From Sinohyriopsis cumingii (Eukaryota; Mollusca; Bivalvia; Unionida; Unionidae): a stretch of DNA of 64,000 nucleotides. The notes below the pieces were generated by a model, which searched no databases, had not been told where the DNA came from, and saw only the letters and a list, made by a program, of their open reading frames with translations. Shown here piece after piece: positions 1 to 64,000 of the stretch. Each line of letters opens with the position of its first letter. Position 1 is the first letter of the stretch. The position numbers and the translations under genes were made by a program. The DNA lies in the NCBI GenBank assembly GCA_028554795.2, contig CM068828.1:16934630-16998629 (forward strand), in the 5' to 3' direction.

Positions 1-171
1 GTTTGTTTGTATTTCTCTCTTCAAATTTTATACAACATATTAATAAGGGTCTAAAACAGATTTATTTAAAATTAAATTGTCCGAATGCCGATCTACCTCC
101 ACCCGCAAAGCTTTTCTCCTTCACCGTCTTGGTTGGTAAGGCTGCAGTAGGCATAAATGATCAACAAAGAA

Positions 172-295
172 ACACACTGGACAAAACCTGTGCATAGTTC
201 ATTCATTCCATCAACACACTGGACAGGGCTGTGCAGAGTTCATTCATTCCGTCCACAACCTGGACAGGGTTGTGGCGAATTCATTCATTCCGCCA
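172..295. repeat. Short tandem repeat, about 42-bp unit, 3 copies
   Basis: Three diverged copies of a unit containing CACTGGACAGGGCTGTGCAG and ending TTCATTCATTCC follow each other. No coding role is visible. Confidence 0.6.
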
Positions 296-299
296 ATAC

Positions 300-1960
300 G
301 CGTTTGCTTGTAATCAATCTTATCTGATATGAAAATACAAGTATGTTTATTTGTATGTGATATATAATAAAATATATGTTTAGTATATACTATGCAGTGA
401 CGAGTTGATTCACGATTTGTGTATCGTACGATTCGCACTCAAATGTCTGACAGTTGCATTACCATTAGCTAATTCAAAGGTCACCAGATCATAACCCTAA
501 GCGGTCGCTCTCAGATCTTTACCAAGGACAATGGGAATATGATTTTGATAAAAGAATAAACACGTAACATATGCAAAACAGCATACCACACAACACATTA
601 TGGAGAAGGTGCAAATCCTGATATCCATGACAACATAATAATTTAGGGCGTAATGGTGTGTTTATTAAGTCCATAAACATTTATCGTAAACATAATTAGA
701 AAAAGGTAATCAAGCAAAGAGATAAATACATAGAAAACGGACAATTTAAGATAAAAATAACCATTCAAACTGGGATAAAATGAACAAATCAAATATCATT
801 TTTCTCATTTCAAGGGGGAAAAAACAAAACCCGTGTTACGAGTCTATGCTCTAACAGAAAAGAGTGAAAGAGAACAAGGTTTGTTAAATTTAACAAATAT
901 AATTTATTTCCCCAGAATACAAATTCAAAATGAGAATAAAGGACTTACGGTAATGCGAATTAAATCAAAAAGAATCCAAGAATTAGATCAGGCACTAGTC
1001 CTAGCAATTTAATGTCCTGAATAAAATTCACAAGTCCCGAAGAAATCTAAAAACTAAAGGCAATGACGTGTCTATTATAGCTTGTAGAGTGTTCATGTGT
1101 CAACATTCTTTTGATGAATCAGAGTAATATAATTCCAGGTTTGAATTCAGTATAAATTCCAGTGAAGTTAAGAAATTTATCAGTGCACTTTTGCATTCTG
1201 AGAGAAAATAATCACATGAATTCACTACTTTGAAGAAAAGGATTCAAGCCTTTAATAATAAAAAAGTAATGGACACAAATACAACTTCATCCAGCTAAAA
1301 CGTAACGCACGAATAAGCAGGTCCTCACATATCCAAGATAAGATAGTTCTCTAACTGACCTCCGGTCACAGTTAACCTTCTAAAATGATTTCATTACCTA
1401 TTTAAAAATAACCTTCTAGAACAATCCTGCTATTTACAAAACAATAAACTAGATTATGTATAATTCATTTAGGAAATTCTAAAACCCTGGCCCAACTAAG
1501 CAGATTTACTACTTCTATGAATAAAAATACTGATTTAAAACCCATACAGATAAAGAATAATTTAGCTTTGCATTAGTTGTTACAATGAATACAATAAAAA
1601 AGTCCATTTGTGTCAAGCAAAAATGAAGTCAATTTTATACAAGGTCTAGTCCAACAAGCAATGTTACCTTACAGTAGCGTGTAATGAAATAAAATAAAAT
1701 CAAACTATCCAAGAAAACAAGTTAAATATGCATAACACTCCCTAACATCGAAGGTTTAAAAACAAAACCTAATCAAGAAAACTGTTTAATGAATAATTTG
1801 TACATGGCCCATTTTATTTAAGGTTGAATATGAAGTGTTTACACTTACAGAGTCAATTTTCATTCCCATGACCCGGTTGTTATCTTTGCAACTGTGCAAT
1901 AATTACTATATATAGAAGTGAATCCCGACGCCATGTGTGTCTTTCTTGAAATTTTTATAT
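300..1960. other. Intergenic, nothing recognised
   Basis: AT-rich DNA with no open frame of note, no tRNA boxes and no protein similarity that I can recognise. Confidence 0.6.
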
Positions 1961-1964
1961 TAGC

Positions 1965-2110
1965 AATGTACACACTGGCACTTAATGCCCTTAAGGTCTA
2001 TACCGTGTACACCCGTATCAATGTACACACTGGCACTTAATGCCCTTAAGGTCTATACCGTGTACACCCGTATCAATGTATACACTGGCGCTTCACGCCC
2101 CAAATTCTGC
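1965..2110. repeat. 55-bp tandem repeat, 2.6 copies
   Basis: The unit starts AATGTACACACTGGCACTT and recurs at 1965, 2020 and 2075. The first two copies are almost identical and the third decays after about 30 bases. Confidence 0.8.
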
Positions 2111-2188
2111 ATATTACCTTGTACAGGTAGAACTAAGTACATACTGTCGTTGCCTATCTTAAATTTTGTTTACACCGTATTTATCTGC

Positions 2189-2191
<3 letters not shown>

Positions 2192-2232
<41 letters not shown>
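2192..2232. repeat. (GA)n microsatellite
   Basis: About 20 uninterrupted GA dinucleotides lie directly downstream of the 55-bp repeat. Confidence 0.95.
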
Positions 2233-2234
<2 letters not shown>

Positions 2235-2649
2235 GCGGGTAAGTAGTTATTAAAAATAGGTAGGAAAGGAAACATAATACTTAAAACCAGATATCTGCTT
2301 CACTTTCAGCCATGGTTTCATTCTATACGTTAGGTAATCAGGAACTTCAGCTATTATAATAACTTGATTTAAATTCGTAGGACAAAACTACCGACCGAAA
2401 TATTACGTGACGTGAAATTTACAGCCATACAAATATTAATTGTAAGCGCTGAGTTCAAACGCTAATCGTGTGAAGATAAAAACACTAGTATAAATACATT
2501 ACAGTCCATGCACATAAAATTCTTTTAAAGGTGTCTAAATACAGGATAAGTAATGTAATTTAAGTTCTTTCAAATGTGTCTAACTACATTAGAATCAATG
2601 TACACTAAATTCATTCAAAGGTGTCTAAACCAGACGCAATACTATTGGA

Positions 2650-3085
2650 ACATTCCAAATGTGACCACGAGGATTATATATCTCGATCAGTTGGAACACG
2701 CAAAAGGTGACCACGAGTAACCCATATCTCGATCAGTTGGAACAGGCAAAATGTGACCACGAGGAACCCATATCTCGATCAGTTGGAACAGGCAAAATGT
2801 GACCACGAGGAACCCATATCTCGACAAGTTGGAACAGGCAACATGTGACCACGAGGAACCCATATCTCGATCAGTTGGAACAGGCAAAATGTGACCACGA
2901 GGAACCCATATCTCGACAAGTTGGAACAGGCAAAATGTGACCACGAGGAACCAATATCTCGATCAGTTGGAAAACGCAAAATGTGATCACGAGGAACACA
3001 TATCCTGATCAGCTGGAAAACGCAAAATGTGACCACCACGAGGAACACATATCCCGATCAGCTGGAAAACGCAACGCTAAGACAG
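2650..3085. repeat. 46-bp minisatellite, about 9 copies
   Basis: The unit contains TGTGACCACGAGGAACCCAT followed by ATCTCGATCAGTTGGAACA. Successive copies are 46 bp apart (for example 2751 and 2797). Outer copies are more diverged. The unit length is not a multiple of three, so the overlapping minus-strand open frames are repeat artefacts. Confidence 0.9.
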
Positions 3086-3483
3086 AACACTAGAATCAGG
3101 AGGAGGATCAATAATTCATTTCTAGAATATTCTAGGTCGTCAGCAAGACTCGGTCTCTTACTAAAATTATAATTACAATCATGTAAAACATTAGGTGCAC
3201 CAGGTATTTCCACAGGATAATACCAATGTCCTAGATTCATATTAGGATAAACATGTTTACCTCAATTGATAATCTTCCTAATATTAAATCTGCACTCATA
3301 GAGAAATATTTGCTAGGTACTGTGTTGTTTAAAAACTAAATGTCAATGGTTAGGTAGACAGTGAAATTGATTTTTTACTATGAAATTCAAACGATTATAA
3401 CATATAATAAATACGAAAAACTAACAAACAATACATGTTAAATATACATAACAGAAGAAATAACACAGAACAGACATATTGAA

Positions 3484-3548
3484 AGGACAGCTCCGGTGGC
3501 CTAGTGGTTAGAACGTCCGCCTCGGATGTGGGAGGTCCGGGGTTCGAT
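3484..3548 (+). mobile_element. SINE head fragment (tRNA-derived)
   Basis: A tRNA-like stretch has a box A region (GGTGGCCTAGTGGTTAGA) and a box B region (GGGGTTCGA). It is the same head as the SINE on the minus strand at 43239-43571, but it stops directly after box B, so only the RNA polymerase III promoter part remains. Confidence 0.7.
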
Positions 3549-3549
3549 T

Positions 3550-6477
3550 AATTTAGATGCAATTAAGAATGGTTAGGACACGCTACAAACACTACAAGCT
3601 TGACGATATTTAGTGTAAAACTTAAATTACTAACTGACCATGATATGTATATGATGATAGAGGAAGGAAAAAGCGGTGTAACTAACACAGTTCTAAGGAA
3701 AGGCAAATACCGAATGCTAATGAGACATATATGAAAAGATAAATATAACGGCAAGTAATAAAGGTACACATCAAAGTCATTCATTATATTCCCAGACGCT
3801 AATATGAATATATAGCTAGGCTGTGGGCCAATATCTTTAACTATGCACATGATGAATATATTATATGCAGGAAGTCTAGTTGAAATAATTGATAATATTT
3901 TTACTAATTAATTACTGCATTTAATTTTGGAAGTCCTTTCAGAATGATAAATTACTTCAGTTATTCCCAATTTAACCCAGATAAATGAATCCCTGACAAA
4001 AATAATATATCTCCCTTGTAAAGAAACTGCTTGATGACTGCAAGGATACAAAATCAGCTGAATCAAAACTATTATATCCAATGGAAAGACAACAACAAAA
4101 TGGTAATACTGTATAGAAACATAATTTTTTTTTAATGTAATTGGTTTTAATACTTTAAATGATACGCACATTTTGACTAGTTTTAGACAATAATCTTCGC
4201 TGACATGAATTTAAGTCCTAGACAAGAATCAAGCAATGATTTAGAAAGTATTTTTCAAACTGACGACCAAATCAATGATAGCAACATGAATTGTACAAGT
4301 TGAGCAACAAAGACGGTGAGACTATACATGATGCATACAGATTTAGTACTCATCTCTTTTCAGAGATAAACGTTTTCAACTGTCATGAAGGATAACATCA
4401 AGTTCTTTGACACTATCAAGTATCTCAAGAGACAAAGATTTTACAAAAAGACAATCTGATAAATGAAAGATAAACAGTTAACAGTTATTCCAATTACAAA
4501 CTTTCGTGGGTTGGGGTCTAAACGTTTACTCCTTCAGGACTGATAAATAGGAAACGACTGTTTGAAAAGGAATAAAGACGAAATGAATTTAACCATGTCA
4601 TACGAGTGTTTAGACTACTATTACTGAATGTTTATTTTTCATATTTATAAGTTTCCATTATTTTCCCCTCCTTTCGTATTGAATAACACGGTTCGTTTCA
4701 AACACTGTTTACATTGCATATTCTCCTTACTATAGAAGACGGCCTAACTACATGTATTTTTCTCTAAAACCTTCAATCACAGAGTTGTACGACCATTTAA
4801 CTAATATTTCAAGATGCCAACCACTAAGAGCTGAGCTGGTTAAGCTTGCAGCTGGCATGAAATTATTTGAGATTCTAACTCTGAATATGTACGTGGCCCT
4901 CAGAAACGAAATAAAATATATATTTTATTGCATCTATAGATTCTTTCTTTTTATTTAAAAGTGGATGGATTCTTTCATAACATAAACCAGTTACCATACC
5001 ATGTATTGTTATATGCAATGTTTGTTAGCTTTTAATATGTACACTTACGGTGCTCATTTGCATATGAGTTTTCTTTTCATCGAATGAGTAATTAGTACAG
5101 TACCTAAAATGTTCATGAATTGAAATTCCTGGAGACCATGATTGGTTAGCGTTGTATACGGATCTAACCTTATCATATTGCTGTATTGCAAAACCTGTCA
5201 GGATATATTTCTCGAATATTCTGTATACTAGCAAATGTCTATCAATTTTATAAAAGGAAAAATAATGAGGGATACTCGTTAATGCTGAATTTTCTACTAT
5301 GCCGACGATTGTCTCCATATTGATGCAGTCATATAACAGAAAAAAACAATTGTATATTTGTGCTGATCATTATCAGATTGTGCAACTGATTCAAATAAGT
5401 ATCGATTTTCTCCTGTCACTTCGACTGATTTCTCAATGTGATATCAACTCTGAACTTCCAACAATGGCAGAATGACACAGCGAGCAATGATCTCCCAGTG
5501 TCTGAATGTCTAGTTGTATTCGACACAGCTTCTCATACTGCACAAAATACTAGGCTTTCTATCGGAGTGTTTGAACTTAACAGCTCCTAGTCTTACGTTG
5601 GTCGCTTTTAATTCATTATATTTTTTTTCCCGACCTTTATCTAACGGAACCAACGAACTATGAAATTGTTGTATTCATATCAATTAAGCTGATTCATCAT
5701 TCCTTGTGAGATGGCTATTTCTTGCACGAGCATTTTATCCATAGTGTTGAGTATCATCAGGGAATATTATAACAATTTAGTGGATTTTAATTTAATCTCC
5801 TATAATTTTAAATTTTAATTTAATTTAATTTCATGGTATTTACAATTTTTTAAAATTAAAAATAAGTTCATGAGCTGTCAAAGAATTCCCAGTGAGTAGT
5901 TTCCGACATTCAAAATAATGCATTTTCATGAAATTTAAGCATGAAAAAAGATGTTGTTGTTAACCTCTAAAGATAAATAAAGTGATCACGAGAAATTAAA
6001 AGTCTCAAAATATTTCCAAAAATTAATTTGCCCCTTATACAGTCCAACTTAGTGGTCTGAACGTAGCAAGAGAAAGGCGGACGCCATTTAAGGAAATACT
6101 TTTCTTGTTTTGTCGTACCTGGAGATTTTAATTTGAAACTTTGGTTCACAATACCCTATTATTTCACCATGAATTAAAATATGTTCTTGAGCTCTAATGG
6201 CTCATTTAAAGACCTAGAAACATATGATCTATGTGCACAAAAGTGTCAACAGGGATCTGCCAGATGATAGTATAGACACGTAGTTACATGTCGTCATCCG
6301 AACCATGTGTTTGCATGTACACAAAACGCACACATTTTGATTATTGATTTTCAAAATTGTGATTGTTAGGCCTTTGCTAATAGGATAGCAAACTTTCAGT
6401 AGAAAATGGAGAAGAAAAAAAAACACGAAGTGCTTGTTATCCATTCCAATTCATACTATATAATGAACAGTACAAGT
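3550..6477. other. Intergenic, nothing recognised
   Basis: AT-rich sequence with scattered open frames under 100 codons that show no domain, no codon bias and no shared structure. I see no gene here. Confidence 0.6.
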
Positions 6478-6489
6478 GCAACATTAACG

Positions 6490-6737
6490 ACGGGCCCCGA
6501 GTGGCCGAGTGGTCTAAAGCGCTCACCGTTCCGGATCACTGCCATCTCACCTCTGTCTGCGTGGGTTCGAGTCCAAGGCTCGGCTAGCGTGGGTACGTGG
6601 GAAAGCCTGCCAGTAGCTTCTCGTGGGTCGGTGGTTCTTCCCTGGGTTTTCCAGGGTTCTTCCTCCACCAGTTATACTGGCCGCCATGTATAGCCTATCT
6701 TGTGCTGAAAAATGGCGTTAAACCCTAGAACAACAAA
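6490..6737 (+). mobile_element. tRNA-derived SINE with 12-bp target duplication
   Basis: The 5' part is a tRNA-Leu-like head with box A (GAGTGGCCGAGTGGTCTAA) and box B (GGGTTCGAGTCC). The body contains GGTTCTTCCCTGGGTTTTCC and TGGCCGCCATGTATAGCC, resembling the conserved central domain of widespread molluscan/metazoan SINEs. The perfect duplication GCAACATTAACG flanks it at 6478-6489 and 6738-6749, which fixes both ends. Related minus-strand copies lie at 41135, 44924, 51876 and 52815. Confidence 0.92.
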
Positions 6738-6754
6738 GCAACATTAACGTAATA

Positions 6755-7084
6755 AGTAGTAATATGGGACAATCTAGGGACTATGGGACTTTAATGTTAA
6801 ACTAGGGAGTTTGTAACCTGGGGACTATGGGAATTTAACATGGGGCAATTTTACTTTGTAACCTGGGGACAATGGGAATTTAACATGGGGACAATGAATT
6901 GGGACTGTTTAGGGACAATGGAAATTTAACATGGTGGGACTGTCTAGGGACAATGGAAATTGAACGTGGGAAATGGATAGAACACAGACAATAGACAACA
7001 GACATTTAAAAAAAAACAAGAAATTTGGCATGAAAAGTCAATTTCTTTTCGAGGCATATGAATGGCCCTGAAAAGGGCCTTTGG
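6755..7084 (+). repeat. Left terminal inverted repeat of the Maverick
   Basis: It matches the reverse complement of 24615-24941 with roughly a dozen differences and a few small gaps. The outer two thirds are built of short sub-repeats around GGGACAATGGGAATTTAACA. The inner end carries the histone-type stem-loop at 7064-7079. Confidence 0.95.
7040..7079 (-). terminator. Histone-type 3'-end signal (stem-loop plus purine element), left TIR
   Basis: Read on the minus strand, GGCCCTTTTCAGGGCC (7079-7064) is a perfect 6-bp stem with a TTTC loop, matching the animal replication-dependent histone stem-loop. It is preceded by CCCAAA. After exactly 10 nt comes CTCGAAAAGAAATT (7053-7040), resembling a histone downstream element bound by U7 snRNA. 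The stop of the adjacent gene lies 37 nt upstream. Confidence 0.85.
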
Positions 7085-7115
7085 GTTTCTTCTTCTTCTT
7101 CTTCTTCTTCTTCTT

Positions 7116-7703
7116 CTATTTCCTCCATTTTTTAATCCATCCCCTTATCTTTCCCAAAATTCCTTTCTTCTTCGTCTCATCATTTTCCGGCATCCAGTCA
7201 GGGTGACCCATAGCCCTAAACTTCTGTTGGATCTTTATCCAGTTATGGTTCAGTTGCTCAAATCTTTCTTTTGTCTTTAGGTTTTCTCTTTCTTTCCTCT
7301 CCTTTGTCCACTTTTCTTTGATCTTCTTTACCTCTACCTCATAACTTTTCTCATTAATCCTCTCCTTTCTTCAGTCTGTCCAGACCCCTCTGCACATAAG
7401 AACACTCGGTCCCATACAACATATCTTCCAGAAAGCACCTGACTTTGCTTGCATTGTCAAGTGCTTCCTTTAAACTTCCCACTCTGACATAGGGGGATTC
7501 GTCAAACATCTCAGCCTCTTTTCATTCTCTTCTTTCATCCCTTCTACTAGGTCATTTGCTACGTTTAGGCTATTAGCATAGTCCAGGTACGCTGCTATCT
7601 TCCATTCATTTTCTAGCCTCTCCACTACATAGATAGCATCCATTATCCAATAGTATATATGTACCAAGTTGTTAAACAACTCTGTCACAGCCACCATCTT
7701 CAT
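7116..7703 (-). pseudogene. Accessory coiled-coil-type protein 1, broken frame
   Basis: No named family is recognised. The first frame starts at an ATG at 7703 (MKMVAVTELF) and runs to a stop at 7470. Coding-like sequence then continues in two further frames: one ends at 7354, and the last is a Lys/Glu-rich stretch with Trp residues ending at 7116. The intact length would be near 195 residues, mostly predicted helix. It is the first of three minus-strand units (with 8422-8894 and 9231-9596) that share a leader motif and a histone-type 3' signal. The upstream leader is at 7761-7787. The frame changes could be decay or sequence errors. Confidence 0.55.
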
Positions 7704-7760
7704 TGTCTTTATTCCGTAGAATGGCGCGAACGACAAACGCTTTGAGTTTTTATCTGGAAA

Positions 7761-7787
7761 GCACGGACGTGAAGGAAAACATCCCCT
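7761..7787 (-). promoter_or_regulatory. Conserved 27-bp leader motif, copy 1
   Basis: On the minus strand it reads AGGGGATGTTTTCCTTC then ACGTCCGTGC. The same sequence precedes the other two accessory genes (8958-8984, 9662-9688). It contains an ATG that opens only a very short frame in each copy, so it looks like a shared 5' leader or promoter element with an upstream mini-ORF. An AT-rich TATA-like stretch (GATAATATGAG) lies about 15-25 bp upstream. Confidence 0.6.
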
Positions 7788-7799
7788 ACTTTTCTCTTC

Positions 7800-8290
7800 T
7801 CATATTATCTACTATCCACACAGTAATGACTAGACAAATAACATAACCATAATATACTATCCACACAAGCGAAGCAGTAAAATCATAACCATAATATACT
7901 ATTCAGACACTTAAGCAGCATAAACATAACCAAAATATACTATTCACACACGGGAAGCAGCAAAATCAAACCCAAAATATACTATCAAAATACCCCGAAG
8001 CAGCAAAAGAAAAGTCATAATCTACTATACACACACGCAAAGCAGCAAAAAATAACCATAATCTACTATCCACACACGGGAAGCAGTAAAACAGAACCAT
8101 AATCTACTATTCACACACGCCAAGCATTAAAAAAAAAAAAAAAAAAATACCATCCACACAATAGGGAAGGTTTAATAACCACACACTTTACTATTCACAC
8201 ATACGTACTTTACATCTTACAAACCCTAATAATCTACTATTCACACAAACGTACGTTAGTTCTTACAAACACGAACACAAACACTCGCAA
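7800..8290. repeat. About 41-bp tandem repeat inside the Maverick
   Basis: Roughly nine imperfect copies centre on CTACTATCCACACACG followed by GAAGCAGTAAAA. The array fills the gap upstream (minus sense) of accessory gene 1 and includes a poly(A) run near 8130. It could be promoter or enhancer material, or simple expansion. Confidence 0.8.
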
Positions 8291-8358
8291 ATACACCAGG
8301 AAAAGGAGTGAGTGGTTTTTTTTACTACTCGACATTCACACAATGGCAATTTAAATAG

Positions 8359-8398
8359 TATCTCTTTTCTAGAACTTTGGTTAGCCCTGAAAAGCTGT
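8359..8398 (-). terminator. Histone-type 3'-end signal, degenerate stem, accessory gene 2
   Basis: Minus-strand ACAGCTTTTCAGGGCT (8398-8383) keeps the loop and 3' arm, but the 5' arm has mismatches. The purine block CTAGAAAAGAGATA (8372-8359) follows after the same 10-nt spacing as at the other four sites. The gene's stop is 24-25 nt upstream. Confidence 0.65.
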
Positions 8399-8421
8399 TT
8401 TTTAACTCCAGATGCACTGAT

Positions 8422-8894
8422 CTAATGCTGGCATCTCCCAGGCCTGGTACCGCAGACACATCTCCTACTCCATTCTCCTTCCAAGTTAACTATATTAGAT
8501 GGGAGTGCAGAGGCTGGATGGTTAGCCTCAGCACCCCAATCTTCACTTTCTGGGATTCGGAACACTTGTTGTTCCCTCTCGATTCTCCTGCGCTGCCAGA
8601 CCCTAGGATGGTGTAGTTGCGGCTGTTGTGCTGGTACCTGTGGTTGCGACTGTTGTGCTGGTACCGGCGCTACCTGTGGAGGTGCCAATGACTTCACCTC
8701 GTACACAAGTCTCATCATTATGTGAGACCTGATCCCACTCTTTTTTCTTCCTCTTGTTTCTTCCTTCTCTGTTCCTCCTCCTCTTTCATTCTGCCTCCTT
8801 CGACGATGGCCTCCGCTGCCAGCTCATTCAATAGACACCTGGCATATTCCAGGTGCATCTGGAGTTCTAACAGTTTTGCTAGTCTGATGCTCAT
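8422..8894 (-). pseudogene. Accessory coiled-coil/Pro-Gln-rich protein 2
   Basis: The family is unknown. ATG at 8894 opens a 58-codon frame (starting MSIRLAKLLEL, ending in a Glu/Lys/Arg-rich helix) that stops at 8718. The stop overlaps the ATG of a second frame as TAATG. That second frame (8718-8422) gives 98 residues rich in Pro and Gln (repeated VPAQQ) and Arg. The N-terminus resembles accessory protein 3 (MCSRLAKLNE). Either the two frames were one gene and a base was lost or gained, or they are coupled. A leader motif (8958-8984) and histone-type 3' signal flank it. Confidence 0.5.
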
Positions 8895-8957
8895 TTTCGT
8901 TCTTCACGAATCAAGAAGGGTAGCTAGACTGCCGACTGTTTTTGTATTATATGAAAA

Positions 8958-8984
8958 GCACGGACGTGAAGGAAAACATCCCCT
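8958..8984 (-). promoter_or_regulatory. Conserved leader motif, copy 2
   Basis: Identical to copy 1 over all 27 bases. TAATATAAGAG lies about 10-20 bp upstream and could act as a TATA element. Confidence 0.6.
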
Positions 8985-9154
8985 AGACTCAACTCTTATA
9001 TTACCAAGATCATTACCAAAAAACGCGCGAACCTAAAAGAAACACTCACTCACTTTTTTATACTAACCATCACTATTTTAACATTTTTACTAACCACTTA
9101 AAGAAAATGCTTATACTTATAATTTGTTCTAACATATCATAGGCAGTGGATTGT

Positions 9155-9194
9155 TATTTCTTTTCTAGAGTATGGGGTAGCCCTGAAAAGGGCT
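9155..9194 (-). terminator. Histone-type 3'-end signal, accessory gene 3
   Basis: AGCCCTTTTCAGGGCT (9194-9179, minus) forms a perfect 6-bp stem with a TTTC loop and is followed by ACCCCA, close to the usual ACCCA flank of histone stem-loops. CTAGAAAAGAAATA (9168-9155) follows after 10 nt. The gene's stop codon ends 36 nt upstream. Confidence 0.85.
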
Positions 9195-9230
9195 GGGTTT
9201 TGTGTGTGAACTTGAAGCTATGGAAATCTT

Positions 9231-9596
9231 TTAGGATCTAAGAGTGCGGCCTCCTCTGGCGACAGGCTTTCTCACAGGATAAGGCTTGCTTCTTCGGAAA
9301 GAGAAGGAGAACTCTTTGGTGTCGACACGGCAGTCGACAAAGCCTCTGTCAGGTTCCTGCTGCTGCTGCTGCTGTTGCTGCTCTCTCTGTTCTCTCTGCT
9401 GTTTCTGAAGTCTGTACTTCTCTGTCCATTCTTCTTTCTCCCTGTTAATTTCTTTTCAGAAGAGCTCTTCTATCAGGTCTTCAGTGACTTTTAACATTCT
9501 AACATTCTCTAACTCTTCCGGCTTCGGTATCAGACTTTGTCTGACACGATGCAAATTCACGTAGGCTTCGTTCAACTTGGCTAATCTTGAGCACAT
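9231..9596 (-). pseudogene. Accessory polyglutamine coiled-coil protein 3, one in-frame stop
   Basis: ATG at 9596 opens a frame of 122 codons that is continuous except for a TGA at 9458-9456 (codon 47). The first part is helical (MCSRLAKLNE start). The second part is Glu/Arg/Gln-rich with a short polyQ run, then an Arg-rich tail ending GGRTLRS. The family is unknown. The leader motif is at 9662-9688 and the stem-loop lies 36 nt past the stop. The frame is kept on both sides of the TGA, so this is a recent break, a readthrough site or a sequence error. Confidence 0.55.
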
Positions 9597-9661
9597 CTTC
9601 GTAAGAGGATGAGTCGAAAATGGATTGTCAAACTGGAGACTGTCCCGTTTCTATGGTCAAA

Positions 9662-9688
9662 GCGCGGACGCGAAGGAAAACATCCCTA
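9662..9688 (-). promoter_or_regulatory. Conserved leader motif, copy 3
   Basis: Matches copies 1 and 2 except for a few substitutions (GCGTCCGCGC instead of ACGTCCGTGC). Confidence 0.6.
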
Positions 9689-9818
9689 CACGGTTTTCGA
9701 GTCGGAACGCTAAATTAGTGTTATGTGAGGGATAGAGAGAAGTCAAAGAGCATGAATCATGATACCTATAGCATAACAAACGACAAAGGCATTTTTTCTT
9801 TCTTCAAAACACAACATT

Positions 9819-9824
9819 TTTATT
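9819..9824 (-). terminator. Poly(A) signal AATAAA
   Basis: A minus-strand AATAAA lies about 200 bp past the protease remnant, the last of the minus-strand core genes. It may end a shared transcript of that cluster. This contrasts with the stem-loop signals of the outer genes. Confidence 0.4.
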
Positions 9825-10009
9825 CAAAAATAACTCATCACTAACAAGTAACAAACATTTTTAACAATAACCATTCAATATAACATTAAACATTTTTTTC
9901 AACTAACTTTCTGTTTTGGACAGGGCTGACAACGTTGTGAATGAAACTGCGATTTCCACTGTTGGAAGTCATTGGGCTATTGATGGACACTACGTTTCCT
10001 AGCTAAAGA

Positions 10010-10468
10010 CAAAAGATAAGCATAATGGTCACAAAACCATCGATCTATTTTCTCATCGTTTCTAAAAGAATGACGATCAAAAATAAGTCACTAAATGTTC
10101 CAAAGAATATCCCAGACTGCGATGATGAAGAAAATACACACAATATTGTCCACACACCTAGGAATCTGTGCCTTGTAATTTCACATTATTGAATCGTGTG
10201 GTCTGAGCATTTCTTCTCATAAAGTCAATGATATCGTCTTCCAAAGGGGGCAATCCATACGTATCGAAATATTCCACACATCCTTCTTGAGGAAAGTACA
10301 CGGTTACCCAGTGGGTTCCTGGGAGATGACTGTCGTCCGTGTTGATCACATAAGCTTGATGGTCTTGATGTTGCGATGAGGGAGTTCATCTTTAGCTCAT
10401 ACGACATGATTCCAAGAAGCAGTGTACGAACTGTAGTTCAAAAGGTAATAAAGTTCCCAGGTATCCAT
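10010..10468 (-). pseudogene. Adenain-like cysteine protease (capsid maturation), broken
   Basis: The open piece (from 10349) contains GTHWVTVYF and VEYFDTYGLPP, the His and Asp blocks of the adenovirus-type C5 protease family that Mavericks use to process capsid proteins. A TAG at 10160-10158 interrupts the frame just before VCGQYC, which carries the presumed catalytic Cys. A frame change near 10350 separates the N-terminal part, whose first ATG (MDTWELYYLL) is at 10468, and further breaks lie after 10082. The His-Asp-Cys order is readable, but no intact enzyme can be translated. Confidence 0.85.
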
Positions 10469-10487
10469 GTTTGTGTTGTTTTTTTCT

Positions 10488-10988
10488 TCACAGGTGATAA
10501 TAAGTGATCAATTCGATCCTGATTTTCTCTTGGAAAATGTCTGACAAGTAAAGGGGTACGAGCTCCGACTTCGGACCCTGGTTCACGAGAGTTTCTATGC
10601 GACGGATCTGCAGAGGCGTTAATGGAGGAAAAGAATATTCAGGCAATCCTTTATACCACTGATCAAACACGAATTCTGTCTCGATGAGACTCCAATCTTT
10701 TTCCAGATACTCGTCCAATTTTTCTTCTTGACTCAGCATCGGACATTTATCGTGTTGAATTTGACTGGGATGATCGTTTTGACATCCATAGCAATCTTTC
10801 TTGATCAATTCCTTGATTTTGTCTCCAAGGACTGTAGCAAAACAGGAGCCTAAATGAGCTTCTTGTTCTGGCCATCTGGATTTCATCATGACTTCTTCGT
10901 CTTTGTTTTGGGATTCTTCTTTCATGGTCTCCTCACATTCCATGTCCAAAGTTTCTCCAGTAGGTAAAGAGGGATAACAGTCTTCCAT
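10488..10988 (-). CDS. Maverick conserved protein with Cys/His cluster, unknown function
   Basis: Open from an ATG at 10988 to 10488 (166 residues). The centre carries CYGCQNDHPSQIQHDKC, a Cys/His cluster that could bind zinc, preceded by an ATVLGDKIKELIKKD helix. The N-terminus is acidic (Glu-rich). I recall similar cluster-bearing proteins near capsid genes of Mavericks, but no function is known to me. It sits 5 bp after the major capsid frame and just before the protease. It is one of the few unbroken genes of the core cluster. Confidence 0.7.
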   Translation of the reverse strand: MEDCYPSLPTGETLDMECEETMKEESQNKDEEVMMKSRWPEQEAHLGSCFATVLGDKIKELIKKDCYGCQNDHPSQIQHDKCPMLSQEEKLDEYLEKDWSLIETEFVFDQWYKGLPEYSFPPLTPLQIRRIETLVNQGPKSELVPLYLSDIFQEKIRIELITYYHL

Positions 10989-10993
10989 AGCTT

Positions 10994-12310
10994 CTAATAG
11001 TCTAGAATGACTTCTCTCAAAGTGTTGATTTCTATCGTATTGTCAAATTCGGCATACAGGATGACGTTCACCGTTACATCAGGGTCTCGGTTCGCAAACT
11101 GAAGTTCCACAGGAATCTGGCCGGATTTTATAGGGTGGAAATGTCCCTCGTCGCTGCCTTGGTCTGCAGTGAAATCAAAAGCCCACAAAGCATAGCCTCC
11201 TGCATAATCCTCGTACGATATGCCGTGACTGGTGTTGGTTCCTAACTGTCCGGTAGCTTTGTACAGGGACAAGTACGATCTCAAATAATTCTTCTGGGCA
11301 AAATTAGGCTCAAAGGGTCGGGTACACAAGGTCTTGCCATCGCGACTGACTTCGATCTTGGACACGTCAAAGTGTCGAAAGTTGAAAGGATTTTTATCGA
11401 CAGCTCCGTTGAAGGCAGTATTCTCGACGATACCTAGGATTAAACGTTTGGGTAACTGTCCTTGGAACAGATGATCTTCGATCATGGATCGCTGCCCTCT
11501 GGGAATGTGAAGGTTTTCACTTCCACGCGACGTATTGGATACTTGACGGTCGTTCTGCTCAACGTGTGACTGATGTCGTTTCCCACTTTAGGTAACACTT
11601 CCACGCGTCGCACGTAAAGTCCGGCTTCTTGGATGACAGTTTTGTAATCGTTAAAATTAGACAACAGATGGAAAGTGGTACTGACTACGATTCAGTCTCA
11701 GGCGGACATCCACTCCGTTCAGCAAATACTTCTCTTGCAACCACATGTCCAAATGCAAACGAGCTATCAGTTCTAAACTACGGCTTAGTGCAATTTTCTT
11801 TCTTCGTTCTATAAATCCCGATAAATTTTGAGTATCCCCATCAATCGTAGTGCTGTCGAACTTTGCACCTAATGCGTCAGGCTTCCATACCTCGCAAGCA
11901 TCCAGATGGGTGTCCTTGGCCTCTATTCCGTACGTCAAGAGATTTTCCAGGTACGCTCGGTAAGGGTAAGTATCCATGCTGCTGCTGACCAGTTTGTTAT
12001 TCAAATACAAGTCCACTCCACTGAACAAGGAATGCATGAAATTGTTGACGGGAGCTACTTTGGACGTATCAGTTAGAGGGCCACCGTCCGCTTTGGTTAC
12101 TTTGACTTTCAAGTACAAGTAACTGCTATTCAGATCGATGTAATCTTCGGGCTGTCCTTTGATTTCAAACTCGATGGGAGCGGAATCCGTCAAAGAGGAA
12201 ACGGGATGTAATTCGACCGATTGGGATTCTTGCATCGTCATCATGGTAGGTGGCATGGCAAACAGAACCAGTTCCGACTTGGAACAGGTGCAAGACTCTC
12301 GGTGCATCAT
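10994..12310 (-). pseudogene. Major capsid protein (double jelly-roll, adintovirus/Maverick type), two frame changes
   Basis: Three open pieces read consecutively: 12310-11657 (217 residues), 11664-11482 and 11485-10994 (163 residues). They contain MHSLFSGVDLYLNNKLVSSS, TYPYRAYLENLLTYG, YLLNGVDVRLRLNRS, QLPKRLILGIVENTAFNG and NVILYAEFDNTIEI, all hallmarks of Maverick capsid proteins often labelled F54H12.2-like in animal annotations. The protein forms the icosahedral shell. The frame changes near 11660 and 11490 shift out of and back into the starting frame, so each is probably a one-base event. Length would be about 435 residues, normal for the family. Confidence 0.92.
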
Positions 12311-12347
12311 TTTTTCTGTTTCTCAATAATTTAATAATCGAAAACGT

Positions 12348-13715
12348 CTAAGTCTCTGACGGTTCGTCTTTTCTTAGTCTTTCTAGCTTTAGAAGTGTGA
12401 AGTCTTTTGAAGGGGTGTTTTTTCGTCGTCTCTTTCTGCATTGTCCTTGCTGTGGCTTCAGGGAAACGGGAATGCCTGACTCGGAAGCGTTCAGGGCATT
12501 TATAGACGTTTCTCGTCGGCCCAAAATGTCTTTGCCTGTTTGCAGCAAGACATTTTTGCCTGCTCTTAAGAAGGCTTCTTTAGGGTTTTGTTTGTCGATG
12601 ATGACATTTTGGAGAAATTCTTTACCGTGTGTCAATGCGGCATCTTTCAAGGCGTGCAATCCTCGAGTCACCATTGGTTTCAACACCGGAGCCACTGAAT
12701 GAAAGGCTGATTTTAACATATCTCCTAAGTCGTGTCCTCGCTGTCGATCAACGCCTCGGTACACTGGATACATGACTTTCGAGTCATTTGAGAACCGTTT
12801 TCGAAAATGAAGTTTCACCGTGACTTTCCCTTTGGTGAACGAAATATTTTGTCCCAGATCTCCTTTTATAGCAATGTTGACAGTGTCCAAATACGACTTG
12901 CTGACGGGCAAATAGTGAGGACGTACAAATTCGCGGTGTACGTGATAAGTGTTTTCACCTTCCGCGTCAGCGTTTTTGGCAGAATCCACTTTGAAAGGAA
13001 TGACACGCAGTAATGGTACGGAGGTGTGTCCCACCACGTTGTACTCCACCACATCGGAGTACACAAAGATCAAACTCAGTCATTGGTTCAGTTCTATTGG
13101 GGCACGAAAAAACTTGGCCAAAAGAATATTTGTCGGAAATGACTGCTATTTCGCCTTTCTGATCTACTCTCTTTCTCATCTCCATGTCTCCGCCCAACAT
13201 GGCAAACAATTCAGGACAAAATAAAAGTGACAACACTTTGTTCCCCTCAGGAAATTTCATCAGGAGGCGACGAGCTACTTTATGGTACTGAAGGGTGACA
13301 CTTTTTTTGACACTCTCCAAAGCTTTAAGAAACACGACATTAAACCTGGATGCAACGGTGCTCACCAAATGTTGTCCGCTAAAATAATAGCCTGGAGGAA
13401 TGAACAAGTGATAGGTGGTCGACTTTTGAGTTTTTGTGCTAGGGGTTTTCTTATCATATTTTACATTGGTATCAAAGTACTGTTGCATTTGCTCGTCATG
13501 AACTTCCACCGTAAAAAAAAAATTTGATTGGTAAGGACATTGAGGACTTTGGTCGGGTGAATGATTTCCACCAAAGCCACCTCCCAATGGGCTTCGTGAT
13601 CTAATTGGATGGCCTGAGGTAATTTGGCCGTGAAACAGCACAAAGTGTTGTTGGGAAACACCTCCATGGAACTGTCACTGGGTAAGGTTAAGTAAAATTG
13701 GTTATGTTGGCTCAT
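12348..13715 (-). pseudogene. Penton-like minor capsid protein with basic C-terminal tail, two frame changes
   Basis: The frame opens at 13715 (MSQHNQFYLTLPSDSS), changes near 13515 at a long A run (plus strand), continues to about 13080, then changes again into 13073-12348. Recognisable blocks are LDHEAHWEVALVEIIHPT, YHLFIPPGYYFSG and DVVEYNVVGHTSVPLLRV, then FTKGKVTVKLHFRK, typical of the Maverick penton (single jelly-roll vertex protein). The last 110 residues are helical and then strongly basic (QCRKRRRKN), possibly an added DNA- or membrane-binding tail. The gene starts inside the stop of the membrane-protein gene (ATGA overlap at 13712-13715). Confidence 0.88.
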
Positions 13716-14128
13716 AATTCCAGAGTTCTGTGGCTGTCCGAGGGGTTACTGGAAGTCAGAGGAGTGTCTCCGCCCAAAATGGGGTTGTTGTTGTTGGAGT
13801 GGTGACTGGCACTGGCACTGGACACAAGATTTCCGTTGTTCCCGTTCGAGGAGAATTTCAGGGAGGGATTGGGAAGAAGGTAACCGATGCAACTACTCAA
13901 TAAAATGGTCCACAATTGTTTGTCTCCTTGTTGCAAACTCAAATTGGCAATGGCAGCAGCGATGACACAATACACCACAAAGATTTGGCAGAAAAAGACG
14001 ATTTGCGTCTTAGGCACACGTTCTCCACACCACACCCACAAGGGTTGTTTCTGTAAATCGTGCAGAGAAGAACTGGGTGAAGGAGTGGTAGCAGTAGCTG
14101 AGTCTGTGTGAAAGGGCATGATGGTCAC
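13712..14128 (-). CDS. Maverick two-helix membrane protein
   Basis: Open frame of 138 residues. Residues about 42-62 (VFFCQIFVVYCVIAAAIA) form a strong transmembrane helix. LWTILLSSCIGYLLPNPSLK (72-91) forms a second hydrophobic segment with a motif I associate with a conserved small membrane protein of Mavericks, role unknown (virion membrane or holin-like have been guessed). The tail is Ser/Asn-rich. Starts at 14128 or 14119 are possible. It overlaps the integrase stop and the penton start by a few bases, so co-transcription is likely. It is intact, unlike its neighbours. Confidence 0.75.
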   Translation of the reverse strand: MTIMPFHTDSATATTPSPSSSLHDLQKQPLWVWCGERVPKTQIVFFCQIFVVYCVIAAAIANLSLQQGDKQLWTILLSSCIGYLLPNPSLKFSSNGNNGNLVSSASASHHSNNNNPILGGDTPLTSSNPSDSHRTLEL

Positions 14129-15232
14129 TTCTTTTTATAGTCGATGACTTGAGAAGCTTCGATCCAAGAATCAAAACTGGGTGGATATCCTTTCCAACTT
14201 ACTTTGACCTCTTTGACACGTCGTTTGCCTACTTGACGGGTTCTGCGTTCGAGAATGCTTTCGATGTCGTACACGTCGTCTTCTTTTTTGGTGTCACGTT
14301 GTAACTCAGGCAAGTCAAACGTTCCTTTTAACACTTCTCCGTTCATATCTTCCAATTTATAGACGGCAGGATGACGACCATGCACTCGTCCAGTGACACG
14401 AAACACTTAGGTGGTCCAGTTAGGTAAGTAACCTTTGTCGAAAGTGCGTTTGGTTTTGCCAATGCGCACCCAATCTCCTACGGTCAACACTCCACTTTTC
14501 TTGGGGACAGCCACCGTCGTGGACGTACCAAACAGGCGATCAGAAACCAGCACTTCGTTGTCGGGAGTGACCTCTTGCGGGGCGCGTCCAATGTTTCGAT
14601 GGTAAGATTGGTTGTCCGCTTGCACTAGGTGCGGTAAGATGTCGATGTACTTCAGAGTGTGGTGATGCGTACAATATTTCCACATGCGTTCTTTCAAAGT
14701 GCATTGAAAATGTTCCACGATGCTGGCTTTGGTTTCAGGATTCTCGGTGGTAAAAAGATGAATGTCACGTTTCTTTAATTCTCTTTGGAAAGCTTGGTTC
14801 AGAAATTCGGTACCTTTGTCCGTTTGCCATCGAAGAGGGTGACGACCACTTTGTTTCAACACCCATTGCAGGGATCGCACTAGCTCGTTGCTCGATTTGA
14901 AGTCAATGCCACAACCCAAGCAAATTTGGAAAAGACATCGATGGCACAAAACAAATATTTGTAGCCGCGATTGTAGCTGGCCAAATGAGAGACATCGGCT
15001 AAATCGGCTTGCCATTGATGATCGATGCCTTTCACTTGGGTACGACTTCTGGAAAACTTGCGTCGAATGGGTTTGTGTAAAGTGTAGGAAGCTTGTTCTT
15101 GTAACCATCGTTTCACTTGAGGTAAACGGAGACTTTTCAGAGAGTTTTGGCAGCACGATACAATTTGTGAACTCCTCCGTAACCTGCAGGATGTGAGGGA
15201 TCGTAGTAAATGCTGGCTAGCACCTTTTCCAT
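14125..15232 (-). pseudogene. RVE (retroviral-type) integrase with C-terminal chromodomain, broken
   Basis: Starts MEKVLASIYYDP at 15232. Two frame changes (around 15175 and 14890) and an in-frame TAA directly before 14406 break it. The DDE core is visible: WQADLADVSHL (first Asp), WQTDKGTEFLN (second Asp) and KASIVEHFQCTLKERMW (Glu). The final 93 codons form a chromodomain (VYDIESILERR, VKVSWKGY, DSWIEASQVI), which in this family is thought to steer insertion to methylated-histone chromatin. The integrase would insert the linear genome via the TIRs. All catalytic residues are still encoded, but in three separate frames. Confidence 0.92.
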
Positions 15233-15242
15233 TTTTTTGTTG

Positions 15243-15860
15243 TTAATAATTCACCCACTCTTCGTTGATGCTACTCTTTTTCTCGTGGGGTATTTTCTTG
15301 ATTTGTAATGCTTTGCGTGTCCGGCCAGCGATAGGTGTCGAGGAGAAGGCTGTCTGAACAAGGGTCATTGGTTCTTGTTTCACTTCTTTATTCACCTTAT
15401 TTTTCTCTTCTGATGAAGAAGGGGTGGCCATCATCTTTTTAATCCATCCAATTCTGGAGGTAGGCGGTGTTGTTAACTTGTGTACTTTTTCTGGTGGAGT
15501 TTGAAACCCTTCTTCTTCTTCTCCATTTTCTGTCTTCGTCACTGGTAGTAGTAGTGGTAGTGGTGGTGTGGGGGATGGACTTTTCATCAAGGTCTTAAAA
15601 TCTTTCAGAGTGGGAAGAGCTGTTTCGTCTGAGGCTTTCTGGTGAAAGAGTTGCAGTCGTTGCAAGAGTTGACATTACTTTTGCGATTTTTCTGTTTGGG
15701 ACAAATCTTGGCGATCCATCAAGGACTGCAATTCGTGTTGTAACTGGGACATCTCACTCAAATTGGGATTGGGAGGCAAATGTGGGGTCCGTTGTTCTTG
15801 CCAACGATGGTATTCCATCCATCGGTTGTAAGGCACTAAAGCTAGTTTTCGTCCTTCCAT
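15243..15860 (-). pseudogene. Maverick conserved helical protein, one in-frame stop
   Basis: The frame opens at 15860 (MEGRKLALVPYNRWMEY) and is continuous to 15243 except for a TAA at 15674-15672. The N-terminal KLALVPYNRW and a helical region with HELQSLMDRQDLS before the stop and LLQRLQLFHQK after it match the layout of a small protein next to the integrase in many Mavericks. Its function is unknown; a minor virion or packaging protein is plausible. The C-terminal half is low-complexity (Pro/Thr/Lys/Glu). It ends 11 bp before the integrase start. Confidence 0.7.
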
Positions 15861-15908
15861 TGAATGTCAAGGATTACGTCTGTGATCTTGGGACTTCAGA
15901 GGTCTTTT

Positions 15909-16318
15909 TTATCTTGCTCCCACGAGTCCTCCTAACATGGTTCCCAAGACTCCTTTCAGCAAAGGTCCTAACAAGAGTGGCAAAATTCCTCCAAGGTGGA
16001 CCAACATCTTCTTCTTTTGACGAATGGTGATTTTCTTTTGAATCATTTGGCGAAGAACGTGACGATGTTTGCCTAAGCATTGTTTCTGGTGTTTGAACAA
16101 AGGGATCGTACCTTTCAAAACGTTCAAACAACATTCGCACACGGTATCGATGACCTCTTTGGAGGCCGTTTGAATGAGTTTGACAGGACATATAACATGT
16201 CCCCATGTTTGACTAACCGAGGAGGCAGTCCTTTCCTTTTCTTTCCTTGGGGTTTAGAAGAGGAATGTTTCCTGGGGTGGGTGGGATGTGACATCTTTGC
16301 CTGTTTGTTCCGGGCCAT
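15909..16318 (-). pseudogene. Maverick basic protein with glycine/leucine-rich hydrophobic C-terminus, one frame change
   Basis: The frame from 16318 (MARNKQAKMSHPTHPRK) is basic and shifts near 16150 into the 16142-15909 frame. The latter has CECCLNVLKGTIPL, QKKKMLVHLGGILPLLLG and a Gly/Leu-rich end (VLGTMLGGLVGAR). This pattern of a KKK-LL-GG hydrophobic C-terminus is typical of a small protein encoded in most Mavericks and adintoviruses, likely a virion or core protein. A weak TATA-like GATAAAAGG lies about 45 bp upstream. Confidence 0.7.
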
Positions 16319-16377
16319 TCAACAAAAATACACTAACGTTAATGTCTAAGCACACGCCCTTTTATCTTTTTTTTGGA

Positions 16378-16584
16378 CTATCGTTTTGTCATAAAGGTGA
16401 CAATGTGTTTTCCAATATCGCCAAGGAATCCTCCCCTTTGGTGACTCCTCTTTTTCTTTGAACGACTGTGTCTTTTCTGAGGGTAACGTCGATGCTTGGC
16501 TAAGCGCTTTGTCGGATGACAAGATTACCTTTGTGTCGTTCTTTTTTGACGATAATGACGGTGTGCACTTCTTTGAGGTGACAT
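16378..16584 (-). pseudogene. Small very basic protein (core/protamine-like), one in-frame stop
   Basis: ATG at 16584 opens 69 codons, with a TAA at codon 20. The product is Arg/Lys/His-rich (starts MSPQRSAHRHYRQKR, later RSKKKRSHQRGG) and ends GKHIVTFMTKR. Size, charge and the QRGGFLGD block suggest a DNA-binding core peptide of the adenovirus pX/mu kind; this is inference. A TATA box (16641-16648) lies 57 bp upstream. The frame was too short and interrupted to stand out as a single open frame. Confidence 0.5.
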
Positions 16585-16640
16585 GTTTTGGGAGTTCAGG
16601 AGCACAACAAACGTTGATAGCCCTATTTTGTCGCAGGCCT

Positions 16641-16648
16641 TATTTATA
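16641..16648 (-). promoter_or_regulatory. TATA box for the small basic protein
   Basis: TATAAATA on the minus strand, 57 bp before the ATG at 16584, overlapping the stop region of the preceding gene. Confidence 0.6.
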
Positions 16649-17164
16649 CTGGAACGCGTAGCCACTGATTGTCTTTATGTCGTGTCAACTTGAGGACAGG
16701 CATCACACGTTGTGCAGGGGTTCGCAACGGACTAAATCGAGTCAGTTCTTTCTTGGACATATCCAGTAAACTCTGTAACATGCCCTATCTCTCTTGGACT
16801 TTGATTTTGGGAGCAGGTACTTTGTGAGTAGCTGCCACTGCCACTAAAGAGGAGGGTCCCGCCACTGGAGAAGTTCTTTGAGACACGGGCTTCCATGGTG
16901 TCATCAACGGAGAAGTGGATGAACCTGAGACGCGGTCACCTTTGTTGCAGGCCGTGGTTTGCGAATGTAAGGTTGCGTTCTGGCCGAAGTGCCTCTCTTG
17001 CGACTAGTTTTTCTGTGGGTTTTTCTTTTTCGGAGGACTTCTCTGTTTCTTTTTCTGGTTTTTTTTTTTCCTTTTTCGGGGTGGTGACCTAGTCTTGACA
17101 CCTTTGCTCTTTCTCTTCTTGGGGCTTCGTTTGAATTTTTTCTAGGGGAGAACTTTGGGAGCAT
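16644..17164 (-). pseudogene. Basic virion-type protein, frame change and in-frame stop
   Basis: The first frame (17164-16904) is highly basic (KGKKKTRKRNREVLRKRK) with a possible nuclear localisation signal. Coding-like sequence then continues in another frame (Ser/Pro/Val-rich, including THKVPAPKIKVQ) to a TAG near 16780. After it come MLQSLLDMSKKELTRFSPL and KLTRHKDNQWLRVPV, ending at 16644. The family is not recognised. A DNA-condensing or scaffold role would fit its charge and its place between capsid-type genes. Its start overlaps the end of the preceding gene by about 20 bp. Confidence 0.45.
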
Positions 17165-17497
17165 TAGGATCCCATCTTAAGAGGGAGCGAATGATGACAC
17201 CTCCTTGAGTACCACTCCATCCAGGTTTCAAAATGATTTGCTTTTGGTTTGAGTATCGATGCGGGGATCGGCCAGTTGGGTCAAAGCTACTTTGTTCCTA
17301 TCAAAAAAGCGTTGGGTTTGATAAGGAATCTGAATGATACCTTGCAGTTATTGACGTGCTGTCACCGTGAACCATCGTAAGACTTCTCTGAGATTGGCTT
17401 CTAAGACACGAGCACGTATTTGTGGATTTTTGTCGCGACTGATGCCATACAAGGCACGAATCAATTTGACGGGAAGATGAGACGGAAGGGACGTCAT
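17142..17497 (-). pseudogene. Maverick small protein, unknown, in-frame stop and frame change
   Basis: ATG at 17497 gives MTSLPSHLPVKLIRALYGIS and a helical start. A TAA at codon 50 (near 17350) is followed by further coding-like sequence in the same frame (IPYQTQRFFDRNKVALTQL). A frame change near 17235 leads to a C-terminal block (IILKPGWSGTQGGVIIRSLL) ending at 17142. No family is recognised. A TATA box at 17535-17542 lies 38 bp upstream, supporting an independent gene. Confidence 0.45.
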
Positions 17498-17534
17498 GTT
17501 AAGACTGTCTGAGACAGACGAAAAGTGTTTAAGG

Positions 17535-17542
17535 TTTTTATA
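17535..17542 (-). promoter_or_regulatory. TATA box
   Basis: TATAAAAA on the minus strand, 38 bp before the ATG at 17497 and just past the packaging ATPase stop. Confidence 0.6.
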
Positions 17543-17554
17543 GATTTTTTGGGG

Positions 17555-18281
17555 TTAAGTCAAGGACAGAGACGTGTACAGGACAGGCCCTACAACTTGA
17601 CACCAGTGGTGAAACAATTGGGTACGAAATCGCAAATAATCGGGGGTAGTGGGTTTCAAATCGGCGAGTAAATAGGCGTGTGGAGTTTCAGTGGCATCGT
17701 CGTACGCCTGAGTCAGCCAAGGCGTTCCTAACTGTTTGGCTAAGACTTGCACTTGCGATTTATCTCGAGCGCTTTTAAACAAGACCACGTAATGAGCATT
17801 GAGACTGATGGTGCGATGGGCTTTACTTTGTTGAAAGAAATTTTGAGTGATGTAAATGACACTAGCATTACGATGATGCCCTTTGCGCGTAAACCCCTCT
17901 TAATTTCTTCTTCGTCTTCTCATAACATGTCGTCGAAAATGACCAAATGGGTTTGATTGGAGTCAGATTGGATTCCATCGTCTTCGTTAGGAATGCCTTC
18001 CACAAACACTATGGAATCACCTTGACTTCCTCGCAAAAGGCTGTACGCCGATTGCCACTCTTTGTAACACCACACGATGCGTTGAGGTGGACGATTTTCA
18101 AATGATGTTTATGTTCGATCAAAGGTTTGACAAATTCGGTTTTGCCTGAACCGCTAGGTCCAGCAATGAGCATGTTAAAGGGATGGCGAAGATACAAAGC
18201 CTCCCATCTGGCACGATCTAAGTGTTCGTCGATGACTTTGCAAGTGGAGGAAGAGGGAGCAGAGACAGTAGAGGTAGCCAT
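17555..18281 (-). pseudogene. Packaging ATPase (FtsK/HerA-like, A32 type), broken
   Basis: The frame from 18281 encodes the Walker A motif GPSGSGKT (residues 41-48) within FNMLIAGPSGSGKTEFV. It leaves frame near 18080. A Walker B-like segment HLVIFDDML is readable at about 17947-17923 in another frame, followed at once by a TGA at 17922-17920. The C-terminal part (VLFKSARDKSQVQVLAKQL onwards) is open in 17788-17555. This ATPase family drives genome packaging into capsids. At least three breaks make it non-functional. A TATA box sits 47 bp upstream. Confidence 0.88.
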
Positions 18282-18327
18282 AGTGTCAGGAATGTCACTT
18301 GTGACACTAAAACAGACAAGACAAGAG

Positions 18328-18336
18328 TTTTTTATA
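18328..18336 (-). promoter_or_regulatory. TATA box for packaging ATPase
   Basis: Minus-strand TATAAAAAA, 47 bp before the ATG at 18281. Confidence 0.6.
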
Positions 18337-18352
18337 CTTTTTTCAGGACACG

Positions 18353-18358
18353 TTTATT
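18353..18358 (-). terminator. Poly(A) signal of the small membrane gene
   Basis: Minus-strand AATAAA starts 6 nt past the stop of the 64-residue gene and sits between it and the next TATA box. Confidence 0.5.
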
Positions 18359-18364
18359 GATGTT

Positions 18365-18559
18365 TTAAAAATGAATACGAAAGACAAAAATACATAAAAG
18401 CCAAATGCTTAAGTACAATAATAAAATGCACATGAAAACGATCAACGTGGAATAGAAACAAGTTTCTGTACAACATGTTTTGGGTAATGTTCTGACAAGT
18501 TCAACAAGGGGTAAAGTCACACAAGTGCGATCCCGAAAGGTTCTTTCAGGAATGTCCAT
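18365..18559 (-). CDS. Small C-terminally anchored membrane protein, unknown
   Basis: 64 residues: a polar N-terminus (MDIPERTFRDRTC) and a single long hydrophobic C-terminal segment (LIVFMCILLLYLSIWLLCIF) ending FRIHF. The topology suggests a tail anchor. No family is recognised. Support for a real gene is the compact placement between neighbours, the AATAAA directly after the stop and the absence of stops, unlike nearby frames. Confidence 0.5.
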   Translation of the reverse strand: MDIPERTFRDRTCVTLPLVELVRTLPKTCCTETCFYSTLIVFMCILLLYLSIWLLCIFVFRIHF

Positions 18560-18636
18560 GACAGTCCTGTCCTGGATGACGGATTCTACTTAGGTACTGT
18601 CACTAACACATGTTGAAAAGTGACTGAAAGGAAGGA

Positions 18637-19090
18637 TCACAACTCTCGATCATACTGGGCCACTTCTTGGGTCCAAGCCTCAAAGCCCCATTTTTTTCCA
18701 GGCACGAACATCTGTCCAATGGGGGTGTAAGTCACAAGCTACACACACATCGTCATACGCGTCTTCGGTAGCTAAAAGTTGACGAATCTTTTTTTTCCCG
18801 TAGAGGTCGAGAAGTATGAAGATGAAATCGCAAGGCTTTGAGCAAAATTAGTCTCTCGTGAACATTTAAGGCCATTCGGGTGGTAAGTACTGTTCGTAAA
18901 GAGTCCACAAGGAATCGGCTGGTAAACGAAATTCCAGAAAACAAGTCACTAAGACACACACCACTTGTCGTCCCAAATTGAACGGAAACAGTTGTCGTAC
19001 TAAGTGCTGGTAATCTTCCATGGTTTGAATATTGTCATTGAGTTCCTTCCACGGAATCTGTTGAATCACTTGTGATAAAAGCCGTGGCAT
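18637..19090 (-). pseudogene. Maverick accessory helical/Cys protein, two frame changes
   Basis: The frame from 19090 (MPRLLSQVIQQIPW; alternative ATG at 19021, MEDYQHLV) gives LFPFNLGRQVVCVLVTCFLEF and SLWTLYEQYLPPEWP. It changes frame near 18870, continues through LLKALRFHLHTSRPLREKK and then VCVACDLHPHWTDV, changes again near 18690 and ends at 18637. The CVACDLH part could bind metal. No family is recognised. The TATA box at 19100-19107 is so close to the first ATG that the internal ATG may be the true start. Confidence 0.45.
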
Positions 19091-19099
19091 GGCAGCCTG

Positions 19100-19107
19100 T
19101 TTTTATA
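19100..19107 (-). promoter_or_regulatory. TATA box
   Basis: Minus-strand TATAAAAA just upstream of the 19090 frame. The spacing favours translation from the ATG at 19021. Confidence 0.5.
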
Positions 19108-19195
19108 CTCTCTTTTTTCGGAAGCAATAAATGTACTGTCTACATAGAGATGATTTTACTCCAGTAGTGAATCTAAATTGTTTAGTCACTAATTT

Positions 19196-19556
19196 TCACA
19201 TCACAGTTCGTTCAGAAGTTTCCTCTTTCACTAAATTGACATTGTGTAAAAGATTTTGGCAAGTCTTTAACTCTTCCTCTGGAACTCGATGCAGTAAGTT
19301 TACATTGTAAGAAATATAATCATCAATAGCAAACCCATCCTTTAAACCAAGGGGTAGTTGATGAAGGTCTGACCAATGGAACACTTTCTCATGAATCAGT
19401 CCTCTTATAACATTCAGGTACCAGTGGTTCAAAAGACTGGTGACGTTACGGATGCAATTGTTCTTCACGTGTCTCTTGTATTTTGACCAGTTCTTGGTAA
19501 ATGCGTTCTCTCAACTCGACAGGTAAACCACGAATGTTCTCTTGTAAAGTATCCAT
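19196..19556 (-). pseudogene. Accessory protein with F-box-like N-terminus, one frame change
   Basis: ATG at 19556 opens MDTLQENIRGLPVELRERIY, where LPxELRxxIYxEL resembles the start of an F-box helix. The frame then changes near 19470 into the 19468-19196 frame (LPLGLKDGFAIDDYISYNVN, then Glu/Leu-rich). No family is certain; the F-box suggestion is weak. It lies directly downstream of the first BIR gene (8 bp gap) and may share its transcript. Confidence 0.4.
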
Positions 19557-19563
19557 TCAAGGA

Positions 19564-20211
19564 TTACTGATATTGTCCTACTAAAGGTAAATAGTGACAA
19601 CTGGGAGACCATCGAGCATATTTCAGGTAGGCCGAATCTTGTGGTTCCCAGTGGTGAAGTGACACACCGCAACTGAAGCACTTGACTTTATCCCCTTCGC
19701 CCAAGTAGAAAAATCCGGCTCTGGCTAATTCTTCAGGGGTTGGTCCTCCCAGATACTTAGGCCATTTTCCTTTGAACGATTGAAAACGATTTTCAAAGTT
19801 GCAATATTCAGAAACACGCACAGGAAACGAATATTCGTCTTTCACAGGTTCGTTTCGATGAGGGCAGGGTGACATTGACAGGAGTTTGCTCAGGGCTGGA
19901 TTACATCCGTAGGGTGGGAGACGTGAAGGTTGACATCCACATTTACCATGAAACCCAGTAAAGTGTCCTCGATAAGGAACAGCATCGCTTTCGCATCCAT
20001 CAGGTTTGACACGTACAACATCACTTTCCATGATAGGGGTTGTGGTAGTAGTAGTGAGAACAATGTTCCCATGATGCTTTACTGCATCACTGAGGTCAAA
20101 GCGTACAGCATCGCTCACATCGCAATGCTCAGCGTCGCATTCCACTTCAGAGGCCCCAAAATTGAATTGTGATTGTCTGAACTTGTTTTGTGTTTCTCTG
20201 AAAGTATTCAT
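19564..20211 (-). CDS. BIR-domain protein 1 (inhibitor-of-apoptosis type)
   Basis: Intact 215-residue frame. Residues about 135-210 form one BIR domain: a WPKYLGGPTPEELARAGFFYLG block, then C178-x2-C181 (CFSCGVSL), HHWEPQDSA and WSPSC with C205. The histidine expected in the C-x2-C-x16-H-x6-C zinc set is a tyrosine here (Y198), so zinc binding may be weakened. The N-terminal 130 residues are Asp/Val-rich and unrecognised, and no RING is present. BIR proteins bind caspases or other death-pathway partners; malacoherpesviruses and some insect viruses also carry them. A TATA box lies 56 bp upstream. Confidence 0.88.
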   Translation of the reverse strand: MNTFRETQNKFRQSQFNFGASEVECDAEHCDVSDAVRFDLSDAVKHHGNIVLTTTTTTPIMESDVVRVKPDGCESDAVPYRGHFTGFHGKCGCQPSRLPPYGCNPALSKLLSMSPCPHRNEPVKDEYSFPVRVSEYCNFENRFQSFKGKWPKYLGGPTPEELARAGFFYLGEGDKVKCFSCGVSLHHWEPQDSAYLKYARWSPSCHYLPLVGQYQ

Positions 20212-20266
20212 CTTGTTGGTTTCGTCTTGGTAGTCACAATAAACTATCGATCTTGCCTATGGTCTC

Positions 20267-20274
20267 TTTTTATA
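20267..20274 (-). promoter_or_regulatory. TATA box for BIR protein 1
   Basis: Minus-strand TATAAAAA, 56 bp before the ATG at 20211, overlapping the 3' end of BIR gene 2. Confidence 0.65.
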
Positions 20275-20749
20275 CTAGTCGCAATGACGTCTCAAGCTTG
20301 TACATCGTTCCTTTCTTATGTCTAGTTTTGGAAGCATTCCTTTTTTTCTTCTTGGACAACGGTACTACCTTCTCTAAGGTACCGTCATAATTGTATCGTA
20401 GTGTAATGGGTGGAAAGGCCATAGAAAGGTAAGGACAGTGCGGAGACCATCGAGTATGTTCCAGAATAGCTGAATCTTTATAGATACATAGGTCCATTCG
20501 TAACTTCAGACCACAACTGAAACACTGTACTTCGTATCCCAATCCAGTCTCAGGTCCCAAGTAGACAAATCCTGTTCTAGATAAAACATTCAAAGTAGGT
20601 AATCCTTCCCTGTCTGTGGGCCATTTTTGAAACGTTTCCAATCGACGGGCACAATCACAATAGTCAGGCAAGAAGACCGGAAAATGGTAGGGTTTGAACT
20701 TGGAGTTCTCATTGGGTCTCTCACTCGATTCTTGCTGTGGCAAAGTCAT
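20270..20749 (-). CDS. BIR-domain protein 2
   Basis: Intact 159-residue frame with one BIR domain (about residues 28-110): ARRLETFQKWP, LSRTGFVYLG, C76-x2-C79 (CFSCG), H98 and C105 in EHTRWSPHC. All four zinc ligands are present, though the C79-H98 gap is 18 rather than 16 residues. The C-terminus is basic (LSKKKKRNASKTRHKKG), a possible nuclear signal. It is tandem and divergent from BIR protein 1, probably an old duplication. There is no RING domain. A TATA box lies 36 bp upstream. Confidence 0.88.
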   Translation of the reverse strand: MTLPQQESSERPNENSKFKPYHFPVFLPDYCDCARRLETFQKWPTDREGLPTLNVLSRTGFVYLGPETGLGYEVQCFSCGLKLRMDLCIYKDSAILEHTRWSPHCPYLSMAFPPITLRYNYDGTLEKVVPLSKKKKRNASKTRHKKGTMYKLETSLRLV

Positions 20750-20772
20750 TCTTCTGGTGAGTGGCTATCCTC

Positions 20773-22710
20773 TTACAACCAATGTTTTATACCAACATGT
20801 CCATATGGCAAAGTAAAGTGATTGGGAAGACGCACTCGCTTCTGGTACACGATTTGATAGACTTTTTCCAAGGGTCGACTGACGATTTGGTGAGTGGGTA
20901 AACGTACAATCTTGTTCGGTTCACGGGTGATCACTTTAAAGTTTTCATCCTCTCCAGACTGAAAGGCTTCTTTCAATACGCCAAAGTTCACCACTCGACT
21001 GGTACGATAATTTAAAGTCAACCCTTTCACTTTACTCTCCGTGTGCACTTCTCCTTGTTTGTCCCGGTATTCGTAGCCGTTATTTTCAGGACCGCCAATC
21101 GCGAAACTTAGAATTTTGTCGTCGGGGTGCTCGTCTGTTCAGGCTCCGAAACGGTCTCCTTCGATGTTAGGGTGATGTTGACCCGTGTTAAAGTACAGGA
21201 CGCGTTCCTCTAACAGTTCTAAAGCTTCGTACAATTTTAAGCGAGTATGAGCTGTCACGTAAGCCGCAATGATGACATTTCCAAATGCGTCGGCTTCTAC
21301 AAAGTCCAGATCTTCTTCGTAACTGACCAAGATCAAATCCTCACGAAACATGTAGCACTGGTGTTCCAAGTCCACGATTTATTGACAGATATGACATTTT
21401 TTCTTTCCTCGACATATGTGTGCCTTGGCATTATTGGTACGTATGCCTTGTCCACACGTAGGGCACAATCTCAGGAGTTGACAAGCACATTTCTGTTGTG
21501 AACCTTGCGCCTTTAGATGTTGTTGGTAACAGGCAGGGCTGACAAACGTGCGCAGACAAGCTGGACAATGCACTCGTTCTTGTCCTTCGTCCAGACAGAG
21601 TTGAGAGGCCAAACATCCTGAGCATTTAGATCCACAATGTTTGTGTTGCTCTCGATTGTTATAGTCATAGTCACATTTCTCACAGTAATAACCGTATCCC
21701 ATGAATCCAGTGATACTGGTAATGGTATCGAAATGTTCTTCGTGATGATAGAGAGGAATGTGTTTTCCGTCCTTAAAGTCTTGGCCTCGAAACAACAGAG
21801 GTCCGCGCACTTCTCGAGGGTGCACTTTCAAGGTGTAGCTTGGAGCTAGGGCATCTTGCAATTTTTGCGTCTCAGGAATACCACAGGGTGTGTCTTTGGA
21901 CAGCCCAGCTTGTTGTAACAGGAGTTCTGCTTCACTTCGTTGTTTGGCTTGGTCCGATTTTCGAATGTTCTCCCAGGCTCTTTTCCATTCTACCGTGTCG
22001 TTCTTCTTGACATACGTTCGTCCCACCACGATAGCCCTGTCTAAACACATCTGGTCCTGAGGGTTGTTAATTTGGACGAGGCTTGTTTTGGTGCTGCGAA
22101 GGTCGTTCACCAATAACACCTTTTTACGTTGTCCGGTCCCTTGAGGAGGAGAGACGTGGGTCATGAACAGTGTAGCTTTTTCATCGGTGATGTGAAACTG
22201 GTCATTGGATTATTGCACGTGTTGAATCTTGTCCATGACTTTGGAAGGGGTTAATTCTGCGGGCCTTCTAAACTCGATCCAAACAGGGGATTTCAAACCG
22301 TCGTGTTGTATGGAAAGTCTCAAGCGATCGTCTTCTTTGGCTTGACATTGTCTCTTTAGTGTGGTGAGCAAAGAATCCCACATCTCGGTGATGAACCCTT
22401 CTGCTTTCTCCAACGGTACGTCGGACTTGAAATCTTTAAATTTCACCCTGAAAGTGTAAGCTGTGGTTCTAAATTTTCTAGAGGAGCGCTTTTCCGTCTC
22501 TCGAATGTGATAGTAGTTTTCAGGGTTGACTAAGGGTGATGAAGTTTGGTTAGATATAGACTCTCTGGGTCTGGATTTTGGTTCACTCATGTCCTCTTCA
22601 AAATCACTGGCATGAATTTGTACCAAGACTTCAGCGATGGTACGAGACGATAGATCACGTTTCTGCCTCATACTTTCTTCTTTCTTCTCGAATTGATTCG
22701 ATTGTTTCAT
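20773..22710 (-). pseudogene. Protein-primed DNA polymerase B, catalytic core deleted, three in-frame stops
   Basis: A single frame of 646 codons with TAA at 22212-22210, TAA at 21381-21379 and TGA at 21141-21139. The N-terminal part has the Maverick PolB zinc-rich region (YYCEKCDYDYNN, CSGCLAS, VHCPACLRTF, CPTCGQGI, CHICQ). Directly after VDLEHQCYM the sequence jumps to REDLILVSYEED and NVIIAAYVTAHTRLKLYEAL, which normally lie just before palm motif C; that site reads VLYFNTGQ. No exonuclease, SLYP or NSxYG block is visible, so several hundred residues are missing at about 21365. The C-terminal part (GLTLNYRTSRVVNF onwards) is present. This enzyme would replicate the linear genome. Confidence 0.88.
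20785..20791 (-). promoter_or_regulatory. TATA box for BIR protein 2
   Basis: Minus-strand TATAAAA, 36 bp before the ATG at 20749, within the end of the polymerase frame. Confidence 0.6.
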
Positions 22711-22781
22711 CTTGACTGCAAAAAGTCAAATGACTACATGTGAAACACCATGGGTCACTTTATATTCATAACAAACCAGCG

Positions 22782-22793
22782 TATATATAAAAG
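22782..22793 (+). promoter_or_regulatory. TATA box for zinc-knuckle protein
   Basis: TATATATAAAAG, 53 bp before the ATG at 22846. It sits in the 135-bp gap between the divergent polymerase and zinc-knuckle genes. Confidence 0.7.
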
Positions 22794-22845
22794 ACGTGTG
22801 TCTTGTCCTTCCGCTATTCATTTCACTCTCAAACTGAACAAAACG

Positions 22846-23292
22846 ATGGAAAAGACTACACAGATCGAACTTTTCATCAGCGCTTTGCGAGGGGTCATCA
22901 GAAAATTTTCTTCAGACAAGCCGACAGTCTACACACCGTCCTTTCGAGATAAAAGTCAAGATACTTGCTATATCTGTAAGAATAAAGGGCACTGGTCTTC
23001 AGATTGTCCAGACCGTCAAAAAAGCAAAACAGGAACTAGAAGAGACAAAAGTCAAGATACCTATTATCATTGTCAAGAAAAAGGATATTGGTCTCCAGAT
23101 TGCCCTAAGAAACAACAGGAGCAAGAAGTAGAGAGGAATTATGAAGAGGAAGAAGAGGCAGCCTCCCCCAAGGAAGAACCCAGACATGTGCAGAAAGAGA
23201 AACAGGAGAAGAAAAGAAGAAGGAGAGAAAGTGAGGAAGAAATGGAGGAAAAAACTGTGAAAGTGAAGAAATTCATAAAACAGAGAGAGTGA
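22846..23292 (+). CDS. CCHC zinc-knuckle protein with acidic/basic tail
   Basis: Start chosen at 22846 because it follows a TATA box; the open frame upstream lies before the expected cap site. 148 residues. A canonical CCHC knuckle is at C41-x2-C44-x4-H49-x4-C54 (CYICKNKGHWSSDC). A second copy after RDKSQDT has Tyr for the first Cys (73) and for the His (81), keeping C76 and C86. The repeat RDKSQDT before each shows internal duplication. The tail is Glu-rich, then Lys/Arg-rich (EKKRRRRESEEEMEEK). It probably binds nucleic acid. It is divergent from the polymerase gene and one of only two plus-strand genes of the element. Confidence 0.78.
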   Translation: MEKTTQIELFISALRGVIRKFSSDKPTVYTPSFRDKSQDTCYICKNKGHWSSDCPDRQKSKTGTRRDKSQDTYYHCQEKGYWSPDCPKKQQEQEVERNYEEEEEAASPKEEPRHVQKEKQEKKRRRRESEEEMEEKTVKVKKFIKQRE

Positions 23293-23510
23293 AGACAGAC
23301 ACAGAAGAAGCTAATGAACTTTTTAATGTGTTACGTTGTGATTTGAATTGTAAAAAATTAGTTCCAGAATAGACAGTCTTTAAAATGTAAGTGTCTCTTG
23401 GTTTTGATTTTTTGAATAAGAATCTACAATCACGCACTTACACATTCACACGTACCATAAGGGTAAAAAAGGGATTTTTGAGTTTTAATTGATGTTGGCA
23501 ATTGAAATAG

Positions 23511-23550
23511 TATCTCTTTTCGAGAGAAATGGATGGCCCTGAGAAGGACC
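23511..23550 (-). terminator. Histone-type 3'-end signal, right-side coiled-coil gene
   Basis: GGTCCTTCTCAGGGCC (23550-23535, minus) pairs along all six stem positions, one as a T-G wobble. It is preceded by CCCAAA and followed after 10 nt by CTCGAAAAGAGATA (23524-23511). It lies 66 nt past the gene's stop. The compensated stem change argues that the structure is kept by selection. Confidence 0.8.
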
Positions 23551-23615
23551 TTTGGGATATTTGTTGATTAAAACAATCAACTTTAACTGTCTTACGCCTT
23601 TGCCACGGCCAAGGC

Positions 23616-24161
23616 TTACTTCAGACTGCGTACTGTCGATGATGATTTGGTAGAAATCACTAAGGGTGGTATGGTAGGTATAGTCACAGGGTTAGGTTGT
23701 TTAGCTCGGGAAGGTCTTTTTCTCTTCGGTCGTAATAAAGAAGTCTGATACATTTGTTTCAGACTTCTTAACTCCGCTAAAATGCCTAACAGTACCGTAA
23801 CGGTTTGACTTTCACCCCCTTGTTTCTTTACTGCTTCTTCTTCTTTTTGTTTTTTTCTTACCTCTTCTACTTGCTGCTGTTGCTGTAGGAGAAAAGCTTG
23901 TTCTGCTTCCTTTTGCTGCTGTATAAATTTCTCCAATTCTTCTTTCTGTCTCTGTTTAAAATTCTCCACGTGTGGTAAAGAAGAAGGCGGCGAAGGTACT
24001 GGTTCCTGAACAAATTCTTGTGAGGTAAGAAAATCCACAATATCCCAATTTAAATTCACCTCTTCTGGAAGTATATCCGGGTTCCCTTGGGTAGTCTCCA
24101 CGGCCGGTGCACCCCAATTCATCGTCTTCTGAGTTTCCGTCATGTTTGAAAACTGTCGCAT
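23616..24161 (-). CDS. Accessory glutamine-rich coiled-coil protein
   Basis: The frame is open from 24176. I choose the ATG at 24161 (MRQFSNMTETQK) because the TATA box at 24191-24197 puts the cap site near 24165; 24143 is also possible. About 181 residues: an acidic N-terminus with PDILPEEVNLNWDIVDF, then a long coiled coil rich in Gln, Glu and Lys (FLLQQQQQVEEVRKKQKEEE), a Leu-rich helix (VTVLLGILAELRSLKQMY) and a basic Pro-rich tail (RPKRKRPSRAKQPNP). The family is unknown; a transcription-factor-like or scaffold role is possible. It is intact and ends before a histone-type stem-loop. Confidence 0.65.
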   Translation of the reverse strand: MRQFSNMTETQKTMNWGAPAVETTQGNPDILPEEVNLNWDIVDFLTSQEFVQEPVPSPPSSLPHVENFKQRQKEELEKFIQQQKEAEQAFLLQQQQQVEEVRKKQKEEEAVKKQGGESQTVTVLLGILAELRSLKQMYQTSLLRPKRKRPSRAKQPNPVTIPTIPPLVISTKSSSTVRSLK

Positions 24162-24190
24162 GGACTGACTGCGCACAAACGCTAGCGACT

Positions 24191-24197
24191 CTATATA
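24191..24197 (-). promoter_or_regulatory. TATA box for right-side coiled-coil gene
   Basis: Minus-strand TATATAG, about 30 bp before the ATG at 24161, next to a TGACGTCA palindrome at about 24207-24214. Confidence 0.55.
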
Positions 24198-24310
24198 GGA
24201 AATGTGACGTCACAGACTGCTCTCTTCGGATTGGACGTGGGGTGCCTGAATTTTGTAACGCGTGTTTGGATTAGTCAATGATTTCATTCCGTTTCGATCC
24301 TCCCTTTCCC

Positions 24311-24318
24311 TATAAATA
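24311..24318 (+). promoter_or_regulatory. TATA box for rightmost gene
   Basis: TATAAATA preceded by a C-rich stretch, 43 bp upstream of the ATG at 24361. Confidence 0.7.
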
Positions 24319-24360
24319 ACCGCAGTTCGCTGCATTCTTTCACCTGTTCTCGTCACCAAG

Positions 24361-24660
24361 ATGTGGACCGACGTGGAATCCTCTACTTTAGTCTCTTCAA
24401 TGCTGTTCAGGTCGGACTTACCGATGGATGTCCGATCCTCGTGGACTATTGTCAGGATGAGATACAAGCGTGTGGAAGAGCAGAATCTACGTAGAAAGGC
24501 AAGGATGTTTAAAGAAGGTTTTAATTTACGGCCCAGAAGTGAGACAGAGTTTGAGGAAAAGAAGAAGACCAATGCCATGCCCTCTATGTTAACATGGAAT
24601 AAGGTTAACATAAACCAAAGGCCCTTTTCAGGGCCATTCATATGCCTCGAAAAGAAATAG
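24361..24660 (+). CDS. Rightmost accessory protein, unknown
   Basis: Starts MWTDVESSTLVSSMLF at an ATG with good TATA spacing. The middle is basic and helical (MRYKRVEEQNLRRKARMF), and the C-terminal 20 codons read through the histone-type stem-loop in the TIR. In the other three accessory-protein units the stem-loop follows the stop, so here the original stop has probably been lost by a frame change and the true end lies near 24600. The family is unknown; composition is like the left-end accessory genes, so it may be a relative on the opposite strand. Confidence 0.5.
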   Translation: MWTDVESSTLVSSMLFRSDLPMDVRSSWTIVRMRYKRVEEQNLRRKARMFKEGFNLRPRSETEFEEKKKTNAMPSMLTWNKVNINQRPFSGPFICLEKK

Positions 24661-24941
24661 ACTTTTCATGCCAAATTTCTTTTTTTTTAAATGTCTGTTG
24701 TCTATTGTCTGTGTTCTATCCATTTCCCATGTTCAATTTCCATTGTCCCTACACAGTCCCACCATGTTAAATTGCCATTGTCCTTAAACAGTCCCAATCT
24801 ATTGTCCCCATGTTAAATTCCCATTGTCCCCAGGTTACAAAGTAAAAGTGCCCCATGTTAAATTCCCATAGTCCCCAGGTTACAAACTCCCTAGTTTAAC
24901 ATTAAAGTCCCATAGTCCCTAGATCGTCCCACATTACTACT
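24615..24941 (-). repeat. Right terminal inverted repeat of the Maverick
   Basis: Reverse complement of the left TIR with few differences, ending ATTACTACT. It includes the 24620-24659 stem-loop and purine element and the outer GGGAC-type sub-repeats. Confidence 0.95.
24620..24659 (+). terminator. Histone-type 3'-end signal, right TIR
   Basis: Plus-strand GGCCCTTTTCAGGGCC (24620-24635) is preceded by ACCAAA, followed by 10 nt and then CTCGAAAAGAAATA (24646-24659). It mirrors the left-TIR copy, so each end of the element has an outward-facing signal. Confidence 0.85.
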
Positions 24942-25084
24942 CGAGAAAAGAAGTAATTTTGTTGTAATGAACTTAGAATAATTCACGTTTCATATTATGT
25001 CAATATATCGCGTCGCAAGATTTCACAGAATATGCATTCGAAAGTAAATCGTTGAAACTATTTGTGTCACACCTATTTCACATT

Positions 25085-25660
25085 TTCTTGTTTCTTGCTT
25101 TAGATTAACATACACTGATTTCACATTTTTTGACATAGGCGTTGAGATAAACATACACTCATTTCACATTTTTGACATAGTCGTTCCACTTAACATACAC
25201 TGATTTCACATTTTTGACACAGTCGTTCTACTTAACATTTGATAAACATATACTGATTTCACATTTTTGACATAGTCTTTTAGATAAACAGACACTGATT
25301 TCACATTTTTGACATAGTCGTTCCACTTAACATACACTGATTTCACATTTTTGACAGTCGTTCTACTTAACATTTTATAAACATACACTGATTTCACATT
25401 TTTGACATAGTCGTTCCACTTAACATACACTGATTTCACATTTTTGACACAGTCATTCTACTTAACATTTGATAAACATATACTGATTTCACATTTTTGA
25501 CAGTCTTTTAGATAAACAGACACTGATTTCACATTTTTGACATAGTCGTTCCACTTAACATACACTGATTTCACATTTTTGACAATCGTTCTACTTAACA
25601 TTTTATAAACATACACTGATTTCACATTTTTGACATAGTCGTTCTACTTAACATTTTAAG
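25085..25660. repeat. Minisatellite, about 42-bp unit with variants
   Basis: About 13 copies of a unit containing TGATTTCACATTTTTGACAT and then AGTCGTTCCACTTAACATACAC. Subtypes (AACATTTGATAAACATATAC, TCTTTTAGATAAACAG) alternate in the same order, giving a higher-order pattern that repeats between about 25180 and 25620. Confidence 0.9.
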
Positions 25661-25664
25661 ATAT

Positions 25665-26500
25665 TCTTTTCTTTTTCTTTCTTCTTTCATATTAAATTAG
25701 GCCAATGTTGTCTGCCATGTGTACGTTCTAAGGCGCTAGAAGAAAAAATACCTCTCGCAATATGTGTCACTCTATATCTCTAACGAAAATGAGATCCTAA
25801 GGCTCACCTGATTTATAGCCCATTTAAACAGTTGCTCATGTGACTGAGAGAGATATAGATATAAATCACTGACGAAAATTAGGAATTTGATGTAAACCCC
25901 CCCCCACCCCCAATAACAACAGCAACAACAAAACAGTTGGCAGGAAAATGGCCTGCGTATATCAGAAGATGATCCATGTCACTATGGGTCGTATATTGCA
26001 CGAAATCCAGGCAAGTAAAGTGACCTTTTTTAGAAAGAGATACATTTATGGGACGGCAGAAAAAACGCTTGAACACTTTTAACTGCTTACAGCTAAAATG
26101 CACCCCCAACCCCCCAAAAAAACAAACGAAACAACCCCCACCCACCAAAACAAACAAACGAACATCCCCAAACAAAGGATTGTTTTGATAAATTTGAGCA
26201 ACCAGTTTATATTTCGCATTCGTTGTGTACCTCGTAAAAATACCCTAGAGAATCAGTTTGTAATGTCTTTAGCGAAGATTAAAGCTACTTGATGGGATTT
26301 TGTTTTCAAAAAAGGTATTTTGTAATTATATTGTTTTTAAAACGAATTCATGTGCGTAACAAAAACATCCCCAGTGAAAGCATCCGGTACTGAAACTGAT
26401 TATATATTGTGCTGAACGTCGGCGACGGCAAACGAGATTAAATTTCACAAAATTTGACGATAAACAGTTTCCGTCCTACAGCTGTAAGCATTAACAAGGT
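25665..26500. other. Intergenic, homopolymer-rich
   Basis: Contains C-rich and A-rich tracts (near 25900 and 26105) but no gene or repeat family that I recognise. Confidence 0.55.
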
Positions 26501-26504
26501 AAAA

Positions 26505-29500
26505 CAGAATTGCAACTGTAAGGATAGACAATGTAATTATTGCCACTGTAAGGATAAACAGTGTGAATAGGAAATGCAACTGTAAGGATAGACAATGTAA
26601 TTATTGCCACTGTAAGGATAAACAGTGTGAATAGGAAATGAAACTGTAGGGATAGACAAGGTGAATAAGAATTACAATTGCAAGGATAGTGTGAATAAGA
26701 ATTACAACTGTAAGGATAGTGTGAATAAGAATTACAACTGTAAGGATAGTGTGAATAAGAATTACAACTGTAAGGATAGTGTGAATAAGAATTACAACTG
26801 TAAGGATAGTGTGAATAAGAATTACAACTGTAAGGATAGTGTGAATAAGAATTACAGCTGTAAAGATAGTGTGAATAAGAATTACAACTGTAAGGATAGT
26901 GTGAATAAGAATTACAACTGTAAGGATAGTGTGAATAAGAATTACAACTGTAAGGACAGTGTGAATAAGAATTACAACTGTAAAGATAGTGTGAATAAGA
27001 ATTACAACTGTAAGGATAGTGTGAATAAGAATTACAACTGTAAGGACAGTCTGAATAAGAATTACAACTATAAGGATAGTGTGAATAAGAATTACAACTG
27101 TAAAGATAGTGTGAATAAGAATTACAACTGTAAGGATAGTGTGAATAAGAATTACAACTGTAAAGATAGTGTGAATAAGAATTACAACTGTAAGGATAGT
27201 GTGAATAAGAATTACAACTGTAAAGATAGTGTGAATAAGAATTACAACTGTAAGGATAGTGTAAATAAGAATTACAACTATAAGGATAGTGTGAATAAGA
27301 ATTACAACTGTAAAGATAGTGTGAATAAAAATTACAACTGTAAGGATAGTGTGAATAAGAATTACAACTGTAAGGACAGTGTGAATAAAAATTACAACTG
27401 TAAGGATAGTGTGAATAAGAATTACAACTGTAAAGATAGTGTGAATAAGAATTACAACTGTAAAGATAGTGTGAATAAGAATTACAACTGTAAGGATAGT
27501 GTGAATAAGAATTACAACTGTAAGGATAGTGTGAATAAGAATTACAACTGTAAGGATTGTGTGAATAAGAATTACAACTGTAAGGATAGTGTGAATAAGA
27601 ATTACAACTGTAAGGACAGTGTGAATAAAAATTACAACTGTAAGGATAGTGTGAATAAGAATTACAACTGTAAAGATAGTGTGAATAAGAATTACAACTG
27701 TAAAGATAGTGTGAATAAGAATTACAACTGTAAGGATAGTGTGAATAAGAATTACAACTGTAAGGATAGTGTGAATAAAAATTACAACTGTAAGGATAGT
27801 GTGAATAAGAATTACAACTGTAAGGATAGTGTGAATAAGAATTACAACTGTAAGGATAGTGTGAATAAGAATTACAACTGTAAGGATAGTGTGAATAAAA
27901 ATTACAACTGTAAAGATAGTGTGAATAAGAATTACAACTGTAAGGATAGTGTGAATAAGAATTACAACTATAAGGATAGTGTGAATAAGAATTACAACTG
28001 TAAGGATAGTGTGAATAAGAATTACAACTGTAAGGATAGTGTGAATAAGAATTACAACTGTAAAGATAGTGTGAATAAGAATTACAACTGTAAAGATAGT
28101 GTGAATTAGAATTACAACTGTAAAGATAGTGTGAATAAGAATTACAACTGTAAAGATAGTGTGAATAAGAATTACAACTGTAAGGATAGTGTGAATAATT
28201 ACAACTGTAAAGATAGTGTGAATAAAAATTACAACTGTAAGGACAGTGTGAATAAGAATTACAACTGCAAAGATAGTGTGAATAAAAATTATAACTGTAA
28301 AGATAGTGTGAATAAGAATTACAACTGTAAAGATAGTGTGAATAAGAATTACAACTGTAAAGACAGTGTGAATAAGAATTACAACTGTAAGGATAGTGTG
28401 AATAAGAATTACAACTGTAAGGATAGTGTGAATAAGAATTACAACTGTAAGGATAGTGTGAATAAGAATTACAACTGTAAGGACAGTGTGAATAAAAATT
28501 ACAACTGTAAGGATAGTGTGAATAAGAATTACAACTGTAAGGACAGTGTGAATAAAAATTACAACTGTAAAGATAGTGTGAATAAGAATTACAACTGTAA
28601 GGATAGTGTGAATAAGAATTACAACTGTAAGGATAGTGTGAATAAAAATTACAACTGTAAGGATAGTGTGAATAAAAATTACAACTGTAAGGATAGTGTG
28701 AATAAGAATTACAACTGTAAGGATTGTGTGAATAAGAATTACAACTGTAAGGATAGTGTGAATAAGAATTACAACTGTAAGGATAGTGTGAATAAGAATT
28801 ACAACTGTAAGGATAGTGTGAATAAAAATTACAACTGTAAAGATAGTGTGAATAAGAATTACAACTGTAAGGATAGTGTGAATAAGAATTACAACTATAA
28901 GGATAGTGTGAATAAGAATTACAACTGTAAGGATAGTGTGAATAAGAATTACAACTGTAAGGATAGTGTGAATAAGAATTACAACTGTAAGGATAGTGTG
29001 AATAAGAATTACAACTGTAAGGATAGTGTGAATAAGAATTACAACTGTAAGGATAGTGTGAATAAGAATTACAACTGTAAAGATAGTGTGAATTAGAATT
29101 ACAACTGTAAAGATAGTGTGAATAAGAATTACAACTGTAAAGATAGTGTGAATAAGAATTACAACTGTAAAGATAGTGTGAATTAGAATTACAACTGTAA
29201 AGATAGTGTGAATAAGAATTACAACTGTAAGGATAGTGTGAATAAGAATTACAACTGTAAAGATAGTGTGAATAAGAATTACAACTGTAAGGATAGTGTG
29301 AATAAGAATTACAACTGTAAAGATAGTGTGAATAAGAATTACAACTGTAAGGATAGTGTGAATAAGAATTACAACTGTAAAGATAGTGTGAATAAGAATT
29401 ACAACTGTAAAGATAGTGTGAATTAGAATTACAACTGTAAAGATAGTGTGAATAAGAATTACAACTGTAAAGATAGTGTGAATAAGAATTACAACTGTAA

Positions 29501-32500
29501 GGATAGTGTGAATAAGAATTACAACTGTAAAGATAGTGTGAATAAGAATTACAACTGTAAAGATAGTGTGAATTAGAATTACAACTGTAAAGATAGTGTG
29601 AATAAGAATTACAACTGTAAAGATAGTGTGAATAAAAATTACAACTGTAAGGACAGTGTGAATAAGAATTACAACTGTAAAGATAGCGTGAATAAGAATT
29701 ACAACTGTAAGGACAGTGTGAATAAGAATTACAACTGTAAGGATAGTGTGAATAAGAATTACAACTGTAAAGATAGTGTGAATAAGAATTACAACTGTAA
29801 GGATAGTGTGAATAAGAATTACAACTGTAAGGATAGTGTGAATAAAAATTACAACTGTAAGGACAGTGTGAATAAGAATTACAACTGTAAAGATAGTGTG
29901 AATAAAAATTACAACTGTAAGGATAGTGTGAATAAAAATTACAACTGTAAAGATAGAGTGAATAAGAATTACAACTGTAAGGACAGTGTGAATAAGAATT
30001 ACAACTGTAAGGATAGTGTGAATAAGAATTACAACTGTAAGGACAGTGTGAATAAGAATTACAACTGTAAGGATAGTGTGAATAAGAATTACAACTGTAA
30101 AGATAGTGTGAATAAAAATTACAACTGTAAGGATAGTGTGAATAAGAATTACAACTGTAAGGATAGTGTGAATAAGAATTACAACTGTAAGGACAGTGTG
30201 AATAAGAATTACAACTGTAAGGATAGTGTGAATAAGAATTACAACTGTAAGGATAGTGTGAATAAGAATTACAACTGTAAAGATAGTGTGAATAAGAATT
30301 ACAACGGTAAGGATAGTGTGAATAAGAATTACAACTGTAAAGATAGTGTGAATAAGAATTACAACTGTAAGGATAGTGTGAATAAGAATTACAACTGTAA
30401 AGATAGTGTGAATAAGAATTACAACTGTAAGGATAGTGTGAATAAGAATTACAACTGTAAGGATAGTGTGAATAAGAATTACAACTGTAAAGATAGTGTG
30501 AATAAGAATTACAACTGTAAGGATAGTGTGAATAAGAATTACAACTGTAAGGATAGTGTGAATAAGAATTACAACTGTATGGACAGTGTGAATAAAAATT
30601 ACAACTGTAAGGATAGTGTGAATAAGAATTACAACTGTAAAGATAGTGTGAATAAAAATTACAACTGTAAGGATAGTGTGAATAAGAATTACAACTGTAA
30701 GGATAGTGTGAATAAGAATTACAACTGTAAGGACAGTGTGAATAAGAATTACAACTGTAAGGATAGTGTGAATAAGAATTACAACTGTAAGGATAGTGTG
30801 AATAAGAATTACAACTGTAAAGATAGTGTGAATAAGAATTACAACGGTAAGGATAGTGTGAATAAGAATTACAACTGTAAAGATAGTGTGAATAAGAATT
30901 ACAACTGTAAGGATAGTGTGAATAAGAATTACAACTGTAAAGATAGTGTGAATAAGAATTACAACTGTAAGGATAGTTTGAATAAGAATTACAACTGTAA
31001 AGATAGTGTGAATAAGAATTACAACTGTAAAGATAGTGTGAATAAGAATTACAACTGTAAGGATAGTGTGAATAAGAATTACAACTGTAAGGATAGTGTG
31101 AATAAAAATTACAACTGTAAGGATAGTGTGAATAAGAATTACAACTGTAAGGATAGTGTGAATAAGAATTACAACTGTAAGGATAGTGTGAATAAGAATT
31201 ACAACTGTAAGGATAGTGTGAATAAGAATTACAACTGTAAGGATAGTGTGAATAAAAATTACAACTGTAAGGATAGTGTGAATAAAAATTACAACTGTAA
31301 GGATAGTGTGAATAAAAATTACAACTGTAAGGATAGTGTGAATAAGAATTACAACTGTAAGGATAGTGTGAATAAGAATTACAACTGTAAAGATAGTGTG
31401 AATAAGAATTACAACGGTAAGGATAGTGTGAATAAGAATTACAACTGTAAGGATAGTGTGAATAAGAATTACAACTGTAAGGACAGTGTGAATAAGAATT
31501 ACAACTGTAAAGATAGTGTGAATAAGAATTACAACTGTAAGGACAGTGTGAATAAGAATTACAACTGTAAGGATAGTGTGAATAAAAATTACAACTGTAA
31601 GGATAGTGTGAATAAGAATTACAACTGTAAAGATAGTGTGAATAAAAATTACAACTGTAAGGATAGTGTGAATAAGAATTACAACTGTAAAGATAGTGTG
31701 AATAAGAATTACAACTGTAAGGATAGTGTGAATAAAAATTACAACTGTAAGGATAGTGTGAATAAAAATTACAACTGTAAAGATAGTGTGAATAAGAATT
31801 ACAACTGTAAGGACAGTGTGAATAAGAATTACAACTGTAAGGATAGTGTGAATAAGAATTACAACTGTAAAGACAGTGTGAATAAAAATTACAACTGTAA
31901 GGATAGTGTGAATAAGAATTACAACTGTAAAGATAGTGTGAATAAGAATTACAACTGTAAGGATAGTGTGAATAAGAATTACAACTGTAAGGATAGTGTG
32001 AATAAGAATTACAACTGTAAAGATAGTGTGAATAAGAATTACAACGGTAAGGATAGTGTGAATAAGAATTACAACTGTAAAGATAGTGTGAATAAGAATT
32101 ACAACTGTAAAGATAGTGTGAATAAGAATTACAACTGTAAAGATAGTGTGAATAAGAATTACAACTGTAAGGATAGTGTGAATAAGAATTACAACTGTAA
32201 AGATAGTGTGAATAAGAATTACAACTGTAAAGATAGTGTGAATAAGAATTACAACTGTAAGGATAGTGTGAATAAGAATTACAACTGTAAGGATAGTGTG
32301 AATAAAAATTACAACTGTAAGGATAGTGTGAATAAGAATTACAACTGTAAGGATAGTGTGAATAAGAATTACAACTGTAAGGATAGTGTGAATAAGAATT
32401 ACAACTGTAAGGATAGTGTGAATAAGAATTACAACTGTAAGGATAGTGTTAATAAAAATTACAACTGTAAGGATAGTGTGAATAAAAATTACAACTGTAA

Positions 32501-35500
32501 GGATAGTGTGAATAAGAATTACAACTGTAAGGATAGTGTGAATAAGAATTACAACTGTAAAGATAGTGTGAATAAGAATTACAACGGTAAGGATAGTGTG
32601 AATAAGAATTACAACTGTAAGGATAGTGTGAATAAGAATTACAACTGTAAGGACAGTGTGAATAAGAATTACAACTGTAAAGATAGTGTGAATAAGAATT
32701 ACAACTGTAAGGATAGTGTGAATAAGAATTACAACTATAAGGATAGTGTGAATAAGAATTACAACTGTAATGATAGTGTGAATAAGAATTACAACTGTAA
32801 GGATAGTGTGAATAAGAATTACAACTGTAAGGAGAGTGTGAATAAAAATTACAACTGTAAAGATAGTGTGAATAAGAATTACAACTGTAAGGATAGTGTG
32901 AATAAGAATTACAACTGTAACGACAGTGTGAATAAGAATTACAACTGTAAAGATAGTGTGAATAAGAATTACAACTGTAAGGATAGTGTGAATAAGAATT
33001 ACAACTGTAAAGATAGTGTGAATAAGAATTACAACTGTAAGGATAGTGTGAATAAGAATTACAACTGTAAGGATAGTGTGAATAAAAATTACAACTGTAA
33101 AGATAGTGTGAATAAGAATTACAACTGTAAGGATAGTGTGAATAAGAATTACAACAATAAGGATAGTGTGAATAAGAATTACAACTGTAAGGATAGTGTG
33201 AATAAGAATTACAACTGTAAGGATAGTGTGAATAAAAATTACAACTGTAAGGATAGTGTGAATAAGAATTACAACTGTAAGGATAGTGTGAATAAGAATT
33301 ACAACTGTAAGGATAGTGTGAATAAGAATTACAACAGTAAGGATAGTGTGAATAAGAATTACAACTGTAAAGATAGTGTGAATAAGAATTACAACTGTAA
33401 AGATAGTGTGAATTAGAATTACAACTGTAAAGATAGTGTGAATAAGAATTACAACTGTAAAGATAGTGTGAATAAGAATTACAACTGTAATGATAGTGTG
33501 AATAAGAATTACAACTGTAAGGATAGTGTGAATAATTACAACTGTAAGGATAGTGTGAATAAGAATTACAACTTTAAGGATAGTGTGAATAAGAATTACA
33601 ACTGTAAGGATAGTGTGAATAAAAATTACAACTGTAAGGATAGTGTGAATAAGAATTACAACTGTAAAGATAGTGTGAATAATTACAACTGTAAGGATAG
33701 TGTGAATAAGAATTACAACTGTAAAGATAGTGTGAATAAGAATTACAACTGTAAAGATAGTGTGAATAAGAATTACAACTGTAAAGATAGTGTGAATAAG
33801 AATTACAACTGTAAGGATAGTGTGAATAAGAATTACAACTGTAAGGATAGTGTGAATAAAAATTACAACTGTAAGGATAGTGTGAATAAGAATTACAACT
33901 GTAAAGATAGTGTGAATAAGAATTACAACTGTAAGGACAGTGTGAATAAGAATTACAACTGTAAGGATAGTGTGAATAAGAATTACAACTGTAAGGATAG
34001 TGTGAATAAGAATTACAACTGTAAGGACAGTGTGAATAAGAATTACAACTGTAAGGATAGTGTGAATAAGAATTACAACTGTAAGGATAGTGTGAATAAG
34101 AATTACAACTGTAAGGATAGTGTGAATAAGAATTACAACTGTAAGGATAGTGTGAATAAGAATTACAACTGTAAGGATAGTGTGAATAAAAATTACAACT
34201 GTAAGGATAGTGTGAATAAAAATTACAACTGTAAGGATAGTGTGAATAAGAATTACAACTGTAAGGATAGTGTGAATAAGAATTACAACTGTAAAGATAG
34301 TGTGAATAAGAATTACAACGGTAAGGATAGTGTGAATAAGAATTACAACTGTAAGGATAGTGTGAATAAGAATTACAACTGTAAGGACAGTGTGAATAAG
34401 AATTACAACTGTAAAGATAGTGTGAATAAGAATTACAACGGTAAGGATAGTGTGAATAAGAATTACAACTGTAAGGATAGTGTGAATAAGAATTACAACT
34501 GTAAGGACAGTGTGAATAAGAATTACAACTGTAAAGATAGTGTGAATAAGAATTACAACTATAAGGATAGTGTGAATAAGAATTACAACTGTAATGATAG
34601 TGTGAATAAGAATTACAACTGTAAGGATAGTGTGAATAAGAATTACAACTGTAAGGAGAGTGTGAATAAAAATTACAACTGTAAAGATAGTGTGAATAAG
34701 AATTACAACTGTAAGGATAGTGTGAATAAGAATTACAACTGTAACGACAGTGTGAATAAGAATTACAACTGTAAAGATAGTGTGAATAAGAATTACAACT
34801 GTAAGGATAGTGTGAATAAGAATTACAACTGTAAAGATAGTGTGAATAAGAATTACAACTGTAAGGATAGTGTGAATAAGAATTACAACTGTAAGGATAG
34901 TGTGAATAAAAATTACAACTGTAAAGATAGTGTGAATAAGAATTACAACTGTAAGGATAGTGTGAATAAGAATTACAACAATAAGGATAGTGTGAATAAG
35001 AATTACAACTGTAAGGATAGTGTGAATAAGAATTACAACTGTAAGGATAGTGTGAATAAAAATTACAACTGTAAGGATAGTGTGAATAAGAATTACAACT
35101 GTAAGGATAGTGTGAATAAGAATTACAACTGTAAGGATAGTGTGAATAAGAATTACAACAGTAAGGATAGTGTGAATAAGAATTACAACTGTAAAGATAG
35201 TGTGAATAAGAATTACAACTGTAAAGATAGTGTGAATTAGAATTACAACTGTAAAGATAGTGTGAATAAGAATTACAACTGTAAAGATAGTGTGAATAAG
35301 AATTACAACTGTAATGATAGTGTGAATAAGAATTACAACTGTAAGGATAGTGTGAATAATTACAACTGTAAGGATAGTGTGAATAAGAATTACAACTGTA
35401 AGGATAGTGTGAATAAGAATTACAACTGTAAGGATAGTGTGAATAAAAATTACAACTGTAAGGATAGTGTGAATAAGAATTACAACTGTAAAGATAGTGT

Positions 35501-38478
35501 GAATAATTACAACTGTAAGGATAGTGTGAATAAGAATTACAACTGTAAAGATAGTGTGAATAAGAATTACAACTGTAAAGATAGTGTGAATAAGAATTAC
35601 AACTGTAAAGATAGTGTGAATAAGAATTACAACTGTAAGGATAGTGTGAATAAGAATTACAACTGTAAGGATAGTGTGAATAAGAATTACAACTGTAAGG
35701 ATAGTGTGAATAAGAATTACAACTGTAAGGACAGTCTGAATAAGAATTACAACTATAAGGATAGTGTGAATAAGAATTACAACTGTAAAGATAGTGTGAA
35801 TAAGAATTACAACTGTAAGGATAGTGTGAATAAGAATTACAACTGTAAGGATAGTGTGAATAAGAATTACAACTGTAAGGATAGTGTGAATAAGAATTAC
35901 AACTGTAAGGATAGTGTGAATAAGAATTACAACTGTAAGGATAGTGTGAATAAGAATTACAACTGTAAGGATAGTGTGAATAAGAATTACAACTATAAGG
36001 ATAGTGTGAATAAGAATTACAACTGTAAGGATAGTGTGAATAAGAATTACAACTGTAAGGATAGTGTGAATAAGAATTACAACTGTAAAGATAGTGTGAA
36101 TAAGAATTACAACTGTAAGGATAGTGTGAATAAGAATTACAACTGTAAGGATAGTGTGAATAAGAATTACAACTGTAAGGATAGTGTGAATAAGAATTAC
36201 AACTGTAAAGATAGTGTGAATAAGAATTACAACTGTAAGGATAGTGTGAATAAGAATTACAACTGTAAAGATAGTGTGAATAAGAATTACAACTGTAAGG
36301 ATAGTGTGAATAAGAATTACAACTGTAAGGATAGTGTGAATAAGAATTACAACTGTAAGGATAGTGTGAATAAGAATTACAACTGTAAAGATAGTGTGAA
36401 TAAGAATTACAACTGTAAGGACAGTGTGAATAAGAATTACAACTGTAAAGATAGTGTGAATAAGAATTACAACTGTAAGGATAGTGTGAATAAGAATTAC
36501 AACTGTAAGGATAGTGTGAATAAGAATTACAACTGTAAGGATAGTGTGAATAAGAATTACAACTGTAAAGATAGTGTGAATAAGAATTACAACTATAAGG
36601 ATAGTGTGAATAAGAATTACAACTGTAAAGATAGTGTGAATAAGAATTACAACTGTAAGGATAGTGTGAATAAGAATTACAACTGTAAGGATAGTGTGAA
36701 TAAGAATTACAACTGTAAGGATAGTGTGAATAAGAATTACAACTGTAAGGATAGTGTGAATAAGAATTACAACTGTAAGGATAGTGTGAATAAGAATTAC
36801 AACTGTAAGGATAGTGTGAATAAGAATTACAACTATAAGGATAGTGTGAATAAGAATTACAACTGTAAGGATAGTGTGAATAAGAATTACAACTGTAAGG
36901 ATAGTGTGAATAAGAATTACAACTGTAAAGATAGTGTGAATAAGAATTACAACTGTAAGGACAGTGTGAATAAAAATTACAACTGTAAGGATAGTGTGAA
37001 TAAGAATTACAACTGTAAGGATAGTGTGAATAAGAATTACAACTGTAAGGATAGTGTGAATAAGAATTACAACTGTAAGGATAGTGTGAATAAGAATTAC
37101 AACTGTAAGGATAGTGTGAATAAGAATTACAACTGTAAGGATAGTGTGAATAAGAATTACAACTGTAAGGATAGTGTGAATAAGAATTACAACTATAAGG
37201 ATAGTGTGAATAAGAATTACAACTGTAAGGATAGTGTGAATAAGAATTACAACTGTAAGGATAGTGTGAATAAGAATTACAACTGTAAGGATAGTGTGAA
37301 TAAGAATTACAACTGTAAGGATAGTGTGAACAAGAATTACAACTGTAAGGATAGTGTGAATAAGAATTACAACTGTAAGGATAGTGTGAATAAGAATTAC
37401 AACTGTAAGGATAGTGTGAATAAGAATTACAACTGTAAGGATAGTGTAAATAAGAATTACAACTATAAGGATAGTGTGAATAAGAATTACAACTGTAAGG
37501 ACAGTGTGAATAAGAATTACAACTGTAAGGATAGTGTGAATAAGAATTACAACTGTAAGGATAGTGTGAATAAGAATTACAACTGTAAGGATAGTGTGAA
37601 TAAGAATTACAACTGTAAGGATAGTGTGAATAATTACAACTGTAAGGATAGTGTGAATAAGAATTACAACTGTAAGGATAGTGTGAATAAGAATTACAAC
37701 TGTAAGGATTGTGTGAATAAGAATTACAACTGTAAAGATAGTGTGAATAAGAATTACAACGGTAAGGATAGTGTGAATAAAAATTACAACTGTAAGGATA
37801 GTGTGAATAATTACAACTGGAAGGATAGTGTGAATAATAATTACAACTGTAAGGATAGTGTGAATAAGAATTACAACTGTAAGGATAGTGTGAATAAGAA
37901 TTACAACTGTAAGGATAGTGTGAATAAGAATTACATCTGTAAAGATAGTGTGAATAAGAATTACAACGGTAAGGATAGTGTGAATAAAAATTACAACTGT
38001 AAGGATAGTGTGAATAATTACAACTGTAAGGATAGTGTGAATAAGAATTACAACTGTAAGGATAGTGTGAATAAGAATTACAACTGTAAGGATAGTGTGA
38101 ATAAGAATTACAACTGTAAAGATAGTGTGAATAAGAATTACAACGGTAAGGATAGTGTGAATAAGAATTACAACTGTAAGGACAGTGTGAATAAAAATTA
38201 CAACTGTAAGGATAGCGTGAATAGGAATTACAACTGTAAAGATAGTGTGAATAAGAATTACAACTGTAAGGATAGTGTGAATAAAAATTACAACTGTAAA
38301 GATAGTGTGAATAAGAATTACAACTATAAGGATAGTGTGAATAAAAATTACAATTGTAAGGATAGTGTGAATAAGAATTACAACTGTAAAGATAGACAAT
38401 GTGAAAAAGAATTGAAACTGTAAGTAAAGACAATACTGAATAAAAGTTACAACTGTAATGATAGACAATTTGAATAAT
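26505..38478. repeat. 12-kb satellite, 30-bp unit, about 390 copies
   Basis: The unit begins GTGTGAATAAGAATTA and ends CAACTGTAAGGATA. Common variants are AAAGATA for AAGGATA, AATAAAAATT for AATAAGAATT, and GGACAG for GGATAG. About eight 27-bp units lack three bases (GAATAATTAC). Edge units keep four extra bases (GATAGACAATGTGAAT). Because 30 is a multiple of three and the unit has few stop triplets, very long open frames appear on both strands (up to 3955 codons, minus). These are by-products of the repeat, not genes. Confidence 0.97.
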
Positions 38479-38799
38479 AACGAGCAAATACGAAACAGAA
38501 TAAAATGACTTTAGATTTCGAAAATATGTTATACAGGTATACGTGAACAGGAGTCTGTTTGAGGACAAAATTGGTCTGACTGAATTAGAGGTGATCGGGC
38601 TCGTTCGTGTCAAGAAAATAAGTTACTTATCGTGATATGTAAACAAAATTTACTCAAGCGCTGAATCAGTTAGTTGATTACATAAGAAACATTGACATTA
38701 CTTCCGAAATGGAAAAAATGAATAAAATATCACGTTTCAATCCACCTAAATGTCCCTTGATTTCCAATCTCCTTCAACTAGCAACTAGCATTTAAAGTG

Positions 38800-38995
38800 A
38801 CTCAGCATCTAGTGTGTCTTAGCATCTAATGCGACTAAGCATCTAGTGTGACTCAGCATCTAGTGTGACAGCATCTAGTGTGACACTTAGCATCTAATGT
38901 GACTTTGCATCTAACGTGACTCGGCATCTAGTGTGACTCAGCATCTAATGTGACTCAGCATCTAGTGTGACTCGGCATCTAGTGTGACTAAGGAG
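38800..38995. repeat. About 17-bp minisatellite, about 12 copies
   Basis: The unit is AGCATCTAGTGTGACTC with variants CTAATG and TTAGCATC. It lies 300 bp past the large satellite and is unrelated to it in sequence. Confidence 0.9.
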
Positions 38996-39317
38996 AAAAT
39001 AAGCTGATCGAAAATCTGGCAAATGTCTGTATTCTTCTGGATGTAATATCCAAAACAAAGTTTACCGAAAATCTGAAGAAAAAGATCTGATCGGTAAATA
39101 ATCTTTTTTAAACACACATTTTCACACGGTTGGCCATGAAATATCCATTATGACCTCAAATTTGCTTCATATTTTGGACCAACAGCGTAAGTTCTATATA
39201 AATAATAAGGACTTTCTTCTTCAACACGAATATTTTTCAGCTCGAAAGGTTGTGACACTCGTCCACCCTGTCTTTAAAGACTGGATACGTCAAAATTGTT
39301 GCTCACGTTTGTATCTG

Positions 39318-39320
<3 letters not shown>
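38996..39320. other. Intergenic, nothing recognised
   Basis: No open frame or repeat of note. Confidence 0.5.

Positions 39321-39348
<28 letters not shown>
39321..39348. repeat. Poly(A) tract
   Basis: About 28 A residues. No retroelement body is recognisable upstream. Confidence 0.9.
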
Positions 39349-39357
39349 CCTAAAATC

Positions 39358-39459
39358 ATGGTATGTTTGCATATCAGTTAACCAATAAACTTTGCTATGT
39401 CGATACTCATGTTATGTTTGCATATCAGTTAACCAATAAACTTTGCTATGTCGATACTC
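39358..39459. repeat. 51-bp direct duplication
   Basis: TATGTTTGCATATCAGTTAA and the following 30 bases occur twice in a row with one or two differences. Confidence 0.9.
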
Positions 39460-39986
39460 GAACAAATGTTCATTCCTATTAATGGGCTGGGCGAGAATGA
39501 GTTGAATTCGTTTGGTGTACATCCTTGTACAGTAGAGCTGAAGTGGATTCTTTATTCGATTTTCCAGTTAATAGGCGGTTCTGCTTTCGAATAATACGGC
39601 ACAAAGCCGTTCAACATTATATAATTTCCAGGACTGTATATCTTGTATAACGCTAAAAAAAATCTAATAGACATTGTAAAATATACTTCCATAACTTGAT
39701 GTCGTTTAGGTAAATACTTCTCCCTCCATGAGCGTTGCCTTTATAGTTTTCTTGGATACATTAATAGATATTCCCGAAAGTATAAGACGCCCGATACATT
39801 ATCAACATAACTGAATTTAATTGCAAAGCTACACCGAACAAATGCTTGTTTGGCTAGTACGACAAAATAAAAATGGAAAGCGAAAATTAGAGACACCACT
39901 TAAGACGATAACCTCTGATGTTAAGGACACGCAGAATACATTTATCCTTAAATCCATTCCTCCAACTGTTAAGTATAATAAGACAG

Positions 39987-39988
<2 letters not shown>

Positions 39989-40054
<66 letters not shown>
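39989..40054. repeat. (TA)n microsatellite
   Basis: About 32 uninterrupted TA dinucleotides; short open frames across it are artefacts. Confidence 0.95.
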
Positions 40055-40057
<3 letters not shown>

Positions 40058-40286
40058 ATGTGCGTACATAACGTTGATCAAATTCAGACAAGTCTATATC
40101 GTCGATGAAACTAACAATTTATAGTTTACATCGGTAACAATTTATTGTACAAAACCTATGAAAGATTCTTGCCAGAAGTAGATTTCTTCAAGTCAAGTGA
40201 TGGTCTGCTTGAGTGATCCTCTCTCGACTTCCTGTGAAGCTGTATTTACTTGCATTGTGATTCATAACTTTTCTTTTTACTTTCAG

Positions 40287-40740
40287 ATGAATGGTTTCAC
40301 TGGAATCATCCTTTACCAATGATTGATGCTCGATTAGCTGCAATTGGCTGTCCCAATCCATACAGCTTCACATCCGACTTAATCGGTTGCTCTGGTAGAC
40401 TTCATTCCACGATTTACAGCCTCCGACACTGTCTTTCAAACATTCCGTCGTGACCGTAATAGGCTATACTATGCTCTCAGAAACTCCTTCGATGGCCTTA
40501 AGGTATCGAATATTCTACTGAATAATAATAACATCAACTGTATTGATACTGGAGCAATTTAATGCAGTTGAGTATCGACTAAATGAACTCGATCTAAGTG
40601 GCAGCAACCCGCATGCTCTTCATACTGCTATAGGGCCATTTAATAAAATAGGAAATCACCGATAGATCTAATAACCCAATGGACTAGACAGATTTTACAA
40701 ATGCAGAGGGAGAGGATGTCCTACTTTTTCTACCCATAAT
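40287..40740 (+). pseudogene. LRR-protein pseudogene, 5' part
   Basis: A T-rich tract and TTTCAG (40281-40286) lead directly into ATGAATGGTTTCACTGG, paralleling the acceptor and start of the intact LRR gene at 47670. The next 450 bases align with that gene's signal peptide, LRR N-cap and first repeats (for example GTATCGAATATTCTACTGAA, and ATGCAGAGGGAGAGGATGTC against its GAGGGAGAGGACGTTC). Frame changes and stops are frequent and similarity fades after about 40740. It is a truncated paralogue in the same orientation, 7.4 kb upstream. Confidence 0.85.
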
Positions 40741-41122
40741 CGTCGGAAGACAAACCATAAAGTTGCATAAAATGTTTTTTTTTTTTTTTTTTTTCGAACG
40801 TTTTCACTTCGGAAAGATTGTTTGAGGATTGATAGCAAGGGAAGTAAAAATATATTTGAACCAAATAGTTGCCCTGAAATTACTTTGTTTGCAGGAGAAT
40901 AAGTTTACCGTTTCGATCCGTGTGAAATGCGCTTCTAACTTTGGAAGGCATCAACCCTTGCAAAAGACATATAACTTACAGGCAGGTCATGGTCAACGTG
41001 GCTCGGTTACAATTTGTAATGAAAACATCATAATCCGGATGTTATAAAGATGGTTGGATATTATTCAAAGATGAGCAAAGCCTTTGGTTTATTTATATCT
41101 TACTTTGATTTGAGCGCACGCG
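40741..41122. other. Intergenic between LRR pseudogene and SINE
   Basis: Contains a poly(T) run near 40780 and a 72-codon open frame without recognisable features. Confidence 0.5.
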
Positions 41123-41134
41123 TGGCGCAGTATG

Positions 41135-41377
41135 TTGTTGTAGGGTTTAACGCCATTTTTCAGCACACGATAGGCTATGCATGGCGGCCAGTATTAATGG
41201 TGGAGGAAGAACCTGGGAAAAACCCGGAAAGAACCACCGACCCACGAGAAGCTACTGGCAAGCTTTCTCACATACCCACATTAGCCGAATTCGAGACTCG
41301 AACCCACGCAGACAGAGGACAGATGGCAGTGATCCGTAACGGAGAGCGCTTTAGACCACTCGGCCACTCGGCCACCC
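41135..41377 (-). mobile_element. tRNA-derived SINE, full length, 12-bp target duplication
   Basis: Reverse-strand copy of the 6490 family with box A and box B readable. TGGCGCAGTATG flanks it at 41123-41134 and 41378-41389. An overlapping 126-codon plus-strand open frame is antisense to the SINE and not a gene. Confidence 0.92.
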
Positions 41378-41389
41378 TGGCGCAGTATG

Positions 41390-43227
41390 ATTCAGCTAGA
41401 TATAAGAGGCACGAGCTTATCGACAGATGAAGGAATCAATAATTAACACACACACATACACCCAACCCAAAACATCATTCGTTCTAATACGTGATATATC
41501 TCAAAAATCAAGATGCAAAATCACTATCCGGTCCATAACCTTTGAAATTAAAAACTTAGAAAATCTTGATCGAATGATTTGGTCTTCTTCCCATTTTTTC
41601 AAAGGACGTATAAGATATCCGTATCCACAGGCAGTCTACCGGACCACCTCATCACATCCTATTAAGTTCGCGTTATTAGAAACAAAATCTACGAAAGGCA
41701 ATGAATCAAGAATATGTTCAATGTTGAATTCAAAATGCCGCTGACCTCGAAACCTTTAACGTGTGTGCGATTATAAGATGATCTCGGTTTTCATCAGTTA
41801 AACTTTGTTTTAAATAAAACGACAAAAGTGATGAAACAAGAATAAGAATGTCTAAATATTTTAAGCAAATAACGAAAGCACTAGATTAAGAAGAAAACGT
41901 GAACACCGCCACCGATATCGCTGCACTCTCCGACATATGTGTCTGCCATTCAAATTGTGTTCCAATATTATCATAACGAATATAATACATATGCATTTGC
42001 GAGTGTCAAAGCTATGACTTTCTTCCTTTTCACAAATTTGCTTTAGTAAATGCCATTGATAGAAAACGGATTGGCAGGAAAATGGCGTGCATTTCATTCT
42101 GACCATCCCATATTTCTATGTTGCGTGCAGTTTTCAACTTCAAGGTAAGTAACGTGGCCTTAAGATATAAAGATAAAGTCCAGTGCGCTGGGCTCAAATT
42201 ACGCGTCTACTTAAACGTTTCAGACGCCAAGGTGAGTCTCTCTGCCGTTATCCATGTATATGATATATTTTTTTAATTCTTTTTTTATTGCAATCTAATT
42301 TCTATTGTTGTAGGGGAAGGATAGAGAAAGTAATTGGGGATAGATTGTCAACAAATGTATTGTAATTATCATTTTGTGTACAATGAGTTCTAGATCTAAT
42401 ACAAATTCATAATGTACATTTACAACATTGCCAAGGCTTATGCTTAAATATTACGACGAACAAAGAAAAAGTACTGTTTTAGAACGTGTAATCTTGAAAA
42501 TAGATTTATGATTCCATCCATTATGTGTTACGTATTGCTTATATGCATGCGCATAGCTCTTAAAACGTAAAATAATTCATTTTCATGCGTGTGATTTTAA
42601 GCATATCGTTGCATATAAGCAAACTTTAACTCGAGAAAAGATGGAATGCGTTCGTGTTCTCCACTAACATTTATAACATAAAATCAGCACTAGTTACAAC
42701 GTTTACTTGCTATAAAGCGAAAGGAACAGTAGAAATCTTATTAAGAAAAATTTGTTTTAATTTAAAACTTTAATGTCAATTGCGAACAATTTCATATTTC
42801 ATGTTATATCGACATAAACAAAAGGTGAAAAAGATTTTTAGTGATAAGTAGAAACAAAATGAAATTGATTCAATCATTTTTGATACATCACGGGATTCAC
42901 TGCAAAATATACGTATACAATTCATCTAATAAAGCAAACATAAAATAGACTTGAACCTCATAAACCCATCACACAAGCATCTCGATACGCATTGGAAAGA
43001 GTAAATAAAATAGTACAAAATAATACTGAGAAAATGTTATTAATTTTCATAATATATATACAAAGGAAAGTTACACTGAGGTTTTATATTAAAAATAAAT
43101 TGTAGATAAATTATGGAACAATCGAGCCACTTAGCAAACTATGTCAACATAGGTCAGTTTGACATCATGAAAAGCTATAATTACATTCATAACCGCTTGG
43201 ACAATATCGAGAAAAAAAAACATATAG
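41390..43227. other. Intergenic, nothing recognised
   Basis: AT-rich sequence with only short frames lacking domains. Confidence 0.55.
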
Positions 43228-43238
43228 ATTGTCCAAGA

Positions 43239-43571
43239 TTTGTGTATGTGTGATTTGGATTTTTAACGCAGCTGTAACAGTTTTTCAGTCATATCGCAAC
43301 GAAGTCTGCAGTGTGGCAGTTTATAGTAATATCTAGCTCTGGGGAATCATGCCGCAGACATGTAGCTTGATGTCCCACCCAGTCACACTGTCCTGACACC
43401 AGGCCAACCAGTCCTAACACTAACCTTTTAATGCTGAGCGGGAAGCCAGGAAGATGTTAGTACCATTTTTACAAGTCTTTGGCATGACTCGGCCGGGGAT
43501 CGAACCCACGACCTCCCCCATCCGAGGTGGACTCTCTAACCACTCTAACCACTAAGCCACCGGAGCGGAAT
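43239..43571 (-). mobile_element. Second SINE family, full length, 11-bp target duplication
   Basis: On the minus strand a tRNA-like head (CCGGTGGCTTAGTGGTTAGA, then GTGGGTTCGATCCCCGGC) is followed by a body shared with 51614-51866. ATTGTCCAAGA flanks it at 43228-43238 and 43572-43582. Confidence 0.85.
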
Positions 43572-43583
43572 ATTGTCCAAGAA

Positions 43584-44788
43584 ACAGTTGCATAAGGTAA
43601 ACATAAGTAACGCGTGGTTTGAAATTCGCATGTTTCCTTCAATATCACCCACAATTTATCTTCTACTCGAGGCTGTGGGATAGTATTATACGAATAACAT
43701 ATATTCAGATGAAAACGCCATAACATTTTCATTTTGATTATTAAATGAAGTTTTGTTTTCTTTCAGCGAAAGAGAAACCAAAAGAAACTGACAAATAAAA
43801 TATCAAACAAGATCGATAATACTAATTAATTGTAAGCGAAATTAATACTGGGTACAGCATGTTGTCAACACGTCACCGCATAAAAAAGATTACACCACTT
43901 AGGGAAATAATGCGCACGAGCATTTCATGACATTACACATGAATAGTGACCTGCCATCCAAGAGCATATAGTTTCAAAGCAATTCCCTCTTGTTCTCTAG
44001 GGTTTCACCTCTTTTGCCTTTGCTTTTATCTTACGTTTGAGATAATATTCTGACTAACGGTTTGATATACACATGGACACGTGTAAATTTATATTAATGT
44101 GTACCAAAGTTTTATATTTATCTACAGCCATGTGTGTCTTCTGTATGCTTGGAGGAACGGTATCTCCCATTATGTATACGCTTTTTCTCCCTAGATTTAA
44201 TCAAGTTACCTTTCGCTTGATTTTCAGTCTTTATTTGCTACATTATCGTTAGACTAAGACAGACATACCCTAAGTGTGACTTAGGCAAAGGTCTATCTAC
44301 GACTGTATACAAATTCGACAATGTGACGTAATAAACATCTTGAGTATAGTCTCACTGACTGACGTATGCGTCCTTTACCATAGATTATTTTACATACGTG
44401 CATGGCGAATGGATACTGAAAGGAATGCTGACGTCGTTTAATGGCTAGGTGAATGAGAGTTGGCTTCGGTTAACGCGAATATATGTATAGCATAACCTAT
44501 GTATAGCATAACCTATGTATAGCATAACCTAAACGAACTCTTCCTCGAGTATCCACTTAACGAGTATAGCTCACTACTAATCAGTTTGACGACCGGTAGT
44601 TCTTACGTTAGTTTCTTTGATGGCATCTCTATGCAATTCAGACGCGAAGGGTATTCGTCGTGTCACCTTTCATCCGTTACAGTCATACCGGCAGAAAAAT
44701 CTCCTTTTCGGTGTCTCTTTAATGTTCGAATGTGATACCGCCAGCATATGTACCCCACCTCAATATAATAACCTGCGCCATGCATATA
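43584..44788. other. Intergenic with a 16-bp triplication
   Basis: TATGTATAGCATAACC occurs three times in tandem at about 44482-44530. Nothing else is recognisable. Confidence 0.55.

Positions 44789-44789
<1 letters not shown>

Positions 44790-44821
<32 letters not shown>
44790..44821. repeat. Poly(A) tract
   Basis: Over 30 A residues; the lysine-rich open frames through it are artefacts. Confidence 0.9.
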
Positions 44822-44823
<2 letters not shown>

Positions 44824-44923
44824 TAAATTAGCTCTAACTGAAAAAGGCTACAGTGTAAATGATGCGATGCCTGAGACGAGTGGAATGAGAATGGGACATC
44901 ACAGTACGCCGGTGTCTAGTCCT

Positions 44924-45093
44924 GTTGTTGTGTGGTTTAACGCCAGTTTTCAGCACACGATAGGCTATGCATGGCTGCAAGTATTAATGGTGGAGGAACA
45001 ACCCTGGAAATCACCGGGAAGAACCACCGACCCACGAGAAGCTACTGGCAAGCTTTCTCACATACCCACATTGGCCGAATCCTAGACTCGAAC
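44924..45093 (-). mobile_element. 5'-truncated SINE of the 6490 family
   Basis: The body and box B are present but box A is missing. CCGGTGTCTAGTCCT (44909-44923) and CCGGTGTCTCGTCCT (45094-45108) form a 15-bp duplication with one mismatch, so the truncation happened at insertion. Confidence 0.88.
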
Positions 45094-45108
45094 CCGGTGT
45101 CTCGTCCT

Positions 45109-46430
45109 ACAATTTATCTTTATGTAGCAGCTGGAAGTTGCGCATGATTTCCGACAAATCACCCAGTGATTAACAGTGCTATCTCTACCTACATACATTT
45201 TGGCATATTTTTTATCGCAAAATCGTTTTCGTCTCCTCCTTCCACGATTGTTAATAATATACCTTAAGTCAAGTACTTTCTTTTCAATCGTATAAGGACT
45301 ATAATACTTTGCCTGAAGAGGAATTTGAGGTATGGGAAAGATAGACATACATCTACTGGGCTGAACACTTTCGTTTGAATGCCTTTCATACCGTAATTTT
45401 TCTTTTGACCAGTATAGCAGAGTCCTCACCGTTGGATACAATCTTTCCAAAGGGATTGACTTTCAGTGCGATAGACAGAATATTTAATCTCTTGAATGCC
45501 CTGTTCATGTATTTGTTGTTGGAAAATTCCATCTAATTTGGCCCTGGGTCATATGGAGCAGAATTTGGATGTCCGACAAGTGTCACCAAAAACCTTTAAA
45601 ACATTTACTTAAAGGAATAGACCCTGGAAATCTTGTGGACGAACAAGTTGTAGTAAGTATTTTCTGCTTGTCTTGGTCTTAGGTAAGGGACCGACGCAGT
45701 GTATCATTATTATACTAAATGGTTCGACACATGCAGGAACAAGTTGTAGATGAGCCTTAGTTATCTTCTGATTGGGTTTCAGAACATTTGACAAATTGGA
45801 CGAAATCTACAGTAGTTAGAAATTAGTTTAATTTTCGACCCATAAATGATTTAAGATCTTGCTATAAGCCTTACTGACACCTAAATGACCAGCCAGGATG
45901 TTTTATTGGCTAGACTAAGAAGCTCAGGTCGATATTACCTCGGAACAACACTTTCATAGCTCAGGGACCACTCTGCACCAGCTGGCTCATCAGGTGATCT
46001 CCATTTGCTCATAAGGACCCAATTTTTCACAAAATAACACATTTGTTCCAGTGTTGGATCAATTTCCCTAATAGCCCCAGAAACAAACAGGAGATAACAA
46101 GATCTTGTCCCTTTTCAATAATGAGTGATTTTCCTTTGTCCCCATGATTGCAATAGCGAAAGTAAAATAAAATATCAATCAGATCAATTACTCTTTATTG
46201 ATAAATGCCTGGAGCAAAACTGGCCTCTTCTAATGTCCAATAAATATGACAGTTTTCATAATCAAAATCACTCTGAAGAACTCGTTTAGCCACATATCTA
46301 GTAACTGCTCAATCGTAAAAAAATCAACATTCTGGAGCAAACATGGGTTGCCATTTACGAGTGCATAAACCACAACCTTATCTCTAGTTAGGTTATTGTC
46401 TAATAAAAAAAGAACCACTCAGTGCGTAAC
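45109..46430 (-). pseudogene. Ty3/gypsy retrotransposon relic (pol: RNase H/integrase region)
   Basis: Read on the minus strand, 45794-45609 contains KPNQKITKAHLQLVPACVEP and VGPLPKTKTSRKYLL, the integrase entry region of Ty3/gypsy pol. 45450-45082 contains YYSPYTIEKKVLDLRYIINN and an Arg/Lys-rich end, the integrase C-terminal SH3-like block. Upstream fragments up to 46418 are plausible RNase H/zinc-finger remains. Many stops and frame changes; no LTRs seen. Confidence 0.75.
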
Positions 46431-47650
46431 GAAGGACCACCACGACATCCACGGATTCTGAGACTACGTTTGATGACAAATTGACATAATGTAGAACAAC
46501 ATTGACAAAGTCACACTCTACTCTCTGAATAAACTCACTTTCACTTGAAGAAGACATCGCAGACAATGGCAAGGTACCTAATAATTAAAACCTCTGTTGG
46601 CAGAAACATCAAAAGCTATTGTAGAACCTTTCAGCATGAATGGTTAATTTTTCTCCATAATAGAACCAGACTGGGATTTTTTTTATCCAACCAATTATTT
46701 GTTTCCAATAATACATATTGATTTTAACGCCTTTGAAATAAAATCATTTAAATGGCCCGCTCTTCTTCTGTTGCTTATTTTTATTCTGTAGCGTCAGAAA
46801 TAATGTGCCTTTTCTTTTCAAATACGTGCACGTAAGAACGAAATAAGGATTTTTGATCTGTCTTATTATAATTGATTCCTAAACGTTGTGCCAGATTGAG
46901 ATTTGGTGAATATTCGTACTATAAATCTGCAGAGGAAAGGACTTATTGACAAATGAAACTCAGTTATTTAAGGAGTAGTTGGCAGCTGCTCGAGTAGAAA
47001 ATTCAAACGTTTATACCTTTTCCTCATCAACATTTACTTAACGTCACTGTGAACGGAATTCTTGACCATTTCAATTATTTTTAGCTGTCTCAAGTTTATT
47101 GTAATCTTCATGTAAACATCTTTGTATATCTACCCACATAATCTATGTTGCGATAACCATTTTCAGAAAATACTATGTCGCCTTATTGGCAATTTCCATC
47201 AAATTCGTAAGGTCTGTTCAGTAAACTTTTAGCAATCAACCTCCCAGAATCACTTAAACCATAGAATCTCCAATCGGAAAGCTAAAGCCCTGGGCTCAAA
47301 TCTAAGAAAATCGGCTTAGACATATGTTCTTTACAGATTAGTCTGCACTGATGGACGAACGTTGGCGATGTGATATATTATTTATATATGAACATTACAA
47401 TCTGCAATCATGGACAATAGTTAACAAAACGCACACACACACACACACTATATAATGGTAAAACAAATCATCCGAGGGAGTACTTGCATGATTCTGGTTT
47501 GACGCCTTGAGAATAAGTATTGTGCACTTCTTCATAAACAATTACTCTTCATGCAGTTGATTAAGGTTATACTTTAAAATAAGTCTGGTGAACAAGCATT
47601 GAAATATCTCGCTGAATCGATCATTGCCTATGACTTCAAAGTATTTTCTG
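46431..47650. other. Intergenic/intronic sequence upstream of the LRR exon
   Basis: May continue the retroelement relic to about 46560. It has a short (CA)n at about 47430. It could be an intron of the LRR gene, because the coding exon opens right after an acceptor. Confidence 0.5.
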
Positions 47651-47659
47651 TTTTGTTTT

Positions 47660-47669
47660 TTTATTTCAG
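47660..47669 (+). promoter_or_regulatory. 3' splice acceptor before the LRR exon
   Basis: A T-rich tract ending TTTATTTCAG sits directly before the ATG at 47670. The same arrangement precedes the pseudogene at 40287, which suggests an untranslated first exon upstream. Confidence 0.75.
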
Positions 47670-49070
47670 ATGGATATCTTTACTGGACTCATCGTTTACC
47701 AATGTTGTTTGATGGTTGCTTTAGCTGCCAATGACTGCCCTAATACATATGAGTGCAGGTGCACATTCGACATACTCGACTGCGCTAATAACCCTCTTAA
47801 TAGCATACCATTGTTTCAACAATCAGACAAGAACATTGAAACACTTCGTCTTTATAATACCGAGCTTACCTATATCAACAATAGCGCATTCGCACACATT
47901 AAAGTATCAGATATTCTACTGAATAAAAATAACATCAGCTTAGTTCATCATGGCGCCTTTTATGGAGTTGAAAATCTTGTAAATGCGCTAAACCTGAGTA
48001 GCAATAACCTATCTGCCATTCCTACAGCGATAGGGACACTGAATAGGATTCGAAGCCTTGACATGTCTTTCAATCCCATCAACCAGTACGCCTTTGAAAG
48101 TGAAGAGGGAGAGGACGTTCTACGGAGAATTGGTGACTCTCTGTATGAATTTAGTTTTGGAGATAACGCTCTTCATGAATGGCCGCATACGCTTCGTCAT
48201 CTTATAATACTGAAGACTCTAAACGTTTTGGCCGGATCTTTTAAGACTCTTCCTCCTGGAGCTTTCCATGGCTTTGAAGGAACCTTGTTGAACCTTCGCA
48301 TCGAACATACAAATCTAATTGCTATCCCTGTCGCTTTATCCAGACTCATTTACCTTGAGAGACTGAACTTTGATAACAATTATTTCATCGGAGACGCCGG
48401 TATTCTAGTTCCCGCTTTCTCATCGACAATCTTGAGACACTTAAAAGATCTCACTCTCAAGAATGACAGTCTTACCGTGTTTCCCAATATCCTGAAGTAT
48501 CTGGAAGGAGTGCGCAAACTCAGTCTGGAGGGTAATAGACTCGATGTCATCGACGATAATTCTATTGCAGTCATTGCGTCCAGCAAAGTGGAAGACCTCA
48601 GCTTGAAAACCTGCAGCCTAAATCGAGTGCCCGGTGCCATTTCCCGTATGAAGAATCTTCATATACTGGACCTCTCGAATAACAGCATCCACAGTTTTGA
48701 GCGGAACGATTTCACAAACATGAGCCTGATCACGAATCTGACTGTATCGGATAATCCACTTAATTATATTTCTCCAGACGCTTTTAACGAGCTGCACAAT
48801 TTGATTCATCTGAATCTGCAAAACACCAGTCTGAAGGAAATACCAACAGCAATCCAAAACTGTAATGACCTTCGGGACATTATCCTTCCAACAGATCAGA
48901 TGATCTGCACATGTGATCTCGCGTGGCTGAAGATCTATCGAGACACACATATGTTAAACAACAGTCCGAAATTGCACATCCAGGGCACGTGCGAGACTAT
49001 CATATCAAGAATTGAAGAGTACCTGAATACGTTTATCCCTATGTGTCCAAACTATAACGTCCGACTGTAA
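47670..49070 (+). CDS. Secreted leucine-rich-repeat protein
   Basis: Intact 466-residue frame in one exon. Residues 1-20 are a signal peptide (hydrophobic IVYQCCLMVALAA). The LRR N-cap has C23, C29, C31 and C38. About a dozen LRRs follow, for example LNLSSNNLSAIPTAIGTLNR, LSLEGNRLDVIDDNSI and LDLSNNSIHSFERNDF. The LRR C-cap is CTCDLAWLKIY (C413, C415) with C441 and C459. No transmembrane helix or GPI signal follows, so the protein should be extracellular and bind a ligand, like many molluscan immune or adhesion LRR proteins; the exact role is unknown. Two decayed paralogues flank it (40287, 58713), all on the plus strand: a local tandem family. No AATAAA is obvious just downstream. Confidence 0.9.
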   Translation: MDIFTGLIVYQCCLMVALAANDCPNTYECRCTFDILDCANNPLNSIPLFQQSDKNIETLRLYNTELTYINNSAFAHIKVSDILLNKNNISLVHHGAFYGVENLVNALNLSSNNLSAIPTAIGTLNRIRSLDMSFNPINQYAFESEEGEDVLRRIGDSLYEFSFGDNALHEWPHTLRHLIILKTLNVLAGSFKTLPPGAFHGFEGTLLNLRIEHTNLIAIPVALSRLIYLERLNFDNNYFIGDAGILVPAFSSTILRHLKDLTLKNDSLTVFPNILKYLEGVRKLSLEGNRLDVIDDNSIAVIASSKVEDLSLKTCSLNRVPGAISRMKNLHILDLSNNSIHSFERNDFTNMSLITNLTVSDNPLNYISPDAFNELHNLIHLNLQNTSLKEIPTAIQNCNDLRDIILPTDQMICTCDLAWLKIYRDTHMLNNSPKLHIQGTCETIISRIEEYLNTFIPMCPNYNVRL

Positions 49071-49384
49071 GGTACTGAACTGCTCGATATTAATGGCAGC
49101 ATAGCTGACAAAAACCATCAATAATTTTGTATGCAATTTTCCATTAAATGGAAAAACAGCAATAGTGATGTGTTGTCTTTAAATATGAGATCTCTAATTA
49201 TGTTCTTAGATTTCTTAATTAATTATATAGGTAACATAAACAACCTTGTTTGAATCAACTCAAGCCTAAAATTAACATTTAAGCACGGCCATTTACTTTT
49301 CTTTGATATCGAAAGCTTTTTCGGAGGCTACAATATTGTCAGGTTGTTTTCTATATGTGTACGCCTCACATAATGTTAATCATA
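49071..49384. other. LRR 3' flank
   Basis: AT-rich; probably the 3' untranslated region of the LRR gene. No canonical poly(A) signal seen. Confidence 0.5.
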
Positions 49385-50075
49385 CTTACCCCAAATATCT
49401 CCATATCCGATTTTGCTATATAACTCCATATCCGATTTTGCTATATATCTCCATATCCAATTTTGCTATATATATCCATATCCAATTTTGCTATATAACT
49501 CCATATCCAAAGTTTGCTATATAACTCCATATCCAAATTTGATATATAACTCCATATCCAATTTTTCTATATAACTCCATATCCAAATTTGCTATATAAC
49601 TCTATATCCAAATTTTGCTATGTATCTCCATATCCGATTTTGCTGTATAACTCCATATCCGATTTTGCTATATAACTCCATATCCAAATTTTGCTTTATA
49701 TCTCCATATCCGATTTTGCTATATAACTCCATATCCAAATTTTGCTATATATCTCCATATCCGATTTTGCTATATAATTCCATATCCGCTTTTGCTATAT
49801 AACTCCATATCCAAATTTTGCTTTATATCTCCATATCCGATTTTGCTATATAACTCCACATCCGATTTTGCTATATATCTCCATATCCGATTTTGCTATA
49901 TAACTCCACAACCGATTTTGCTACATATCTCCATATCCAACTTTTGCTATATATATCCATATCCGACTTTGCTATATATCTCCATACCCGATTTTGCTAT
50001 ATAACTCCATATCCGATTTTGCTATATAACTCAATATCCAAATTTTCCATATATCTTCATATCCAATTTTTAGCA
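49385..50075. repeat. 22/23-bp minisatellite, about 30 copies
   Basis: The unit is TATATCTCCATATCCGATTT plus TGC, with alternating TATAACTCC and TATATCTCC subtypes and CCGATT/CCAAATT variants. Unit length alternates between 22 and 23, so open frames through it are fortuitous. Confidence 0.93.
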
Positions 50076-51613
50076 AACTATGTAACTGATACTAGAAAAT
50101 TTGACGACTGAAATTAGGAATGGTAAACATGAGCTGATTGCCTCTGGTGAGAGAAATGCTTCCAAGTCGGCGTCGTTAACAACGTTAGTAATCTTGCATT
50201 GATGCGGGAGTCTATGTCATTTATTGGTCTCTGCTACCGATATATAGCGCGTCAATAAAACATGATAATAAAACAACTGCAAGTGATACAAGAACGTTTT
50301 TTCCCGCCACAAATGTATGCCATTATTCAAGCTAAATATAATTGAAAGGTCGCATTTGAACATCACTTCGTAAATAGACGCCGATGCAGAAGATGCGCTT
50401 GAATCAAGGAACGAAACTGTCGGTGTGTACCTTAGACGAGATTTAATCTTTTCATAACAAATGCACAATATAAAACAGGGACAAACCTGTGAGAAATGGG
50501 TGTAGCAACTGTTATGCGTATGTTGCCTGACATATTACGTATATCGTTTGCGTACCTCTCAACGTTATGAAGGAATTTCAATATATAACAACAGTATTGT
50601 AAAACGTCATACAAATGTTCAGTATCTGTCCCATATAAAGAAATTTTTTCGCAACAGAAAGAATATAAATTTATTTGACGAAGTACTCATGCGGAGGAAT
50701 TCATGTGGAAAACAAAATACAAAACTAGAGGCTATGGTATTTCAAGTAGACCCAATGTTATTCATTACACAAATAACAAGGCAAACCAATTATGTTCATT
50801 TTGTATTCTCCTAATTGCATGCATACGAAGCAGTTTCAATTTGTAATGGTATAATATTTACCAAGAAGATAAACGTTGAAAATTAAAATATATAGGCAAA
50901 AATCTAGTAACAGGTTACAACATACTGTTCCTTTGTTGACACTATATTTATTTTAAAGGAATTAAATAAAATTACTAATTTTATACTTCCATAAAATTAG
51001 ATTTAACAAATTTATTCATAGTATTAAAGCAACAGTTTGACGTGAATATCTTCTAAAAGAAGTAAGCGGTTCCTCTTTTTAAGAAGAATACTAGAAAGAA
51101 GTAAATTGTGTTGGTATAAGTTTATTAAGCAATCATTATAAAATCAAATCAGGCTGAAGGGCCATACTAATATCGTTCCCTTACGCGAAGGAGATGTATG
51201 TAGTCTGGGGTTCGCTATAAAAACAATTCATACTGCGCTAGCCGAGCCTGCTAAAACGTATGATTGTCTCAAATGCTAATTAAATAACCTTTTTCAATAT
51301 TTGAAAACCGTCGTTCTGGCGTTGAAAGGAAAACTTGTTTGTTTATTTATCATATTATCAAATGTTTTCTTTTAATTTAAATTTGTTGGAGTGCTAAATG
51401 TTTGTGAATCATTGGTACCTAAACCTTATTTTCGAAATAAACGATATTTAATACTTTATTACATTAGTACATTCTTTGAAAATTGTCAGCCACCTTTGCT
51501 TATATCAGATAACATTTCATTTTTCCATGCCCAAGTCTTTTTCTTTGACGTTGTTTGGTTAAGGCCATTTCCATTTGTATTTATTTATGTATACAAACAC
51601 ACCTACATATGTA
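50076..51613. other. Intergenic, nothing recognised
   Basis: Only short open frames without domains. Confidence 0.55.
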
Positions 51614-51866
51614 TCGATCCACGGCCGAGTCATACCAAAGACTTACAAAACTGGTACAAACAGCTACCTCGCTTGGTGCTCAGCATTAAGAGGTTAGTGT
51701 TAAGCCTGGTCGGCCTGGTGTCAGGTAAATGTGACTGGGTGGGACATCATGCTACATGTCTGTGGCATGATGCCCAAGTGCTAGGCATCACTATAAACTG
51801 TCACACTGCAGACATCGTAGCGATATGACTGAAAAGGTCTTAAAACTACGTTAAAAATCCAAACCA
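51614..51866 (+). mobile_element. SINE of the second family, head missing
   Basis: The body from GGCCGAGTCATACCAAAGAC to GTTAAAAATCCAAACCACAC matches the reverse complement of 43239-43500. The tRNA part is absent except for its last bases. Confidence 0.85.
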
Positions 51867-51875
51867 CACAACACA

Positions 51876-51990
51876 CATAACGCCATTTCCATTTGGTGAA
51901 GGAAGAGCCCGGGAAAGACACCTGGAAGAACCACACACCCACAGGAAGCTACTGTTAAGCTTGCTCATATCCCCGCGTTGGTTGTACCGA
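51876..51990 (-). mobile_element. Partial SINE of the 6490 family
   Basis: The central domain (GCCATTTCCATTTGGTGAAG ... CACAGGAAGCTACTG) is recognisable and abuts the preceding SINE tail. The two may represent one nested insertion. Confidence 0.65.
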
Positions 51991-52814
51991 AACAAGAAGT
52001 CATGTTTACAGTTGTAAGAGGTGAGACGAGTGTCTTTACAGACTATTCCGAGAAAAACGAAAGGTCGTGATTTAGGTATCAATTTCACCAAGTTTACATT
52101 TATTTTGACGCCATTGTGTGTTCTTTTTTTTTCTTAGGCATATTACATTTCACGATGATTTACCAAGGAAAACCTCAGCAGAAAGAAATGTTTTTTTTAA
52201 TTAAAGTGATATTAAACTTTCCCTTTCGTCGCAAATTCTGAAATACTCGTACCTATCGAACGGGTAATTCATATATAGACTGATCAAGATTTTGCGATGG
52301 GAATGTTTGATCTAGGTGCAGACGGAATGATGAGTCCTAGCAATATTAATAGAAAGTTATCGTTATTGCGCATGTGCATAATGTTTTTACATTAAAGCAT
52401 CTGTTCAGGATACGACATTTGATTTACCTTTGTCCCGAGTTTTGGCATTATTAGTATGGCTTTACTCCGTTTAGGACATGGGCAAGAAATCATTTTCATA
52501 TAATGTGACATGTGTGTTAAGGAAATGTTAGGATAAAAATAGCAGCATAATGCGAGCTTTCACCTGTGCTTGATTCGACATAATCTCCATTGTCAATTCC
52601 TAACACCTACTTAAAATTACTCTCATCTTCTGACAACGGATTTACAGTATGATACATGCGCAGTAAATACTAATATTCTAATAACATTGTTAGATATCGG
52701 TAGTGAAACTAATTATACTGCATCGGACGAACGTATATGCTGATGAGGGTTGAAGACGTTAACGATTTCAGCAATTTGAGTCATATAGGCTGAAACAATA
52801 ACGAATCGGCTGGC
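51991..52814. other. Intergenic, nothing recognised
   Basis: No gene, RNA motif or repeat family identified. Confidence 0.5.
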
Positions 52815-52996
52815 ACGCGGCCATTATATCTGGTGAAGGAAGAATATGGGAAAACTCCGAGAAGAACCGTAGACCCATGAGAAGCTACTGGCAAGTTTTC
52901 TCACATACCTAAGTTGGCCGAACCCAAGACTCGAAACAACTCGAACAAATGTGAGATGTAAATGATCTGTCAAGGTGAGCGTCTAAGACCATTCAG
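52815..52996 (-). mobile_element. Old SINE of the 6490 family
   Basis: Diverged but clear body (CCATGAGAAGCTACTGGCAA) and a head remnant ending GAGCGTCTAAGACCATTCAG, the box A region in reverse. Confidence 0.75.
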
Positions 52997-53963
52997 TCAC
53001 CAGAGGTCACTTTTGTAAGTACAATAACATGACCTGAAAAAGGACAGTACAATGCACTGATTATTAATTACTATGCTGGCAAGAGTTGTTTACTGTCAAG
53101 TAATTAACATTGGAGATAAAACTTAGTTTATGGGGAAGTAACCTATTTTATTCTGTCTTTTTTGGGATTGGGGTGGGGTGAAATGGTTAAGTGGAGCACG
53201 ATGCGGTGAGTGTATGGGGTGAATTTATAAAATGTTGACTAGAAACACTGTTTTAAATTACTTTTCGATTACTATTCTACTTTTACTCCAACATCTTAAC
53301 GTATTATACTAATCCCCAAGACTATTACTTACTTTTGAGGCAAAAATTGACGAAAATCACATTTAAAAGTATTTTACTCAGATGTGTAACCTTTTTTAAT
53401 TTAAATTTGAATAATTGTACTCAGTGTCGAACGAAAGAGGCCTAATGTTTTATTACAGTATTTGCAAACCATAGGCCACAAACCCCCAACATTTTCTGAA
53501 AATCCGCAAGGTCGCAATCAATAGAAATTGATCAAAATGTTCCACAAGCTTCAATCGTTTATGAAAAATGATAACTACTAACTACAAGAATTTATAAAAG
53601 TCCCCGTCCCACTAGTCATCAAACTTATATTGAAAAACATTCAAGTGGTCATTACAATTTTACAAAATACTCAAGGCTACTGGCCTCGGTTTCTACAAAC
53701 CCAACTTTGTTTCTTTTTATCGATTTATATTTACAATTCATATAATGTGAAGAGAGGATATAGTTGACATTTAGTAGGTATGGCAAATATCTTTATACAA
53801 AGTATTAATAACACTGAGACAAAAGTTAAAGAATAACACAGCTGTTCAAGAAAAGCGTTGTAACAATTACTACTGCTTTCACAGCTATTGGTATGTTAAC
53901 AGAAACCACCGGTATCTCCATTTTGGAAAAAGATTTACAACAGAGAAAACGGAAATAATAATT

Positions 53964-53965
<2 letters not shown>
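52997..53965. other. Intergenic, nothing recognised
   Basis: No features supported. Confidence 0.5.

Positions 53966-54050
<85 letters not shown>
53966..54050. repeat. (TA)n(TG)n compound microsatellite
   Basis: About 27 TA followed by about 15 TG dinucleotides. Confidence 0.95.
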
Positions 54051-54757
<707 letters not shown>

Positions 54758-55498
54758 GTACGTGACATAAAGCCTAACGAGTGACGTATCTAAAAGTACT
54801 TCAAAGTCACTTCATTACATTAATTGTCGGATTGGTGCAGTATTTTTCCATATTGCACGGCTTCATTCTGCATGTCACGTGTGCTTACAAATAGTACAGT
54901 GTATTAGGAAAATGTTTGTAAACAAACTATGTACACACATGTAGATGCTTTAGCTTTAGGTTGATTAGATTTGTTTGTGTTTGAACTACACAAGCAGTTT
55001 TATCCATTTGAAAGCAGAAATGTGAAAGTTAATGACGTGGACGAGTTCACTGAGTCACGAACGCAACTTTGAAACAAGCAAGAGTATGGCCGTGATATTT
55101 GCAATGTTAGCAACAAATATAAGGAACGCAGTAATCTAAAATACTATTCTGATAATTTAAAGGGTTATTCAGGGGAAATATTGGTAACATTTCGCAACTT
55201 AAATAGTTCAGACTATGACCAGTGCTCTCTAGGGTCTATAAATATTGCATTGAAAGCATATTGAGGCCAGTGTCATATATATCAGAAACTTACCAGTTTA
55301 CAAGTCAGTCCATACACTAAATTCGAGAAATAGATGCGACTGAAGGTATTCATAGGAAACTAAGAGCATCAGGGCCAATCAGCCAAGACGACTACAAATT
55401 ATTATTTCCGCTGGATAAATGGACTGTCACACAACTGATGCATGGCAAATTTTCCTGTTTAACTTACTCTAGCGATATAAGCCATATAGTTTATAGAT
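54758..55498. other. Intergenic, nothing recognised
   Basis: No features supported. Confidence 0.5.
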
Positions 55499-55674
55499 GG
55501 TGTATCTCCAACGGGAAGCATGCAAGTGACAGGGCATAAACATGTCTTCTTTAGCTGGTGTATCTCCAACGGCAAGCATGCAAGTGAGAGGGCATGAACA
55601 TGTCTTCTTTAGCTGGTGTATCTCCAACGGCAAGCATGCAAGTGACAGGGCATGAACATGTCTTCTTTAGCTGG
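55499..55674. repeat. 58-bp tandem repeat, 3 copies
   Basis: The unit contains TATCTCCAACGGCAAGCATG and ends ATGTCTTCTTTAGCTGG. Copies start near 55501, 55559 and 55617 with only a few differences, so the expansion is recent. Confidence 0.93.
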
Positions 55675-56569
55675 AAGCTTGTACATCTTTAATATCCACA
55701 TAATGAACCTTCTTGTTAGTTCTACATATCCAAATGACCTGAAACACACACAAGACTGAACATCGTAAACTTATTTACTCAACATATAAGCATCGTTTCA
55801 TGCTAGCTGGTGAACTAATGACATTTCCAAGAAAAATAATCTTGATAATTCACTGTGAATAATCTGTTTTAGTTTCTTGCAACAGTCAAATGATAACAGT
55901 GTGAAATATCCGAATGTTTCAATTACAAAATGAAATGTAACTGTTATTCACTCGGAACAAGCGCATTTGTTCATGTCATTTTAGCACCAGACCTACTGGC
56001 AAGATCCTGTGTATAACAGATTAAAGTGAAGAAGCATATTTCTTACGTTATCAAGTACGTTAATATAAGCTGCTGTCTTTTGTGTATATTTGCGCTCAAA
56101 ATGTCTGTAGTAACATTTTGCTTAAGTCAAGGCAAATATTTATGTCTAACACAAACAATATCAAAACTAAAAGAAAACGTCTTCTTGAACTGGACCCTGA
56201 TGCCGCTGCGTGACAGGTAAATATGCTTTCCACGAGCATGCAGTTATCATATCTTTTGACTGCACAGAAAAAATTAATTTCATTCTAGTGAGTTATCCAA
56301 ATCGTTTGATGGAGTACTCGTATCTCGATCTTTTACAGAAATTAAACAGGTGTTATTCCCAAGATGAACTTAAACTTATTTTCAAACATTTGTTTTCTTA
56401 CCTTGAACTAGAAAAGAACCTAATTTGACTACTAATAGTTTCTGAGCGAATAAACTCAAAACACAACAGAACATAAACTGTAAACAGCCAACTTGTTAAA
56501 GCATTCATTAACTCCTCCCACCCCCACAAAAGTACTAACGCTGCATTATCTTACTTCACTGATATATAT

Positions 56570-56570
<1 letters not shown>
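55675..56570. other. Intergenic, nothing recognised
   Basis: Two frames of 64 and 72 codons near 56026-56428 lack domains and codon bias. Confidence 0.5.

Positions 56571-56654
<84 letters not shown>
56571..56654. repeat. (CA)n(TA)n microsatellite
   Basis: A short CA run followed by about 37 TA dinucleotides. Confidence 0.95.
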
Positions 56655-56656
<2 letters not shown>

Positions 56657-56797
56657 CTTGCACAGATTCATTTTAGATCTGGTTTAAATACATAATTTTT
56701 CTTTACATCGACAGTACACGTAACACATTAGTCGCAATTTATTTTCTTGGATGAAATGTTACCACATGATGTCCCACAGACAGGAGGCCTCGTACAA

Positions 56798-56799
<2 letters not shown>

Positions 56800-56832
<33 letters not shown>
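56800..56832. repeat. (CA)n microsatellite
   Basis: About 16 CA dinucleotides. Confidence 0.95.
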
Positions 56833-56834
<2 letters not shown>

Positions 56835-58712
56835 AACATATTGATCATAAATAGCCAATTACTTTTATATACGCGAGAGTTTAACGAACACCGGACTGCA
56901 CAAACTGCATATATAGTTACGGCTGAATTATTAAGTACTCTGTTATTGCTGATATTTCTATGTTACCACATTAGTAGTTGCACCTATGCTGTTGTATCTT
57001 CAATAATTTTGAACAAAATATTATTTCGCTCTTCTCTTGAATATGTCTTATTATTTTATTACATGGACTGCGTCGAACTTGTATTTTTTAAAAAGCAACC
57101 TGTAAACAGAATAAAACAAAACAGATGCACGAGTTTCGATAGAATATGTTAACCAAGAGGTTATTCTGGTATAATTGACTGCAAATTTAATTATTTTCAA
57201 GGATATCCATGTCTTGGGTATTTTCTGTGCAGAAGGAAACGTCTTGTATAGGAAAAGGTGAGTCTTTTTCATCAGATGGATTGTTGCTCGTCGTGTTTAT
57301 AAATTTGTATTTTCTTGCAACTGAAACATGTGTGATAATGTGTACCCACAAGGAAACAGAGAACTTACTGTCATCATAAATTGGACCTAGATCTAATTTA
57401 TTGTAGATCAAAAGAAAATTCATTTTTTGTGGGTGAATGAAACTTTACAAACAGTTAAGATATATCGGGTAAGGTAAAATTAATCATGACCTGTTTGTTA
57501 AAGATGCAAGAAAACGATGTAGCAAGAAATAGGTAAGCTGTACTTACTTGTTGATGAAACACTTTCATGAAATCTTTAATAAATTATTTCTAGTTATCAT
57601 TTGACGCTACTTAAACCGTTTTACCTTCCTTTCCATTTGCAATAACTATGTTGGATGATTGTGGTTTCTGAAGTTGTCAAGGTCAATGTGTGCATTGGGA
57701 CTACCCTCCTAAATTATGCCTGGTAACAGATGGAAGTCATTTTGTGTCAATATAACCTATATTACCCAGTTGTCGACTTCGTGTTATTATCAAGAAGTAT
57801 ACAGGAGTCATGAGGTAAGTAGTCCAGATGCTCTGCAGATTACACAGTTTACATAATTCAAAGAATTTAAACTCTGTTTAATAACATGAATATTTTCTTG
57901 TTGTCTTTATAACTATTATGTTATTTTTCTCTTCTGGTCATCATCTTTATCATCTTTTTCGTCTTCTTTTCATCTTATGATTATAATTATATAAGAGTCA
58001 TTATCATAGTTTAGATTAATTCTTCAAATTTTAATTCTAATTGATATATGCATAATATTTTCATGACGTAACTTTTATTACATGTGTGCAGACAATGTTG
58101 GTATTTTTAAAAAATGATTATATGTTATGTAAATCTATATTTTGTACCTGACCTTTGTCCGAGATCAAGTTACTGGTGTTCCTGACCAGTAGTAAAAGAA
58201 ACCATGATGCATAGCTAAAATGACTCTATTATTGTGGACTAAATATTCAGATCATTATTATTTGCACACATGTTTGCACTGATTTGGATTAAAGATAGTC
58301 TGGATGCTGACCTTAGACTCTTTCCGAGTGGAAATTTCCTAATAAAAGACAGGTTCTAAAATATTTTATTAAAAATGACATTCGGAAGTATGTTATATAT
58401 AACTAAGAACATGTGAAGAATTTCATTCTGTTTGTAAAAAAATTGTCCAACGAAATTTTGGTTTTGTTAAAGTGATTTTTCTGGAGAAGAGGATCAAGGT
58501 GTTCTACCACATTTCTAACATCTAACTTCAGTTTATATGCAACGAATGAACTAAGTTAAACCGTCATACAACTGCCAAACCACATTCCTAAAACATAATA
58601 GAACTTCTTTGATTTTGTGTTGCTAGTTTGTATAACTTTCAGAACATGTTATGTCTAGATTTATATACATCAAGCTTATTAAATAGAGCCTTTCTCGCAT
58701 AACCCATTTCAG
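56833..58712. other. Intergenic, nothing recognised
   Basis: AT-rich, no supported gene. A short pyrimidine tract and CATTTCAG at 58705-58712 form an acceptor-like site for the following LRR pseudogene. Confidence 0.55.
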
Positions 58713-59990
58713 CGACAGTTGGTTGCAGCTACACGAAATTCCATACAGTGCCAAAGCTGATAGACCACGCAGATCGCTACGATGTCCTGAACTTGGGAGG
58801 CAACGCCCTGAATCAAATTCAAGCCAGAATGTTAGAACATATATCTGTCCATACCATACAACTGAAACGCTGTAGTCTCAGCCATGTCGATGAAAATGCC
58901 TTTGGATGAACAGAACAATATCTAACTTCGCTCGCTTTAAGAGGTAATCTTCATGGTTTAAGCCGTAAATCTCTTCTTTGGCAAGTTACCTTGATGTCTC
59001 TAGTAACGACTTTGATGGAAGAGATTACAACGACTTGTCATGCGATCTATTGGTGCCAACGTGACCACTTTGATCGTTGTTGATAGTGTTAACCTCACAG
59101 ATTGGCCTGCCTGCATCTTCGTCATCTTGAACAGCTCGTGACTTTGGAGGTAGAGGGAGGTTTTCTGCCTATCATTCATGCAGCTTCCTTTCATGGCTTC
59201 GAGGTAACTCTCAGGAATCTGACCTTCAATAACGCAAACACATATACGGTACCGTTGATAATATCGCATGTTTACAAAACCTGTCTGAACTTTATCTTGA
59301 CAATCTTAAATAATTCAGCGATTCTAGCCTAATTGAGCAACCGTTTCAAGGGGTAGGTAGGACACTTAGCATATGTTCCTTGAGGAACGATGGATTGACC
59401 GTTTTCCAAGTGATGATAGAAAATCTGCTCAATTTAATAGAACTGTTTCTTTGAGGAAATATATTGGAGACCATCGCAGTCTTACAACAGAGGAATGTCA
59501 CCTGTCTGAATCTCAAAACATGTGATTTTAGTAAGGTTCCTGTCGCTGTTTCCAACATCGGGGCCCTTCAGACACTGGACGTGTCTAATAACATAATCCC
59601 AAGCATCGAGCAGAACGACCTACATAACATGGCCAACTTGACCAGCTTGTCGCTTGCCGGAAATCCTATGGAATATGTGTCAAAGAATTCATTCAGTGGC
59701 TTAGATAGACTAAAATCAACAGGCCGGTCCTAGACGAATCTCATCGTCATTTCCCAAGCTATTGAGCACCTCCATAGCCGTCATAGTCTTGATCTGACTA
59801 ACAACACAATTGACTGCACGTGCAATTTGGTTTGGCTGAAGCGATTCCTTGTCTGATTCTTTGTCTGTAACAAACTGGACATAACCATTCTGTGTAACTG
59901 TTAAACGATCTAGATGGGAATCGAAGATTATGTGAATACATTTTTCACAAACTGTCTCGCCTATCGCGACTCCACATTTTATACACCGGG
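58713..59990 (+). pseudogene. LRR-protein pseudogene, nearly full length
   Basis: It follows an acceptor-like CATTTCAG. One frame gives ADRYDVLNLGGNALNQIQ and SVHTIQLKRCSLSHVDENAF, typical LRRs. Further blocks are VTCLNLKTCDFSKVPVAV, LQTLDVSNNIIPSIEQNDL and LTSLSLAGNPMEYVSKNSF (59500-59700), matching LRRs of the intact gene. An LRR C-cap (CTCNLVWLKRFL) lies at about 59816-59851. TGA at about 58910 and several later frame changes disrupt it. It is more diverged from the intact gene than the 40287 copy. Confidence 0.85.
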
Positions 59991-60415
59991 AGGCTAGAAC
60001 TATGGTATAAATTACCTTATTCATAAAGTAACGAATTTGTATTGCTGTGGTGTTGTACCTTATCATATAATATATAATTGACTTCCTGTAAAATATATTT
60101 ATTCTTCCTGCATTATGTATCAAGCTTTTAGTAGTTTAATTTAGTAGTTTAATGACATTGAAATAAACTTCAGACATTGTCATGCATTATATAACGTAAC
60201 AAACTCGGTCATCAATTTCAGCTTGTTTAAAACAAAGGAACGAAGAGTGTTTTTTTTTCTTTCTTCTAAACTTCTTTACTGTGATCTTAATGATTTTAAC
60301 TTTTGTCAGTTCTCTGTTATGGAGACGATGTACGACAATAATTATTCTGATGAGTACACTGGTCAACAGTGAAATCATTACTGACTTGAAAAGGCCCTAA
60401 TCTGTAGTATTTTGG
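59991..60415. other. Intergenic between LRR pseudogene and DNA transposon
   Basis: No features supported. Confidence 0.5.
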
Positions 60416-60466
60416 TGTGCCGAACACGAATATAACCGTGAAAAATTTGTATTGGCTCTCGTTTTG
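60416..60466 (+). repeat. Left TIR of the DNA transposon
   Basis: Matches the reverse complement of 62634-62687 at about 80 percent by eye, with the first 18 bases differing at one position. Confidence 0.75.
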
Positions 60467-60617
60467 AAGATATTCATATACCTCATTTTCTATGTTTCAC
60501 TGTGTAAATTTCTCCAGTAGGTCTGCAGCAACATCCGGAATAATGATGTAACATTGCATAATACCATCATGCTCACATCATCCACAGTTGATTGCATCAT
60601 TTTCTGATGCAATGCAA

Positions 60618-60737
60618 TACTAATGCCATGCGGCTGCTGAAGTAAGTTGACGTCAGCAGTGTACTATACATGTGTATGCCTATTATACTAATGCCAGGCG
60701 GCTGCTGAAGCTGACGTAAGCAGTGTACTATATAAAG
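60618..60737 (+). promoter_or_regulatory. Promoter region: duplicated element with CRE-like site and TATA box
   Basis: A block of about 50 bases (ATACTAATGCCATGCGGCTG onward) occurs at 60618 and 60686. The first copy contains TGACGTCA, a perfect cAMP-response-element palindrome; the second has TGACGTAA. The second copy runs into TATATAAAG (60729-60737), about 114 bp before the ATG. Confidence 0.65.
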
Positions 60738-60850
60738 CCCAATCAGATAGGTTCAGCATTTAAAATATTTTAGACGTTGTGCGAGACAGTTCAAGCTACT
60801 GTTACATAAAACTTATTATTTTATCCATTTACGTACAATAAAGAACAGTA

Positions 60851-62539
60851 ATGCCTCGAAAGTGTGTTAATACCGCGGACAATTTTTGCTATATTTGTGG
60901 GGAAGTGACATTTGCCAACCAGAAGAAAAGTATCAATTCTCAAGTGAAGAAGGCATATCATCTTTACTTCGGATGCAAGGTTGGTGACCAAGACAAGCCT
61001 TGGGCTCCGCATATATGCTGTGCTACATGTACAACACAGCTTTCACAATGGTTGAATTGCAAAAGGTCATCAATGCCGTTTGCAGTCCCAATGGTGTGGA
61101 GAGAGCCAAGCATCCACCTAAATGACTGTTACTTCTGCTTGGTTCCTCCTCTTTCCGGCGGAATAACGAAGCGAAAGAAGTCGAGAATAGTCTACCCAAA
61201 CATTCCGTCTGCATTGAGATCAGTTCCACATGGTGAGGGACTTCCTATTCCAGAACCTCCAGCAGAATATTCTCTTGATTCATCTGACGAAGACAAAGGT
61301 GAGTCGACCTGTTCTTCTCCTGGTCCATCAGCATGCAGTGATCCAGATTTTCACTGTGGTGCATCATCAACCCCACACAGAATAACACAGGAAGAACTAA
61401 ATGACCTGATTCGTGATTTGGACTTATCAAAGAACAAGGCAGAATTGCTAGGATCAAGACTCCAACAATGGAATCTTCTAGAAGAAGATGTCACAATTAC
61501 TGCATATCGAAAGCGCCACCAGCAATTGGAGCCTTTCTTCAGAAAGGAAAGTAATCTGATATTCTGTTCCGATATTGAGGGCCTCATGAATGCTTTAAAA
61601 ATCACTCATGACCCACAAGAATGGAGACTATTTGTGGACTCTTCGAAACTGAGTCTCAAGGCTGTGCTTTTGCACAATGGAAACATTCTTCCATCTATTC
61701 CAGTAGCGTATGCTGTCCACATGAAAGAGACATACGATAACTTAAGGCAGCTACTGAATTCCATTGAGTATAACAAGTACAGCTGGCACCTCTGTGGTGA
61801 TTTGAAGGTAGTTGCCCTTTTAATGGGACTGCAGCAAGGATATACAAAATACATGTGTTTCTTATGCGAGTGGGATAGCCGAGCAAGGGAAATGCACTAC
61901 ATGAGGAAGGAATGGACTCACAGGCAGAATGTAGCCATTGGAGAGAAGAATATCCAACACCCAGCTCTGGTTGAGGCTCAGAAAATCTTGCTACCACCCC
62001 TTCACATCAAACTAGGTTTGATGAAGAACTTCGTGAAAGCCATTGACCGGACTTTGCCAGCATTCCGATACCTGCATGAAAAATTCCCTCGACTCAGCGA
62101 AGCAAAGATTAAAGAGGGAGTTTTTGTGGGTCCTCAGATTCGAGAGCTTTTCAAAGATGACCGGTTCAACAACTTGCTGGAAGGTGACGCGAAACAAGCA
62201 TGGAATGCTTTTCGCCTAGTTTCTACAAACTTCCTCGGAAATGTTAGGGCAGAAAACTATAAGGAACTAGTAGAAGACATGTTGATGAAGTATAAGAAAC
62301 TTGGCTGCAATATGTCTCTAAAGATTCACTTCCTTCATTCCCATTTGGATTTCTTTCCTAGCAACTGTGGTATTGTTAGTGATGAACACGGCGAACGTTT
62401 TCATCAAGATATCGCAACAATGGAACAAAGATACCAGGGAAAATGGTCCACTACAATGCTGGCTGACTACTGCTGGACACTCCTCAGAGATGCTCCCGAA
62501 CAGCTGTACAAGAGACAGGCGAAGAAATCTAAGATGTAG
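60851..62539 (+). CDS. Transposon-encoded protein (putative transposase), 562 residues
   Basis: Intact. The N-terminal Cys pairs (C13/C16 in FCYICGE and HICCATC near 54-58) suggest a zinc finger of ZAD-like spacing, with another CYFC near 95. An acidic Ser-rich linker (residues about 140-175) follows. The C-terminal two thirds contain blocks I recognise from many multi-copy uncharacterised animal proteins: EWRLFVDSSKLSLKAVLLHN, HLCGDLKVVALLMGLQQGYT, YMCFLCEWDSRAREMHY, LLPPLHIKLGLMKNFVKAI, GVFVGPQIREL, HFLHSHLDFFP and SDEHGERFHQDI. Asp and Glu in WHLCGDLKV and SDEHGERF are candidate catalytic residues (inference). TIRs around it support transposase identity. Confidence 0.8.
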   Translation: MPRKCVNTADNFCYICGEVTFANQKKSINSQVKKAYHLYFGCKVGDQDKPWAPHICCATCTTQLSQWLNCKRSSMPFAVPMVWREPSIHLNDCYFCLVPPLSGGITKRKKSRIVYPNIPSALRSVPHGEGLPIPEPPAEYSLDSSDEDKGESTCSSPGPSACSDPDFHCGASSTPHRITQEELNDLIRDLDLSKNKAELLGSRLQQWNLLEEDVTITAYRKRHQQLEPFFRKESNLIFCSDIEGLMNALKITHDPQEWRLFVDSSKLSLKAVLLHNGNILPSIPVAYAVHMKETYDNLRQLLNSIEYNKYSWHLCGDLKVVALLMGLQQGYTKYMCFLCEWDSRAREMHYMRKEWTHRQNVAIGEKNIQHPALVEAQKILLPPLHIKLGLMKNFVKAIDRTLPAFRYLHEKFPRLSEAKIKEGVFVGPQIRELFKDDRFNNLLEGDAKQAWNAFRLVSTNFLGNVRAENYKELVEDMLMKYKKLGCNMSLKIHFLHSHLDFFPSNCGIVSDEHGERFHQDIATMEQRYQGKWSTTMLADYCWTLLRDAPEQLYKRQAKKSKM

Positions 62540-62633
62540 TCAATGACTTGATTTTTTATAGGTAGGCTATTACAGTTGACCTTTTACTATTGGAATGCAT
62601 TTCGTTATGTAAACATTAATTTCTTGCAGATTA

Positions 62634-62687
62634 CAAAAAAACTAGAGCCAATTTTGCAATTTGACTGTCATATTCGTGTTCAGCACA
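62634..62687 (-). repeat. Right TIR of the DNA transposon
   Basis: Inverted partner of 60416-60466; about 95 bp past the ORF stop. Confidence 0.75.
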
Positions 62688-64000
62688 TAAAAATTGATAA
62701 GAATTGACTAATTTTATTTCAGTAACATGACTTTTGTAAAAATTTGTTGTCCAGTGGTATTTATAAGCAGCCATCTGGAAAACTCAGAGCCACGCTGGTG
62801 TAAATTCCGTTTGCAGTTTTCCTTCTTGTGTAAAAGCAGACAATTATTTGAAAATAGAACAACTTAAATAAGATTTCTCCTGTTACAGAAAATTATGCAT
62901 AACAACTCAAATGTCGTATGCTGAAAGCCTCTGATATTTCCCTTCCAATTGCGCAACTAAATAATCACTTTATAATTGACAATATAATATTAACCATACA
63001 TTTTCATCTCGTAAAATTATAATTAAAAAATATTTTGCTGAATAGACAAAATAGTATATCTCATCGCTTAGAGATAACGAAGTAAAGGAATGGCAGCTAT
63101 CATCGCTAGGAGATAACGAAGTACAAATGAATGAATAATGTACAAATCTTTCTCGATATCCATCAAGACACAGTAATATGCAAATGCACAATGTGCACTA
63201 TTTGGTTCAAAGAATGCTATCTAGTGCTTATTTAGATTTAATGCTATCTAGCGCCTGTTTAGATTCAGTGTTAACTAGCGCCTATTTAGATTCCACGCAA
63301 TCAAAACGTGCAATTTGACAGTGTAGCTGCGAAGTTTCTCTATTTAGTTTTCACTCTGTCTCAACATTCTTTAAATAATTAATAATGAACAAATGACATA
63401 CATAGGAAGATTTTTTAGATGAACATGCTGTTTAATGGGGTTCGTTTATATAAAAAAGATCAGCATCACATGTTAAACCCTGTGCAAAAATGGTATTTTG
63501 TCTGATTTGTCTAACGTCACTCAAGTCTACAATCAAAATCGTGAGCTTTCAATATTTTAATCTAGGAACCTTGTCAATCTGGTTTTGTGTAAATCATATT
63601 TTAACACTAGAACTGAAAGAATTACTTTTAAACAGTCGTCCTATCTGATTTATTTCTCAGCTACTGCCTGCATGTATAATTTTAAGCAGTTCAGATAAAT
63701 ATTAGGATAAATATTCAACGAACTTTTTTTTTTGAAGATGTAAAACAACCGTGAGCAGGTCAAAATATTTCGTCATTGTGTAACGAGTCCTAGGACTGAA
63801 AATTAAAACGTATGACCTTAAGTTTATGCTTGAGATTTTTTCGGCCAGGTCAAAAACAACGTTACTTTTTAAAGGTCGTTTCTGATTGTCAAAGGGTGAT
63901 AACTCAGTCTCAAACCTCAACCACCAAATTGTATGACCACAGCCTACATGGTCCAACAATTAGTATATATTCTTTAGCACGAACGCGGGTTAATCCATTC
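62688..64000. other. Intergenic, nothing recognised
   Basis: Two short direct repeats are visible (GAGATAACGAAGTA at about 63070 and 63110; TATTTAGATT-type triplet at about 63225-63295). No gene is supported. Confidence 0.55.

Follow-up and report, generated by a model that had tools for sequence, protein, structure and literature searches.

Histone-type 3′ signals and promoter elements at the genes of a Maverick/Polinton-like endogenous virus of Sinohyriopsis cumingii

PMC12775136 describes histone mRNAs as the one class of mRNA in animals that carries no poly(A) tail. Mavericks/Polintons and adintoviruses are integrating animal DNA viruses, the latter defined by a DNA polymerase (PolB) with an N-terminal OTU-like domain; the passages of PMC11071296 that give this definition mention histone-like proteins and not mRNA ends. 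Our literature search turned up no account of genes with histone-type ends in these groups, and in this respect the element described here differs from them.

The window analysed is a 64,000-nt stretch of the S. cumingii genome. It contains a Maverick/Polinton-like endogenous DNA virus, which is present in many copies in the host genome, with the following general features:

6755..7087, left terminal inverted repeat, with the A stem-loop at its inner edge
10997..12322, minus strand, major capsid (presumed hexon) pieces, 10997-11587 and 11660-12322
14410..15216, minus strand, rve integrase, Pfam match under the cut-off
18012..18353, minus strand, FtsK/A32-type ATPase piece of 114 aa, Pfam match under the cut-off
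24612..24941, right terminal inverted repeat, with the T stem-loop at its inner edge

The long terminal inverted repeats (pairings I1, 265 nt at 96%, and I2, 77 nt at 96%) are shared with Mavericks/Polintons and adintoviruses, as is an integrase whose relatives bear chromodomains; the hexon-like and FtsK/A32-like pieces are probable further common features. The rve match lies in a broken ORF (E = 0.0015; 19.1 bits against a Pfam cut-off of 32.6); of its 583 homologues, the closest two, with 85 and 82% identity, have both PF00665 (rve) and PF00385 (chromodomain). One hexon-like piece has 43 homologues, which we take to be Maverick capsids, including the oyster protein P0136 at 52%, and the other resembles, by eye, the front part of P0130; Pfam returned no capsid match for these pieces. 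Pfam also gave no PolB match in three open pieces within 20776-22725, where the frames are broken, so the adintovirus half of the initial label "Maverick/adintovirus" is not established and Maverick/Polinton-like is the safer name. No clear target-site duplication was seen at the element ends.

Five genes of the element, designated A, B, C, R and T, are each followed by a candidate histone-type 3′ signal, and three are preceded by a histone-type promoter element:

7040..7053, minus strand, A downstream element CTCGAAAAGAAATT
7064..7079, minus strand, A stem-loop GGCCCTTTTCAGGGCC (Rfam Histone3 and pattern)
7119..7703, minus strand, gene A in two open pieces (7473-7703, 7119-7370), disrupted in this copy
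7758..7783, minus strand, histone-type promoter element before A
8359..8372, minus strand, B downstream element CTAGAAAAGAGATA
8383..8398, minus strand, B stem-loop position ACAGCTTTTCAGGGCT, stem broken in the window copy
8425..8895, minus strand, gene B in two open pieces (8721-8895, 8425-8823)
8955..8980, minus strand, histone-type promoter element before B
9021..9038, minus strand, TTTTAGGTTCGCGCGTTT, one mismatch to an 18-mer of the host H4 promoter
9155..9168, minus strand, C downstream element CTAGAAAAGAAATA, core CTAGAAAAGA
9179..9194, minus strand, C stem-loop AGCCCTTTTCAGGGCT
9234..9650, minus strand, gene C in two open pieces (9459-9650, 9234-9455)
9659..9684, minus strand, histone-type promoter element before C
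23511..23524, minus strand, R downstream element CTCGAAAAGAGATA
23535..23550, minus strand, R stem-loop GGTCCTTCTCAGGGCC, loop UCUC
23616..24161, minus strand, gene R, 181 aa, a long predicted helix and a basic stretch
24361..24660, plus strand, gene T, its frame passing through the stem-loop in the window copy
24620..24635, plus strand, T stem-loop GGCCCTTTTCAGGGCC
24646..24659, plus strand, T downstream element CTCGAAAAGAAATA

All five sites lie where the initial annotation had placed them, each consisting of a 16-nt stem-loop position, a spacer of exactly 10 nt and a purine block. That annotation had put four of them just past a gene; in fact all five follow a gene in the sense orientation. 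The flanks that it had reported were found only in part, CCAAA upstream at A, R and T only and ACCCCA downstream at C only. A core pattern of the signal occurred five times in the window, always inside the element, whereas 0.005 occurrences per window were expected from 200 simulated first-order Markov windows, in line with the earlier view that the arrangement is hard to explain by chance.

Against a gathering score of 34, the Rfam Histone3 model (RF00032) scored 36.0 bits at 24615-24660 (plus strand) and 35.4 bits at 7039-7084 (minus strand), with matches under that score at 23511-23555 (28.5 bits) and 9154-9199 (26.9 bits), both on the minus strand. The 8359 site was absent from the Histone3 results even at E ≤ 10; of the five stem-loops claimed, this one retains only three of six stem pairs, with an intact purine block. 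Because both lie within the terminal inverted repeats, the 7040 and 24620 sites are duplicates rather than independent occurrences. Similarity among window sites A, B, C and R was 0.77 in the stem-loop and 0.87 in the downstream element, with 0.47 in the spacer, 0.52 in the 15 nt after the downstream element and 0.27–0.35 in the other flanks.

The host's own histone array provides a test of the histone reading that the window alone could not give. All five of its genes carry the same kind of stem-loop and downstream element, the spacer being 10 nt in H3, H4 and H2B and 11 nt in H2A and H1, with GAAAAG starting 13 and 14 nt after the stem-loop, respectively. The core CTAGAAAAGA of the C downstream element is present in host H3, H4, H2B and H1, and the window's R 3′ end (23500-23562) forms a gapless 63-nt alignment at 81% with that of host H2B (E = 6.7e-12). 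The element resembles replication-dependent animal histone genes in its UYUN-loop stem-loop and, in most copies, an ACCCA flank on the cleavage side, and the host's histone genes in having a purine downstream element at the same distance, all of which bears out the reading as histone-type 3′ ends. Unlike histone genes, the signal-bearing genes here are part of a mobile viral element, and their proteins have no real similarity to host histones (best blastx E = 0.037).

The likeness to host histone genes extends to promoters. The 26-nt element before A, B and C is also found in host H2B, with 4 of 26 mismatches (the closest of 300 simulated sequences had 10), and in H1, with 5 of 26 (closest simulated, 9), and promoter motifs are shared with H4 as well; in other element copies the promoter identity reached 24 of 24 nt with H2B and 22 of 22 nt with H4. 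The host H3 promoter lacks the 26-nt element, the H4 promoter has it at 9 mismatches only, where simulations reached 7, and H2A has a weak copy in the opposite orientation with 7 mismatches. R and T showed no such element at up to 6 mismatches. Similarity to the host's histone genes is observed at both gene ends.

We then assessed recurrence in the 2.9-Gb host genome. All 75 scored Histone3 matches exceeded the cut-off, and the best 30 of these 75 loci were all termini of other element copies, in which tblastn detected A, B, R or T. These 30 loci yielded 64 matches, of which four were dropped, leaving 60 sites located after A, B, R and T; for 7 of the 12 A sites the upstream gene was assigned by position only, with no tblastn match to window A. 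Exact GGCCCTTTTCAGGGCC occurred at 12/12 A, 19/19 T and 12/16 R sites, and ACCCA stood immediately 3′ of the stem at 12/12 A, 11/12 B, 13/16 R and 16/19 T sites. At the 30 sites in the same loci other than the Rfam match itself, located with a 16-mer pattern that allowed two substitutions at most, six pairs were formed in 24 and at least five in all 30. The signal accompanied 12/12 B genes, eight of them with exact AGCCCTTTTCAGGGCT, and 16/18 R genes; the remaining two R genes (L025 and L039) had no recognisable signal.

A separate sample chosen regardless of the signal comprised 20 R genes, approximately every seventh of the best 150 protein-search matches (at least 150 matches to R were scored across the genome, the window copy included). 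A site was present in 20/20 (up to three substitutions), 76–111 nt past the protein match, with six pairs in 15 and a purine block within one mismatch in every case. Gene C had the signal in 12/12 fetched copies, nine with six pairs. Over 85 element sites (the 60 Rfam-locus sites, the 20 sampled R sites and the five window sites), six pairs were kept in 73 and the UYUN loop in 83, and the distance from the stem-loop to the start of GAAAAG was 13 nt in 72 and 12 nt in one, the other 12 having no exact GAAAAG. That the signal recurs behind the same genes in almost every copy examined further agrees with the histone-type reading of the initial annotation.

On this evidence, the host's histone-type signal very probably forms the 3′ ends of A, B, C, R and T, with A, B and C starting from histone-type promoters, with processing by SLBP and U7. 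Since a host-type 3′ signal follows five genes and a promoter element precedes three, the signal-bearing genes are probably expressed like histones, during host DNA copying. The host's S-phase drivers of histone genes would fire the A, B and C promoters, and the U7 snRNP, guided by the GAAAAGA block together with bound SLBP, would cut the transcripts a few nucleotides after the stem-loop. The products that we infer would be short mRNAs without poly(A), made and kept mainly during DNA copying. The best reading of these sequences is that, for accessory genes, the element draws on histone promoter elements of the host and on SLBP/U7 3′ processing. A broader proposal, which we judge evenly balanced between true and false, is a pseudo-histone regulon, in which viral regulatory genes with histone promoters and 3′ ends would be made at histone locus bodies in step with replication and without the poly(A) machinery, both signals being in the host lineage's own version.

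The strongest alternative, which we consider unlikely, is that histone promoters and 3′ ends were captured once and spread by duplication as passengers, the transcripts now being ordinarily polyadenylated. The 63-nt H2B similarity, which reaches past the known signal, fits such a history, as does AATAAA near 6/16 R sites; around all sites AATAAA was not depleted (10/60 against 81/510 background stretches). Across 17 aligned R regions, stem-loop conservation was 0.949 against 0.940 in the UTR just upstream (0.935 with gaps counted); with gaps counted, values below that of the stem-loop were obtained for the coding sequence (0.873), for sequence further downstream (0.687 and 0.845) and for the spacer (0.794). 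Because the stem-loop is no more conserved than the preceding UTR, which also suits the passenger account, conservation among R copies is by itself no proof of selection; an ungapped first look had suggested it, but the alignment against the neighbouring UTR did not uphold it. The element copies in the host genome are close relatives. Against the passenger account, window genes that are otherwise unlike share mainly two blocks at fixed spacing, six pairs are kept at 73/85 sites, and both partners of the outer stem pair differ from gene to gene (GC at 64 and AT at 13 of 85 sites), changes that may reflect few events. Covariation over 28 rows (20 R sites, three window sites and five host histone genes) gave two pairs changed on both sides, a value reached by 5 of 500 shuffles and weak on its own.

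Far less probable is a DNA-level role, in which the stem-loop and purine block would act in replication, packaging or transposition and merely resemble a histone signal: two of the five window copies do sit at the inner edges of the terminal repeats, but the other three are internal, all five follow a gene in sense, and the matches are to the 3′ ends and promoters of host histone genes. Chance or sequence bias, for which nothing speaks except the A/T-rich purine block, is refuted in practice by the 0.005 sites expected per window, by the sites in all 20 sampled R and all 12 C genes, and by loose-core matches in IMG/VR, 0/12 of which had a six-pair stem.

Returning to SLBP/U7 processing, a search for the host U7 RNA did not find it, the best Rfam match scoring 29.3 bits against a cut-off of 34. 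Seven matches to TCTTTTCTAG followed by an Sm-like site were unconvincing; among these candidates, L083 has a weak hairpin and L080 is, by eye, an antisense histone-like 3′ end, and Rfam lists neither U7 nor Histone3 for either. A looser pattern gave 233 matches, with none convincing among 20 loci fetched from the matches listed, picked by eye with obvious repeat families left out, and a comparison of U1 promoters by eye was of no further help. In IMG/VR, three single-protein and two alignment scans confirmed no relatives, the strict stem-loop pattern had no match, and the looser core pattern found the 12 loci mentioned above. The sole hint of conservation outside this host is one metagenomic protein, as read by eye.

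Viral genes bearing host histone signals at both ends would represent a novel means of coupling the expression of a DNA virus to S phase, a natural set of non-histone SLBP and U7 clients, and an explanation, open to direct test, of gene timing in such elements; the many copies within one genome make RNA tests practical.

The predicted structure of the R protein is one long helix (mean pLDDT of 66). For T in other copies, the longest ATG frame found ends before the stem-loop at 19/19 sites, some of the frames being shortened.

The 64,000-nt window of the Sinohyriopsis cumingii genome holds a decayed Maverick/Polinton-like element, several small genes of which end in a histone-type signal: a 16-nt stem-loop, a 10-nt spacer and a 14-nt purine block, here called the downstream element. 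The features used below are as follows:

6755-7087 and 24612-24941, inverted terminal repeats bounding the element
left end of the element, minus strand, genes A, B and C
7758-7783, 8955-8980 and 9659-9684, 26-nt repeat upstream of A, B and C, common to the host H2B and H1 promoters
23616-24161, minus strand, gene R
from 24361, plus strand, gene T

The element encodes an rve integrase, hexon-like pieces (with an oyster protein among their named relatives), an A32/FtsK-like ATPase piece, two BIR proteins and a zinc-knuckle protein. In the broken frames of the window copy, neither the integrase match nor the ATPase match reaches its Pfam cut-off. The two BIR-domain (inhibitor of apoptosis) genes adjoin each other at 19567-20256 and 20273-20764, and the zinc-knuckle gene (22744-23289, plus strand) is convergent with R. 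Directly outside the element lies a satellite array of ~390 copies of a 30-bp unit (26661-38424), and a leucine-rich-repeat protein ORF of 466 aa is found at 47670-49070.

All five signals described in the initial annotation proved real, with exactly 10 nt from stem-loop position to purine block at each, and the positioning past genes that it had noted for four holds for every one, as each lies downstream of a small gene in sense orientation. Two of the five are part of the terminal repeats. The Rfam model of the histone 3′ stem-loop (Histone3) reached its gathering score at two sites and fell below it at two others, while the site at 8359, with a stem broken in this copy, was absent from the Rfam listing.

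A Histone3 search of the host genome (2.905 Gb, 1138 contigs) gave 589,472 candidates, of which 75 were scored, all over the cut-off; 75 loci is a lower bound, because the window's own sites are missing from the list. The best 30 of the 75 were all termini of further element copies, each matching A, B, R or T in tblastn. Within them, 64 stem-loop matches with at most two substitutions were found, and after removal of three that lacked an upstream element gene and one unable to form such a stem, 60 sites were kept (12 A, 12 B, 16 R, 19 T and one unclear). Seven of the 12 A sites are named by position alone, as tblastn gave no match there to gene A of the window. In these loci (L013-L042) the signal at the A slot may thus follow different genes.

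The stem-loop was exactly GGCCCTTTTCAGGGCC at 12/12 A, 19/19 T and 12/16 R sites, and exactly AGCCCTTTTCAGGGCT at 8/12 B sites. The flank usual on the cleavage side, ACCCA, followed the stem-loop at 12/12 A, 16/19 T, 13/16 R and 11/12 B sites. The 30 sites other than the Rfam hits formed six pairs in 24 cases and at least five in all 30, although they came from a pattern search that strongly decayed sites would escape. A recognisable signal was absent from two of the 18 R genes of these loci (L025 and L039). The longest ATG frame, in some cases shortened, ended ahead of the stem-loop at 16/16 R, 11/12 A, 9/12 B and 19/19 T sites; since T frames elsewhere consistently stop before it, the reading of T through the stem-loop in the window probably reflects decay of that copy.

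Copies of R were also sampled without regard to the signal. A search with the R protein returned 24,761 candidates and 150 scored matches, all with E < 5e-81 and including the window copy; with many frames open, these matches represent a large expansion of the element in one animal genome. Twenty of the 150 best matches (approximately every seventh row) were fetched with 250 nt across each 3′ end, and all 20 carried a site (at most three substitutions) 76-111 nt beyond the protein match, with six pairs in 15, at least five in 17, and the purine block at no more than one mismatch in 20. All 12 fetched copies of gene C had a site (at least four pairs, purine block at no more than one mismatch), nine with six pairs, and the promoter element was present in 10 of the 12.

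Host histone genes H3, H4, H2B, H2A and H1 are carried in tandem arrays of ~8.3 kb. Each of the five, in the three stretches that were fetched, terminates in a stem-loop that Histone3 scores above its gathering threshold (35.0-39.4 bits). Their downstream element is CTAGAAAAGA, at 10 nt in H3, H4 and H2B and at 11 nt in H1, with CCCGAAAAGG at 11 nt in H2A. Among 85 element sites, 13 were identical to CTAGAAAAGA, 52 were one base off, 15 two and five more. Over 63 nt, the 3′ end of the window R could be aligned to that of host H2B (81%, ungapped, E=6.7e-12), and in several histone genes the likeness continues through a TTTCAAT-like stretch beyond the purine block. For 59 element stretches, the mean local score exceeded 200/200 shuffles for H2B, H2A, H1 and H4 and all but seven of 200 for H3, with shuffles that preserve base content only and an H4 slice some bases out of place. 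BLASTN of element ends against the histone repeat placed 306 matches on the five 3′ ends, 117 on promoters and two weak ones in coding sequence; the remainder were scattered, mostly at 8.4-8.9 kb of one fetched host stretch (L077). Outside the fetched arrays, an antisense, decayed histone-like stem-loop with downstream element was seen by eye near position 1500 of another stretch, L080, where Rfam lists no Histone3.

The resemblance includes promoters. The 26-nt element occurred 34 times (at most six substitutions) in 13 of the 30 loci, upstream of A and B, often in multiple copies and close to TATA-like sequence. The window version differed from the host H2B promoter at 4/26 positions and from the H1 promoter at 5/26, against 10 and 9 in the best of 300 simulated sequences matched in dinucleotide make-up. 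In H4 it did no better than nine mismatches, with simulations reaching seven; the H4 promoter has TTTTAGGTCCGCGCGTTT, which is exact in two of the 30 loci and one mismatch away in the window. Upstream of H3 neither motif was found, and upstream of H2A the sole copy of the 26-nt element was opposite in orientation with seven mismatches. The element motif and the H2B promoter share 24 identical nt in five loci, and BLASTN of the element against histone promoters gave 24/24 nt with H2B and 22/22 nt with H4. The CGTCCGC core resembles the site for HINFP, a histone factor of vertebrates. R and T diverge from a short common promoter region (24162-24360) in which TATATAG, TATAAATA boxes and a CCAAT-like motif were seen by eye.

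Under the most likely mechanism, host histone transcription factors would recognise the A, B and C promoters, and U7 snRNP with SLBP would cut element transcripts past the stem-loop. In mammals, according to PMC7026596, U7 pairs with the purine core AAAGAG and the cut falls between stem-loop and purine element, at a fixed distance from the latter. That core occurs in two downstream elements of the window, those of B and R. The structure predicted for the R protein is one long helix with ends of low confidence, and the protein has a basic stretch, PKRKRPSRAK; these features would suit a nuclear regulator. No account of viral genes ending in this way came up in an incompletely covered literature that pairs viruses, Mavericks or adintoviruses with SLBP, U7 or the histone stem-loop.

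Several observations weigh against this proposal. Across 17 aligned R regions, conservation was 0.949 in the stem-loop versus 0.940 in the preceding UTR (0.935 with gaps counted), and lower, with gaps counted, in the coding (0.873) and downstream (0.687 and 0.845) parts; the stem-loop being about as conserved as the preceding UTR, conservation among copies alone therefore proves nothing. Poly(A) signals were not depleted around the sites. Of the 16 R sites, 6 have AATAAA close to the stem-loop, where it could serve as a reserve poly(A) signal. A search of the host genome for U7 did not find it. The only trace of the signal outside the host genome is in P0177, a metagenomic relative of R (71% identical) whose frame continues into WPISGPPTSLEKRYYVNCQFQ; by eye, this is consistent with translation across a stem-loop carrying one stem change and on through the purine block. 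Among the 16 R homologues aligned, out of 19, the frame runs on in P0177 only.
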